Shown: positions 1 to 64,000 of the stretch, one piece after another
Numbering within the stretch: the first letter of the stretch is position 1
Layout: every line of letters starts with the position of its first letter
DNA from: Crossaster papposus
Taxonomy: Eukaryota > Echinodermata > Asteroidea > Velatida > Solasteridae
Assembly (NCBI GenBank): GCA_037893245.1
Contig: JBAIAA010000414.1
Span: 1,898,001-1,962,000, forward strand
Direction: 5' to 3'
DNA length: 64,000 nt
Translations under genes and position numbers: made by a program
The notes under the pieces: model-generated
The model's database searches: none
Told to the model about the DNA's origin: nothing
The model's input: the letters and a program-made list of their open reading frames with translations, nothing else

Positions 1-30
1 GGGCGCGGCCAGGGCAATGCCAGAAGTTGT
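1..30. repeat. Tail of unit-1 G-rich minisatellite
   Basis: The window opens inside the end of a GCGGCCAGGGC-type array. The next bases, AGAAGTTGTGGATCTACATC, are the same boundary that ends the complete arrays near 18290, 38310 and 54427, so this is the fourth array of the family, cut by the window edge. Confidence 0.8.
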
Positions 31-179
31 GGATCTACATCTGTAGAATACTGTGGAAACTGCTTAATGGCATATCCCATACAGGAATGGTGGCCTTTAC
101 ATGTGTTTGAAGCATAAACTCCAGTTGCCTTACACCTGCCAATCACGTTGCGATAATTACACACTCGTAAACTCAACAT
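1..179 (-). other. Conserved cysteine-containing ORF leading into the Pro/Arg repeat (unit 1, cut by edge)
   Basis: Read on the minus strand, this segment is open from an ATG at 179 ([10 protein letters not shown]...) through a four-cysteine stretch (...CMGYAIKQF...[10 protein letters not shown]) and on into the PWPRP start of the minisatellite. The same reading frame is present in units 2 and 4, and with one stop codon in unit 3. Upstream on the minus strand lie TTTCAG and TTTAG words that could be splice acceptors, so this may be an exon rather than a gene start. It lies about 2.07 kb downstream of the FReD stop codon. No known domain was recognised and coding status is unproven. Confidence 0.3.
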
Positions 180-1634
180 GAACAACCTAAATAAACTGAA
201 ACAAATTAATCGTGGATTGGTTCTTGTCGCTCAGTTTATTCAACGTCATTGGTCTTTTTGTATTGGAACCATTTTTGTATCGCAATATACAAGCAAAAAG
301 TAAAATGTGCTTATTAATTAAGATTATTTGTTGCCCTCTTCCGCGATATTGATGTGGTTTTGGTAATTTTAAATTAATTTCAATTATAAGCACTTACTTA
401 AGATAACGCGCTCCAAATAATGCATAATGTCATAATTGCGATTTAGTGAAATGTTTACAAATGATTACCATATTTCTTATAATGATTACCATTATTTCGA
501 CACCCCCATAAAACCTAGTTTCAAAAACTTGATCACTAGTGAAAAATCTAACAATGCCAAGAAGCATGAAAAAGGAGAATTGATATTTTTTTTTGTTACA
601 CGAAACAACTATAAACCTTTATGTTTTAAAATTGTGCAGACAAATAATGAATAATGACATCAGAACATATACATCTGTGAAATTTAGATTCTCTTGGTTT
701 TGTGGTTTACAGTATTTTTGTGGAAAAGTATAACTAGAGTAAAACAATATGATGAATATTTTGAATATTTTCTTTATAAAGGAGTAACACTTGCCACAAA
801 TTCTAAGCTGATGTCATTCTGTGCAACATTCTATTCGTGCAATACAAATATTATCAATGCATACATGTACGAATAACACTTATTTTCTAATCTGACATTT
901 CTTGTGGAACTATAATTGAAATCCAAGTAACAAATTGTTTTCACATACGCTGTATTTATAATTTAGCAAAAACAGTTTTCACAATGTTCCGTTATATGAA
1001 CCTTATTCAAGAGAAAACCATTTTGGTTGTGTTCTCTGGATGTATCCGATAAATTGTGAATTGTTTAATGGGATGGTGCCAGACTGACTGACAGATTTTT
1101 GAATTCCAGCCTAACTTTCAATATTTGTTTGAAATGTGGTATGAAACATAAGGGAGGTTTAATCACAGGTTTTATTATTCATCAGAGACGACTGGTGTTA
1201 TTTGGTAATTAACGTTATGTCATTGCTTTTATTTGTATCTGCAAGTTAAAACAAAATGACGATTTTACCTCACTTTCAATTATTATGGCCAACTCGTGAA
1301 TACATCTCATAGTGACGGATGCTGTTCGTAGCCCTGCAATGTTGGCGAAAGTTATCCTTTAAAGGAGGATTTAACTGTAATTAAAAAAGACCATCATGCC
1401 TTTTTTATAATGTAATTGGCAGGTTGTTGTACATTATTGCGCCTATAATGTCGCTGTTAAAAAAAGGAAAATCGGATTGATAATTAACTTAGTCTAAATT
1501 CGAGGCAGCTTCGCTTGAATTCGGCTACAATTTAGCATTGCGATATGATTAAAGGTATAGCCGTTGTTTCGTGAGGTGTACAAAATATAATGGGTCTTCT
1601 TTTAAAATAAGCAAAACAAAAACCAGTTAACCTC
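180..1634. other. Conserved 3' flank of FReD unit 1
   Basis: AT-rich sequence that recurs with small differences at about 18428-19862, 38770-40267 and 54567-56031. Alignment by eye shows many substitutions and short indels of any length, as expected for non-coding DNA. Small ORFs here (for example 187-393 minus, nearly identical at 38781-38987) are explained by the duplication. No RNA gene is seen. Confidence 0.7.
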
Positions 1635-1638
1635 TTAA

Positions 1639-2058
1639 AGGTAGGATACACCATTTGCAGATATCTACCGAATTATTAAGAAATATCTTACTTATTTGAA
1701 AATAAATATTGTCTCTGAAGAAGATCTTGTTAAGATCGAAATATTAGGCCCTCATAAAAAAAATTGATAACAATTGTTTGTTAGTATCCAGCAAAACTAT
1801 GCGCTAGATATTCTGTAATTGTTCCGAAAAGTTGAATTTTATAAAAATAAATCACGATCGCCGGACGGCGATTGTGAAAAAAACAAGAACAACTGCCTGA
1901 CGCCGGTTGAAAACGAACGCCTTTTTTCTGGCTTTTCTCAGCATCAATGATTGTAAAACTTCAGACAGGTCAGTTAAACGATATTTTCTATCAAATACAA
2001 CTCCCCAAATCCACCCATTCCTGATAATTCAAGCAATTACCAATGGTGTATTCTACCT
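1639..2058. mobile_element. TTAA-flanked MITE (unit-1 copy)
   Basis: The element is bounded by TTAA at 1635-1638 and 2059-2062, with terminal inverted repeats AGGTAGGATACACCATT and AATGGTGTATTCTACCT. A TTAA target duplication is typical of the piggyBac superfamily; no transposase is encoded. Near the middle (1853-1876) is a hairpin of the form CACGATCGCCG-ga-CGGCGATTGTG. Orthologous copies sit at the same place in units 2, 3 and 4, and rearranged copies lie at 8605, 17543, 53059 and 58731. Insertion therefore preceded duplication of the unit. Confidence 0.85.
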
Positions 2059-2249
2059 TTAACGTGTTGACAAAGTGATAGTAACATTTTGATTAACTGC
2101 GAAACACATTATTCCATAGAAACATTTTGTTTGCAGTTTTATAACAATTCTAAAAGACTCTGGGTATTAATGAATAATATGGCTGTGCAATGATTTACAT
2201 GTGCCAACTAAACAAGTACATTATGAAATTAATATCAACAATGCAACAT

Positions 2250-3302
2250 TCATGGTCCAATTTCACGCGTTTTCATGCTACATGCTTTCATGGAATAACC
2301 CAATTTCCATGAGCCCCATCGCACGCCTTGAAAACGATCTGCATCCTTGTCTGGGTAATATACACCATTTAAGTGAGACGAATAACAGCTATTAAACCAC
2401 CAGGCACCTGTGGTCAGTTGTGCACAATTATTGTAGTACGCATCATTGTCACGATCCTTTGCTGTAAAGGGATATCCTTTTTGATAATAATTACTATTTC
2501 CCTGATACCCAAGAGAGTCACCGGCAGTGCTGCTAGCATCGTACTGGTCATAATTCAGATTGTACCCACCCGGGGATATTTGGAAATCTGAGTATTTTGC
2601 CCATGCCGTGCCGCCCTCCCAGTCCTCTAAATCAACTCGTAGCTCCCATGTTCCACGTGAATCATCAGACGTCAGAGTCACCAACTTGTCATTACCAAAC
2701 CAGAACTCACCGGACAGATTTCCAAAGCCAGACTGGTAGTCGGCCCAGTTACGGTAGAAGTCCACGCTGCCATCTTGTCGCCTCTGAAACACGATCCATC
2801 CCCCGCCGTCAGTTGTCATGTCACAGTAGACACGAAGACCGCAATTGCCGAATCCCTCTGGGTAGATTGTGTAGATACCGCTTGAACAATAACCGGCATC
2901 TAAGAGCATCTTGCAACTTCTGTAGCGATTCAAGGAACTATCAGCCAGTGAGTAGAGAGGTGTGTCCTTATCTGCATCAAAGTACACGCTCCCTTGAGTT
3001 GCATTGAAGTAGTCGTGATGCTGCCGTCTTGTGGCAAGGTTCAACTCGCACATTTTACTGCAGTTGTTAAAGTTAAACGACTTGCAACGTTCGTCTATGC
3101 TGCATTCTCGTCCGCAGATGACACGAGATTGCACAGTTTTTGTTGCAAACGCAAATTCTCCCAGGGCTCGATTTTCGGCGGCATAAAACGTATGTTTCTC
3201 TGTATATGAAGATGTTTCAAATGCAAAGACTGCCGAGGTAGCTCCCTCGAAAATGATGAATAATATGTGAAATAGTTCAAAACAGATGATTTGTTTTGCC
3301 AT
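2250..3302 (-). CDS. Secreted PAN/apple + fibrinogen-related domain lectin, paralogue 1
   Basis: Single-exon ORF of 350 aa. A hydrophobic N-terminus (residues 1-26) is a likely signal peptide. Residues about 37-110 form a PAN/apple-like module with cysteines at 63, 67, 73, 81 and 85 (VICGRECS...CKSFNF). Residues 128-350 are a full fibrinogen-related domain: [38 protein letters not shown], the calcium-site motif KDRDND (282-287), GAWWFNSC and LNGVYY. The four cysteines expected for the two fibrinogen disulfides are at 130/160 and 293/306. FReD proteins of this type (ficolin, tachylectin, FREP families) bind acetylated sugars; that role is inferred from the family. Versions of this gene follow at 20489, 40888 and 56599, all minus strand. 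Residues 139 and 154 are extra cysteines (GYCSSG, GNCGL), unusual against paralogue 2. Confidence 0.9.
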   Translation of the reverse strand: MAKQIICFELFHILFIIFEGATSAVFAFETSSYTEKHTFYAAENRALGEFAFATKTVQSRVICGRECSIDERCKSFNFNNCSKMCELNLATRRQHHDYFNATQGSVYFDADKDTPLYSLADSSLNRYRSCKMLLDAGYCSSGIYTIYPEGFGNCGLRVYCDMTTDGGGWIVFQRRQDGSVDFYRNWADYQSGFGNLSGEFWFGNDKLVTLTSDDSRGTWELRVDLEDWEGGTAWAKYSDFQISPGGYNLNYDQYDASSTAGDSLGYQGNSNYYQKGYPFTAKDRDNDAYYNNCAQLTTGAWWFNSCYSSHLNGVYYPDKDADRFQGVRWGSWKLGYSMKACSMKTREIGP

Positions 3303-4295
3303 CCTGTCGATCGAGTTAAGGCCACGTTATATAACAGAAGATTTCAGTTTTTGGTTATGCTGCCAATTGCATTCAGCGATTTACCATAGGATTTCAACAA
3401 CGTTTGTGAAAAGACTACAATTTCAAGGCAGACTGTTACCCGTAGATGTCTTCTTGGCACAACTGCCAGATTGCTCTCAGAGGCCTGGTGATGCTGGGAC
3501 TTGGTAGTTTACAGAAAGGAATGGAGCGACGCAGACACAAACTGTGGCGATATTGATTTAGTTTCAGTATGAGATTTAGATGGTATTGTTTACGAGGGGC
3601 AATTTTTTTGTTACTATGCCAACTCAAGCTTACAAGCGTTATTTAGCGATACAAATAATCCAATGAGGGTTCTTTACCGCCACTGTAGCTTTAGAAATGA
3701 CGACACGAACAGTCCAGGGCATGAGGGTATTGATTTGGTACCAGTGAATCCGATGAGATCGGGTGGGGAGAATTCGCTGGTTACCATGCCAACTTCTACT
3801 GAAGGCCGAAAGCTTAACGGTGAACAATTACCAAACTTGAATTGACAGCCTGAAACTAAGTCAAGAATATTGTGAGTTAAGTTGCGTTTACAAAAATCCC
3901 AATTATTTTGTACTCATTAATTTAAGTCTTTGTTGTGACCGAGTTTTTTTTTGTTAAGCGTGTCTTCTTTACACCACTGGTTTGCTCTAGTGACAGAGGT
4001 CTGTCGATGATGGGGTTTTATAATTTACAGAAAGCATTGATGGTGAGGCAGACGATGTGTATCTCTCTGATTGGTTACCACAGTTAATACGTCATTTCAG
4101 ATTAGTGGCTGGTAGCCCCTGATTGGCGGAGGTTTTTTAAAGCTCGTTACCTAATCGAATAAACGTAAGTTGCAGACCATTGGTGTCTGGTCTTCTTTTT
4201 AATTAAAATGTCGTCAAACGGAATGCACCACCGTATAAATAAAGGCACCGACAAATATGAGGTAGCGTATACGTTCATAACCGAGCAATTAGCCA
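3303..4295. other. 5' flank of FReD 1 with internal duplications
   Basis: Upstream sequence of gene 1. A TTATATAA word at 3328-3335 lies just before the start codon. The block CAGAGG-CTGGTGATG...TTTACAGAAAG occurs twice (about 3478 and 3997), and the GATATTGATTTAGTTYCAG...TTACTATGCCAACT block also occurs twice (about 3550 and 3725). The second block returns upstream of other units at 22175 and 36280. The CTCTCTGATTGG (inverse CCAAT) block shared with units 2 and 3 is at about 4063-4074. ORFs in this stretch are not conserved in frame between copies, so I treat it as non-coding. Confidence 0.5.
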
Positions 4296-4311
4296 TTGAC
4301 CCTGAGTTATT

Positions 4312-4653
4312 GACCCTGAGTTAAATCTGAATAACATCTTGTACACAGACTTGCTCACACAGCTTGGCACCGTTGAACTTTAAATACTCCAGACCAAAGA
4401 CACTGTTGCCATATCACAAGATTCGGGGCAAGCTCTTGCATAATTACGTAACAGGCGTTCAGCACCAATACATTGTTCACATTGGGTGAGAAAGACACCA
4501 GACCATTCCGGAGCTGGGGGTTGCTAGCAAGGCTTGCCCCGAATCACGTGATATAGCAACAGTTTCTTCAGTCTAGAGAATTTAAATTCAAAATGTCCCA
4601 AGCTGTGTGAGCAAGTCAGTGTACCAGATGTAATTTAAATTTAACTCGGGGTC
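4312..4653. mobile_element. Foldback (long inverted repeat) element
   Basis: The two halves are inverted copies. GACCCTGAGTTAAAT near 4312 pairs with ATTTAACTCGGGGTC ending at 4653; GACTTGCTCACACAGCTTGG pairs with CCAAGCTGTGTGAGCAAGTC; the inner arms match around TTGCCATATCACAAGATTCGGGGCAAG and its complement. Arms are about 130 bp with a short spacer and no ORF. This is typical of a foldback MITE. Confidence 0.65.
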
Positions 4654-5757
4654 ACTCGCAAATGTCTAATTTTACGCTGGTTGGTTTCATTCTCAAATGT
4701 AATAAGCAATTCAAGGCAATTCAATCGTTCCAACAATAAGCGGCTTTACAAATATCCTTTACAAAACTGTAGCTTGACAAAATACATGTATCCCAACTCT
4801 TGTAATTATTATCGACGTTTTCAGTGATGGAGATGATCCGAGGAGGAGTCTTTACCGTCAGTATAGCTTCAGAAATGATTAATTTCAGTGAACTGACAGC
4901 CTGGAATTAAATATAGTCACGAATATTGTGAGTTGCTTTCACACACACAAAATATTCTTTTGTACTAATTGTAACCGAGTAGTGGTTTGGTAACAATACA
5001 ATTTTAAGTAAACCAGGAAACAGAAGGGGTCGAGACAAAAGTGTAGAGTGTTCTTCAAGTGCGGATTATTATATTTAGTACGAATAATCTCTCGGGCAAT
5101 ATACCCAAAATTTCCGATATATTAAAAACAAACGACAGCCAAAGGTGTCTGCAAATAAGAAAAGAGAATATAAATACTATAGGTTTCCCCGGACGATATC
5201 GAAAAATGAGCACATTAATTTGTACAAGATGCATTCATTTTCGTGCGAAATAGTATAAACGTTCCCAATCCTGTTTTCTATTTAAAAATTGATAATTCTA
5301 TTTCCATGAAGATGCATTCAGTCGTAAAACATCAGCGTACGACTTCCTGAATGTGCACTGAATTTAGTATCGATAATTCATTTTAGCGCGAATTCGAATG
5401 TACACCCGCCATCATGTGTTTCTTCTAGTTTATAAACAATCGATTTCGCTAATGCAGCCGATTTCCTGCGCATGTCTATCAAGCATTGGAATTCATTTAG
5501 GTGTTAACTAAATTAACATTATGGGGAACCGAACCAGGGACCAATTTTATGGAGCTTCTATGCACAACAATTTGCGTAGCACAAACATGTCTGGCTCAGC
5601 GTGAATCCGGTTACCACCAAAAACGTCATGTGCTGTTCATGCTAAGCAATAACCTGCCGAATATCAGTCACAAACCAAATACATCACCGGAATGTTTAGT
5701 TAGTATCCATGTTTTTGCAAAGAAAGAATTTCCATGCTTAGCAACTTTTTAGGGCTC
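4654..5757. other. Intergenic, no gene recognised
   Basis: AT-rich. Around 4841-4960 is a further degraded copy of the unit 5'-flank block (AGGAGGAGTCTTTACCGTCAG... and GACAGCCTGGAATTAAA...). Nothing else is supported; the 83-aa ORF at 5501-5752 has no recognisable features. Confidence 0.4.
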
Positions 5758-6300
5758 CAGCAGCCGATTTCACGAAAAAGTGCGTAGCTTGCGCTATTTT
5801 CAAAAGTGGCGTAAGGCTTACGCAACAAAAAAGTTGCATAGCTGCGCCATTTCCTTACGCATCATTTCACGAAACTTGGCGTAGCTGCGCAATGTACCGA
5901 TTTATCACTACAGTAAAAGAAAGTTGCGGACGAGGCTAAAATTTCCTCAAAGCACAAAGGTCACGACACACGCAATGAACTACCCCGTTTTCTAAACTCT
6001 AGTTAGTTTCCATTACGGCTCCATCACTATTGCTAAACTACATGAACGAAGCCAATTGGGACGAAGCTCAATTTTGGAACACGACTATGCAGTTTACACG
6101 CATAAATGTGCATGCAGCAAAGCAGACGATCTACGCGAAATTTTGGCGGGTAAGTTTTCTTCACTTTTTTGGCTGTTTTGTGCTGCGGAATTTGTTTAGT
6201 GTACTAGGCCTAGTAAAGCAGTGTAGTACTCTATATAGTGTATGTAGAGTCTAGTTGTAGGCTTAGATATGTGGTCTGTGCTACAGTATTAATAACTACG

Positions 6301-7871
6301 ATGGCTTCGCAGCTAGTAAAAACATCACACACAAAAAATACCACCGGTAGAAACGTGAATTGGTCAACAGAAGAAATAAAAATATTGTCTGAGTATGTCA
6401 AAGCTCAAAGTGCACGAGAACTGTTTGGATGTAGCGGTAAGGGGAGGAGAGCACCAGCCAACATAAAGAAAATCAAAAAGGCACATTGGCAACAGGCGAC
6501 TCGACTGCTTTTGGAGAGTGGGGGGCCAGTAAGAAATTGGCAAAAAGTCCGGAAAAAGTGGGGAGAGCTGGCCAGCAAAGCACGGAAGTATCGAAGGGAG
6601 CAATCGAAGACAGGTAGTACGGTAGTACAGTATTATTAGATCGGGTTTTTTTTATTTTTTACAATCTCTACGGATATCTAGAGTACTACTATACACACAC
6701 ACACAAAAAAAACACAACAAAATTAAATACATAAGTTTCTTTTTGTTTTTTGCATAGGTCCGAGGCAGGCTAGAGCCTAGTGTCAGAAGGCAAGGCCAGG
6801 GTGCACCTAAATATTATATATTTTTTAAATTGTATATTTAACTGATACTGATAGGCTATAGGCCTAAATGATATTTTTATTTTCCTGACCCAACCGCACA
6901 CTAGGGCCTACATCACATGCGAAGATATATGCTCCTCCTGCGTGCATCGATTGAGTCCGACTCTAGCGATAAAGTCTGTAAAATATCAGTGGTATTTGTG
7001 CTTTGGTAAAAAGAAATCCAACCTATTAAAGAGACTGTATTCAACATGACAAATTTCTCTATGTCGCCGATAGCCTTTTTCTATTTTCACCGTGGCTATT
7101 CTTACGTGACCTTGCTCGTGACGTGTTTATTCATCATCTGTTTTGAGTTTCGTGAAAAATGTTGCCAATATATTAGCTCTCCGGCATAAGCTGGTGAATA
7201 AAAACGACTGATGATTCCAGCTGAACTCCACAATCGCCATTAACACAATCATCAGACCAAGTCTGGCAAGACATCAAAGGCTGTTTACTTCATGCTCATA
7301 TTTTGTGAACCAATGCGCCACAGTGATGCTATATCTACCATGAATAATCTAATCTTTTTTTTATTTAGGTGGTGGTGAGAAACCCAAAGAAGACCCCACT
7401 CTGGAATGGGTATTGGATACACTGGCACCGTCCTCTAAAGATGGAGTTGTTGCCAGGGGAAAGGGAGAGTCTGTGCCACAGCTTGACGACGATGACGATG
7501 ACGATGAGGACGAGGACGAGGACGAAGATAACGAAGATAACGAAGATGGAGATGGGGGGGTTTCAGAATTAGATAATGTGGGAGATAATTTTGACGATGG
7601 GAGTGTGGAGGGTCAGGTAGGTGACACTCCATCATGTTCATCAGCCCTCCCAACAATGTCTAAGACCGATAACTCGCTAAAGAAACAGCCTGTTTTGGCA
7701 TCGGTCTTTGACATAGAGATGGAGCGACTGCAAGTAGAAAAGCAACAGCTGGAGGTTGCACAAAACATACAGTGCAGCTTAGCAGATATCAATGTTACCA
7801 TGCGAATGATGCTAGCTGTCATTTGCAATCAACAGAATGTTAGAGTTGTTGGCGAAAATGACCAGCAGTAA
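6301..7871 (+). CDS. Harbinger-associated Myb/SANT-like DNA-binding protein (2 exons)
   Basis: Exon 1 is 6301-6613 and exon 2 is 7369-7871, joined at ACAG|gt...ag|GTGG, which keeps frame (816 nt, 271 aa). The N-terminal part (about residues 19-100) is a Myb/SANT-like domain with the tryptophans of the family: NVNWSTEEIKILSEYV, then HWQQ, then NWQKVRKKWGELASKARKY. The middle holds a strongly acidic run of Asp/Glu, and the C-terminus (VFDIEMERLQVEKQQLEVAQNI) is a coiled-coil-like helix. In PIF/Harbinger elements this second protein binds the ends and brings the transposase into the nucleus; that role is known for the family and inferred here. ATG 6301 is the first ATG in frame. Confidence 0.85.
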
Positions 7872-8231
7872 TATGGCAGCCAGTATTGTTTGCATGGTAG
7901 CATTGCCTTCATTTGTGTAATTTTCTGCTGTTGTTAAATATTTGCAAGCATTTAAAAAAATGTTTCATAAGATAGAATTTGCTTGGGGAAAGGTAATTAA
8001 AAACAATTATATTGTATATAATATTGCATTAAAACAAATCATTTTGTAGTTGGGGAGGACTGATGAACAGCAACTTTAGAGGTGCAACATCACATACATT
8101 TTCAAATGAATGCAACAGACAACATTATTCTATTTAGGTCTTTTGATCCCTTTTTGGTTTATGCATATTTATGAGCAACAGTTAAGTCATTTAAAAAACC
8201 TTAACATTACAGAACTAAACATGTACATCAT

Positions 8232-8288
8232 CAGCTGATTTTACAAAAAAGTGCGTAGCTTGTGCCATTTTCAAAAATGGCGCAAGGG
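8232..8288. mobile_element. Fragment related to the Harbinger left end
   Basis: CAGCTGATTTTACAAAAAAGTGCGTAGCTTG and the following bases match 5761-5815 with scattered differences. It is a solo end of a related Harbinger MITE lying inside the larger element; no matching opposite end was found. Confidence 0.5.
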
Positions 8289-8335
8289 TCATTCCGTGTC
8301 AATTCAACGTGCTTTTTTACCCGACCCTCACAGAT

Positions 8336-8604
8336 TAAAATGGTATATGGTGTCATTATTGGCCTATATGATAAACCCCCAGAACTGATTTGTGTGTAAT
8401 TTGGATCGTTAGTTTTTGAGATATGGGTCAGTGAACAAAGTATTTACAGTTTGAGGGTCATACTAATTAGTCCAAAGTTCACTGACCTGTATCTCCACAA
8501 CAAACCATCCAAATTATTAGTACTACAAATTATACAAAAAACTTGTTCTAAGGGTTTCTCATAATTATAGGCCAATCATAACACCAAATACTATTTAAAT
8601 ACTA
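8336..8604. mobile_element. Foldback MITE inside Harbinger
   Basis: The left half (TGGTGTCATTATTGGCCTAT ... GAGATATGGGTCAGTGAAC) and the right half (GTTCACTGACCTGTATCTCC ... TAGGCCAATCATAACACCA) are inverted copies with arms of roughly 120 bp. No ORF is present. Confidence 0.6.
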
Positions 8605-8901
8605 CCGAATTATTGGGAAATATTAAACTCATTTGAAAGTAAATAATGATTCTAGGCATCCAGCAAAATGATTGCGCTAGATATTCTGTAATTATCTTCG
8701 AAAAAACAAAGATTACATAGTAATAACTGCCCGAAGCCGGTTAAAAACGAACGCGGTTTTTCGTGCTTTTCTCGGCATTCGTGATTGTAAAACTTTGAAC
8801 AGGTCAGTTAAACGATATTTACTATAAAATACAACCCCCCAAATCTACCCATTCATAATAATTCAAGCAATTACCAATGGTGTAAAAACTGTATCTTACC
8901 T
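8605..8901. mobile_element. TTAA MITE, left end missing
   Basis: Matches the interior and right end of the MITE in the FReD units (ACCGAATTATT..., CATCCAGCAAAA, GTCAGTTAAACGATATT, CAAGCAATTACCAATGGTGTA...TACCT) and ends at TTAA 8902-8905. The left terminal repeat and central hairpin are missing. Confidence 0.7.
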
Positions 8902-9161
8902 TTAATATTAGCTCTCACTTTAGCAAGCAAATGATACATTCTTGCGGATGTTTGCATACAGCAATCCGGGGTAATTCCAAATATGGTATCTATTACATAT
9001 TCATGAATCCTGTCATATGGTACCACACTAACAATCAGTGACAGCAAAAATGACAAAAGGTCGCCGTGTGGTTGTTTGTGCACACGCTGCAAGACTAGAG
9101 TAATCTTTTCTAAGCGCTCTGATTGGATGAATGACGTCTCATGAATAATGAATAATGACAT
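8902..9161 (-). other. Unrecognised ORF truncated by a MITE
   Basis: On the minus strand 9161-8902 is open for about 86 codons (MSLFIIHETSFIQSERLEKI...). The sequence looks protein-like, with leucine-rich and amphipathic stretches (DLLSFLLSLIVSVVPYDRI). The MITE at 8605-8901 lies at its downstream end and supplies the next bases AGGTAAG, which read like a splice donor. It lies downstream of the HARBI1 stop. No family was recognised; it could be a chance ORF. Confidence 0.2.
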
Positions 9162-9524
9162 GCCATATTATTAGTTATCCCGCGAGAGCGAGTGGAACAC
9201 AACAAATGTTGTGCATTTGTGTCGCATATCCCACTCGGCTTAACAAGCACGAGCGGGATAACAAATTTATCTTTATTAAGCAAACTTTGTGCGCATTAAA
9301 AATGGGGAAAAACAATTTAGGGTACATGGAGCACTTTATTTGTTTTGCGTATTGCACAATACGTGGAATTAGAACATTGCAACACGCGAAGTTTAATATG
9401 GGACGTGCATTATGGTTTCATATCACACTGGTTGTTGCCATGGATCGACCAATCAGGATCGAGGATTCAAGTTTGCTTCAAGATAATTTGCATTGGACAT
9501 TTGTTCGCTTGAATAAAGTTTGCC

Positions 9525-12285
9525 TTAGATATTTGTGAAGTGCATGTTAATCAGTTGGTTTCTGAAGATGCGCCCATCATTAATTGGGCCTACATATGGG
9601 GGGACATGAACCTCATCCTCGTCTACAATCTCACCATCAATTTCAGGCTCTCCAAAACGTTTGGCCATGTTGTGCAAGACCCCACATGCAAGTATAATTT
9701 TACTTGCTCGTTTTGGACTTACCCTCAGACCAATAACCAAGCACGGAAAGCGTCGCTTCAACTGGCCAAACATCTGCTCAACAATAACACGAGTGCGCTT
9801 GTGGCTGTTGTTGAAACGGCGCTCTCCAGGCGTTTGAGGGTTAAGGAAGGGTGTCATGAGCCATGGTCTAAGGGCGTATCCGGTGTCGCCAAGTAGCACA
9901 CCATTGAGCCTGCAATAGGAACAAACATTAAAATTTTATTCTCTAGAGTTGTCTTATTTTCAGAGCTCACTTCAACATCATTACTGAGGTGGCATCATGC
10001 CCATGCACAGGCTAAATGCATTTTAAAGTTGAGGTGCACATTCAGTGCTTTCACGAAATGCTATCACATAAGCTCTAGGTAATTTCTTATAATTCTGCTA
10101 GTTTTTGTCAATGTATTTGTAAAGCCAAGTCAAGAAGCATGCTTTTTGTTTTATACAAACCTCCTGTTTTCAAACATATCACCAATCACACTGGCCTGAA
10201 GTATCGCACTGTCATGTGTGCTGCCTGGCCATCTCGCCACGATGTTTGTAATCATATATGTTGCACTACAAATCATCTGAATGTTCATGCTGTGGTAGCC
10301 CTTTCGATTTACAAACACGTGTTCTTCCTCACCCATAGGTGCACCGTACAGGCGCACATGTGTGCAATCAACTGCACCGACAATACCTAAACGTGAAAGT
10401 TTTTTAAAAAAACATTATTATTTTCAGGCTGGTTAGTATTAAAACATTAGGCAATTTTTATTGTTTCATGTGGCAAATTAATCAACAATTTCTGGTTTTT
10501 TTTAGGCAAAACTTAAATTTGTCATTTGAAACATAATTATGCGTAGCAGTTTGCAAAACATTTAGTTCTCTTGTTAATTTGCTACGCTTCATTTGTGAAG
10601 TTAAGAATGTACTCTGACAACCCTGAAGTGAGTGTTATTAGAAAATTGGTACATGTATGTAGAAGCAATAGACAAAGTTAAATACATGTACATGTACAGC
10701 AACAATAATACATTGTTGAATTGTTAGGATTTTTTTCTCTGTAAAAGCACAAAGTGTAGTACATGTACATGTAAATGCAAAGGTCCATGTTGACTTGAGA
10801 GCTGAAGGCAAGGGATACATTTTAGTGGCAGATGATGGAATAAGAACAAAAGAAAATAATTGCAATTTACATTGAATATTACCTGGAAACCCGGCTCTCT
10901 GGTAAAAATCATGTTTTGTCTTTGCCACATCTCTGGCTTGCGTGGGAAATTGGATGTCATCAACCTTATCTGCCAGTGCCCTTGATACTTTGTGGACTAT
11001 GCGGCATACTGATGGTATTGATACTCCATGCAAGTCACCATGGACTGAATAGAAAGACCCTGTCGCATAGAACCTGAGAGCAGCCAGTAATTGCAGACAT
11101 GGTGATATTGGGTTACTGCGCTGTAAATTTAGAAGAACAAAAATCCATCCATTTCTGTACCTACCAATTTGTAAATAGAAGTATTTGTAACATCAAATTT
11201 ACTTTACCTCCTGAAATATTTAAGTAATTTTTCCTTTAGGTTTATATTCTATTGATGAAACAGTCTTTTTAACTTATTGTAAATTTATTTAACTTTTCGT
11301 ACATTTATTTAACTTATTGTACATTTATTTAACTTATTGTACATTTATTTAACTTATTGTACATTTATTTAACTTATTGTACATTTATTTAACTTATTAA
11401 AATAAATGTTAATAAATGAGACATTTATGTGGCTTAAAAACTGAAAATAGTATACCATTTCAGTCTGTTGTTTTTGGGAACGGGGGATTAAATATTGTTT
11501 ATATTGTAATCTGTCCTGAAAGATAACAAAAACACCTCCGACCCCACTCATAATAATTGGCAAACTGCCTTCCCGAATATCTTTGTTGGCCTAATAATGT
11601 TGTAATAATTTCCTATCAATGTTCATGTCTTACAAAAGCACTATATGATTTTACAAAATAAACTTTTTCCCATGATGGAAGAAAGTAGAGAAAGTCGACA
11701 TGTGAACTGTTTTCCTCATTAAACCCCAACTTCTAGGCGCCTACGCCCCCGAAATATTATTGAACGAATATTAGCAAGTAAACAAAGAGGGGGGTGTTGA
11801 CGACAAGCGCCTTAAGATAACAAAAGGTGGGCTATCAATGTCTGGCAACTAGGCCTACAGGCGGATGGGGGCGCTGTTTAAACGTAAAGCCTTAAAACTT
11901 GGGAAAAAAGGAGGGTACGAAACGACGTACATGTTATGTACACGTACGGGACCCCACAAGACTACATAGAATTGGCATTTGAAGTGGCTGGGGGCGCCCT
12001 TGGTATTCGGTACCGGTAAATTAAAATAAATTAGTAGTGTATCGTCATTGGCATATAGGCCTAGACTGAAAATTACTCAATTACCCGTGTCTCGTGTTCT
12101 AAGACGTGTTGCAGCTCTTCCTGTATTTGATAAATCCCCTCCCGTGTAAATCTGTAACGGGCACGAATTTCTTGATCAGTGAGTGTGTCAAGGGGATTGT
12201 TTCGATCCCGAAACAACCGTTCTCGGCGAAGTGCTCTCCGATTTTCTCGTTCAGCGAGCAATAGCAACGCCATTTTTATGCACAA
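9525..12285 (-). CDS. HARBI1-like: HARBI1-like PIF/Harbinger transposase (4 exons)
   Basis: Exons on the minus strand are 12285-12085, 11120-10883, 10386-10161 and 9909-9525. Every junction is GT-AG and in frame; the joined length is 1050 nt, or 349 aa, the usual HARBI1 size. Exon 1 carries the helical N-terminus (TDQEIRARYRFTREGIYQI); exon 2 the helix-turn-helix-like HGVSIPSVCRIVHKVSRALAD; exon 3 the first two catalytic aspartates (GAVDCTHVRLYGAP and WPGSTHDSAI); exon 4 LGDTGY and the catalytic glutamate in RVIVEQMFGQLKRRFPCL. The DDE triad is therefore complete. The protein cuts and rejoins DNA at the element ends together with the Myb-like partner. Intron 1 contains a 20-bp minisatellite. 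No stop or frameshift was found. Confidence 0.9.
11281..11400. repeat. 20-bp minisatellite in HARBI1 intron 1
   Basis: Six head-to-tail copies of ACATTTATTTAACTTATTGT, the first with several differences and the last diverging at its end. Confidence 0.9.
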
Positions 12286-12480
12286 TATCGCGACCTACGC
12301 AACCTAGAAACATTGCGTAGCTTACGCAATTTTTTATGGCGCAAGGCCTCGGCTTACGCCATTTTTGAAAATGGCATAACTTTCGTGAAATGGGCGTAAG
12401 TTTGTTGCGCAGCTTACGCAATAAAATGTTGCGCAAGCGGGCTTACGCAGTTGCGTAAGGTTTCGTGAAATCGGCTGCAG

Positions 12481-13310
12481 AACATTTGCCCAAGTTGCCC
12501 AGGTAACACCTGCGACACGCACTGTATGCATGGTACAGACATACTTCCCCAATGTGTTAACATTGAGAGAGAAGAGACATTAAAATACAATTCAATATCA
12601 GAGGCAGTTTACTATTCAGGCGCGGATCTCGGATTTGTTTAGACGGGGGGCACACCCAAAACTGGAAAAATACGAGCGCGAAGCCCATTACAGCGTGGGG
12701 TCGGGGCCCGCTCAAGGGCCTGGGAAATGTTTGGATTCTATATATTTTGTGGTGCAATCTGAGGCCTTTTTCCTCTGATTTTCTTTGCTAAATGTAAAAT
12801 AAATAACACCAATGCGGATAACACCAATGTCCGGCCTCGCTCTACCGCTGCGAGTAGGGACCCTGAGAGGGCTCCAAAAATTAGACACAGCAGATCCTCT
12901 GATCCGATCCTCCTCCCTTTCTTTTCTCTCACCTCCCCCTCACCATGAAAATGTTGCTATTGATAACCAGCGCAACCAACCGCGGTAGGTTGGTCGCGAA
13001 TATTCGACTAGACTAGTCCAACCGTTGTTGACTAAGGTAGGTTCGATCAAAGTTAGTCGAACTATGGTTAACTATATAGTCCTTGATCGAACTTGCTAAG
13101 AGCAGCCGATTTCTGATCCTACAGCGCCCTCAAGCGGCGAAAACGCCAAGCGAGGACCTCAAAATCGGGATTGTAAATCGGGATAACAATTTACAATCGC
13201 GACTTCATTAACGAATGAAATACTCGCGCATGCGTGTTGGTTCACGTGCGAGTTCTTTTACGATAAAGAATGTCCTTACCGCACGACTAACTCGACTGTG
13301 CGCGTGCGTC
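12481..13310. other. Intergenic, no gene recognised
   Basis: Mixed composition. The stretch at 12619-12725 (GGCGCGGATCTCGGATTTG...GGGGGGCACACCC) resembles common dispersed repeats of invertebrate genomes. ORFs are short and featureless. Confidence 0.35.
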
Positions 13311-13313
13311 TTG

Positions 13314-13749
13314 GGGTGCGTTCCACTTACGCGAACTGTTTGCGCGAACGTTCGCCTGCGTTTTGAGTTGGCGTTAGTTGAAGTGGAACGATATTTAAAA
13401 AAATACGTTTTCAAAATGGCGGCGCCCGGTGACAGTGACGTCGTTTGGTTGGCTGCTTTTTGTCCAACTCATTATTTTTTGTTAAAGATCCCTGTGACTG
13501 CTCAAAACAACCCACCGTTTATAACGAAAAGTATGAAACGTAAATCAAAACGGTAAAAAGAAAACCGTCGGCTGCTAACTTCTCCGCCATCTTTAAAATA
13601 CGTCACTGGCCAACAGCGAACAGCTCGAAATGCCGTTCGCCGTTTTCGCTAACGTTTGCCAACATAATTGGCCAACATTGCGTTCCACTCACGCTAACAA
13701 CGCTAACGTTGGCCAACGTTGGCAACGTTCGCTTGAGCGGAACGCACCC
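13314..13749. mobile_element. MITE with GGGTGCGTTCC ends, copy A
   Basis: Inverted ends GGGTGCGTTCCACTTACGC and the complement, with TTG on both sides (13311-13313, 13750-13752). A closely similar copy of nearly the same length lies at 27263-27699. The 3-bp target duplication suggests a Harbinger-type MITE. The interior is rich in AACGTT/GCGAACGTTCGC words and carries CAAAATGGCGGCGCCCGG. Confidence 0.85.
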
Positions 13750-14105
13750 TTGGTGAGTAGCATTTGGAATGCAACTTTCACGTGAAGTTCACGGTACGCG
13801 GTGAACACGATAAACACGACGCTATATTGGAACGCGGCACATAACGCACGCGCACTGCGCCCTCTCTCTGAACAGTGTGGTTTTTTTTAACTAGAGAGGG
13901 CGTGAACTGATTTTCAGTCCGCACGCGCTAGCGCTATGCCCACCGACGTCGTCTGCTTTGCTCAAAGGCTTTTGGCGGCAAAACAAGTCACACATTTAGG
14001 CATATATTCTGAAAATGAAGATTTGACGTAGGCTTAGGTTTGACGTAAGCTGAGGTTTGACGTAAGTATTGTTTGTAAAGTAAATCATTTGTTTGTAGCC
14101 TATAC

Positions 14106-14857
14106 CAGGGGGGGGGGGGGGGGGGGGGGGCGGAGGGGGGGCCCAAGAAAGTGCGCCACCAACGTTGAAATGTATCTCATTCGTTCTTCCACGCTCATGA
14201 GCCACACATCTCACACAGTAAATACGTATGATCGCTACCGCGAAGCGCACCATTGAAACACGTACAGATTTGCTCCGTGTATCGCTCTCTGCATTTAGTG
14301 ATTCATACAACGTCCGCAAAGCCAGGTACGCAGGCACGATCTACACGGATTTTGTTTGGGGCGATGTCATTTTCTGCCATTTTCGTTCGAAAACAACACG
14401 ATAAAACGCAAGGGGGTCACAGGCAGATTTTTTAAAAATTCAGTATATCACTGCTACATCCTTTTTTAACGTATCCATGGAAAAAAATGAGTGGGGTCAA
14501 AGCACGATTTTTCACAATTTATCGATTATTATTGCCCTTTTTAGGGGAGGTATTTGTTAACGTCGTTTGAGTATTTGTGCATAATCTCCACGCGCATCAA
14601 CGGTACGTCAACGCTTAATTTTTTCGACTGCTTTTTTCATTTTCAATACAATTTTTGCCATTGGATGATAAACATTAAGGTAAATAACAACCTTGTACAA
14701 CTACAAAAGACAAGATGTTAAGATTGGATGCCAAAAACTCTTTATTTTTCGAGTGAGAAAATTGTTCCCCCCTAATTTAGAATGGACGGTACCACAGCGT
14801 TTCGCAATCACAGCCTCGAAGGGCCCCCCCGCCGCACCCCCCCCCCCCCCCCCCCCT
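14106..14857. mobile_element. Non-autonomous hAT element with expanded G/C termini
   Basis: The ends are CAGGGGG... and ...CCCCCTG, and the 8-bp flanks GCCTATAC (14098-14105 and 14858-14865) are identical. An 8-bp target duplication with CAGGG/CCCTG ends is typical of hAT. The terminal G and C runs are unusually long (over 20 bases at the left end). No transposase is present. Confidence 0.85.
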
Positions 14858-14865
14858 GGCCTATA

Positions 14866-17538
14866 CTAAGGTTTATCGTTAATCCGAACCGCAATGCTTG
14901 AATGATCTACTCCGAGTTACTGGACTCTCTAGAATCTAGTTATCGCTTTTTTAACATTTGGACTAGACCAAGTTACTGGCCTCTAGTTATCGCTTTTTTT
15001 ACATTTGGACATCATCTGGCGCTAGTACTAGTAGGCCGCCTCCTCTTTTTTTTTTCTTTTTTTTTTGAAAAAAATAATAAATTTGATCATTTTGGTAAAA
15101 AAAAATATAAAAAAATGTAAAGATAATACAATTTTAAGATCGTATTTTAGACTTTAGCATCGCTGTGTACATGCTCTGAAAATTTTCAGGAAGGCTAGGG
15201 TGTGACGTGAAGTCGTGTACGGTGTATACATGATCGACCCACATGAATTTTGATTTTTAATCGTGGGTCAACCATGTTTTAATTTTAAATTGGAAGATAG
15301 GGTGTGACATGTTCACTACATGACTCGAATTAAGATGTGTCGGGCGGCCATTTTGAGAAAAAAAAGAAGAAAAAAAAGCCTCCTCCTTCCTTTTTTAGAA
15401 AAGGCATGACGCTAAACATGTTTTTTTTTTATTTGGCCTAAGGGATCAGCCATAAGGTTCTCTAGAGTTTTTAGCTCTTTGAGTTTTATCTCTGGTTTTT
15501 CACCCTGGGTATAAAATAACAAAAAGAAAGTTAGGCTTTCTTGAATTGGCTCGATGTTCACGTTTTTGTATTAATATAAAGAAAAGCCTCAACCAAGTAG
15601 TAAAGATTGTATAATGTTCTGTTAAAAATGTGGAATGATGTAAATATATTGGCCGACGCTAGCCAGGCGGCAGGCTACATCCAATTATAATTGGTGTTTG
15701 GATACTGGATTGTATGAGTTTGGTACAGGTAGCGCAAAGTATTGCGCATAGAACATACGGGGTGAGGCAGACGATATGTATTTTCCTGATTGGTTATTAC
15801 CGAAAATGCGTTTTTCCACATTTAGTGTTTAGTCGTCTTATCTATACTAAACACATAGTACAACTCCAGAACTTATTTACATAAGGCGATATCTAGCACT
15901 TGGAGCGCCGCCTATGTTCCGCCGTTTATACTATAATTATTTGAATGAAATACATCATGATCTGTCAAAATGATAAAATGAACTAATATTCACAAGCATT
16001 AATTCGTCATTCGTCAGTTTTAGATTTATCATGTTAGTTAAACTTCTACTACTTCGTCGGAGATGGCGACGTCCAGTCAAAAACAGAGATGACAAATAAA
16101 TTGCTCTGAAAACCTGTGCCCCAAAACAGTCAGCGATCTCCTTAGCCAGGCGTTGGGCATCGCCTTGATGACAAAATTTTGCGGCTGTATATAGCTTTTT
16201 CACAAAACTTTTAAAATGCATGTTGTTACAGTGAAGTGCTCGCTAGAGCTGATTGTATGGCCGTACATACCCATGTTTCATACCCCGGCCAACGCCCCGT
16301 TGCGTAACACCACCTGGCATAACTATGCATTGTTCAAATCTCTTTCCCGCGAAACGTGGAAAATGGTTATTCCCGCCAGTCAGAAACCGTTGCGTCACAA
16401 AATGTTGGTATGCAGCGCGATGCGGGCGCCCTATAACGTACGCCGTAGACCACGCAGTGACCTTCGCTGAACGTCTTGTTTAACTGCTATAATCGCTCGA
16501 AAGATTCCGAGCAGAAATGTGTTAGTTAATTTGCAGAGTTAATTCGCTTTGGTGTTTAAATTTGTGATGAGTGAAACCACCTTGCTCTGTGGTTAAAACC
16601 TCCTAAACGAATGATAACCCCTTTGATTTCAAGGGAAACGTAGTTTTTGCAGGTATAAATTAACTGTTTGCCAAAATGACGCACGACCTCACTAGATTTG
16701 AGGCTAATACTGACGTACGTTCGATACACTGGAATAAAAAAAAAAACGTCCCGCGCCGCGGCACCACATTACTAACCCCTAAAGCGATGCTGCAGCGGGC
16801 CGGGCCGGTTGTAGCTTGCTGCCCCGTACCACACAATGCTATTAAAAGTCTGTACATTTTGCGCAATGCATACGTGCACACACGTTTGTTTATGGTGTAA
16901 ATCGAGGAGTTTCTTTTGTTCCTCTCGATAATTTCCTTTGTTTGTACTTTTTTTCCGACGGCTTTCATTGGTTTTGTACACGAATCTCAATCGAGGTCGT
17001 CCTCGATTCTAACCCTAACCCCAATTCACCTTCGTGTCGCCAGGCATGTGTCCATTAATACACCATAAGCAAACGCACACATACTCTTGTGTATACACAC
17101 GGTCATATCCTTTGTATTTGTGTATAATATATGATTCATGGTGATGCTCAAACTCGGTCGCTGATTGGATCCCTCGGAAAAGCGAGGGAGAATTGTCGAA
17201 AGCTAAGGTTAAAGTTAAGAATTGTTTGCCAACTAACGCAAGACCCTTGTGAGGTTCCAAAATCATGTACGTTTGTCAAACGCCGTCTACATTGCGAACA
17301 TGGATGCAGCTGCATTTTGTAAACTACGCATGCGTGAGACCAGAACGCACACGAAGCCGGGATTTCGAAAAAACACGACGTTAACAAATCTGCCGAAATA
17401 ACACAAGGGTCTTGGGCAAGACTATATAACATGAGGCGCATAAAGCCGGGGATTCGTTTTTTGTCAATATCAAGATGACTCCATGAAATCCATACTCGAC
17501 ACTTCAAAAAATCCACGAGTGATAAAGACGTTCCTAAT
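14866..17538. other. Intergenic, no gene recognised
   Basis: Contains a short tandem duplication (CTAGTTATCGCTTTTTT...ACATTTGGAC) at about 14930-15010, T-rich tracts, a fragment of the FReD 5'-flank block at about 15757-15800 (GGTGAGGCAGACGATATGT...TGATTGGTTA), a lone CTAACCCTAACCCC word near 17010, and a short block near 17379-17425 (GTTAACAAATCTGCCGAAATAA) repeated at 17649-17698. The GC-richer stretch at 16250-16480 has overlapping ORFs, but none shows a known domain. Confidence 0.4.
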
Positions 17539-17542
17539 TTAA

Positions 17543-17770
17543 AGGTAGGATACACCATTTGTAAGTGCTTGAATTATTAGGAATATGTGGATGTGAGGGG
17601 GGGGGGGTGTATTTTATAGTAAATATCGTTTAACTGACCTGTCCGCAGACGTTAACGAATCTGCGCGGGCGCCAAAATAACACAAGAGCAAGACTAGTGT
17701 TCAACCGGCGTCAGGCAGTTCGAATTTTTTTTTGGGGGGGGTCTTCCGGGATCGCCGTACACGTCAGGTA
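17543..17770. mobile_element. TTAA MITE, truncated at the minisatellite (unit 2 outer edge)
   Basis: Starts after TTAA (17539-17542) with AGGTAGGATACACCATTTG, then runs through the MITE interior in the orientation opposite to the unit copies (GTATTTTATAGTAAATATCGTTTAACTGACC). It stops near GATCGCCGTAC, where the 12-mer array begins. Its G run (17598-17607) is an expansion of a shorter run seen in other copies. Confidence 0.7.
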
Positions 17771-18427
17771 TTGAGGTCCAGGGCGAGGTCCAGGGCGAGG
17801 TCCAGGGCGAGGTCCAGGGCGAGGTCCAGGGCGAGGTCCAGGGCGAGGTCCAGGGCGAGGTCCAGGGCGAGGTCCAGGGCGAGGTCCAGGGCGAGGTCCA
17901 GGGCGAGGTCCAGGGCGAGGTCCAGGGCGAGGTCCAGGGCGAGGTCCAGGGCGAGGTCCAGGGCGAGGTCCAGGGCGAGGTCCAGGGCGAGGTCCAGGGC
18001 GAGGTCCAGGGCGAGGTCCAGGGCGAGGTCCAGGGCGAGGTCCAGGGCGAGGTCCAGGGCGAGGTCCAGGGCGAGGTCCAGGGCGAGGTCCAGGGCGAGG
18101 TCCAGGGCGAGGTCCAGGGCGAGGTCCAGGGCGAGGTCCAGGGCGAGGTCCAGGGCGAGGTCCAGGGCGAGGTCCAGGGCGAGGTCCAGGGCGAGGTCCA
18201 GGGCGAGGTCCAGGGCGAGGTCCAGGGCGAGGTCCAGGGCGAGGTCCAGGGCGAGGTCCAGGGCGCGGCCAGGGCGCGGCCAGAAGTTGTGGATCTACAT
18301 CTGTAGAATACTGTGCAAATTCCTTAATTGCATATCCCATACAGGGACAGGTGTTTGGAGCATAAACCTCAGTTGCCTTACACCTGCCAATCACGCTGCG
18401 ATAATTACACACTCGTAAACTCAACAT
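17711..18427 (-). other. Conserved ORF with a long Pro-Arg-Pro-Gly repeat (unit 2)
   Basis: From ATG 18427 the minus strand reads [17 protein letters not shown]...[11 protein letters not shown]...[14 protein letters not shown] and then PRPG repeated through the 41-copy 12-mer array, ending in a short tail (...QKKIRTA). The non-repeat part is shared with units 1 and 4. Relative to unit 1 it has one 12-nt deletion and relative to unit 4 one 6-nt difference, all multiples of three. Against coding: a 12-bp period keeps every frame open, the ATG is absent in units 3 and 4, and unit 3 has a stop. If translated it would be extremely cationic and proline-rich. It lies on the same strand as the FReD gene and about 2.06 kb downstream of it. 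Confidence 0.3.
17773..18288. repeat. Homogeneous 12-bp minisatellite, 41 perfect copies
   Basis: Positions 17773-18264 are 41 uninterrupted identical copies of GAGGTCCAGGGC, followed by two 11-bp GCGGCCAGGGC-like units and the conserved boundary AGAAGTTGTGG. Each unit contains one CpG. The absence of any variant, against heavily variant arrays at 37132 and 53395, indicates very recent expansion, or assembly correction. Confidence 0.97.
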
Positions 18428-20488
18428 GAACAACCTAAATTAACTGAAACAAATTACTCGTGGATTGGTTCTTGTCGCTCAGTTTATTCAACGTCATTGG
18501 TCTTTTTGTATTGGAACCATTTTTGTATCGCAATATACAAGCAAAAAGTAAAATGTGCTTATTAATTAAGATTGTTTTTTGCCCTCCTACTCGATATTTA
18601 TGTGGTAATTTTCAACTAATTTCAATTATAAGCACTTATCCAAATAATGCATAATGTCATAATAGCGATTAAGTAAAATTGTTACAAATGATTACCATAT
18701 TTCTTACAAACGACACCCCATAAAACCTAGTTTCAAAAACATGATCACCAGTGAACAAAAGCTAACAATGCCAAGAAGCATGAAAAAATTTATTTTTTAT
18801 TTTTTTGGTCACAAGAAACAACTATAAACCTTCTTGTTTTAAAATTGTGCAGACAAATAATGAATAATGACATCAGAACAAATACATCTGTGTAATTCAG
18901 ATTCTCTTGGTTTTGTGGTTTACAGTATTTTCGTGGGAAAGTAACTGGAATAAAACAATATGATGAAAACTTTTAATCTTTTGTTATAAGAGAAATAACA
19001 CTTGCCACAAATTCTAAGCTGATGTCATTTTGTGCAACATTCTATTCGTGCAATACAAATATTATCAATGCATACATGTACGAATAACACTTATTTTCTA
19101 AGCTGACATTACTTGTGGAACTATAATTGAAATCCAAGTAACAAATTGTTTTCACATACGCTGTATTTATAATTTAGCAAGAACAGTTTTCACAATGTTC
19201 CGTTATATGAACCTTATTCAAGAGGAAGCCATTTTGGTTGTGTTTCCTGGATGTATCCGATAAATTGTGAATTGTTTAATGGGATGGTGCCAGACTATTT
19301 TTGAATTCTAGCCTCACTTTCAATATTTTTTTGAAATGTGGCATGAAACATAAAGGTATGTTTAATCACAAATGTTTTATTATTCATCAGAGACGACTGG
19401 TGTTATTTGGTAATTAACTTTATGTCATTGTTTTCATTTTTATCTGCAAGTTAAAACAAAATGACGATTTTACCTCACTTTCAATTATTATGGCCGACTC
19501 GTGAATAAATCTCATAGTGACGGATGCTGTACGTAGCCCTGCAATGTTGGCGAAAGTTATCATTTAAAGGAGAATTTAACTTCAAATTCGAAAAGACCAC
19601 CATGCCTTTTTTTATAATGTAATCGGCAGGTTGTTGTACATATATGAGTGAACCCTTGTGTGTGTGATTGCGCCTATAATTTTGCTGTTAAAAAAGGGAA
19701 ATCGGAGTGAAAATAAACTTAGTCTAAATTCGAGGCAGCTTCGGTTGAACTCGGCTACAATTTAGCATTGCGATATGATCAAATATAGCCGTTGTTTCGT
19801 GAGATGTACAACAAATAATGGGTATTCTTTTATAATAAGCAAAACAAAAAACAGTTGACCTATTAAAGGTAGGATACACCATTTGCAGATATCTACCGAA
19901 TTATTAAGAAATATCTTACTTATTTGAAAATAAATATTGTCTCTGAAGAAGATCTTGTTAAGATCAAAATATTAGGCCCTCTTAACTCATTTGATAAATA
20001 TTGTTTGTTAGCATCCAGCAAAACTATGCGCTAGATATCCTGTAATTGTTTGGAAAAATTGAATTTTATAAAAATAAATCATGATCGCCGGACGGCGATC
20101 GTGGAAAAAACAAGAACAACATAAGAACAACTGCCTGACGCCGGTTGAAAACGAACGCCGTTTTTCTGGCTTTTCTCAGCATCTAGGATTGTAAAACTTC
20201 AGACAGGTCAGTTACTTAAACGATATTTTCTATCAAATACAACTCCCAAATCCACCCATTCCTGATAATTCAAGCAATTACCAATGGTGTATTCTACCTT
20301 TAACACGTTGACAAAGTGATAGTAACATTTCAATTAACTGCTAAACATTATTCCATAGAAACATTTTTTGGCAGTTTTATAACAATTATAAAAGACTCTG
20401 GGTATTAATGAATAATATGGTTGAGCAATGATTTACAGGTGCCAACTAAAACAAGTACATTTCAAAATTAATATCAACAATGCAACAT
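18428..20488. other. Conserved 3' flank of FReD unit 2
   Basis: Homologous to 180-2249 throughout, with the TTAA MITE at 19867-20299. No gene or RNA recognised. Confidence 0.7.
19867..20299. mobile_element. TTAA MITE (unit-2 copy)
   Basis: TTAA at 19863-19866 and 20300-20303; same terminal repeats as the unit-1 copy; hairpin at 20080-20103 (CATGATCGCCG / CGGCGATCGTG). Confidence 0.85.
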
Positions 20489-21536
20489 TCATGGTCCAAT
20501 TTCACGCGTTTTCATGCTACATGCTTTCATGGAATAACCCGATTTCCATGAGTCCCATCGCACGCCTTGAACACGATTCTTGTCTAGGTAATATACACCA
20601 TTTAAGTGAGAATAGAAACAGCTATTAAACCACCAGCCTCCTGCGTACAGTTGTGCACAATTGTTTTGTGTCGCATCATTGTCACGAAAAGGGGTGTCCT
20701 TTTTGATACGTGTTCATACTATTTCCCTGATACCCAAGAGAGTCACCGGTAGTGCTGCTGGCATCGTATTGGTCATATATTAGATTGTACCCACCTGGGG
20801 ATATTTTGAAATCTGAGTATTTTGCCCATGCCGTGTTACCGTCCCAGTCCTCTAAATCAACTCGTAGCTCCCATGATCCACGTAAATCGTTGGACGTCAG
20901 AGTCACCAAGTTGTCATTACCCAACCAGAACTCACCAGACAGATCTCCAAAGCCAGACTGGTAGTCGGTCCAGTTACGGTAGAAGTCCACGCTGCCATCT
21001 TGTCGCCTCTGAAACACGATCCATCCCCCGCCGTCAGTTTCCATGTCACAGTAGACACGAAGACCGTCATTGCCGAATCCCTCTGGGTAGATTGTGTAGA
21101 TACCGCTTGGACGATAACCGGCATCTAAGAGCATCTTGCAACTTCTGTAGCGATTCAAGGAACTATCAGCCAGTGAGTACAGAGGTGTGTCCTCATCTGC
21201 ATCAAAGTACACGCTCCCTTGAGTTGCATTGAAGTAGTCGAGATGCTGCCGTCTTATGGCAAGGTTTAACTCACATATTTTACTGCAGTCATTAAAGTTA
21301 AACGACTTGCAATGTTGATCCATGCTGCATTCACGTCCGCAGATGACACGAGATCGTACAATTTTGGTTGCAAACGCAAACCCTTTTAGGGCGCGATTTT
21401 CTGCGGCATAAAACGCATGTTTCCCTGCATAAGAAGTTTCATATCCAGAGACGGACGAGGTAGCTCCCTGACATATGATGAATATTATGTGAAATAGTTG
21501 CAACCAAGTAAAAGTCAGTTTCGCCATTGCTTCCAT
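20489..21536 (-). pseudogene. PAN + fibrinogen-related lectin, paralogue 2, disabled by an 11-bp deletion
   Basis: The reading frame from ATG 21536 encodes a likely signal peptide ([19 protein letters not shown]), a PAN/apple-like module and most of a FReD, but ends with TGA after ...QKGHPFS (284 codons, to 20682). Compared with paralogue 4, 11 bp are missing at about 20695. The lost bases lie just before the calcium-site motif, and the rest of the domain (DNDA..., WWFNSC, LNGVYY, SMKACSMKTREIGP) is still present in the shifted frame down to a stop at 20489, with one further in-frame loss of two codons. The truncated product would lack the calcium site and second disulfide. Little other decay is visible, so inactivation is recent, or the short form is still made. 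Confidence 0.88.
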
Positions 21537-21736
21537 TACTTAAAGGGTTCGTTAAAATCAGATAACTTAACGTCGATCACAGTTTGTTTTATTTGTTTTT
21601 GTATAATGTGCGCCACATAATTATAGTTGAAATCACGGGAAGAAAATCTAGCGAGTTGTCGTGTCCGATTGAACTATCCACACTGGTTGTTCAACGCCTA
21701 AAAGTCAAGCCGTACTGCTTTCGGTGCTGTCCTCTC

Positions 21737-21810
21737 TATATAAATGGTAGGATGCTCCTGTGAAACAGAGGCCTGGCGATTGTGTATCTCTCATTCTCTC
21801 TGATTGGTTA
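21737..21810 (-). promoter_or_regulatory. CCAAT/TATA-like promoter block of FReD 2
   Basis: On the minus strand TAACCAATCAGAGAG (21797-21810) is followed about 60 bp downstream by TTTATATA (21737-21744), some 200 bp before the ATG. The CCAAT context CTCTCTGATTGGTTA is also found upstream of genes 1 (about 4063) and 3 (about 42259). Start site not proven. Confidence 0.45.
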
Positions 21811-21999
21811 TCTTAGTGAGTACGTCATTCACGTCAGTGACTGTAATTGGTCATTATTCCTGCAGTTACAAACCGTAGCCTTTGATTGGCTAATGTTTTA
21901 TCGTAAGCTGATAACCGCATCGTTCTGTGAGATTCTGGATAAACGTTAAGCGCTGAAGTGCAGTCTTAATTCGTTTGAAATAATTGTCGTCATGCCACG

Positions 22000-22345
22000 C
22001 CAAACAAAGACACGGGCAATCTGAAGATTGCATACGCGTTCATATCAATTTTACGCTGGTTGATTCCATTCTCAAAACTTGAATGAGAAAGTCAGAGATA
22101 AAGTCGTCTATATATTAAGAGGAGGCTTTACATTATTATATCTCATACAAATGACAACACGAACTGTCCACGATATTGATTTTGTTCCAGTGAATCTAGT
22201 GGCAATAAGAGGCAATTCTCTGGTAACTATGGTAACTCCTTCTACCGAAGGCCACAAGCTGATTACGTTCAAAGAAGATACTAAACCTGAAATGACAGCC
22301 TGAATTTTAATGAAGTCGCAAATATTATGAGTTGCGTTACAAAAC
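22000..22345. other. Shared distal 5'-flank block (unit 2)
   Basis: Contains ACGCTGGTTGATTCCATTCTC, AAGAGGAGGCTTTAC and the GTTCCAGTGAATCTAGTG...GGTAACT...CTTCTACCGAAGGC block, also seen at 3640-3840, 34247-34440 and 36180-36400. The plus-strand reading DFVPVN...TPSTEGHKLITFK is partly kept at 36290-36390 (LVPVNLMRQRGNYLVTMPT), but the frame is not kept at 3700-3840. Confidence 0.45.
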
Positions 22346-22403
22346 AAAATCTAGACTCCTTTGAACTTACATCATCGCCATCACTAACAAAAAAAATACT
22401 TAA

Positions 22404-23294
22404 GAGGGGGTCAACGTAAATATTTCAAATAAGTGTTCTCGTCAATAATTTGTTTTTTAAATATAAAAGGACTTGGTAAGCAAGTAACGAAAATAGAACT
22501 TACATTTTGTTATGGCCTGTTGCCATGCTAACAGGCCATTGAAAAAACAGGACAAAAAATCACCCAGCCAAAATGCTAATTTATATGACCAAATCAACTA
22601 TATCATAACAAAGAATCATCATTGCCCTTTCTTGAGAACAAAATAACATGTTTTAAATGTCACCCTTATGCTATTTTTGGAACATGCGTTTGTCACCCTT
22701 ATGCTATTTTTGGAACATGCGTTAAAGCTTGTTTTAAAACTTGTAAAATTGTATTTTTTACCCTATTTTTGTCCCTCAAAAAGTCAACTTGCCCTGCAGG
22801 GGTTTCATAATATTTTCCTTTTTGGATTTGATTAGAGCCAACATTGGTCTTTTTATATCTGCTGGGAAATGTTTTGGGGATTATATCATCTTTAGGCAGT
22901 ACTGCATCAAAAATTGTTATTTTTCAAGAAAACTGGGAAAATAAAATTGTGAGGTTTTTTTTGGTTTAAGGTAATATACATACACAAATTGTACTTGTAT
23001 GAATCTGGCTCCTTTTTCAAATTATAAGAGTGAGTTGTAGGCCTGTGAATTACTCCTACTGAATAAGCAGCATTTTTAACGGCGAAAATCTAGGCTACCC
23101 CCCTCCACAGTATTTCTTACCTATACCGTTGATAACATTCTATTAGTGGCATATACAAGGAGGAAACAATACTCGTTGTGAACAAAAACATTATTTATAC
23201 AGAACCCAACTAAAGCATTGCTCACCAAGTCCTTTCATATTAAACCAAATAAATGCTGAGGACACTTATATAAAATATTTACGTGGACCCACTC
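22404..23294. mobile_element. TTAA-flanked element with GAGTGGGTCCACG ends
   Basis: TTAA at 22400-22403 and 23295-23298. The left end GAGGGGGTCAACGTAAATATT matches the complement of the right end, GAGTGGGTCCACGTAAATATT, and the similarity continues to GGACTTGGTRAGC about 85 bp in. No transposase. A 32-bp tandem duplication (CACCCTTATGCTATTTTTGG...) lies at 22660-22722. A second, rearranged copy forms the core of the inverted duplication at 43563-46215. Confidence 0.75.
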
Positions 23295-23298
23295 TTAA

Positions 23299-24134
23299 AT
23301 GCTTTTTGAATGGTTACTGTTTCATATCACTTTCTTAAACATTCATTATGCCCGATAATATTTTTTACCAATCTTATTGTTGACGCTATTATCAATATTG
23401 CGCTTAAACACTAGCTGAAGTACCCGGTGGTCTTCTTTGGGTGAGAATTCCACAAAACGTCACGGGTCAACCCACCAACAACTAAAAAGAAAACGTAAGA
23501 TGGCATGTTGGTCATCATTTCGTCTGAAAAGTCGGAACACATGTGAGAGAGAAAAGATTTTGAAAATTTGGCAATGGAGATGGAGTCGGAGCCTATAGCT
23601 AGGATTTTTGAAAACGACCTTTGTAAACTGTTGCTATCAGATTTGTTTTTTATATTAGTCGTGTCCTGTACGGACGCTCTTTCAAGTTATGAAATCTTGA
23701 CTTTTTAAAGTTTAGCATCCCTCATGGAACATTTCAATCGAAATGGTCTAGTACGTGTAGCAACGTGCTTCAGTTTCCGATTTGTGCAAGGAAATAAACG
23801 TCGCTGAAACTAATGTATTATCTCAACCAATTTAGTTCCAGAATTGTTTAGAAATATAAAGGGACGCCCATAGTGTTGACCAAGCATTCTGGAGACGGCT
23901 CTTTGTATGAAGCAAAAACAGTGTAACAAAATAATATCAGACGTGTTTTTGTTTTTTTTCAAAATTAATGTCACGTGAGTGTTTTTAGGCAATATCTTTG
24001 AACGTTGAGGGCGCTGTGCAAATGGTATTGGGGGTATAATTAAAAGTGATTAGAAGATAATTCATGTCAGTTTACATATTCTTACAGCTCCAAAAATTTA
24101 CATATTTTAATATCCCATTTTTAGATAAAAGTAA
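23299..24134. other. Intergenic, no gene recognised
   Basis: AT-rich, with no ORF above background and no repeat shared with the rest of the window. Confidence 0.4.
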
Positions 24135-24944
24135 TCTATACTACAAAAGATGACAAATGCGCCATCTTGTCCCTGGGCGCCGCCATCTTGGAACGCAGGG
24201 CCGCGCCATCTTGGAACACAGGGCCGCGCCATCTTGGCGCGTGGTTGGCGCCATGTTGGCTTTTGGTCGGGCGACTCGTCGCCGCGCGTGTGTGCCGCCG
24301 GCGTCGGTGCGGCGGGGTGCCGGATCGTTCGCGACGGGGAATCCCCCGGGGAATAAGATTTAAAAGTGAGATTTAAAAGAAACGGACGTTACCGATAAAC
24401 GCGTAATCGCTTTTCGATTGCCTGTCGATGTCTGCGGGCCTTTTTGCGTGAACTATTGCGTTATTTTTGCATTGTCCTTGCCCGGAGTTCGGGCCGAAGC
24501 CTTCCCGAAATCGTACTACCGTAACTCGGTTGCCAAATTGTTGGCTGTTTGCGATTAAGCGGCGGCTGCATGCGTTACGCGAAGCCTTCGTAAATTGATT
24601 GTATCCGCCTTGCTTGCGCGGTGGCCGAGTTGGTGCCGAGTTTGTTTTTTCGCGATTGGGCGGCCCCGTCACGTGTTATTTGAGCTGGTGCCCCGATTTA
24701 TACTTCCTTGGTTATTGCGGAGTAAACATAATACCAGTTGAGCGCCGGCTTCGAATTCGTGCGCGTCTACCACGTTTCAGTCACAGCTTGGGAACGTTAA
24801 AAAATGATTTATTCCTTTCGTGTTGCGTTTTGGGCAAATTTCTTTACTTCACATTGTCGATACTTAAATATTACAACATTATGTGTCTAAAAACACTCCG
24901 AAACATATCGCTATTGCCTTAATTTCAACTTTGATCCCGCAAAA

Positions 24945-25079
24945 ATGTCGCGAAATTGTAGGGCGATGGTGGATATGAATATGCAAATTAGAAACGTGAC
25001 TGCATTACGTCAGTTGAGGGCGCACTGTCAGATGGCCGGCCTGTTGGGTTTTTTAATCAGGATTTTCACGATGATGTAA
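24945..25079 (+). other. 44-codon ORF conserved between Helitron copies
   Basis: ATG-to-stop ORF (MSRNCRAMVDMNMQIRNV...) of identical length at 26691-26825, 28595-28729 and 30075-30209; copy 5 (31564-31674) ends early. Possible captured exon fragment or simply shared sequence; no family recognised. Confidence 0.2.
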
Positions 25080-25112
25080 ACTCAGAAATCCCGAAGTGGT
25101 TCGTATTGTTTC

Positions 25113-25426
25113 CACTGACCTCTACACCTGGACGGATCATTGTCCATATTCTGCTGTGCTAACACTTGAAGTCGGCGCGAACTGGAAGTGCAACATGGCG
25201 GACCCGAGACGTCACTGCTGTGAGCCAATGAAATGTCCAGGTGTAGGGGTCAGTGGATTTATTCTGTACATTTTGTATTTATAAACATTACGTAATACGT
25301 ATCGTACCAACACCTGGACATTTCATTGGCTCACAGAGTCACGTCGTGGGTCCGCCATGTTGCACTTCTCCGCATGCCGACTTCAAAATTAAACAATGAT
25401 GATCTGTCCATGTATAGAGGTCAGTG
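25113..25426. mobile_element. hAT-type foldback MITE inside Helitron copy 1
   Basis: Begins CACTGACCTCTACACCTGG and ends ...TATAGAGGTCAGTG, with an identical 8-bp flank ATTGTTTC at 25105-25112 and 25427-25434. The empty site is intact in copies 2-4, which proves the insertion. The halves are inverted copies (ACATTTCATTGGCTCACAG on one side and its complement on the other), so it can fold into one long hairpin. Confidence 0.93.
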
Positions 25427-25902
25427 ATTGTTTCCCGTACGATTCCTGTTAAAAAATAACGAGACGCAGGCAGCATGCAAGCGAAGATGGACTGCCTATT
25501 GAGTATTATTAGTTCGAAAGTCGGGAAGTATTTTTACAAAGATTGTTTGTTATTCAGACTCGATGGTATTCTACGGAGCCCCTAAAGGGACATATGACGA
25601 ATACAAATCACCGTTACGAAATAATTTGAGTATTTTATTTCGTGCACTCAAAATAACTTATTTCGTGAGCTCGAAATGTTGTCGTGGCCACGAAATGACT
25701 TCTTGCGCTCCAAGAATATCTGTTCGTGAGCTCGAAATAATTTCGTGCGCTCGAAATACTTTCTAGCTGGTACTCTACTCGCTAAGTTTCGCGATTTGTG
25801 TGTCATACAATCCATTATGTTTTTAAGACGTCAACAAGGTGTAGTATAAGTTACGATTTCACCCAGCTAGCAGGTGCCGCGCGAAGCGCGGCATCCTGCT
25901 AG

Positions 25903-27767
25903 TCTATACTATAAAAGATGTTAAATTCGCCATCTTGTCCCTGGGCGCCGCCATCTTGGAAACACAGGGCCGCGCCATCTTGGCGCGTGGTTGGCGCCAT
26001 CTTGGCTTTTGGTCGGGCGACTCGTCGCCGCGCGCGTGTGCCGCCGGCGTCGGTGCGGCGGGGTGCCGGACCGTTCGCGACGGGGAATCCCCCGGGGAAT
26101 AAGATTTAAAAGTGAGATTTAAAAGAAACGGACGTTACCGATAAACGCGTAATCGCTTTTCGATTGCCTGTCGATGTCTGCGGGCCTTTTTGCGTGAACT
26201 ATTGCGTTATTTTTGCATTGTCCTTGCCCGGAGTTCGGGCCGAAGCCTTCCCGAAATCGTACTACCGTAACTCGGTTGCCAAATTGTTGGCTGTTTGCGA
26301 TTAAGCGGCGGCTACATGCGTTACGCGAAGCCTTCGCAAATTGATTGTATCCGCCTTGCTTGCGCGGTGGCCGAGTTGGTGCCGAGTTTGTTTTTTCGCG
26401 ATTGGGCGGCCCCGTCACGTGTTATTTGAGCTGGTGCCCCGATTTATACTTCCTTGGTTATTGCGGAGTAAACATAATACCAGTTGAGCGCCGGCTTCGA
26501 ATTCGTGCGCGTCTACCACGTTTCAGTCACAGCTTGGGAACGTTAAAAAATGATTTATTCCTTTCGTGTTGCGTTTTGGGCAAATTTCTTTACTTCACAT
26601 TGTCGATACTTAAATATTACAACATTATGTGTCTAAAAACACTCCGAAACATATCGCTATTGCCTTAATTTCAACTTTGATCCCGCAAAAATGTCGCGAA
26701 ATTGTAGGGCGATGGTGGATATGAATATGCAAATTAGAAACGTGACTGCATTACGTCAGTTGAGGGCGCACTGTCAGATGGCCGGCCTGTTGGTTTTTTT
26801 AATCAGGATTTTCACGATGATGTAAACTCAGAAATCCCGAAGTGGTTCGTATTGTTTCCCGTACGATTCCTGTTAAAAAATAACGAGACGCAGGCAGCAT
26901 GCAAGCGAAGATGGACTGCCTATTGAGTATTATTAGTTCGAAAGTCGGGAAGTATTTTTACAAAGATTGTTTGTTATTCAGACTCGATGGTATTCTACGG
27001 AGCCCCTAAAGGGACATATGACGAATAAAAATCACCGTTACGAAATAATTTGAGTATTTTATTTCGTGCACTCAAAATAACTTATTTCGTGAGCTCGAAA
27101 TGTTGTCGTGGCCACGAAATGACTTCTTGCGCTCCAAGAATATCTGTTCGTGAGCTCGAAATAATTTCGTGCGCTCGAAATACTTTCTAGCTGGTACTCT
27201 ACTCGCTAAGTTTCGCGATTTGTTTGTCATACAATCCATTATGTTTTTAAGACGTCAACAAGGGGTGCGTTCCACTTACGCGAACTGTTTGCGCGAACGT
27301 TCGCCAACGTTTTGAGTTGGCGTTAGGGGGAGTGGAACGATATTTTAAAAACTACGTTTTCAAAATGGCGGCGCCCGGTGAAAGTGACATCGTTTGGTTC
27401 GCTGCTTTTTGTCCAACTCATTATTTTTCTTTAAAAGATCCCTGTGACTGCTCAAAACAATCCACCGTTTATAACGAAAAGTATAAAACGTAAATAAAAA
27501 CCGTGAAAAGAACCCTGCCGTCTGCTAACCGCTTCGCCATCATTAAAATACGTCACTGGCCAACAGCGAACAGCTCGGAATGTCGTTCGCCGTTTTCGCT
27601 AACGTTGGCCAACATAATTGGCGCACATTGCGTTCCACTCACGCGAACAACGCTAACGTTGGCCAACGTTGGCAACGTTCGCTAGAGTGGAACGCACCCC
27701 AGGTGTATCTATAAGTTACGATTTCACCCAGCTAGCAGGTGCCGCGCGAAGCGCGGCATCCTGCTAG
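25903..27767 (+). mobile_element. Non-autonomous Helitron, copy 2
   Basis: Begins directly after the CTAG of copy 1 and ends at the next CTAG. Nearly identical to copy 1 over most of its length; both lack a short segment (TCGTATTCGTCCGAAG) present in copies 3 and 4, so copies 1 and 2 are sisters. It contains the MITE at 27263-27699. Confidence 0.88.
27263..27699. mobile_element. MITE with GGGTGCGTTCC ends, copy B
   Basis: Inserted in Helitron copy 2 at CAACAAG|GTGTATC. Flanks are AAG (27260-27262) and CAG (27700-27702), a 3-bp duplication with one mismatch. The empty site is seen in copies 3 to 5. Closely similar to 13314-13749. Confidence 0.88.
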
Positions 27768-29230
27768 TCTATACTACAAAAGATGACAAATGCGCCATCT
27801 TGTCCCTGGGCGCCGCCATCTTGGAACGCAGGGCCGCGCCATCTTGGAACACAGGGCCGCGCCATCTTGGCGCGTGGTTGGCGCCATGTTGGCTTTTGGT
27901 CGGGCGATTCGTCGCCGCGCGCGTGTGCCGCCGGCGTCGATGCGGCGGGGTGCCGGATCGTTCGCGACGGGGAATCCCCGGGGAATCCCCGGGGAATAAG
28001 ATTTTAAAAAAAATCGTATTCGTCCGAAGTGAGATTTAAAAGAAACGGACGTTACCGATAAACGCGTAATCGCTTTTCGATTGCCTGTTGATGTCTGTGG
28101 GCCTTTTTGCGTGAACTATTGCGTTATTTTTGCATTGTCCTTGCCCGGAGTTCGGGCCGAAGCCTTCCCGAAATCGTACTACCGTAACTCGGTTACCAAA
28201 TTGTTGGCTGTTTGCGATTAAGCGGCGGCTACATGCGTTACACGAAGCCTTCGCAAATTAATTGTATCCGCCTTGCTTGCGCGGTGGCCGAGTTGGTGCC
28301 GAGTTTGTTATTCGCCATTGGGCGGCCCCGTCACGTGTTATTTGAGCTTTATACTCCCTTGTTTATTGCGGAGTTTGAGCGCCAGCTTCGTTTTCGGCTT
28401 CGAATTTCGTGCACGTAGACCACATTGCAGTCACAGGCTTGGAACGTTAAAAAATGATTTATTCCTTTCGTGTTGCCTTTTGGGCAAATTTCTTTGCTTC
28501 ACATTGTCGATACTTAAATATTACAACATTATCTGTCTCAAAACACTCCAAAACATATCGCTATTGCCTCAATTTCAACTTTGATCGTGCAAAAATGTCG
28601 CGAAATTGTATGGCGATGGTGGATATGAATATCCAATTTAGAAACGTGACTGCATTACGTCTGTTGAGGGCGCACTGTCAGATGGCCGGCCTGTTGGGTT
28701 TTTTAATCACGATTTTCGCGATGATGTAAATCAGAAATCCCGAAGTGGTTCGTATTGTTTCCCGTACGATTCCTGTTAAAAAATTACGAGGCGCAGGCAG
28801 CATGCAAGCGAAGATGGACTGCCTATTGAGTATTATTAGTTCGGAAGTCGGGAAGTATTTTTACAAAGATTGTTTGTTATTCAGAGTCGATGGTATTCTA
28901 CGGAGCCCCTGAAGGGACATATGACGAATAAAAATCACCGTTACGAAATAATTTGAGTATTTTATTTCGTGCACTCAAAATAACTTATTTCGTGAGCTCG
29001 AAATGTTTTCGTGGCCACGAAATGACTTCGTGCGCTCCAGGAATATCTGTTCGTGAGCTCGAAATAATTTCGTGCGCTCGAAATACTTTCTAGCTGGTAC
29101 TCTACTCGCTAAGTTTTGCGATTTGTTTGTCATACAATCCATTATGTTTTTAAGACGTCCACAAGGTGTATCTATAAGTTACGATTTCACCCAGCTAGCA
29201 GGTGCCGCGCGAAGCGCGGCATCCTGCTAG
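27768..29230 (+). mobile_element. Non-autonomous Helitron, copy 3
   Basis: TCTATACTACAAAAGATG to hairpin and CTAG, 1463 bp, no later insertion. Close to the basic unit length. Confidence 0.88.
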
Positions 29231-30712
29231 TCTATACTATAAAAGATGTTAAATGCGCCATCTTGTCCCTGGGCGCCGCCATCTTGGAACGCAGGGCCGC
29301 GCCATCTTGGAACACAGGGCCGCGCCATCTTGGCGCGTGGTTGGCGCCATGTTGGCTTTTGGTCGGGCGACTCGTCGCCGCGCGTGTGTGCCGCCGGCGT
29401 CGGTGCGGCGGGGTGCCGGATCCGTTCGCGACGGAGAATCCCCCGGGGAATAAGATTTAAAAAAAAATCGTATTCGTCCGAAGTGAGATTTAAAAGAAAC
29501 GGACGTTACCGATAAACGCGTAATCGCTTTTCGATTGCCTGTCGATGTCTGTGGGCCTTTTTGCGTGAACTATTGCGTTATTTTTGCATTGTCCTTGCCC
29601 GGAGTTCGGGCCGAAGCCTTCCCGAAATCGTACTACCGTAACTCGGTTACCAAATTGTTGGCTGTTTGCGATTAAGCGGTGGCTACATGCGTTACACGAA
29701 GCCTTCGCAAATTAATTGTATCCGCCTTGCTTGCGCGGTGGCCGAGTTGGTGCCGAGTTTGTTGTTCGCGATTGGGCGGCCCATCCCGTGTTATTTGAGC
29801 TGATGCCCCGCGCGCTTTATACATGTACATGTACTCCCTTGGTTAATTGCGGAGTTTGAGCGCCAGCTTCGTTTTCGGCTTCGAATTCCGTGCGCGCCGA
29901 CAACTTTCAGTCACAGCTTGGGAACGTTAAAAAAATGATGTATTCCTTTCGTGTTGCCTTTTGAGCAAATTTCTTTGCTTCACATTGTCGATACTTAAAT
30001 ATTACAACATTATCTGTCTCAAAACACTCCGAAACATATCGCTATTGCCTCAATTTCAACTTTGATCGTGCAAAATGTCGCGAAATTGTATGGCGATGGT
30101 GGATATGAATATGCAATTTAGAAACGTGACTGCATTACGTCAGTTGAGGGCGCACTGTCAGATGGCCGGCCTGTTGGGTTTTTTAATCAGGATTTTCACG
30201 ATGATGTAAACTCAGAAATCCCGAAGTGGTTCGTATTGTTTCCCGTACGATTCCTGTTAAAAAATCACGAGACGCAGGCAGCATGCAAGCAAAGATGAAC
30301 TGCCTATTGAGTATTATTAGTTCGGAAGTCGGGAAGTATTTTTACAAAGATTGTTTGTTATTCAGAGTCGATGGTATTCTACGGAGCCCCTAAAGGGACA
30401 TATGACGAATAAAAATCACCGTTACGAAATAATTTGAGTATTTTATTTCGTGCACTCAAAATAACTTTTTTCGTGAGCTCGAAATGTTGTCGTGGCCACG
30501 AAATGACTTCGTGCGCTCCAAGAATATCCGTTCGTGAGCTCGAAATAATTTCGTGCGCTCGAAATACTTTTCTAGCTGGTACTCTACTCGCTAAGTTGCG
30601 CGATTTGTTTGTCATACAATCCATTATGTTTTTAAGACGTCAACAAGGTGTATCTATAAGTTACGATTTCACCCAGCTAGCAGGTGCCGCGCGAAGCGCG
30701 GCATCCTGCTAG
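29231..30712 (+). mobile_element. Non-autonomous Helitron, copy 4
   Basis: TCTATACTATAAAAGATG to hairpin and CTAG, 1482 bp. Contains an added TACATGTACATGTAC microsatellite near 29821. Confidence 0.88.
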
Positions 30713-32658
30713 TCTATACTATAAAAGATGTTAAATGCGCCATCTTGTCCCTGGGCGCCGCCATCTTGGAACGCAGGGCCGCGCCATCTTGGAACACAGG
30801 GCCGCGCCATCTTGGCGCGTGGTTGGCGCCATGTTGGAGAGACGCGGCGCTTTTGGTCGGGCGACTCGTCGCCGCGCGTGTGTGCCGCCGGCGTCGGTGC
30901 GGCGGGGTGCCGGATCGTTCGCGACGGCGAATCCCCCGGGGAATAAGATTTAAAAAAAAAACTCGTATTCGTCGTGGTGAGATTTAGGAGAAACGGACGT
31001 TACCGATAAACGCGTAATCGCTTTTCGATTGCCTGTTGATGTCTGTGGGCTTTTTTGCGTAAACTATTGCGTTTCTTATGCATTGTCCTTGCCCGGAGTT
31101 CGGGCCGAAGCCTTCCCGAAATCGTATACCGTAACTCGGTTGCCGATTTGTTGGCTGTTTGCGATTAAGCGGCCGCTACTGCGTTACGCGAAGCCTTCGC
31201 AAATTAATTGTATCCGCCTTGCTCGGTCGGTGGCCGAGTTGTTGCCGAGTTTGTTATTCGCGATTGGGCGGCCCATCCCGTGTTATTTGAACTGGTGCCC
31301 CGATTTATACTTCCTTGGTTATTGCGGAGTAAACATAGTACCAGTTGAGCGCCGGCTTCGTTTTCGGGTTCGAATTCGTGCGCGTCGACCACGTTTCAGT
31401 CACAGCTTGGGAACGTTAAAAAATGATTTATTCCTTTCGTGTTGCCTTTTGGGCAAATTTCTTTGCTTCACATTGTCGATACTTAAATATTACAACATTA
31501 TCTGTCTCAAAACACTCCGAAACATATCGCTTTTGCCTCAATTTCAACTTTGATCGTGCAAAAATGTCGCGAAATTGTATGGCGATGGTGGATATGAATA
31601 TGCAATTTAGAAACGTGACTGCATTACGTCAGTTGAGGGCGCACTGTCATACGGCCGGTCTAGAGTTATTTTAATCATGATTTTCAAGATGATGTAAATC
31701 AGAAATCCCGAAGTGGTTCGTATTGTTAAAAATAACGAGACGCAGGCTGCATGCAAGCGAAGATGGACTGCCTATTGAGTTTTATTAGTTCGGAAGTCGG
31801 GAGTATTTTTACAAAGGTTGTTTTTATTCAGCGTCAATGGTATTCTACGGAGCCCCTAAAGGGACATATGACGACTAAAAATCACCATTACGAAATAATT
31901 TGATTTTTTTTTCGTGCACTCAAAATAACTTATTTCGTGAGCTCGAAATGTTTTCGTGGCCACGAAATGACTTCGTGCGCTCGAAATAAATCTGTTCGTG
32001 AGCTCGAAATAATTTCGTGCGCTCGAAATACTATCTAGCTGGTACTCTACTCGCTAAGTTTCGCGGTTTGTTTGTCATCGCTATTGCCTCAATGTTACCT
32101 TTGATCGTGCAAAAATGTCGCGAAATTGTATGGCAATCGTGGATATGAATTATGCAATTTAGAAACGTGACTACGTTTCGGCTTTGGCTTTGCCTCCGAA
32201 TTCCTGCGCGTCGACTATTTTGTAGTCACAGTTTTGGAACATAAAAACAATGATTTATTCCTTTCGTGTTGCCATTTGGGCACATTTCTTCCTTTCACAT
32301 TGTCAATACTTAAATATTACAACATTATCTCTCTAAAAAACATCGCTATTGCCTTAATGTTAACTTTGATCGTGCAAAAAATTCGCGAAATTGTATGGCG
32401 ATCGTGGATATGAATATTCAATTTAGAAACGTGACTGCATTACGCAGATTGTTTTTATTTAGAGTCAATGGTATCCTACGGAGCCCCTAAAGGGACATAT
32501 GACGAACTCACCGTGACAAAATCATCGGATTATTTCATTTCGTGCCCACTAAATGATTTCGTGAGCTCGAAATTTGTCTTGGTTTGTTTGTCATACAATC
32601 CATTATGTTTTTAGGACGTCAACAAGGTTATCTATAAGTTACGATTCCACCCAGCTAG
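30713..32658 (+). mobile_element. Non-autonomous Helitron, copy 5, rearranged
   Basis: Normal start. After about 32080 internal segments recur (CGCTATTGCCTCAATGTT..., GATCGTGCAAAAATGTCGCG..., GGAGCCCCTAAAGGGACATA), so two or three partial units are fused. The 3' end reads CCAGCTAG with the whole hairpin missing: the bases between the two flanking CTAG words have been lost. Confidence 0.8.
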
Positions 32659-33824
32659 TCTATACTGGGTGCGTTCGTTTAGCTCACCCGGGGCACCCCG
32701 GGTAAGCCCCGCGCCGTTCTTTTAGCTCTGACGTGTACTCGTGGCTAGGCACGGGTCAGCCACCAGAAACCCTGCTCCCGTAGCAGGGTCTCTGGTGGAA
32801 TGACGTCACACGCATGCGTAGTCGAGTCGACGACGTCTAGGGCGGCGTAAAGATGGCGGAAAGGTAAATATTTTGTTGCAAAATATTCCGATTTTTCATT
32901 TATTTTGTAGGTTTTTTGTTGTTGTAGAATTGTATTTGAAATGCAAGCAACTAAAAAATACAACCATGCAGAACATTTAGTGGAAACACGAGTGCGTTCG
33001 ATTAGCTTCCCCTCGTGCCATCCCCCGAGTGTTAACTCTAACTTCCCCGGGTAAGCTAATCGAACGCACCCACTATAAAAGATGAAAAATGCGCCATCTT
33101 GTCCCTGGGCGCCGCCATCTTGGAACACAGGGCCGCGCCATCTTGGCGCATGGTTGGCGCCATGTTGGAGAGGCGCGGCGCTTTTGGTCGGCTGACTCGT
33201 CGCCGTGCGTGTGTGCCGCCGGCGTCGGTGCGGTGGAGTGCCAGATCTCTCGCGACGGCGAATAAGATTTAAAAAAACACCTCGTATTCGTCCGTGGTGA
33301 GATTTAGGAGAAACGGACGTTACTGATAAACGTGTAGTCGCTTTTCGATTGCCTGTTGATGTGTGTGGGCCTTTTTGCGTAAACTACTTGCATTATTTTT
33401 GCATTGTCCTTGCCGGAGTTCGGGCCGAAGCCTTCCCGAAATCGTATACCGTAACTCGGTTGCCGAATTGTTGGCTGTTCGCGATTAAGCGGCAGCTACT
33501 GCGTTACGCGAAGCCTTTGCAAATTAATTGTATCCGCCTTGCACGCGCGGTGGCCGAGTTGTTGCCGAGTTTGTTGTTCGCGATTGGGCGGCGCATTCGC
33601 GCGCTTTATACTCCCTTGGTTATTGCGGAGTTTGAGCGCCAGCTTCGTTTTCGGCTTCGAATTCCGTGCGCGCCGACTACTTTCAGTCACAGTTTGGGAA
33701 CGTAAAAACAATGATTAATTCTATTCGCGTTGCCTTTGGGACAAATCTCTCCCTTGTACATTGTCAATACTTAAATATTACAACATTATCTCTGTAAAAA
33801 CACTCCGAAACATATCGCTATTGC
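32659..33824 (+). mobile_element. Non-autonomous Helitron, copy 6, 3'-truncated
   Basis: TCTATACT precedes and ATAAAAGATG follows an inserted MITE (32667-33071). The unit then continues to about 33824 (CATATCGCTATTGC), where similarity stops; there is no 3' hairpin. Confidence 0.8.
32667..33071. mobile_element. MITE inserted in the start of Helitron copy 6
   Basis: Ends GGGTGCGTTCGTTTAGCT and AGCTAATCGAACGCACCC; flanks ACT at 32664-32666 and 33072-33074. The empty site TCTATACTATAAAAG is visible in other copies. The first bases resemble the 13314/27263 family but the interior differs (CCCGGGGCACCCCGGG near the left end). Confidence 0.92.
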
Positions 33825-34505
33825 GCAAATGGCTTTTGTGCAACATTCAATTTTTGTGGAATTTAACCAGGAATAATTGATACTGAAATCAAACTGACTC
33901 AACAATTAAATTTTATTTTGTTTGTTCATTTCTAATTTCGTGTTTTGTTATAATTTTTTTACTGTTTTCCTAAAATAACGTTGAAAAGTTGTGAATGAAA
34001 TAAAGAGTTAAACCAATGCATCTTTTCCTTTGCAATATCAATGCACAATTGCATTTTCTAAGCTGACGTCACGATTTCACCATGTTTTTACGCACCCCCT
34101 ATCAATTTGCGTTGCGTGCTTGTCTCACCCCCTGAACCTCCTTTACGACACTGTTTCTTTGGGAAAACTGCGCCCTCTCGTGATACTCTCTTCTCTGCGG
34201 CTATTCGCTTCCGATCCACTCCGTATCCCGTATCCGCCTAATTTAGGGAGTTACTTTCGCATGGCGAGGTATTCTGCAATTGCTCCTGCAACGCCAAAGG
34301 CACGGAAAATCAGAAGATTGCATAATTATGCGTTCATATCAATTTAACGCTGGTTGATTCCATTCTCAAAGCTTGAATGAGAAATTAGGTCAGAGAAAAA
34401 GTCGTCTATTAAGAGGAGTCTTTACAATTATTACATTGATCGCCTAATTTAAACATTAACGCAAATTGCTGCTAGACGGCGCAATTTCACTTTATCATGG
34501 CTTGC
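33825..34505. other. Intergenic with orphan 5'-flank block
   Basis: 33825-34230 shows no feature. 34247-34440 is a copy of the distal FReD 5'-flank block (CAGAAGATTGCATAATTATGCG, ACGCTGGTTGATTCC, AAGAGGAGTCTTTAC) with no FReD gene attached. Confidence 0.45.
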
Positions 34506-34509
34506 TTAA

Positions 34510-35285
34510 AGGGAAACTCCACCCATAGTTTATAATTGCATAATGTTAAATAGTGTCAGTTGCCATTGTGACTTGATTTTTATTTCATTTTTATCGGTTT
34601 CGGTAATCATATAAAACAGAGATTTTCTCGCACTGCGCTTACCGTCATGCGAGCCGCCATTTTGTTCTAGTTTTTCGGTACATCCGAGATATTGTGACGT
34701 AGTGTCTGCACCTTCAGTACTCGAAGCCCAATCGATAGCGGCCCTGCACGCGCAAGGAATGCAAGTGAACCTTTTTGTGTACGGCATAGTGTATACATGT
34801 ACATAGTGTGTACTGTACATGTGAATGTGGGCTCAAAATCATACGGGGAGGGACCTGATGCCATAATTACTAGCTCACAGATTTGTTTAGAAAAGACAAA
34901 AATAAACTATAGTTTGTGGCGCGTCAAGACGATATTCTGCACAGAAATGCAATACATGTACTCGCAATAGTCGGGCGCCGTACAACATACGTCTGCATAG
35001 GGGAGAGTGAGTTGGCCGCTTCAAGGTGGGATACCAGTGCGAACAACAGGCAATAAAGCGGTGTACATTGAGGTGCAGACACTACGTCATAATTTCTCGG
35101 GCGAGGCGGGAAATTTGAACAATATGGCCGCGCCTTTGTACTCCTAAATGGCAAGAAATTGTGAATATAATAGGCGCGTGTGTCGTTTTCGATAACAAAT
35201 CAAAACAAAATCTCTGCGGAGTCAGTATGTTACCATATATATTCTTTTAGACTAGGTAAAATATTATTGAGCCTGGAATTTCCCT
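34510..35285. mobile_element. TTAA-flanked element with AGGGAAACTCCA ends
   Basis: TTAA at 34506-34509 and 35286-35289; ends AGGGAAACTCCACC and TGGAATTTCCCT. 776 bp, no transposase. Contains TACATGTACAT microsatellite words and CCGCCATTTTG-like words. Confidence 0.75.
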
Positions 35286-35749
35286 TTAACCGCATTGGTT
35301 CAACGTGCAAGTTTCTCGATGAGCCAAACTAAAGTGTATAAACATGGGAAGAACTTGAAGATATAAAACAAAACGTCTGATATGCATGTTTTAAAACGAG
35401 ATTCAAAAAATCTGTCTTTAAAGACATGATAAACTCTTAATAAAGAAACATGTATCCTTAGTCTTTTTTAGGAATTTATTTGTACAATTTGTTTTTCTTT
35501 GATATTGAAATTTTTTGCAATGTTCTTATTTTTTCCGTCAGCCAGTGGAAAATTGTAATACAAAAATTATAAATGAAATAAAATAAAAGACTCGATCCAA
35601 GAATACTATCGGAAAATAAGAAAACTCTCTTTATAATCGCTATGATATTGTAGTCCTGTCTGTTTACATCAAATTAGGGCCTCACCTAGAAGTAATTGCA
35701 ATAGAATTTATGTTAACACGGTCACGCGGGGGAACTATCATTCTTTGAC

Positions 35750-35898
35750 ATTTGGCGACTGCTAGGGTGTTGCTGCACTCCTGCAATCCTAAACATTAGC
35801 TTACAGAGACATATCAATTCCATTGATATGCCTTGTAAGCTAATGTTTAGGATTCAAGACCAAATGTGAGTGCAGCAACACCACAGCAATGACCAAAT
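35750..35898. repeat. Long near-perfect hairpin
   Basis: An inner 70-bp hairpin (35785-35854) has a perfect 21-bp stem starting AATCCTAAACATTAGC, a small internal loop, then a 9-bp stem CATATCAAT/ATTGATATG around a 3-nt loop. An outer perfect 15-bp stem GGTGTTGCTGCACTC (35766-35780 with 35868-35882) and a weaker outer extension (ATTTGG/CCAAAT) enclose it. No ORF. Small foldback element, or precursor of a small RNA. Confidence 0.7.
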
Positions 35899-36179
35899 AC
35901 CACCAGGCAGATTGATTGAGGACAACAAGTTCAACAAGTGCTTAAAAAACAACCTTCCATTCATAGATCAATAGAAAACATTAGATTGTTCACATTTTGT
36001 TTGTTTATTTATTTGAAGTTGTTTGACGATTGATTGATTTATATTGCAATTAGTTCTAGGTCTTAGCGTAAAATGACTTAACTATTGCGCCTTGACGCAT
36101 CCTCATTAAAAACGTATGAGCAGAAAACATGTTGGCCTCGAATTACACAGTCCTGTGCAGCAGTAAACAGGTCGTCCAT

Positions 36180-36490
36180 AAACGTTAAGCGCTGAAGGCA
36201 CGGACACCCGAAAAATTGCATATACGTTCATATCAATTTCACGCTGGTTGTGTCCATTCTTAAAGCTTGAATAAGAAATTATGATATTGAATTAGTTCCA
36301 GTGAATCTAATGAGACAAAGAGGTAATTATCTGGTTACTATGCCAACTCCTTCTACTGAAGGCTACAAGCTGATTACGTTCAAAGACAGTCAGGTTGCAG
36401 CGTACTCGATAATGAGGCAAACAGCGACGTTTTATTTGCAGCGAATTGACGGTCTCGCAGCAATGAGATTTTACGAGATTTTGTGAGCAT
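36180..36490. other. Orphan 5'-flank block upstream of the unit-3 array
   Basis: AACGTTAAGCGCTGAAG, CATATACGTTCATATCAATTT and the GTTCCAGTGAATCTAATGAG...GGTTACTATGCCAACTCC block match the regions upstream of FReD 1 and 2. Together with 34247 it suggests that further FReD units once lay here. Confidence 0.5.
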
Positions 36491-37131
36491 GGAGGAGTGG
36501 CCCTCGTAAATGGGCCACAATTCCATTTTCGCAGCATTGTTGGGCCAACACGGGGTCTTATGTAAACATGTATTATTTTCTATGTCGAATAATAGTATTT
36601 TCATTGATAATTTCGTTGTGAATGTTATTTACGAGGCTTGTGAAGTCACGTTTTTGGTGACCCTGACTGTTTCGGGATGTTTTGTGACAAAATTTATCAT
36701 TTGCTACAAACTTATAGAGTTATGCTTTCGACTCTTACTATTTCCATCTCTGCCGGACCAACGGGCGATTTTCTTTTTGATGAAAAATTTACGAGAATTG
36801 TCAACTTTTGCACTTGGAAATGTACCCTTCCATCACCACCGTCTCTTTTACCCTGGTATTGAGTACGAGATCAAGACGGGGGTTCCACTTTGTTGTGCTC
36901 TATAAACCAGAAAGTGATGCTGAACAGATTTTAATGGGTTTTCTAAATAAAAAAAGCAACAAATCTTTGACAAATATAGCTAATCGACCAGAATGTTTGT
37001 ACCCTGTACAACGGACCGGTTTTTTTCTCGCCAGGTCCATTAAAAATGTGCGCATAAAAGTAAATTTATTAGTAAAAGGTCCATTCACCTCGTGGGGTCA
37101 ATTATTGAGGTTGACGAAGACAAGCAAGGTG
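36491..37131. other. Intergenic, no gene recognised
   Basis: Two overlapping plus-strand ORFs cross this stretch. One is hydrophobic (36510-36905), the other runs into the minisatellite (36808-38334), but neither has a recognisable domain. Confidence 0.3.
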
Positions 37132-38310
37132 TGGTCCAGGGCGAGGTCCCGGGCGAGGTCCCGGGCGAGGTCCCGGGCGAGGTCCCGGGCGAGGTCCAGG
37201 GCGAGGTCCCGGACGAGGTCCCGGGCGAGGTCCAGGGCGAGGTCCAGGGCGAGGTCGAGGGTGAGGTCGAGGGCGAGGTCGAGGGCGAGGTCGAGGGCGA
37301 GGTCCAGGGCGAGGTCCAGGGCGAGGTCCCGGGCGAGGTCCCGGGCGAGGTCCCGGGCGAGGTCCCGGGCGAGGTCCCGGGCGAGGTCCCGGGCGAGGGC
37401 CCGGGCGAGGTCCACTCGGGCGAGGTCCCGGACGAGGTCCCGGGCGAGGTCCAGGGCGAGGTCCAGGGCGAGGTCGAGGGCGAGGTCGAGGGCGAGGTTG
37501 AGGGCGAGGTCGAGGGCGAGGTCGAGGGCGAGGTCGAGGGCGAGGGCGAGGTCGAGGGCGAGGTCGAGGGCGAGGTCCAGGGCGAGGTCCCGGGCGAGGT
37601 CCCGGGCGAGGTCCCGGGCGAGGGCCCGGGCGAGGTCCACTCGGGCGAGGTCCCGGACGAGGTCCCGGGCGAGGTCCAGGGCGAGGTCCAGGGCGAGGTC
37701 CAGGGCGAGGTCCAGGGCGAGGTCCAGGGCGAGGTCCAAGGCGAGGTCCAGGGCGAGGTCCAGGGCGAGGTTCAGGGCGAGGTCCAGGGCGAGGTCCCGG
37801 GCGAGGTCCCGGGCGAGGTCCCGGGCGAGGTCCAGGGCGAGGTCCCGGACGAGGTCCCGGGCGAGGTCCAGGGCGAGGTCCCGGGCGAGGTCCCGGGCGA
37901 GGTCCCGGGCGAGGTCCAGGGCGAGGTCCCGGACGAGGTCCCGGGCGAGGTCCAGGGCGAGGTCCAGGGCGAGGTCGAGGGTGAGGTCGAGGGCGAGGTC
38001 GAGGGCGAGGTTGAGGGCGAGGTCGAGGGCGAGGTCGAGGGCGAGGTCGAGGGCGAGGTCGAGGGCGAGGTCGAGGGCGAGGTCCAGGGCGAGGTCTAGG
38101 GCGAGGTCCAGGGCGAGGTCCAGGGCGAGGTCCAAGGCGAGGTCCAGGGCGAGGTCCAGGGCGAGGTTCAGGGCGAGGTCCAGGGCGAGGGCCAGGGCGA
38201 GGGCCAGGGCGAGGTCCAGGGCGAGGGCCAGGGCGAGGGCCAGGGCGAGGGCCAGGGCGCGGCCAGGGCAAAGTCCAGGGCGCGGCATGGGCGCGGCCAG
38301 GGTGCTGCCA
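37132..38310. repeat. Variant 12-bp minisatellite with higher-order structure (unit 3)
   Basis: About 95 units derived from GAGGTCCAGGGC. Variants include GAGGTCCCGGGC, GAGGTCGAGGGC, GAGGTTGAGGGC, GAGGTCCCGGAC and a 15-bp GAGGTCCACTCGGGC. Blocks of variants recur in the same order: the run ending ...CCACTCGGGCGAGGTCCCGGAC appears near 37400 and again near 37630, and the block at 37201-37320 resembles 37921-38080. The array ends at the conserved AGAAGTTGTGG boundary. Because the period is divisible by 3, all frames stay open; long ORFs here are not evidence of a gene. Confidence 0.95.
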
Positions 38311-38463
38311 GAAGTTGTGGATCTACATCTGTAGAATACTATGCAAACTCCTTAATGGCATATCCCATACAGGAATAGTAACCTTTGCAGGTTTTTGAAG
38401 CATAAATTCCAGTTGCCTTACACCTGCCAATCACGCTGTGATAATTACACACTCACAAACTCA
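38311..38463 (-). pseudogene. Conserved cysteine ORF, broken copy (unit 3)
   Basis: Aligns with the ORF next to the arrays of units 1, 2 and 4 (IGRCKATGIYASKTCKGYYSC, then MGYAIKEF), but has TAG in place of a glutamine codon before [10 protein letters not shown], and a 300-bp insertion at 38464 cuts its start. Confidence 0.35.
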
Positions 38464-38763
38464 CGCATTTACCTTACATACGCACTGTGGACATTCCTTT
38501 GTATTCGTGTAGTTAACAAACTTTGACTAAATACTCATTTTTCTCGCTTCCCCAAAACAAATTTACCCTCAAATTAGGATTATGGGCCTCTCAGCTGTCC
38601 CTTCTATCTTTTCTATATATAACCCTAACCCGTTTTTCCTCTAGCGCTCTTTTTCGGAAACTGAAAAACGGATTGTGGACGTGTGCAAGTCCACACACCG
38701 TAACCTCTTCCCGCATCGTGTGGACCTATATTGTTCGGAGGTCCACAGTGCGTATGCAAGACT
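38464..38763. mobile_element. 300-bp MITE-like insertion
   Basis: Absent from the other three units. AACTCA flanks it at 38458-38463 and 38764-38769. Near-terminal inverted repeats are CATACGCACTGTGGAC and GTCCACAGTGCGTATG. No ORF of note. Confidence 0.75.
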
Positions 38764-38769
38764 AACTCA

Positions 38770-40887
38770 ACACGAACAACCTAAATAAACTGAGACAAAT
38801 TAATCGTGGATTGGTTCTTGTCGCTCAGTTTATTCAACGTCATTGGTCTTTTTGTATTGGAACCATTTTTGTATCGCAATATACAAGCAAAAAGTAAAAT
38901 GTGCTTATTAATTAAGATTATTTGTTGCCCTCTTCCGCGATATTGATGTGGTTTTGGTAATTTTAAATTAATTTCAATTATAAGCACTTACTTAAGATAA
39001 CGCGCTCAAAATAATGCATAATGTCTTAATTGCGATTTAGTGAAATGTTTACAAATGATTACCATATTTCTTATAATGATTACCATTAATTCGACACCCC
39101 CATAAAATCTAGTTTCAAAAACATGATCACTAGTGAAAAAAGCTAACAATGCCAAGAAGCATGAAAAAAGAGAATTGGTATTTTTTTTGGTTTTTTTTTT
39201 GTTACACGAAACAACTATAAACCTTTATGTTTTAAAATTGTGCAGACAAATAATGAATAATGACATCAGAACAAATACATCTGTGAAATTTAGATTCTCT
39301 TGGTTTTGTGGTTTACAGTATTTTTGTGGGAAAGTATAACTAGAGTAAAACAATATGATGAATATTTTGAATATTTTGTTATAAGAGGAATAACACTTGC
39401 CACCAATTCTAAGCTGATGTCATTTTGTGCAACATTCTATTCGTGCAATACAAATATTATCAATGCATACATGTACAAATAACACTTATTTTCTAAGCTG
39501 ACATTACTTGTGGAACTATAATTGAAATCCAAGTAACAAATTGTTTTCACATACGCTGTATTTATAATTTAGCAAGAACAGTTTTCACAGTGTTCCTTTA
39601 TATAAACCTTATTCAAGAGAAAACCACTTTGGTTGTGTTCCCTGGATGTATCCGATAAATTGTGAATTGTTTAATGGGATGGTGCCAGACTATTTTTGAA
39701 TTCAAGCCTTACTTTCTTATTGTTTTTTTTTTTTAAATGTGGCATGAAACATTAAGGTATGTTTAATCACAAATGTTTTATTATTCATCAGAGACGACTG
39801 GTGTTATTTGGTAATTAACTTTAGGTCATAGCTTTCATTTCTATCTGCAAGTTAAAACAAAACGACGATTTTACCTCACTTTCAATTATTATGGCCGACT
39901 CGTGAATACATCTCATAGTGACGGATGCTGTTCGTAGCCCTGCATTGATGGCGAAAGTTATCCTTTAAAGGAGAATTTTACTTCAATTTCAAAAAGACCA
40001 CCATGCCTTTTTTTTAAATAATTTAATCGGCAGGTTGTTGTACATATATGGGTGAACCCTTGTGTGTGTGATTGCGCCTATAATGTCGCTGTTAAAAAAA
40101 AGGAAAATCGGAGAGAAAATAAACTTAGTCTAAATTCGAGGCAGCTTCGGTTAAACTCTGCTACAATTTAGCATTGCGATATGATCAAATGTAGCCGTTG
40201 TTTAGTCAAATGTGCAAAATATAATTGGTATTCTTTATAATAAGCAAAACAAAAACTAGTTAACCTCTTAAAGGTAGGATACACCATTTGCAGATATCTA
40301 CCGAATTATTAAGAACTATCTTACTTATTTGAAAATAAATATTGTCTCTGAAGAAGATCTTGTAAAGATCGAAATATTAGGCCCTCTTAACTCATTTGGT
40401 AAATATTGTTTGTTAGCATCCAGCAAAACTATGCGCTAGATATCCTGTAATTGTTTCGAAAAATTGAATTTTATAAAAAAAATCACGATCGCCGGACGGC
40501 GATCGTGGAAAAAACAAGAACAACATAACAACTGCGTGACGCAGGTTGAAAATTAACGCCGTTTTTCTGGCTTTTCTCAGCATCTATGATTGTCAAACTT
40601 CAGACAGGTCAGTTAAACGATATTTTCTATCAAATACAACTCCCCAAATCCACCCATTCCTGATCATTCAAGCAATTACCAATGGTGTATTCTACCTTTA
40701 ACGTGTTGACAAAGTGATAGTAACATTTCGATTAACTGCGAAACACATTATTCCATAGAAACATTTTTTTGGCAGTTTTATAACAATTCTAAAAGACTCG
40801 GGGTATTAATGTAATATGGCTGTGCAATGATTTACATGTGCCAACTAAAACAAGTATGTTTCAAAATTAATATAAACAATGCAACAT
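38770..40887. other. Conserved 3' flank of FReD unit 3
   Basis: Homologous to 187-2249, with the TTAA MITE at 40272-40697. No gene or RNA recognised. Confidence 0.65.
40272..40697. mobile_element. TTAA MITE (unit-3 copy)
   Basis: TTAA at 40268-40271 and 40698-40701; same ends as the unit-1 copy; perfect hairpin at 40484-40507 (CACGATCGCCG-ga-CGGCGATCGTG). Confidence 0.85.
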
Positions 40888-41955
40888 TCATGGTCCAATT
40901 TCACGCGTTTTCATGCTACATGCTTTCATGGAATAACCTGAATCCCATAAGCTCCATAGCACGCCTTTGTAACGATCTGCATTCTTGTATGGGTAATATA
41001 CACCATTTAAGTGAGAATAATAACAGTTATTAAACCACCAGGCTCCTTCGCACACAGATTGTGCACAACTAATGTTCTGTGACGCATCATTGTCACGATC
41101 CTTTGTTGAAAAGGGATGTCCTTTTTGATAAAACCTACTATTTCCCTGATACCCCAGAGAGTCGCCGGCAGTGCTGCTGGCAACGTATTGGTCATAATTT
41201 AGATTGTACCCACCCGGGGATATTTGGAAGTCTAAGTAGTTTGCCCATGCCGTGTTGCCATCAAAGTCCTCTAAATCAACTCGTAGCTCCCATGTTCCAC
41301 GTGAATCGTCGGACGTCAGAGTCACCAAGTTGTCATTACCCAACCAGAACTCACTGGACAGATTGCCAAAGCCAGACTGGTAGTCGGTCCAGTTACGGTA
41401 GAAGTCCACGCTGCCATCTTGTCGCCTCTGAAACACGATCCATCCCCCGCCGTCAGTTTCCATGTCACAGTAGACACGAAGATCGTCATTGCAGAATTCC
41501 CCTGGGTAGATTGTGTAGATACCGCTTGAACGATAACCAGCATCTAAGAGCATCTTGCAACTTTTGTAGCGATTCAAGGAACTACCAGCCAGTGAGTAGC
41601 GAGGAGTGTCCTCATCTGCATCAAAGTACACACTCTTTTGAGTTGCATTGAAGTAGTCGAGATGCTGCCGTCTTATGGCAAGGTTTAACTCGCACATTTT
41701 ACTGCAGTCATTAAAGTTAAAAGACTTGCAATGTTGATCCATGCTGCATTCACGTCCACAGAGGACACGAGATCGTACAATTTTGGTTGCAAACGCAAAG
41801 CCTTTTAGGGCGCGATTTTCTGCGGCATAAAACGAATGTTTCCTTGCATAGGAAGTTTCATATCCAGAGACGGACGAGGTAGCTCCCTGACATGTGATAA
41901 ATATTATGTGAAATAGTTGCAACCCAGTAAAGGTCAGTTTCGCCATTGCTTCCAT
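40888..41955 (-). CDS. Secreted PAN/apple + fibrinogen-related domain lectin, paralogue 3
   Basis: Single-exon ORF of 355 aa. The N-terminus [19 protein letters not shown] is a likely signal peptide; two in-frame ATGs lie three codons apart. The PAN/apple-like module carries [18 protein letters not shown] and CSKMCELN. The FReD is complete: [37 protein letters not shown] (calcium site), EGAWWFNNC, LNGVYY. Differences from the other copies cluster near the C-terminal, ligand-facing part: SQNISCAQSVCEGAWW adds a cysteine and lengthens the loop, and the last block reads YKGVLWSLWDSGYS. Closest by eye to the disabled paralogue 2, including the 5' flank. Expected to be secreted and to bind carbohydrate or acetyl groups, by family. 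Confidence 0.9.
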   Translation of the reverse strand: MEAMAKLTFTGLQLFHIIFITCQGATSSVSGYETSYARKHSFYAAENRALKGFAFATKIVRSRVLCGRECSMDQHCKSFNFNDCSKMCELNLAIRRQHLDYFNATQKSVYFDADEDTPRYSLAGSSLNRYKSCKMLLDAGYRSSGIYTIYPGEFCNDDLRVYCDMETDGGGWIVFQRRQDGSVDFYRNWTDYQSGFGNLSSEFWLGNDNLVTLTSDDSRGTWELRVDLEDFDGNTAWANYLDFQISPGGYNLNYDQYVASSTAGDSLGYQGNSRFYQKGHPFSTKDRDNDASQNISCAQSVCEGAWWFNNCYYSHLNGVYYPYKNADRYKGVLWSLWDSGYSMKACSMKTREIGP

Positions 41956-42150
41956 TACTTAAAGGATTCGTTAAAATCAGATGACTTAACGTCGATCACA
42001 GTTTGTTTTATTTGTTTTTGTATAATGTGCGCCACATATAGTTGAATTCACGGGAAGAAAATCCAGCGAGTTGTCGTGTCTGATTGAACTATCCACAATG
42101 GTTGTTCAACGACTACAAGTCAAGCCGTACTGCTTTCGGCTGCTGTCTCT

Positions 42151-42270
42151 CTATACAAATACTAGGATGCTCCTGTGATACAGAGGCCTGGTGATGGTAG
42201 GACTTGGTATAGTTGACAGAAAGGAATGGGTTGAGGAAGACGACTTGTGTCTCGCATTCTCTCTGATTGG
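42151..42270 (-). promoter_or_regulatory. CCAAT/TATA-like promoter block of FReD 3
   Basis: Minus-strand AACCAATCAGAGAG (about 42259-42272) and a weaker ATTTGTATAGAG (about 42149-42160), about 200 bp before the ATG. Same layout as unit 2. An inverted copy of the TATA-like part sits near 48195-48210. Confidence 0.35.
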
Positions 42271-43562
42271 TTATCCAAGTGAGTACGTCATTTAGGTCAG
42301 TGGCTAGTAATTGGTCAGTATTCCCGCAGTTACAAACCGTATAGTCTTTGATTGTCTAATGTTTTATTGTAAGCTGATAACCTCGTCGGTCAGTTAGATT
42401 CTGGATAAACGTTAAGCGCTGAAGTGCACTCTTCGTTCGTTTTAATTAATTGTCGTCATGCAACAATAATTGCAGACAAGAAGTAATTAAAGGAAGTGGG
42501 CTGCGCTTCATGTAAGAACATTGATGAGCAGCCCAGCGCCAGTTATGATGTTTCAGAATCAGGGTCACTACTTGCACAGTAAACAGCCGTCCACAACTTC
42601 AACCAATAGTTTGTGCGGGGAAACTTCTTGGCCCATCGCCAAGTAATAACTGCGGGAACTTAGCGCAAGACGGCAGATTGTCATGGAGACGGAATTATAG
42701 TACCAATTAGATCATCGATCTAAAAAAACTAATAAAGGCTGAAATAGGGTCATCCAAAACAAAGATGGTTGTATAGTGGCATTGTTGTCAAAGAAAACAA
42801 TGCGACGTACAGTGTCGGCTTGTCAATATTTATGTTAAGTTTCTGCCTATACATAAATATTGTACATATTTTCTTTAACTTCTAATTATCAGTAACAATC
42901 TTTGAAATAGACTAATTCTTTGATTTGAGATGGTTTTATATCCTTTAAGGATTTGTTTAAGTGTTAAGTTGCTTTTGCTCTTGATAATCCCCGACGTGGC
43001 GCACTCAGCTTAGGGACGAACACGTACTCGGCCGATTTTGTTCCCAATAGCCAGACGCCACTTTTTTTCTTTTTTTTCCGGACTAAACATGACATAGTTG
43101 CCGTCTCACATTCAATATGAAAATGGATTTAAAAATCACAAGTGGCGTGTATTGTTTAAAGCAGAATCAGTGTCAACAAATATCGGATGTCATGTGAATA
43201 TACACGAAACGAAATATCACAAGCTTGTGGTTTTACGTAGGCCTATATGTTGTAGTAATAGTATGGAAAATCTATTGTATTACGAACAGAAATGCTGTTT
43301 TTCAAAATGATTTTCTTTTCTTTCGCAGGTGCAAGATGAATAACTGGCAGTAAAACATTGATAGAAACGTATCACAATTGAATTTGAGAATGTTTAGAAG
43401 ATCTTAGGTTGGGATTGTACGTTAATAGCCGATAGCTCACTCGTTCTGTTTATTTTATTACGTAAATACACAAGAATATATCCATTAATATTTAAACGAA
43501 GGTCCATTAATATAAATATGTTAAGGGCCGAGTTCTGAAGGCATGCTGATTTCGTTATCATT

Positions 43563-46215
43563 AGAGTGGGTCCACGTAAATATTTTATATAAGTGTCCTC
43601 GGCAATTTAAAAAAAAAAATTATATGAAAGCTAGGACTTGGTAAGCAAGTAACCAAAATAGCCAAAATAGCCAGTTTTGGGCCCGCCAAAACAGTTTTTT
43701 AGCTTATTTTTAAAAATTCACCCAGCCAAAATGCAAAATTATATCACCAAATCAACTATATCATTACAGAGAATTAGCATTGCCCTTAATTGAGAACCAA
43801 ATTAAATGTTTTAGATGTCACCCATATGCTATTTTTAGAACATGCGTTAAAGCATGTTTTTAGAACTTGTAAAATTGTAATTTTTACCCTTTTTTTATCC
43901 CTCAACTTGCCAGGAGTCTCATAATATTTTCCTTTTGGATTTGATTATAGCTTGCATTGTTCTTTTCATATCTGGTGAGAACAGTTTGGGAGATTGTATC
44001 CTCTTTAGGCAGTACTGCATCAAAAATAATCATTTTCCCAAAGTTTGAAGTAATAATACACACACAAATTGTACTTCTATGAATATGGCTCCGTTTTGAG
44101 GGGCGACATGCTTAAAGAGGCTATTGGGTTCTGTATAAATAATGCTTTAGTTTGGGTTCTGAATAAATAATGTTTTAGTTCACAACAAGTATTGTTTCCT
44201 CTTTTTATATGCCACTAATAAAATGTTTTCAGAAAATGGTATAGGGCAATTCCACGGTAACTCGCGTTACATTTAATGGGACCAGGAAATGATTTTCAAG
44301 CTACTACTCTGCTAGTCAGGGTCATTGGAGGTAGATTTTTACTCTGCTTCAATGTGAATATTCAAGTTACTGAACAGCCAAAGAAAGACCAAAAATGTAC
44401 CTTTGTTTAATTTTGAGGAGACATTTAATATCGGTAACTCGCGTTACAAAAATAGGACATAGCTATAAAGCTGAGGACAGTTTATTTAAAATTCTCCTCA
44501 TACCAACATATCAGAACCTAAATAATTATGTTTTTTCACAATGTGGGTGTGTTAGTGACAACATTAAAGTCAAATATTGATGTGGTTTTTAAGCATTAGA
44601 TAGATTACAGAGAGCCTACATGTTGGTAACTCGCGTTACGGTAACTAGCGTTACACTTTGTCCACAAATAAAAGTGAAACACTACACAGTGATTGTGGGT
44701 TTTTAACTTTTAATTTCTACAACTTCAAGCAATCTCAAACATAGTTTTAACAGAACAAGCCACAAAGCCTTAAAAATTAGTGGCATTAGTGTGATTTGTA
44801 TAGTGCCAAAAGACACACATTTGCCTATGTACAATGTACACATGCATGGGTTGAAAGAACAATTTTTATTCTTCCATTATTAATAAAGGGTTATGATCTT
44901 AAAACCAATCTTTTGTGACATTGGTGTATTTCCAATGAAGAGGGTATTGATGGAAATCACTCAAAAACAAACAAAATGGCTACATTTTATGGTAACTCGC
45001 GTTACATGTCGGTAACTCGCGTTACATAGTAACTCGCGTTACACATTTTGTGAGAGTATTACCTAATAATGGAAAGGATGTTATGCTTTTTTCTTTTACT
45101 GACAGTTCTGAAGTGAATGAAATTTAGAAAATATCATACTGTACTTAATCAATTTCATCTATGTGTTTAGAAAGGAGAAAAAAATGATGTTTTGGTAACT
45201 CGCGTTACATCGTTCCAATACCAGAAACTGAGGCCATCATGTGACTTACTAGCAATGGAACATTGATTTTTGTTCACATAAGTTTAATAATACTCGGTTC
45301 CCTAACTACTTATCAGATGAATCAATAAGAAAAACTGTTTTTTCTTTAAAATATCAGTTTATTTCACAATTAACCTTTTTTTCTTAATTCAGAGCATAAA
45401 ATTTATCGTTTACAAATTCAAGCGTATTTTGAAAATTACTTGACGTATTTATTAAAAAAAATCTTTCCAATGAACTAGAGTTTGTACTCGACAGTGGCAG
45501 ATAATTAAATGTTTCTTATCTTGAATTTTTTTTTTTTTGGTTTTGTCCACTCTCCTGTGGAATTGCCCTATACAAGAAATGCTGTGGAGGGGGTTAGTCT
45601 AGATTTTCGCCGTTAAAAGTGCTGCTTATTCAGTAGGAGTAATTCACAGGCCTACAACTCACTCTTATAATTTGAAAAAGGCGCTAGATTCATAAAAGTA
45701 TTCTTGTTTGTGTGTATTATAACTTCAAACTGAAGAAAAAATTCAAATTTCATTTTTCAATTTTTTTGGGAAAATGACAATTTTTAATGCAGTACTGCCT
45801 TTTCTCACCAGATATGAAAACAACAATGTTGGCTCTAATCAAATCCAAACGGAAAATATTCTGAGACCCCTGGAAAAACCCCTGGTTAAAAGTTGCTATT
45901 TTACAAGTTCTAAAAACATGTTTTAACGCATGTTCTAAACATAGCATAATGGTGACATTTGAAACATTATTTTTTTTCTCGAGTAAGGGCAAGAATGATA
46001 CTTTGTAATGATATAGTTGATTTTGTGATAAAATTGTGTATTTTGGCTGGGTGATTTAAAAAATAAAGCAAAAAAACTGTTTTTGCGGCCGCAAAACTGG
46101 CTAAAAATGGCCAAAACAAAAATTGACCTGTTACCATGGCAACGGGCCATATAATTTTTGTAGTTCTATTTTGTTTACTTGCTTACCTAGTCGTTTCATA
46201 TTAATAAAAAATGAG
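43563..46215. mobile_element. Rearranged copy of the GAGTGGGTCCACG element
   Basis: 43563-44060 matches 22404-22975 forward. 44128-44243 and then 45573-46215 match the rest of that element in reverse. The element is therefore present as a head-to-head structure at the centre of the inverted duplication. Confidence 0.65.
44244..45568. mobile_element. Element with eight GTAACTCGCGTTAC palindromes
   Basis: Ends GGGCAATTCCAC and GTGGAATTGCCC, flanked by TATA at 44240-44243 and 45569-45572. The empty site is recognisable in the related sequence near 23125. GGTAACTCGCGTTAC or a one- or two-base variant occurs at 44256, 44433, 44625, 44640, 44991, 45011, 45028 and 45194. No transposase ORF. Confidence 0.8.
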
Positions 46216-47545
46216 TGGCCCCACAACTTACTTTCATTGCCATTAATAATTTATCCTTAGCTTTAAACCTTCACAATGCATTTTCCTACCGTTTTTATTT
46301 GGTAGGCCTACTGGGACATCGCATTAGCGCAACATGGGTAGTCGTAAAAACATGGAACGTTTCGGAACTATTTTTGTTCTAACAAAACGATGGTTCGCTA
46401 AAAGTAAGCATAGCATTTTTGATTTTAGGTTAAACCAAAAACAAAATTGACTATGGTAAATTTAATTTTCTAAAAACTCACTTCAGCGGCCGTCAATAAA
46501 AACAAGCTGTAAACAAGTGTAAATAAATGCAGAGTTTTAACTTTCAGTGGAGTTTTAAATGGTAACTTGATCAGACGAAACCCTTCAGTACTCAATACAC
46601 GCCAATTGTGATTTGTAAATCTATATTGAATGTGAGACGGCAACTATGTCAGGTTTATTCCGAAATTTAAAATAAAATAACAAGTGGCGTCTGGCTATTG
46701 GGAACAAAATCGGCCGGATACGTGTTCGTCCCTAAGCTGAGTGCGCCACGTTGGGGATTATCAAGAGCAAAAGCAACTTAACACTTAACACAAAAACAAC
46801 CTAACACAACAAAAAAGTCCTTAGAGGATATAAAACCATCTCAAATCAAAGAAGTAGTCTATTTTAAAGAATATTACTGATAATTATAAGTTAAAAAAAT
46901 ATGTACAATATTTATATATAGACAGAAACTTAACATAAATATTGACAAGCCGACACTGTACGTCGCATTGTTTCTTTGATAACAATGCCACTATACAACC
47001 ATCCTTGTTTTGGGTGACCCTATTTCAGGCTTTATTAGTTTTTTTAGATCGATGATCTAAATGGGGCTAGAATTCCGTCTCCATGACAATCTGCTGTTTT
47101 GCGCTAAGTTCCCGCAGTCAATACTTGGCGAAGGGCCAAGAAGTTTCCCGCGCAAGGTACCGGTTGAAGTTGTGGACGGCTGTTTACTGCGCAAGTAGTG
47201 ACACTGATTCTGAAACATCCAAACTGGCGCTGGGCTGCTCGTCAATGTTCCTACATGGAACGCAGTCAACTTCCTTTAATTTTACCTCTTGTCGACAATT
47301 AATTGTTGCAGGACAACAATTAATTAAAACGAATTAAGAGTTTACTTCAGCGCTTAACGTATATTCAGAATCTCACAGACCGATGAGGTTATCAGCTTAC
47401 GATAAAACATCAGCCAATCAAAGGGTACGGTTTGTAACTGCGGGAATACAGACCAAATACTACTCATTGACGTAAATTACGTACTCACTTGAATAATCCT
47501 TCAGAGAGAAAGAGAGATACACGCCGTCTGCCTCATAGTCATAGC

Positions 47546-48101
47546 CATCCTGAGCCACGCAGAGTTAAACGGGCTCTTGAATTGTCGCCCTCAAACCCTG
47601 CGGACATTCGCAGCAATCATTAAACAAGTTGGCCAATACATGATATGAACGTCCACCCCTGATAAACTGACAATTTCTACCACTGTACTTATTGGCGTTT
47701 ACGTAGCTGTTCATTTTTTTATGTTTCTTATTCTGTATAATATATAATAGCAAAGTTTTATTTCACGTTCTGTACGTTAATTTCTAAAATCTTTCCGATT
47801 AATTTTAATTTTTACGTGGGAGGATGAACATTTTGTGAGAACACCTCATGCCTTGGGCTGTTTTTCGAACCCGAGTTTTGTCTTCGTCTGAGGCTTCATT
47901 CATACAGTTTAGCAATATGCTGTATAGCCAGAGACGGAGCCAAGGCCAGGGGTTTGGAAAACGGCCTTGGTCTGTTTGTAACGGAGGCTCTGATTGGGCG
48001 CATGAATCTTTGCGCCAATAACCACAAATCTTGCCGAAAATCCGCAGTTGTTTGAGCGCTATTGGTGGAAAGCTCGTAAAAGCGCTGCGTGGCTCAGGAT
48101 G
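47546..48101. mobile_element. 556-bp insertion with CATCCTGAGCCACGCAG ends
   Basis: Inverted ends CATCCTGAGCCACGCAG and CTGCGTGGCTCAGGATG interrupt the right arm relative to 42230-42245 in the left arm. TCATAG words lie on both sides, but the exact target duplication is unclear. ORFs within show no known domain. Confidence 0.65.
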
Positions 48102-48225
48102 CCTCATACTGTCATAGCTCAACTCATTCCTTTATGTAAACTATACCAAATCCAACCATCGCCATGCCTCTGTATCACAGGAGCATCCTAGCATGTGTAT
48201 AGAGAGGGCAGCAGCCGAAAGCTGA

Positions 48226-51200
48226 GAGGCGATTATGGGTGCATGTGACTAAATCTCTGAAAATCACCGCGCGCGAGCTCATTAATATTTTGTGATCCCT
48301 CCGGTAATTTTGAATAAAAGGTCCCTGGGGCCTATACATTGGACTGATTGTAGAAATATTTGTGGAAATCAAGAATTGGTGACCCATGGCTTCCAGCTCG
48401 GGGGATTCTACTTATGAGCGTCACCAGGCGGCGCTCTTTCTTTCAATTGTTGTGTTGGTTGCAATGAGCGCCGTATTTAGTGTAGTGGAACCTTAGGGCA
48501 CGCGTATGGATTGCTTCAACCTCGTCCTCAGGAAGGGCGTCAATGTAGGGGAGGTTCTAGATCTGATATTTTAGGGGGCTAGACCCTTCGCACGTGACGT
48601 CAACTTCTAACTTTCGCAGATCTAGTATACGTATTTTCCAGAACGTACTTTTGGTTGCAAGTACAAGTACATAGGGGGAGCTAGACAAAGGTTTTGGCTA
48701 AGGAGCCCAAATTCAGCTAGACAAACGAAGTTAATCACAACTCGGCCGCTTATAACACTCGGCTGAGATGTGTGACTGACTAATAATTACAGTCTGAAAA
48801 TGTTCCTCGAACTTTCTAACCGGAACAATTTACAACTGTATTTAGGGCCTATTTCTCAACTAGGATACATTGGTTGCTGAAAACTGAACAAACTGTCTAA
48901 TGACTGTCTTTCCGCATTGTGAACTGCAAAACTCAAAGTTTAATCCATGCTCAATAAAGTTAATAACAATTGCCATTCTATGTACAATGGTAGGTAAGTA
49001 AGTAAAGTTTAATGCTAGAATTTAACAAACATTTTGGTTTGAAAGACGTTTCTAATGTTGTTCTCACTCAATCTATATAGACAACTTCTATATTTAGTGA
49101 CTATACAGTGTATACAACTTTATAAGACGGAGCCCTCTGAGGCTACCATAAAACAGCCATATCTGAGCCAATTCTGAAGAAAACCTCTTGGATCTGAAAA
49201 CAATTGATATGCAATCTTAAATGAGTAAACCGGTTGCCGAATAGCATGGTCATTCAGTTTAGCAATGTCACAAGACAATTTAAATCAGTTTAAACGTTTT
49301 GAACACCAGGTCGAGAATATTTGTTATTACATACCAGATTCGTCTATAGCAACAGCTTAGACCAATTTGATCTGTAATGACAAATATTCTCAATCCAATG
49401 TTTAAACAGAGTGACCACACTTTGACATTGAATGATAAATGACTAAACTGGTTCGGAAAAAGCTTTGTCTGGACGGAATTGAACTTGAGAGTTCGTGAAT
49501 TTGAATACCAAAATGTTTTAAATAGCATAAAACATGGTGTTTTTTTGCCAATTTTAACCATGTCTTTAACATTGAAACACCTTTATAAATACTGTCTTAT
49601 TATTCTTTTTAAACGCGTTCAAACACGAACAAGGTATTGATCGAAAATATCTAAGGATTTATCATTCATTATTTTAATTAAACGCGCAATGTTTAGCTTC
49701 TGAAAAGTGTTTGCGTTTGCTGAACACAGTGTTGACGGTACTGTCGGACACAATGTTTATTCTACAATTTATTAAAGGTGTAAGATGGTAATCTTGATTG
49801 TACAATGCATTACAATTACAACTATTATTATAACTAAAACAAATAATTATTCGAAATAAATATAGGTTTCCCCGGTCAAATTCATCACAAATTAGTTCAT
49901 TTTCATTAACACGCATTCAAATTGACGCATTCCCCCCTAATTCAATCAAACCATGGTTTCTTTTTAGTTACTTTTCAATTTCGTGTTTGTGCAGACATGG
50001 TTTCGTTCTTTTCATTCAGGCTCGTTTTAGTCATTCTATTTCATGTATAGGCATTCAAGACTACAGTTTTACCATTCTTCAGTTGAATTTCTGCTATAGG
50101 TAAAGTGTTAGGTAAAGTTTTAAAAGTTATGGTGGTAAGTTTGAAATGAAAACTAAATCTTTCGCTTTTGTCTTGTGATCGTTTGCAATGGTCTTTATGT
50201 TTTTTTCTTTATTTCTGCTAATGTTCGGACCATGTCAAATTAGAAAATAGCAAATGCTTTTAAGAAACAAAAGCTTAAAATTATCAGGGGGTCGTTATAA
50301 AATTAACTAAAACAAAAGGTTGTTCTTTTCATGTATATTTGTTCCACAGTTCCTTTTCTAATCGCGTTTCTTTTTGTTCAAAAGCCTTGCCTAAAATACG
50401 ACAAATATATTTGTTAATATAATACTATAGCTCCATTCCTTGTTTTTTTCTTAATTTCCAAATAAGTCCTTATCGCTGCAGACCGTGGCAACTCCCGTGT
50501 GAAAAAAAGAAATGCGACACACGACGACACAACTCCGACCAGGCATTAGTACAAAATCGGTTGTATTCGCCTTCGCCGCGCTGGTCGCGTCGTGGCATTG
50601 ATTTTCATACACCAATTTCATGTTATTTACACTTGTCAGTCTTTTTTCAAACCTAGTTTTGTTTATCACTTGCTGGGTTTGCTCTCCAGGTACTAAGTTA
50701 CTTCTTCACACACAAAAATGCGTTTTCTGAAGCTGTGCCATCGGCAGAAGGTTGAATGATGATTCTCTCCATTCTCTCGGTCGGCATGACGTCACGAAGG
50801 GGCGAGCCGTCCATAACAACATGCGTTTAACCTCAAATTTTCCCCTTTGCGCTAAGTGCATAAACAATGGGAAGATAAACGAAGTTCCCGGATGTCCGAC
50901 CGCGAGAATTTGACGAGAAAATTTGACTCACGCATGGCGCATGCATTTGTTTACATATAGTGCGCCACCTATCGACACACTTTTGTATGGAAAGCCGCAT
51001 CTTTTAGAAATCGATCGTAAATAATGGGATGGGGGACATAACTTTTTATAGTTTAAATTTATTTTTAAGATGCATCCTTTTCACCAAAATGATTTCGAAA
51101 TGTATATCAATTTGTGAAATGTAAGTGGGGCTGGGGGATACTATTATTAGCCTAAATAAATTCATTGTCACTGTTGCGACGTCATCGATTCAAGGACCAA

Positions 51201-53057
51201 AAACGGGTTTTTCGAGGCCTAATTTCACCCCTTTGTTCCATTCCCTTGCTCTGACAAGATGGATTTTTGAATTTGCAGTGGTTCAATTTATGTGTATGGG
51301 AATATTCATTCTGTTCCCCGTCAGGTACCACCAGGCAACACGAAAAACGGGGACGTAACACGGCCTACCATGCTTTGAGAAGTTTCATAGTCTGTAATGA
51401 GCATTCACCTGAGCACGTTTTATATTTGAGTTGGGGGGGGGGGGGGGGGGGGGGGGGTGGGGGGGCGCCTTCATTTGAATTTTTAACTGCATCCATATTG
51501 TACCCATTTTGTATGTTTGTGCAATTCGGGCGATTCACAATGAAGTGCGCCACCAAGCGTTTGACTCAAAAGAGCCACTTTTAAACTTTACGGTCGACTT
51601 CTTCCGTATATCATACTGTAGTGAAATATCTATTCTTCATTGTTCACGCGAGGTTTAACACAAACGAAAATGTATCCGGCAGCGTCGTTAATTAAAACAT
51701 TGTTATTTGCAGAACAAAAAATAAAACTTTAATCGTGCGCGTCCAAAAAGACGTAAAAACTGATGAGTTCATGCAAAATGAATACTGTTTTTAAAACCGA
51801 TGCCGACTTTTCCCCATGATGCACTGCGGGGATAGCAGGATTTGCGCCTCCAATGGCAGCTTCTAGTTATTGTGAATCGCTCGAATTACCTTCATAGTCC
51901 GGATTTCCTTCATTTTGAATAAAATCTAATGAAGTATCTAAGTAAAATTTAAGTATTTTCAAAGAAAGACTTGAAATTTTCTCACTCTTCATGTTTCTTC
52001 ATCAGAATTACACTTCTTGTCAAGTCATATAAAGGGCAAAAAAGTGGGGGTGAGATATGGAATTCTTTCCACCCCTTCCAAAAAAACTTCCCACAGGCCA
52101 ATAATATTAATCTAATAGTCATTGCTTTGGGGGTACTGTCAATTCATTATGATTCAACACAACTTCAAAGAAGAGTGGCCTTTCATTACTTTGCCTTGCG
52201 AGGGCGCTATACACTAAAACTTGGCAAAAGGTGCTTGGTCACTAACTGGTCATATCATGTATATTACTGTGGTAACCTAAGCATAGCAATATGCCTTGGT
52301 ACTGAAAGGGATAACGGTATTAATAATAATGATAACTAACCACAGGGAACAGGGAGTGCACCCTCGATCTTTATTTACCCCTTTTCCTAGATTTTTATTT
52401 CACTTCCTTGTGACCTCCAAAATCTCTGTCTAAAACCCTCTCCAAAAGACTGTTTTCGTTGCGTGATCACCTCTTTGACCAAGTCTCAATTTATCATGGT
52501 TTTTAGATTAGTGGAATATTTACATGTACGTGTACAGTCGGCTCTCGTTTGTACAGACCCAGCCAGATCTGGACAAAATAAATGCACAGTCTGTTTTGTT
52601 ATTGTTCATGTGTATTTCTGTTTTAATGTCGTTGTTAGTTTTGCCAAAAAATGAAGTAAATAAAAATATAAATGGATGCCGATAAAAAAATAATATCAAA
52701 AAGAATGGAAAACAGCGTTCGTTTTATATTTATGTTATTTTTGCGTTTGCCGTCCGAATTAAGATAAAGACTAGCTATATAGACTGGTGCTTCAAAGGGC
52801 TCGTGTTATTTTAAACATAAACGAGTCGGGGTACGATGCCGTGAAGATAATTGTTCCCAATGCCGCACACGTATCACGTTGATCGGGCTCAAAATGTTCC
52901 TTTTATTTCTTGGAAATAGCAGGTCATGTGCTAATGCAAATTCACAGGCAGCCTTACAATGTAAGTACTTCCTACCAAACAGGGAATTTCAGCTGCCAAC
53001 AAAAATGGCACCGATGACAAAGTAAAAATAGAATGTCACGTAAACGTTAATGTTATA
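48226..53057. other. Long intergenic stretch, no gene recognised
   Basis: AT-rich. 48566-48690 (TTTTAGGGGGCTAGACCCTT...GCACGTGACGTCAACTTC...) is a dispersed repeat found inverted at about 58912-59040. A G run lies at 51433-51465. The longest ORF (51971-52339 plus, 122 codons) has no recognisable features. No splice-linked ORFs or RNA genes were identified. Confidence 0.4.
51433..51465. repeat. Poly-G tract
   Basis: A run of over 20 G, broken by one T, then more G. Possible G-quadruplex. Unlike the 14106 element, no 8-bp duplication or opposite C-run end was found. Confidence 0.85.
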
Positions 53058-53058
53058 A

Positions 53059-53394
53059 AGGTAGAATACACCAGTGGTAATTGGTGTTATTATCATGAAT
53101 GGGTGGATTTGGGAGGTTGTATTTTATAGTAAATATCGTTTAATTGATCTGTTTGAAATTTTACAATCATGGATGCCCAGGAAAGCAAGACAAACGACGT
53201 TTGTTTTAAACCAGCGTCGGGCAGTGGTTCTTATGTTGTTCTTGTTGTTTTTTTCACGATCGCCGTAACAATTATAACATATCTAGCGCAATCATTTTGC
53301 TGGATGCCTACTATAATTATTTACTTTAAAAAAAGAAAGATATTTCTTAATAATTCGGTAGTGAAAAGTGTCGATATCTGCAAATGGTGTATCC
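53059..53394. mobile_element. TTAA MITE, inverted, abutting the unit-4 array
   Basis: AGGTAGAATACACC at the left; interior in the orientation opposite to the unit copies (TATTTTATAGTAAATATCGTTTAA, CACGATCGCCG, ATATCTAGCGCAATC). Ends CAAATGGTGTATCC directly against GGCGCGGCCAGGGC of the array. The last bases of the terminal repeat are lost at the junction. Confidence 0.75.
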
Positions 53395-54426
53395 GGCGCG
53401 GCCAGGGCGCGGACAGGGCGCGGACAGGGCGCGGCCAGGGCGCGGTCAGGGCGCGGCTAGGGCGCGGCTAGGGCGAGGTCCAGGGAGAGGTCCAGGGAGA
53501 GGTCCAGGGCGAGGTCCAGGGCGCGATCAGGGCGCGGCTAGAGCGAGGTCCAGGGCGAGGTCCAGGGCGCGGCCAGGGCGCGGGCAGGCCGAGGTCCAGG
53601 GCGAGGTCCAGTGCGAGGTCCAGGGCGAGGTCCAGGGCGAGGTCCAGGGCGCGGCCAGGGCGCAGCCAGGGCGCGGCCAGGGGGAGATCCAGGGGGAGAT
53701 CCAGGGCGAGGTCCAGGGCGAGGTCCAGGGCGAAGTCCAGGGCGCGGCCAGGGCGCGGCCAGGGCGAGATCCAGGGCGAAATCCAGGGCGAGATCCAGGG
53801 CGAGGTCCAGGGCGAGGTCCAGGGCGAGATCCAGGGCGAGGTCCAGGGGGAAGTCCAGGGCGAGGTCCAGGGCGAGGTCCAGGGCGAGGTCCAGGGCGAG
53901 GTCCAGGGCGAGGTCCAGGACGAGGTCCAGGGCGCGTCCAGGGCGCGGCCAGGGCGCGGCTAGGGCGAGGTCCAGGGCGAGGTCCAGGGCGAGGTCCAGG
54001 GCGCGGCCTAGGGCGAGGTCCAGGGCGAGGTCCAGGGCGAGGTCCAGGACGAGGTCCAGGGCGCGGCCAGGGCGCGGCCAGGGCGAGGTTCAGGGCGAGG
54101 TCCCGGGCGCGGCCAGGGCGCGGCCAGGGCGAGGTCCAGGGCGAGGTCCGGGCGAAATCCAGGGCGCGTCCATGGCGCGGCCAGGGCGCGGCTAGGGCGA
54201 GGTCCAGGTCGAGGTCCAGGGCGCGGCCTAGGGCGAGGTCCAGAGCGAGGTCCTGGACGAAGTCCAGGGCGCGGCCAGGGCGCGGCCAGGGCGAGGTTCA
54301 GGGCGAGGTCCAGGGCGCGGCCAGGGCGCGGCCATGGCGAGGTCCAGGGCGAGGTCAAGGGCGAGATCCAGGGCGAAGGCCAGGGCGCGGCCAGGGCGAG
54401 GTCCAGGGTGCGTCCAGGGCGCTGTC
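53395..54426. repeat. Mixed 11/12-bp minisatellite (unit 4)
   Basis: Interleaved GCGGCCAGGGC (11 bp) and GAGGTCCAGGGC (12 bp) units with many point variants, ending at the conserved AGAAGTTGTGG boundary. The 11-bp units shift frame, so no single frame encodes a uniform repeat through the array. Confidence 0.95.
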
Positions 54427-54566
54427 AGAAGTTGTGGATCTACATCTGTAGAATACTGTGCATACTCCTTAATTGCATATCCCATACAAGGACAGGTGTT
54501 TGAAGCGTAAATTGCCTTACACCTGCCAATCACGCTGAGATAATTACACGCTCGTAAACTCAACAC
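54427..54566 (-). other. Conserved cysteine ORF (unit 4)
   Basis: Minus-strand reading [23 protein letters not shown] then [20 protein letters not shown], open into the array as in units 1 and 2. The ATG of units 1 and 2 is GTG here. If real it is more likely an exon than a first exon. A 6-nt in-frame difference separates it from unit 2. Confidence 0.3.
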
Positions 54567-56598
54567 GAACAACCTAAATAAACTGAAACAAATTAATCGT
54601 GGATTGGTTCTTGTCGCTCAGTTTATTCAACGTCATTGGTCTTTTTGTTTTGGAACCATATTTGTATCGCAATATACAAGCAAAAAGTAAAATGTGCTTA
54701 TTAATTAAGATAATTTTTTGCCCTCTTCTGCGATATTGATGTGGTTTTGGTAATTTTAAATTAATTTAAATTATAAGCACTTACTTAAGATAACGCGCTC
54801 CAAATAATGCATAATGTCATAATTGCGATTTAGTGAAATGTTTACAAATGATTACCATATTTCTTATAATGATTACCATTATTTCGACACCCCCATAAAA
54901 CCGAGTTTCAAAAACTTGATCACCAGTGAAAAAATCTAACAATGCCAAGAAGCATGAAAAAAGAGAATTTTAATTTTTTTTTAATTTGTTTTTTGTTACA
55001 CGAAACAACTATAAACCTTTATGATTTAAAATTGTGCAGACAAATAATGAATAATGACATCAGAACAAATACATCTGTGAAATTTAGATTCTCTTGGTTT
55101 TGTGCTGTACAGTATTTTTGTGGGAAATTATAACTGGAGTAAAACAATATGATGAATATTTTGAATATTTTTTTATAAGAGGAATAACACTTGCCACCAA
55201 TTCTAAGCTGATGTCATTTTGTGCAACATTCTATTCGTGCAATACAAATATTATTAATGCATACATGTACGAATAACACTTATTTTCTAAGCTGACATTA
55301 CTTGTGGAACTATAATTGAAATCCAAGTAACAAATTATTTTCACATACGCTGTATTTATAATTTAGCAAGAACAGTTTTCACAATGTTCCGTTATATGAA
55401 CCTTATTCAAGAGAAAACCATTTTGGTTGTGTTCCCTGAATGTATCCGATAAATTGTGAATTGTTTAATAGGATGGTGCCAGACTATTTTTGAATTCTAG
55501 CCTCACTTTCAATATCTTTTTAAGGTATGTTTAATCACAAATGTTTTATTATTCATCAGAGACGACTGGTGTTATTTGGTAATTAACTTTATGTCATTGT
55601 TTTCATTTCTATCTGCAAGTTAAAACAAAATGACGATTTTACCTCACTTTCAATGTATTATGGCCGACTCGTGAATAAATCTCATAGTGACGGATGCTGT
55701 TCGTAGCCCTGCAATGTTGGCGAAAGTTATCCTTTAAAGGAGAATTTAACTTCAAATTCGAAAAGACCACCATGCCTTTTGTTATAATGTAATCGGCAGG
55801 TTGTTGTACATAATGGGTGAACCCGTGTGTGTGTGATTGCGCCTATAATGTCGCTGTTAAAAAAAGAAAAATCGGACTGAAAATAAACTTAGTCTAAATT
55901 CGAGGCAGCTTCGGTTAAACTCTGCTACAATTTAGCATTGCGATATGATCAAATGTAGCCGTTGTTTCGTCAAATGTACAAAATATAATGGGTATTCTTT
56001 ATAATAAGCAAAACAAAAACTAGTTAACCTCTTAAAGGTAGAATACACCATTTGCAGATATCTACCGAATTATTAAGAAATATCATACTTATTTGAAAAT
56101 AAATATTGTCTATAAAGAAGATCTTTTTAAGATCCCTCTTAACTCATTTGATAAATATTGTTTGTTAGCATCCAGCAAAACGATGCGCTAGATATCCTGT
56201 AATTGTTTCGAAAAATTGAATTTTATAAAAATAAATCACAACTGCCTAACGCAGATTGAAAATGAACGCCGTTTTTCTGGCTTTTCTCAGCATCTATGAT
56301 TGTAAAACTTCAGACAGGTCAGTTAAACGATAATTTCTATCAAATACAACTCCCCAAATCCACCCATTCCTGATAATTCAAGCAATTACCAATGGTGTAA
56401 TCTACCTTAAACATGTTGACAAAGTGATAGTAACCTTTAGATTAACTGCGAAACACATTATTCCATAGAAACATTTGTTGGCCGTTTTATAACACTTCTA
56501 AAAGACTCAGGATATTAATGAATAATATGGCTGTGCAATGATTTACAGGTGCCAACTAAAACAAGTACATTTCAAAATTAATATCAACAATGCAACAT
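54567..56598. other. Conserved 3' flank of FReD unit 4
   Basis: Homologous to 187-2249, with the TTAA MITE at 56036-56407. No gene or RNA recognised. Confidence 0.65.
56036..56407. mobile_element. TTAA MITE (unit-4 copy), hairpin deleted
   Basis: Left TTAA at 56032-56035; right end CTACCT followed by TAAA. About 50 bp shorter than the others because the central hairpin segment is missing. Confidence 0.8.
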
Positions 56599-57642
56599 TC
56601 ATGGTTCAATTTCACGCGTTTTCATGCTACATGCTTTCATGGAATAACCCCTTTTCCATGAGACCCATCGCACGCCTTTGTAACTATCTGCATTCTTGTC
56701 TGGGTGATATACACCATTTAAGTGAGAATAGAAACAGCTATTAAACCACCAGGCTCCTGTGTACGTTTGTGCACAATTGTTCTGTGTCGCATCATTGTCA
56801 CGATCCTTTGTTGAAAAGGGATGTCCTTTTTGATACGTGTTCATACTATTCCCCTGATACCCAAGAGAGTCGCCGGCAGTGCTGCTGGCATCGTAATGGT
56901 CATAATTCAGATTGTACCCACCCGGAGATATTTGGAAATCAAAGTATTTTGCCCATGCCGTGTTGCCCTCCCAGTCCTCTAAATCAACTCGTAGCTCCCA
57001 TGTTCCACGTAAATCGTCGGACGTCAGAGTCACCAAGTTGTCATTACCCAACCAGAACTCACCAGACAGATTTCCAAAGCCAGACTGGTAGTCGGTCCAG
57101 TTACGGTAGAAGTCCACGCTGCCATCTTGTCGCCTCTGAAAAACGACCCATCCCCCGCCGTCAGTTTCCATGTCACAGTAGACACGAAGATTGCAATTAC
57201 CAAATCCCTCTGGGTAGATTGTGTAGATACCGCTTGAACGATAACCAGCATCTAAGAGCATCTTGCAACTTCTGTAGCGATTCAAGGAACTATCAGCCAG
57301 TGAGTAGAGAGGTGTGTCCTCATCTGCATCAAAATACACGCTCCCTTGAGTTGCATTGAAGTAGTCGGGATATTCTCGTCTTGTGGCAAGGTTCAACTCG
57401 CACATTTTACTGCAGTTGTTAAAGTTAAACGACTTGCAACGTTCATCCATGCTACATTCCCGTCCGCAGATGACACGAGATCGCACAGTTTTGGTTGTAT
57501 ATGCAAAACCTGGCAGTGCGTGATTTTCTGCAGCATACATGATTTGTTGATGTGAATAACAAAGATGCCCATAAACAAAAATTACGATTGCTAACAATAT
57601 CAGCAATTCAAAGGCGTTGATAACAAAGTTAAGTTTTGCCAT
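56599..57642 (-). CDS. PAN/apple + fibrinogen-related domain lectin, paralogue 4
   Basis: Single-exon ORF of 347 aa from ATG 57642. I chose this start because MAKLNF aligns with the MAK starts of the paralogues; an in-frame ATG at 57702 would add 20 residues. The hydrophobic segment (ELLILLAIVIFVYG) is longer and more apolar than in the other copies and could be a signal peptide or a membrane anchor. The PAN-like module has [18 protein letters not shown] and CSKMCELN. The FReD is complete: [36 protein letters not shown] (calcium site), TGAWWFNSC, LNGVYHPDKN, SMKACSMKTREIEP. The N-terminal exon part and the 5' flank are unlike units 1-3, so this copy has a different promoter region. Confidence 0.9.
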   Translation of the reverse strand: MAKLNFVINAFELLILLAIVIFVYGHLCYSHQQIMYAAENHALPGFAYTTKTVRSRVICGRECSMDERCKSFNFNNCSKMCELNLATRREYPDYFNATQGSVYFDADEDTPLYSLADSSLNRYRSCKMLLDAGYRSSGIYTIYPEGFGNCNLRVYCDMETDGGGWVVFQRRQDGSVDFYRNWTDYQSGFGNLSGEFWLGNDNLVTLTSDDLRGTWELRVDLEDWEGNTAWAKYFDFQISPGGYNLNYDHYDASSTAGDSLGYQGNSMNTYQKGHPFSTKDRDNDATQNNCAQTYTGAWWFNSCFYSHLNGVYHPDKNADSYKGVRWVSWKRGYSMKACSMKTREIEP

Positions 57643-58164
57643 TGTTGGTGGGTCTAAAAGCTCGTCGATTTTTGGCTCTAACTGAAACTTTGATAACGAC
57701 AAATTTTGTTTTTTCCTATCACAAGCTTTGAACCTGTCAAGTACATGTACCTACACTGCATGTGTATTTCCTAAGTGTGTTATATTAGAGTGCAACGTCT
57801 GAACAAAATTTGGGGATGGGAGCGCTCTTCCTTGCAGGCAAGGTTTGGAATCCACAGACGTGACATGCACTGATTGGTCAGTGGAATGATATGCTGGATT
57901 GGTTGTTAAACTGTCGCATGTAAGTGTTGCTCCGCCCACGATAATGTCATGCCATACTCGAACGCAAGATTGGTTAACCTAAACTAATTATCAGAGCTAA
58001 TGCCGTGATTAGTCTGTTCAACAGTATGATGTGGCTCATATATTTAAACAATACGGAAGCACGCTTGTAAAAATACAAGGTCCTGATAGCTAGGTAATAA
58101 AAGTTCAGTGGCGTTATATGAAACCGTGACAATATAAAACAAAAACCTAAATTGTTTTATTTCC
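57643..58164. other. 5' flank of FReD 4
   Basis: Not similar to the flanks of genes 1-3; no CCAAT/TATA block of that type was seen. A GTACATGTACC word occurs near 57740. No gene. Confidence 0.35.
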
Positions 58165-58705
58165 CTCTGAAAGCTAATTGAATGCTGTGCCCTTGTACCT
58201 TTGTAGAGTTATTGCTGCACCAACTCATAAATAGGCTCTTTAATATCCTCAATAATAGTAAAAGCCTGAAAATGGCCATTAGTGCATCACAAGGCATGCT
58301 TTGTAGCAGAAACAGAATGAGCCATCAAAGATAATTACAGAACAAAAACTGCCAAGGCTGAATTAAGACAAGCTTGCATATAACCTTCACATTCAAAGTT
58401 AATAAATACTTGATGTGTGGTTCAAATCATCTAAGGTAGCGTTCACCACATAATATCAGGCATGAGATTTTACAGATTTTTATCTGAATTCAGACCTTTT
58501 GAACCTCAGAAAATGACATTATTAGTGTATAAAGATATTAAATTTTCAGACATTTTATAATGCTGTGACCTTGTATTTTTGTAAAAATATTGGTACACCA
58601 ACTCATAAGCTCTTTAATTTGATAAGTAATTATTCCCATTAATAGTAAAAGTAAGCTTGAAATTGGCATTTACTGCATCACTAAGCACTTTTTGTGGCAG
58701 AAATA
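58165..58705. repeat. Diverged tandem duplication, about 180 bp
   Basis: 58180-58315 and 58550-58705 share ATGCTGTG-CCTTGTA, CACCAACTCATAA, CTCTTTAAT and AATAGTAAAAG...GCATCAC words in the same order. A third fragment (CTCATAAATAAGCTCTTTAATTT) lies near 59355. Non-coding. Confidence 0.6.
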
Positions 58706-58730
58706 AACATCAACCCCCAGCTTCGAAATG

Positions 58731-59062
58731 GTGGGGGGGGGGGGGGGGGGGGGGGGGTTGTATTTTATACTAAATATCGTTTAACTGTCTGGCGATCGTG
58801 ACTTTTTTATATAAAATTCAATAGTTTTGGGGAAAATTACAGGATATCTAGCGCAATCATTATTTACTTTCAAATAAGTAAGATACTTCCTAATAATTCG
58901 GTTGTACAATTTTTTTGTCTAGCCCCCTCTCCCCTAAAAAAGCAATAACAATTACATTTTGGAAAATATACGTATACTGAATCTGCGAAAATTAGAAGTT
59001 GACGTCACGTGCTAAGGGTCTTGCCCCCCTAAAATATTTGTTCTGTATAGTGCTGTATCCTA
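58731..59062. mobile_element. TTAA MITE remnant with poly-G expansion and an insertion
   Basis: Matches the MITE in inverted orientation from a G run (expanded to over 20) through TATTTTATACTAAATATCGTTTAAC, GGCGATCGTGA and ATCTAGCGCAATCATT to TGCTGTATCCTACCTTTGA. 58912-59040 is inserted near its end and is the inverted partner of the repeat at 48566-48690. Confidence 0.65.
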
Positions 59063-59381
59063 CCTTTGATAAATAAAACAAAACTAAAAAACAAAGCGGC
59101 TTTTGTGATATCCTTTGAATCTCAGAAGACTGTTCAAACATTTGTCAAACAAAGTTTTGGGGGCACTCGGGGACTGTGGATTAATTCCGATTGGAGGTCG
59201 CCCTTGGGCACACGTGGGCACACGCGTCGCTTGCGGAAAAACGGTTCCAGTCTATTCGAGGTTGCTATGCTTGGGCTTTCCTAAAAAATGAAATCTTACC
59301 AGGAGCAAGAATTTAATTTCTCTAATATACCTTAATTTTAGATTAAACGACGTGCTCATAAATAAGCTCTTTAATTTTGGA

Positions 59382-59468
59382 GGGAGGGAGGTAGGGAGGG
59401 AGGGAGGGAGGGAGAGGGGGAGGGGGGGGGGGGGGAGAGGGGGGGGGGGAGGGAGGGAGGGGGGGGAA
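59382..59468 (+). repeat. G-rich low-complexity tract
   Basis: GGGAGGGAGG-type repeats and long G runs. Strong G-quadruplex potential on the plus strand. The Pro/Leu/Ser-rich ORF on the minus strand is a by-product. Confidence 0.9.
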
Positions 59469-59907
59469 ATGAAATTGTTAAAGGTTAGTTTTATGGTGTA
59501 TATATATAACCATATAGGATTGAAACAAATAGTGGGTTCCAATTACCAAACGTATACAATCCCTTTAATGTAATAAGTTTGTTTTTTGTTTAAATCAATA
59601 AAGTTTAATGTTGACAACAACATTATGTGTGTGGTTGTGTGCATTTTCTGTGATAAATTGGGGAAACAAATTTTTGAAAATTTTGGTCAAACCACTCTGC
59701 CCCTTGAAGGGAAGCCTCATTAACATAAAACCTCGCAAGGGGTATGACGAAAATCGAGGCAGAGACTCGCCACGCTGCTACCTGGCCTATCGTATACTGA
59801 CTGCGCGCATTGCAACAAGTGTCCGTCTTTACGTGGTTTTTCATTCTGAATCAAGGTAAAACTGCCTCTATTTGTTTCCGGCTGATCCTAAATATTGGGA
59901 TTTGGAC

Positions 59908-60543
59908 AGCCAAAGTAAAGCTTACCAGAGCGAAGTGTTCCGGGCCTAGTGATTTTTGGCCCTCTGCAGCGATCATTTTGAGCGGTCGTGCTTCGACCTA
60001 TAGAGCGCCTAGAGGGACCCATCTTTATCCTCGCTCGAGTCCCTGTCTGAATAAGAAATACTGTGACAGTACTGTTTTCGTCGGATTCACCCTAAAACAA
60101 GAAAGAACTTTCACGATTGTTCAAGTGAAATTCGATTACCGTTGGTACGTACACACACAACAATGTGTGCGACCGTGGCCACGTGAATCTGTCTCGTACC
60201 TATACGTCGCGTACCGACTATCGATAATTTGTCCGGGTTCTGCCTCGGTTTAGGTCACTCATCTTGAGTGGCCGCGAAATTTAAGACAGCCAAAGTAAAG
60301 CTTACCAGAGCGATGTGGTCCGGGCCTATTGATTATCGGCCCTCGGCAGCGACCATTTTTAACGGTCATGCTTCGACCTAGAGCGCCTAGAGGGACCCCA
60401 TCTTTATTCTCGCTCGAGTCCGTGTCTGAATAAGAAATACTGTGATTCGAATTAGACGAATCAGTACTATTTTCGTCGGATTTACCAAAAACCGAGGAAG
60501 AAATTTCACGATTGTCCATGTGAAATTCGATTACCATGCACAA
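59908..60543 (-). other. Tandemly duplicated coding-like segment
   Basis: Copies at 59908-60142 and 60288-60537 share most of their sequence. On the minus strand the second copy reads MVIEFHMDNREISSSV...SDENSTDSSNSNHS...DGVPLGALGR..., a Ser/Asp-rich N-terminus, and then meets CTCTGGTAAGC, a good splice-donor context conserved in both copies. The first copy has lost its start and frame. It may be the first exon of an unknown gene or transposon, duplicated. No downstream exon was identified. Confidence 0.3.
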
Positions 60544-60742
60544 AGCGAACGCGATTTATAGACACACCATTTTCCCCCAGTTTTTGTTTGCTGGGCTAAA
60601 TATCACAATGTTAACATTGTTTATGTGATTTTCCATAAGGTTTTAATATGATAACTGTGCCAGTAAGCAACTTGGTGAATTTGAAGCTCACCAATACTGA
60701 CTACTTGATGATATCTGGAGACAGTGTAATGTGCGCACATTT

Positions 60743-61544
60743 CGTCACCGTTTTCACGAAGAGGCGAATTTCATGAAAAATCGTCTATTTATCGAAATTA
60801 TTTTTTTTGATGAAAACGATTAAATATTGCAATTTCTACAACCTGGTGAAGTTATACATCCACAAAATCATTAAAATCACAATTAACCTAATTAACTAAT
60901 GGGCGAATTGGTCCTCAAGTGCCCTTTTGCGTTTTCACGAAGAGGCAAATTCGAAATAGCGTTGACTTCAACGTGTTTATGAAGGGCACTTTGGTGCGCG
61001 TAGTCACTTTAGCGTTTTCACGAAGAGGCGAATTGGGCGAATTGGTCGCGAAGTGGCTTTTAGCGTTTTCACGAAGAGGCAAATTCGAAATAGCGTTGAC
61101 TTCAACGTGTTTATGAAGGGCACTTTGGTGCGCTTAGTCACTTTAGCGTTTTCACGAAGAGGCGAATTGGGCGAATTGGTCGCGAAAGGGCTTTTAGCGT
61201 TTTCACGAAGAGGCAAATTGGAGGGCGCAATGGGGAAATGTATACATTCTGACTCTCACAGCCACGGGCGAATTTGCTAATGTATCGTTTTTTTCGTTTT
61301 CACGAAGAGGCAATTCTATTAATTGATTAATTCTGCAAAACTAATCACCTATTTTTCTTAACGTTTGCTATATTTAAGAAGATTGAAATCTCTTCTTTCC
61401 CATGATACCTTAATCTTGTATATTCTATAGATATTTATGTTTCAAACTGCCAAACGAAAAAAGGACAAACTTTACAAGCGATTATCTCGAAAGTTTGTTC
61501 AGACCGTGAAAGGCTCAATTTGCCTCTTCGTGAAAACGGTGACG
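60743..61544. mobile_element. Element with repeated TTTTCACGAAGAGGC motif
   Basis: 28-bp inverted ends beginning CGTCACCGTTTTCACG, flanked by ATTT at 60739-60742 and 61545-61548. The subterminal word TTTTCACGAAGAGGC is repeated inside near 60931, 61014, 61065, 61148, 61199 and 61297. A 134-bp tandem duplication (60929-61062, 61063-61196) accounts for part of this. No transposase. Confidence 0.8.
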
Positions 61545-61548
61545 ATTT

Positions 61549-61885
61549 ATAGGGTCACAAAGTTGTCATTTTGGATAATTACTATGTTCTCATAATTATT
61601 CAGTCACTTATATGCTTTAGCAAATGTTATTGAAGTAAGGATATGTAAGTAGAATCACTAAAATAATCTTTTCAAAAAATAAAAATAAAATATATACCCA
61701 AATATGGGAATGAACATATTACACGGCAGGGATTAACGATTTATGAAAAATAGACATATTTCCACCACTTGGATTTTTGTAGATTTTTAGTATGTAATTC
61801 TAGGGACCTTATAGAAGTGCACTGTGGTGAAAAACAATTTGTTGCAATTTGTTTGAGGTCAAAACTTATTTTTCCTGGACTAGAA
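61549..61885. other. Intergenic, no gene recognised
   Basis: AT-rich spacer between two inverted-repeat elements; nothing seen. Confidence 0.4.
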
Positions 61886-63110
61886 AGGACCAATATACAC
61901 ACACGCAAACTAAGGACGTTTTCACAAAAGGGCAATCTTTTTTTTTACTTAACTAATGTCCAACGCTGGGGGCGCTTCTTCCGATGTCCACTTCTGAAGT
62001 AAAAAATCATTGATCTCCATAGACTGGATAGGACACCGCGTATCTGTTTGTGTACGAACGCGTGATCTGAAACAATGGCGGTGCGCTTTCTGCAGTAGGG
62101 TAAACGCGGCATGTGTATTCACTCTGGAAACTAGTCGAGTAGTTATTGAGTTTATCGGATTTTTATTCATATGGGGGTATGAAGAATTTAAGCGCTCTGC
62201 CAATAAAATCATTAAAAAACATTAGATTAACTAACGAATAACGATAGGGATTCATCTTTTTCACACTTTCTTGATATGTAGGCCTACTATTTTTTCCTAC
62301 GTAATGTACAGCCTACATTTTTGAATGAATATCATTTTCCTTAGGCCCTTCAGTGAAATTGATTTCCAGTATATTGCTCTTTCATTTTATCACCCCTGTA
62401 GGCCATATAATAGTTCAGTTGGAGACAGACACAGAGTGAATTTATATGGTCGTATTGAATTTCTAAAATGACATGAAACACTCATAGGGCCTATAACCAA
62501 GAAAGAACTAAATTGAACCTCACAACAAAAAATATATTTGTATTTTAAATGCAAAACAAATTTATTACGAAAAAAACTTAAAAACAAGTACTTTTTTGTA
62601 TTCGTGTTGCTCTCCTTATCATACCAACTTATATCACATTATATCACATTTGTATATATAAGAAAATGAATGTGAATAAATATAACTTCCGATACACATG
62701 AGTCAAAAAGAAATTATTTCTGAAAATATTTTCAAAAGAAACATGAAAGTGCATCTATCGTTGGTCCACATAAAAAAAATGACACCATTTAAAAACCTAA
62801 TTTCAAATTACTTTCAAACTATGGACAGCTGCAAAAAAAGTACGGTGGTACAGTATAACGCAGTAAGTACGATCTAGCGAACCGCGCCGTCCGATCCAGC
62901 GCACAGCGGGCGTCTGAAGAAGAGCCCCCAGCGTTCGACAATAGTTAAGTAAAGAAAAGTTTGTCCTTTTGTGAAAACGTCCTTTTGTGAAAACGTCCTT
63001 TGCGTGTGTATGGACGTCCTTTTGTGAAAACGTCCTTTGCGTGTGTGTATGACGTCCTTTCGTGAAGCGTGTGTATGGACGTCCTTTCGTGAAAACGTCC
63101 TTTTGACATG
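61886..63110. mobile_element. Element with about 100-bp inverted ends and GTCCTTTTGTGAAAAC repeats
   Basis: Left (about 61895-61990: CACACACGCAAACTAAGGACG, TTACTTAACTAATGTCCAACG, CTGGGGGCGCTTCTTC) and right (about 62908-63015) are inverted copies. At the right end GTCCTTTYGTGAAAACGTCC is repeated about six times, with GCGTGTGTATG spacers. Internal sequence is AT-rich with no transposase. Confidence 0.75.
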
Positions 63111-63629
63111 TTTGAATGTCTTTTGGCCGTTTGTTCTTTGTTTGATTTTGACTTTGTCTTTTTGTAACTTTGTCCTTTTGTCGATTTGTCTTTTTAGTGT
63201 AGGCATATTCGTCATGAAAAAAAAGATTCGTGTATTTTTTTTGTTAAAAGCAAAAACTCAATTGATTTTGTTAGATGATACTATGAACATAACAAAAAAT
63301 AGGGTGTCATTTTTTTCTGAGCATTCTAACGGCCTGAAATCCAAGATGGCCGCCACCTTAGCAAAACGCCCTAAATTTGACACTAAACTTTACTTAATGT
63401 GGTTTAAATATATTTTTTTTAGCATTAACTGCTTGGAATTACTCTCAACAGGACCCAAAACATTTTGTTTTGCTATCACCGCAAAATCTTCCTGAAAAAC
63501 TATCTCGCTGTATAATAGGATAATGCATGGAGGATTTTCCAGGAAAGGCTTGGATGTGGTGGAGTCTAATTAATTAATCGTTAGATCATGACATAATCAC
63601 TGTGAATGAGTTTGGCTTGGAAATTGTAG
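63111..63629. other. Intergenic, no gene recognised
   Basis: Contains a CCAAGATGGCCGCCA word (63341) resembling a YY1 site. ORF 63037-63495 has no recognisable domain. Confidence 0.35.
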
Positions 63630-63721
63630 AGGTGACTATAACAACAATAAATTTCACCTGACTACTAATCTTTTTAGGTGACTATAACAACAATAAATTT
63701 CACCTGACTACTAATCTTTTT
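63630..63721. repeat. 46-bp perfect tandem duplication
   Basis: 63630-63675 and 63676-63721 are identical. Each copy begins AGGTGA and contains the inverse TCACCT about 25 bp on. Confidence 0.95.
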
Positions 63722-63732
63722 ATTTAATCTAA

Positions 63733-64000
63733 TATTTCTATTTTGCACAATTTGAGACAGAGCTGCCTTTTTATTTCAACACGGCGGCCGGAAAATGGCG
63801 TTCACCGGCTATAGATCACCTCGACAAAACAGGCCGCTATCCCAACATCATGAAGCTTGTTGAATTTCTTGGAGGGGCTGCCAGGGAGGCCAACGATCCT
63901 GTGTACGGGTTTGAGGAAAGGAGCAGCAGGGAATACAAGACGGGATCAAACTTCAACGTCCAAGCTAAGACTACATCACAGCCACCTGCTCAAAGAACCC
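63733..64000 (+). CDS. Pao/BEL-like retrotransposon polyprotein fragment (runs off window)
   Basis: Open on the plus strand from the codon after TAA (63730-63732) to the window end. The reading ...KWRSPAIDHLDKTGRYPNI, MKLVEFLGGAAREANDPVYG has the form of the gag-like region (DUF1759 end) that precedes the protease in Pao/BEL elements: a KW/RW motif, then an FL...AREA...NPV-type motif. No start codon, LTR or primer-binding site was seen, so it is probably a 5'-truncated copy, or the 5' part lies upstream in unrecognised sequence. The protease and reverse transcriptase would lie beyond the window. Confidence 0.5.

Follow-up and report, generated by a model that had tools for sequence, protein, structure and literature searches.

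Four PAN–fibrinogen genes of Crossaster papposus share a segment that ends at a G-rich minisatellite and was probably homogenised by gene conversion

Four PAN–fibrinogen genes at one locus

The stretch of DNA analysed here (the window) is 64 kb long. An open reading frame scan combined with Pfam profiles located four minus-strand ORFs in it, each a single-exon PAN_1 plus Fibrinogen_C gene:

2250-3302, minus strand: G1, PAN_1 and Fibrinogen_C, single-exon; 350 aa, intact
20490-21536, minus strand: G2, PAN_1 and Fibrinogen_C, frameshifted in the FReD; ORF 20682-21536, 284 aa
40888-41955, minus strand: G3, PAN_1 and Fibrinogen_C; 355 aa, intact
56599-57642, minus strand: G4, PAN_1 and Fibrinogen_C; 347 aa, intact, with a diverged N-terminus

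The G4 ORF spans 56599-57702, and the start codon consistent with the family lies at 57642. The first-pass annotation of the sequence had described four minus-strand PAN and FReD genes, which stands as to count, strand and domains, except that G2 proved to be frameshifted: its frame 0 stops after 284 codons, with the remaining FReD in another frame.

Fibrinogen_C (PF00147) and PAN_1 (PF00024) scored above their curated cut-offs in all four proteins (151.4-228.1 bits against 22, with G2 partial, and 28.4-34.9 bits against 21.4, respectively) and were the sole Pfam matches at E ≤ 0.01, a search that found no IgSF domains. Like ficolins, MFAP4 and FIBCD1, whose FReD structures are solved, the proteins carry an FReD that matches MFAP4 and ficolin-1 best in the PDB (MFAP4 over the G4 FReD, 5.8e-56; ficolin-1 over that of G3, 1.1e-50). 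A DRDND stretch that aligns to the ficolin and MFAP4 FReDs, and which we take to have a calcium role, is kept in G1, G3 and G4. Unlike ficolins, the four proteins have no collagen-like region before the FReD, by Pfam or in the translations, and a PAN domain is found in its place; furthermore, Tyr or Phe comes directly after the SC/NC-motif Cys, at a position where the ficolin and MFAP4 sequences of five alignments have His. The four genes appear to be paralogues encoding a lectin of the ficolin type, putatively secreted, that carries a PAN/apple domain.

A 12-mer minisatellite on the 3’ side of the genes

Tandem arrays of a G-rich 12-mer lie downstream of the genes:

1-18, plus strand: right edge of the unit 1 array, about 18 array-like bases, with the rest beyond the window
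17773-18264 (or to 18276), plus strand: array A2, 41 identical 12-mers GAGGTCCAGGGC followed by units of the 11-mer type at the shared boundary
37125-38310, plus strand: array A3, about 96 copies of variant 12-mers, structured in blocks over a long range
53395-54427, plus strand: array A4, about 88 copies, 11-mers and 12-mers mixed

By hand-entered coordinates, the distance from stop codon to array edge is 2232 bp for G1, 2578 bp for G3 and 2172 bp for G4, and 2207 bp for G2 when the later stop, in a different frame, is used. The pairing of every gene with an array, as initially annotated, thus holds for three of the four; at unit 1 the window edge shows only those 18 or so bases. The common boundary and the sharply different array states described at the outset were both borne out. 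The right edges run into the same sequence, AGAAGTTGTGGATCTACATCTGTAGAATACT, in all four units, and the arrays range from 41 exact copies, through variant copies in blocks (TRF copy number 95.9 in A3 over 37133-38282, where autocorrelation is highest near shifts of 850-910 bp), to a mixture of two unit lengths (87.7 in A4 over 53402-54421).

Exact GAGGTCCAGGGC 12-mers number 96 in the window, against none in 100 shuffles, and no match with one mismatch or fewer occurs in the window outside A2, A3 and A4. Their distribution over A2, A3 and A4 is 41, 28 and 27 by direct listing and 41, 27 and 23 by array parser; two array parsers disagree by a few units. Repeat units other than this main 12-mer are for the most part private to a single array, with GAGGTCCCGGGC present 0, 23 and 1 times (24 in A3 by the second parser) and GAGGTCGAGGGC 0, 15 and 0 times (17 in A3 by the second parser). 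Simple quadruplex-type patterns occur in all three. Because the 12-mer has no stop, several frames stay open over long distances across the arrays; we rejected the arrays as coding sequence. Read-through R-loops are likewise not favoured: judging from the strands, transcription from a gene into its array would yield C-rich RNA, as the G-rich strand would be the template. At a TRF score of 50 or more, the 5’ sides of the four genes have no array in common.

Extent of the shared segment

The segment shared by the four units reaches from the array edge to the 5’ part of the gene, about 3.2 kb, and the units differ by 6-8% in gap-free columns:

1-3302: putatively homogenised unit 1, from array edge to 5’ end of gene
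18261-21998: putatively homogenised unit 2, with likeness to unit 3 continuing past the 5’ end of the gene for about 460 bp
38289-42464: putatively homogenised unit 3, holding a 300 bp insertion at 38464-38763
54406-57537: putatively homogenised unit 4, with likeness that stops within the coding sequence
17541-17759, minus strand: MITE-like copy with a break close to the middle; 13 bp separate its end from A2
53056-53394, minus strand: MITE-like copy touching the left edge of A4, about 9 bp short of the expected terminus (by eye)

On the 3’ side, detectable homology ends in an array in the three units whose arrays are visible, and in the 1.5 kb to the left of the arrays no homology was found apart from the MITE-like repeat. 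On the 5’ side the limits vary. The flanks of units 2 and 3 are 92% identical over 457 ungapped columns (81.7% counting gaps), and their homology continues beyond in patches; the unit 1 flank matches these two only in shorter patches of 68-93% identity, and no homology of the unit 4 flank to the other units was detected. (A lax local-alignment scoring was replaced, having given scores at or below the largest null in six of nine comparisons.) The spacers of 10-15 kb are largely unshared, with few common pieces, some of them inverted. One piece of the region upstream of unit 3 recurs as an inverted, gene-less copy at 46593-47535, within the spacer.

Divergence and tree conflict along the unit

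Synonymous divergence changes steeply inside one uninterrupted ORF. In the five gene pairs other than G2-G3, pS is 0.36-0.66 in the N-terminus (signal peptide), 0.25-0.37 in PAN and 0.09-0.11 in the linker and N-terminal part of the FReD (N-terminus plus PAN vs FReD-N, Fisher P 0.0023 to 3e-06); in G2-G3 it is flat, at 0.11, 0.12 and 0.11. The coding minimum lies in the middle of the FReD. At codons 241-280 pS is up again, to 0.18-0.33, and in G1-G2 it is higher in FReD-C than in FReD-N (P 0.009, on 15 codons); homogenisation would therefore not be uniform. Mean divergence in the noncoding 3’ flank is 0.029-0.076 per bin, mostly below that of coding bins away from the 5’ end (0.055-0.119 per bin), with the 150 bp adjacent to the array somewhat more diverged (0.076) than the following bins (0.051, 0.067 and 0.029).

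The trees of the segments conflict, in comparisons that rest on four sequences from one haplotype. The distal segment 2991-3302 (300 columns) favours (U1,U4)(U2,U3), the other trees having uncorrected p-AU values of 0.032 and 0.033, and this same tree is rejected in 170-2990 (0.022) and 1221-1640 (0.021), also uncorrected; in four of the seven tested segments no tree was rejected by uncorrected AU. Within 170-2990, shared polymorphic sites are clustered, as the observed global Sawyer-type statistic was reached in none of 3000 shuffles, and runs of informative-site topology are not significant (P 0.24), nor is U2-U3 in the pairwise Sawyer-type statistic (P 0.12). Gene conversion had been suggested from a first reading of the sequence, and the steep pS change within the ORF, the tree conflict and the clustered shared sites provide a signal of it.

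Origin of the pattern

We consider it likely that an old cluster of paralogues has been homogenised by ectopic gene conversion up to the minisatellite, with the 5’ side escaping and the array acting, probably, as a boundary or bystander and not as an engine. The four lectin genes would then probably be old duplicates. Conversion would keep most of each gene and about 2.2 kb of 3’ flank alike among copies but would not reach the promoter side, the signal peptide or the beginning of PAN; the minisatellite may turn over through its own internal slippage or duplication.

The first-pass annotation had instead proposed the arrays as possible exchange hotspots that drive unequal crossing-over and gene conversion, letting the family expand and diversify. 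On this reading, breaks in the G-rich repeat would trigger conversion extending into the gene, and unequal crossing-over would enlarge the family. The end of the homogenised segment in an array wherever one is visible, the quadruplex-type patterns and the perfect 41-mer of A2, which was probably recently amplified since it is perfect, are consistent with this, as is the rise of noncoding and third-codon divergence with distance from the array (0/5000 shuffles). However, that rise stems from the 5’ end of the gene; in the noncoding flank, a four-sequence proxy rather than a measurement of conversion, the slope beside the array, as would be expected of a hypermutable, recombination-linked minisatellite, is not significant (P 0.19, or 0.42 with array-adjacent bases included), and the coding minimum sits mid-FReD. 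The few variants common to the arrays and the few pieces common to the spacers likewise speak against unequal crossing-over, and we regard hotspots as an unlikely explanation. An extended version, a germline diversification locus in which minisatellites drive the conversion that homogenises the lectin frame, selection keeps the FReD C-part variable and the array state tunes the rate of copy change, seems to us quite improbable. Amino-acid-variable codons are more frequent in the FReD C-part (26/85) than in the N-part (21/141; P 0.007), and dN/dS in the C-part exceeds 1 in two of the three intact-gene pairs (1.06 and 1.73, the third being 0.65; small counts); we treat diversifying selection there as a mere lead, since counts are small and the region border was chosen during the analysis.

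Alternatively, gene and array could have been copied together to four places as a mobile cassette, by dispersed segmental duplication or borne by an element, so that similarity stops at the cassette ends. The loss of similarity to the left at the array and to the right close to the start of the gene, the differing spacers, the single-exon genes, the MITE-like copies that abut or closely precede two of the three arrays on the left and the gene-less inverted upstream piece would all fit. Nevertheless, unit 2-unit 3 homology passes the gene by at least 460 bp before breaking into patches, unit 1 retains promoter-side patches, and divergence shifts stepwise over the coding sequence instead of at a single breakpoint, which leaves the cassette, in our estimate, somewhat less plausible than hotspots. 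A star-like tree could also result if a cassette of 3.2 kb had spread almost at once and later had its 5’ part replaced. Finally, a mosaic assembled from collapsed or misjoined copies is very improbable. The frameshift in G2 might be read that way, and PMC5103432 blames a like repeat structure for incorrect assembly of Sp185/333; collapse is nevertheless unlikely because the units are 6-8% diverged, with different spacers and arrays.

Relation to known systems

The closest precedent for homogenisation bounded by a repeat is the Sp185/333 (SpTransformer) immune gene clusters of the sea urchin Strongylocentrotus purpuratus, in which, according to PMC3091723 and PMC5103432, similarity includes the flanks and falls off abruptly at tandem repeats, with gene conversion and repeat-mediated instability proposed. 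Similarity drops at a tandem repeat here as well, on the 3’ side only and with three arrays in the window. Those repeats are GA and GAT microsatellites, with GA flanking each gene on both sides, whereas ours is a 12-bp minisatellite on one side of another gene family (single-exon FReD) with 10-15 kb of largely unshared spacer. Passages of PMC7588048 describe PAN/Apple with FReD in a 1-IgSF FREP gene of Biomphalaria glabrata and in some Lottia FReDs, report single-exon FREPs and name gene conversion as a source of variants. The starfish genes share with these the FReD family, the PAN/Apple pairing and the single exon, but lack the IgSF domains that FREPs carry; a repeat-array pairing for molluscan FREPs is not mentioned in those passages.

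If our interpretation is right, the locus would provide a second, unrelated gene family for the idea that tandem repeats delimit exchange among invertebrate immune-type genes. Its layout places three different array states beside closely similar flanks within one 64 kb stretch, and the evidence favours a boundary role for the array over a driving one; that alone would restrict the hotspot idea.

Results

The four minus-strand PAN+FReD genes of the first-pass annotation were recovered by an ORF scan as single-exon ORFs, with PAN_1 and Fibrinogen_C (FReD) above Pfam cut-offs in all four. A tblastn search of the window with the G1 and G4 proteins (E up to 1) matched the same four loci and revealed no fifth PAN+FReD locus. 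G2 carries a frameshift inside its FReD; the G3 and G4 FReDs match the solved structures of MFAP4, ficolins, FIBCD1, angiopoietins and tachylectin-5A.

Genes (G), shared units from array edge to gene 5' part (U) and GAGGTCCAGGGC arrays (A)
2250-3302, minus: G1; U1, 1-3302
20490-21536, minus: G2; U2, 18261-21998
40888-41955, minus: G3; U3, 38289-42464
56599-57642, minus: G4; U4, 54406-57537
17773-18264: A2, 41 perfect GAGGTCCAGGGC units
37125-38310: A3, ~96 variant units, arranged in blocks (autocorrelation peaks near 850-910 bp)
53395-54427: A4, 11-mers and 12-mers mixed

As this list shows, the array states differ as described earlier. The proposed pairing of every gene with an array ending at one boundary sequence held in part: all four units have the same boundary sequence at the array's right edge, but only three arrays lie in the window, that of unit 1 being off it except for its last ~18 bases. 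The main 12-mer aside, most repeat variants occur in one array only. The shared ones are the 11-mer GCGGCCAGGGC (at the right edges of the unit 1 array and A2, within A3, and in many copies in A4), GAGGTTCAGGGC (two copies each in A3 and A4) and GAGGTCCCGGGC, counted among them with one copy in A4.

Self-comparison of the window gave a unit of ~3.2 kb running from the array edge to the 5' part of the gene, with between-unit identity of 89-91% (blastn, gaps counted) and 6-8% divergence in gap-free columns. Within 1.5 kb left of the three arrays compared, the only homology detected was a MITE-like repeat shared by U2 and U4 (71% over 220 columns); the U2-U3 and U3-U4 comparisons were no better than null. 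On the gene's upstream side, U2-U3 similarity continues for 460 bp more (92% of ungapped columns) and then in weaker patches; U1 shares patches with U2 and U3 (~68-93% identity), and U4 has no upstream homology above null to the other units. Upstream of G1, at 3303-4960, part of the gene's own promoter side appears to be duplicated in tandem.

The MITE-like element has one copy inside each unit and four elsewhere in the window. Its terminus is AAAGGTAGGATACACCATT, and TTAA adjoins many ends (by eye).

MITE-like copies outside the units
17541-17759: stops 13 bp before A2
53056-53394: reaches A4
8602-8903
58752-59067

The copies at A2 and A4 are broken at different points and the left edge of A3 has none, so that the association, noticed post hoc, covers two of three arrays.

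The spacers between units (10-15 kb) are largely, not wholly, unshared.

Pieces shared in and around the spacers
13313-13755 with 27262-27705: 444 bp, 92%
42232-43154 with 47535-46593: inverted, 954 bp, 87%
21782-21998 with 47522-47305: inverted, 218 bp, 86%
22403-22923 with 43563-44036: 73%
22557-23118 with 46057-45574: inverted, 72%
43668-43984 with 46103-45799: inverted, 81%

Between units 3 and 4, 45574-47535 thus holds inverted copies of G2 and G3 upstream sequence, and no FReD gene was detected among them. This inverted copy at ~45.6-47.5 kb speaks for an older rearrangement that would have taken in the gene-upstream side. The layout does not amount to simple tandem copies of one long unit.

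Other repeats were also seen. A ~1.4-1.5 kb repeat occurs several times in tandem at 24132-33824, between units 2 and 3; its copies are about 80-99% identical and include minisatellite pieces of 19 bp and 23 bp. The spacer separating units 1 and 2 has Myb/SANT-like and DDE_Tnp_4 matches at 6238-6639 and 9525-9899, which together resemble PIF/Harbinger-type transposon remains. Long G homopolymers or G-rich tracts lie on the plus strand at 14108-14141, 51433-51465, 58733-58757 and 59379-59467, and the right end of the window has more tandem repeats (60900-61222 and 62963-63722; units including 134-bp, 37-bp and 46-bp).

Discussion

Divergence is distributed unevenly along the genes. In the 5' coding alignment, U4 diverges in the signal peptide and early PAN and is near-identical farther in. 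With G2-G3 set aside, the five remaining pairs have a synonymous divergence (pS) of 0.36-0.66 at the N-terminus, 0.25-0.37 in PAN and 0.09-0.11 in the linker and N-part of the FReD (PAN vs FReD N-part, Fisher P 0.0003-0.023); for G2-G3 the values are 0.11, 0.12 and 0.11. In the FReD C-part, pS is 0.12, 0.18 and 0.07 among intact-gene pairs; pairs that include G2 have only ~15 codons left there and give 0.31-0.47. Mean pairwise divergence in the noncoding 3' flank is 0.029-0.076 per bin.

Between U1 positions 170 and 3302, the four units of this one haplotype have 54 two-by-two sites. These form 24 runs, a significant clustering (P 0.0003), and at the distal end 15 consecutive sites back (U1,U4)(U2,U3). 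AU tests on seven segments favoured that tree in 2991-3302, rejected it in 1221-1640 and 170-2990, and rejected no tree in the remaining four. Within 170-2990, a Sawyer-type global statistic reached its observed value in 0/3000 shuffles, and five of six pairs were significant at 0.05. The gene conversion suggested by the first-pass annotation thus gains backing from several sides, but the topology-runs test within 170-2990 (P 0.24) and the pairwise statistic for U2-U3 (P 0.12) were not significant. Taken together, the pS change, clustered sites, tree conflict and Sawyer-type statistic point to four old paralogues whose 3' part has been homogenised, even though some tests disagree.

Amino-acid-variable codons of the three intact genes are more frequent in the FReD C-part (26/85) than in the N-part (21/141; P 0.007), as is their ratio to synonymous-only codons (26:3 vs 21:13; P 0.019), a lead only, since the border between the parts was picked in the course of the analysis. 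Synonymous-only codons do not differ between the parts (P 0.27). The C-part contains the aligned DRDND stretch as well as the residues near NCA and SC; in ficolins these make up the calcium and ligand sites.

In the echinoid Sp185/333 genes, similarity falls outside flanking microsatellites, and the repeats are discussed as duplication promoters or as barriers that stop conversion from spreading (PMC3091723); segmental duplications edged by repeats, and gene repertoires unshared across 10 individuals, are described in a second source (PMC5103432). For snails, PMC7588048 reports single-exon FREPs, conversion, and the combination of PAN/Apple with FReD. A limited search of open-licence literature (titles and abstract starts) found no FReD cluster paired with minisatellites.

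The arrays had been proposed as exchange hotspots driving this family, and the divergence profile does not support that role. Away from the array, noncoding flank divergence shows no significant rise (slope 0.0054 per kb, P 0.19; when array-adjacent bases are included, P 0.42). A rise appears when third codon positions are added (0/5000 shuffles), because of the gene's 5' end, and the coding minimum lies at ~codons 121-190. Given this minimum, the non-significant noncoding slope and the mostly private variants, the arrays seem to be repeats that evolve mainly independently and lie at the end of the homogenised stretch.
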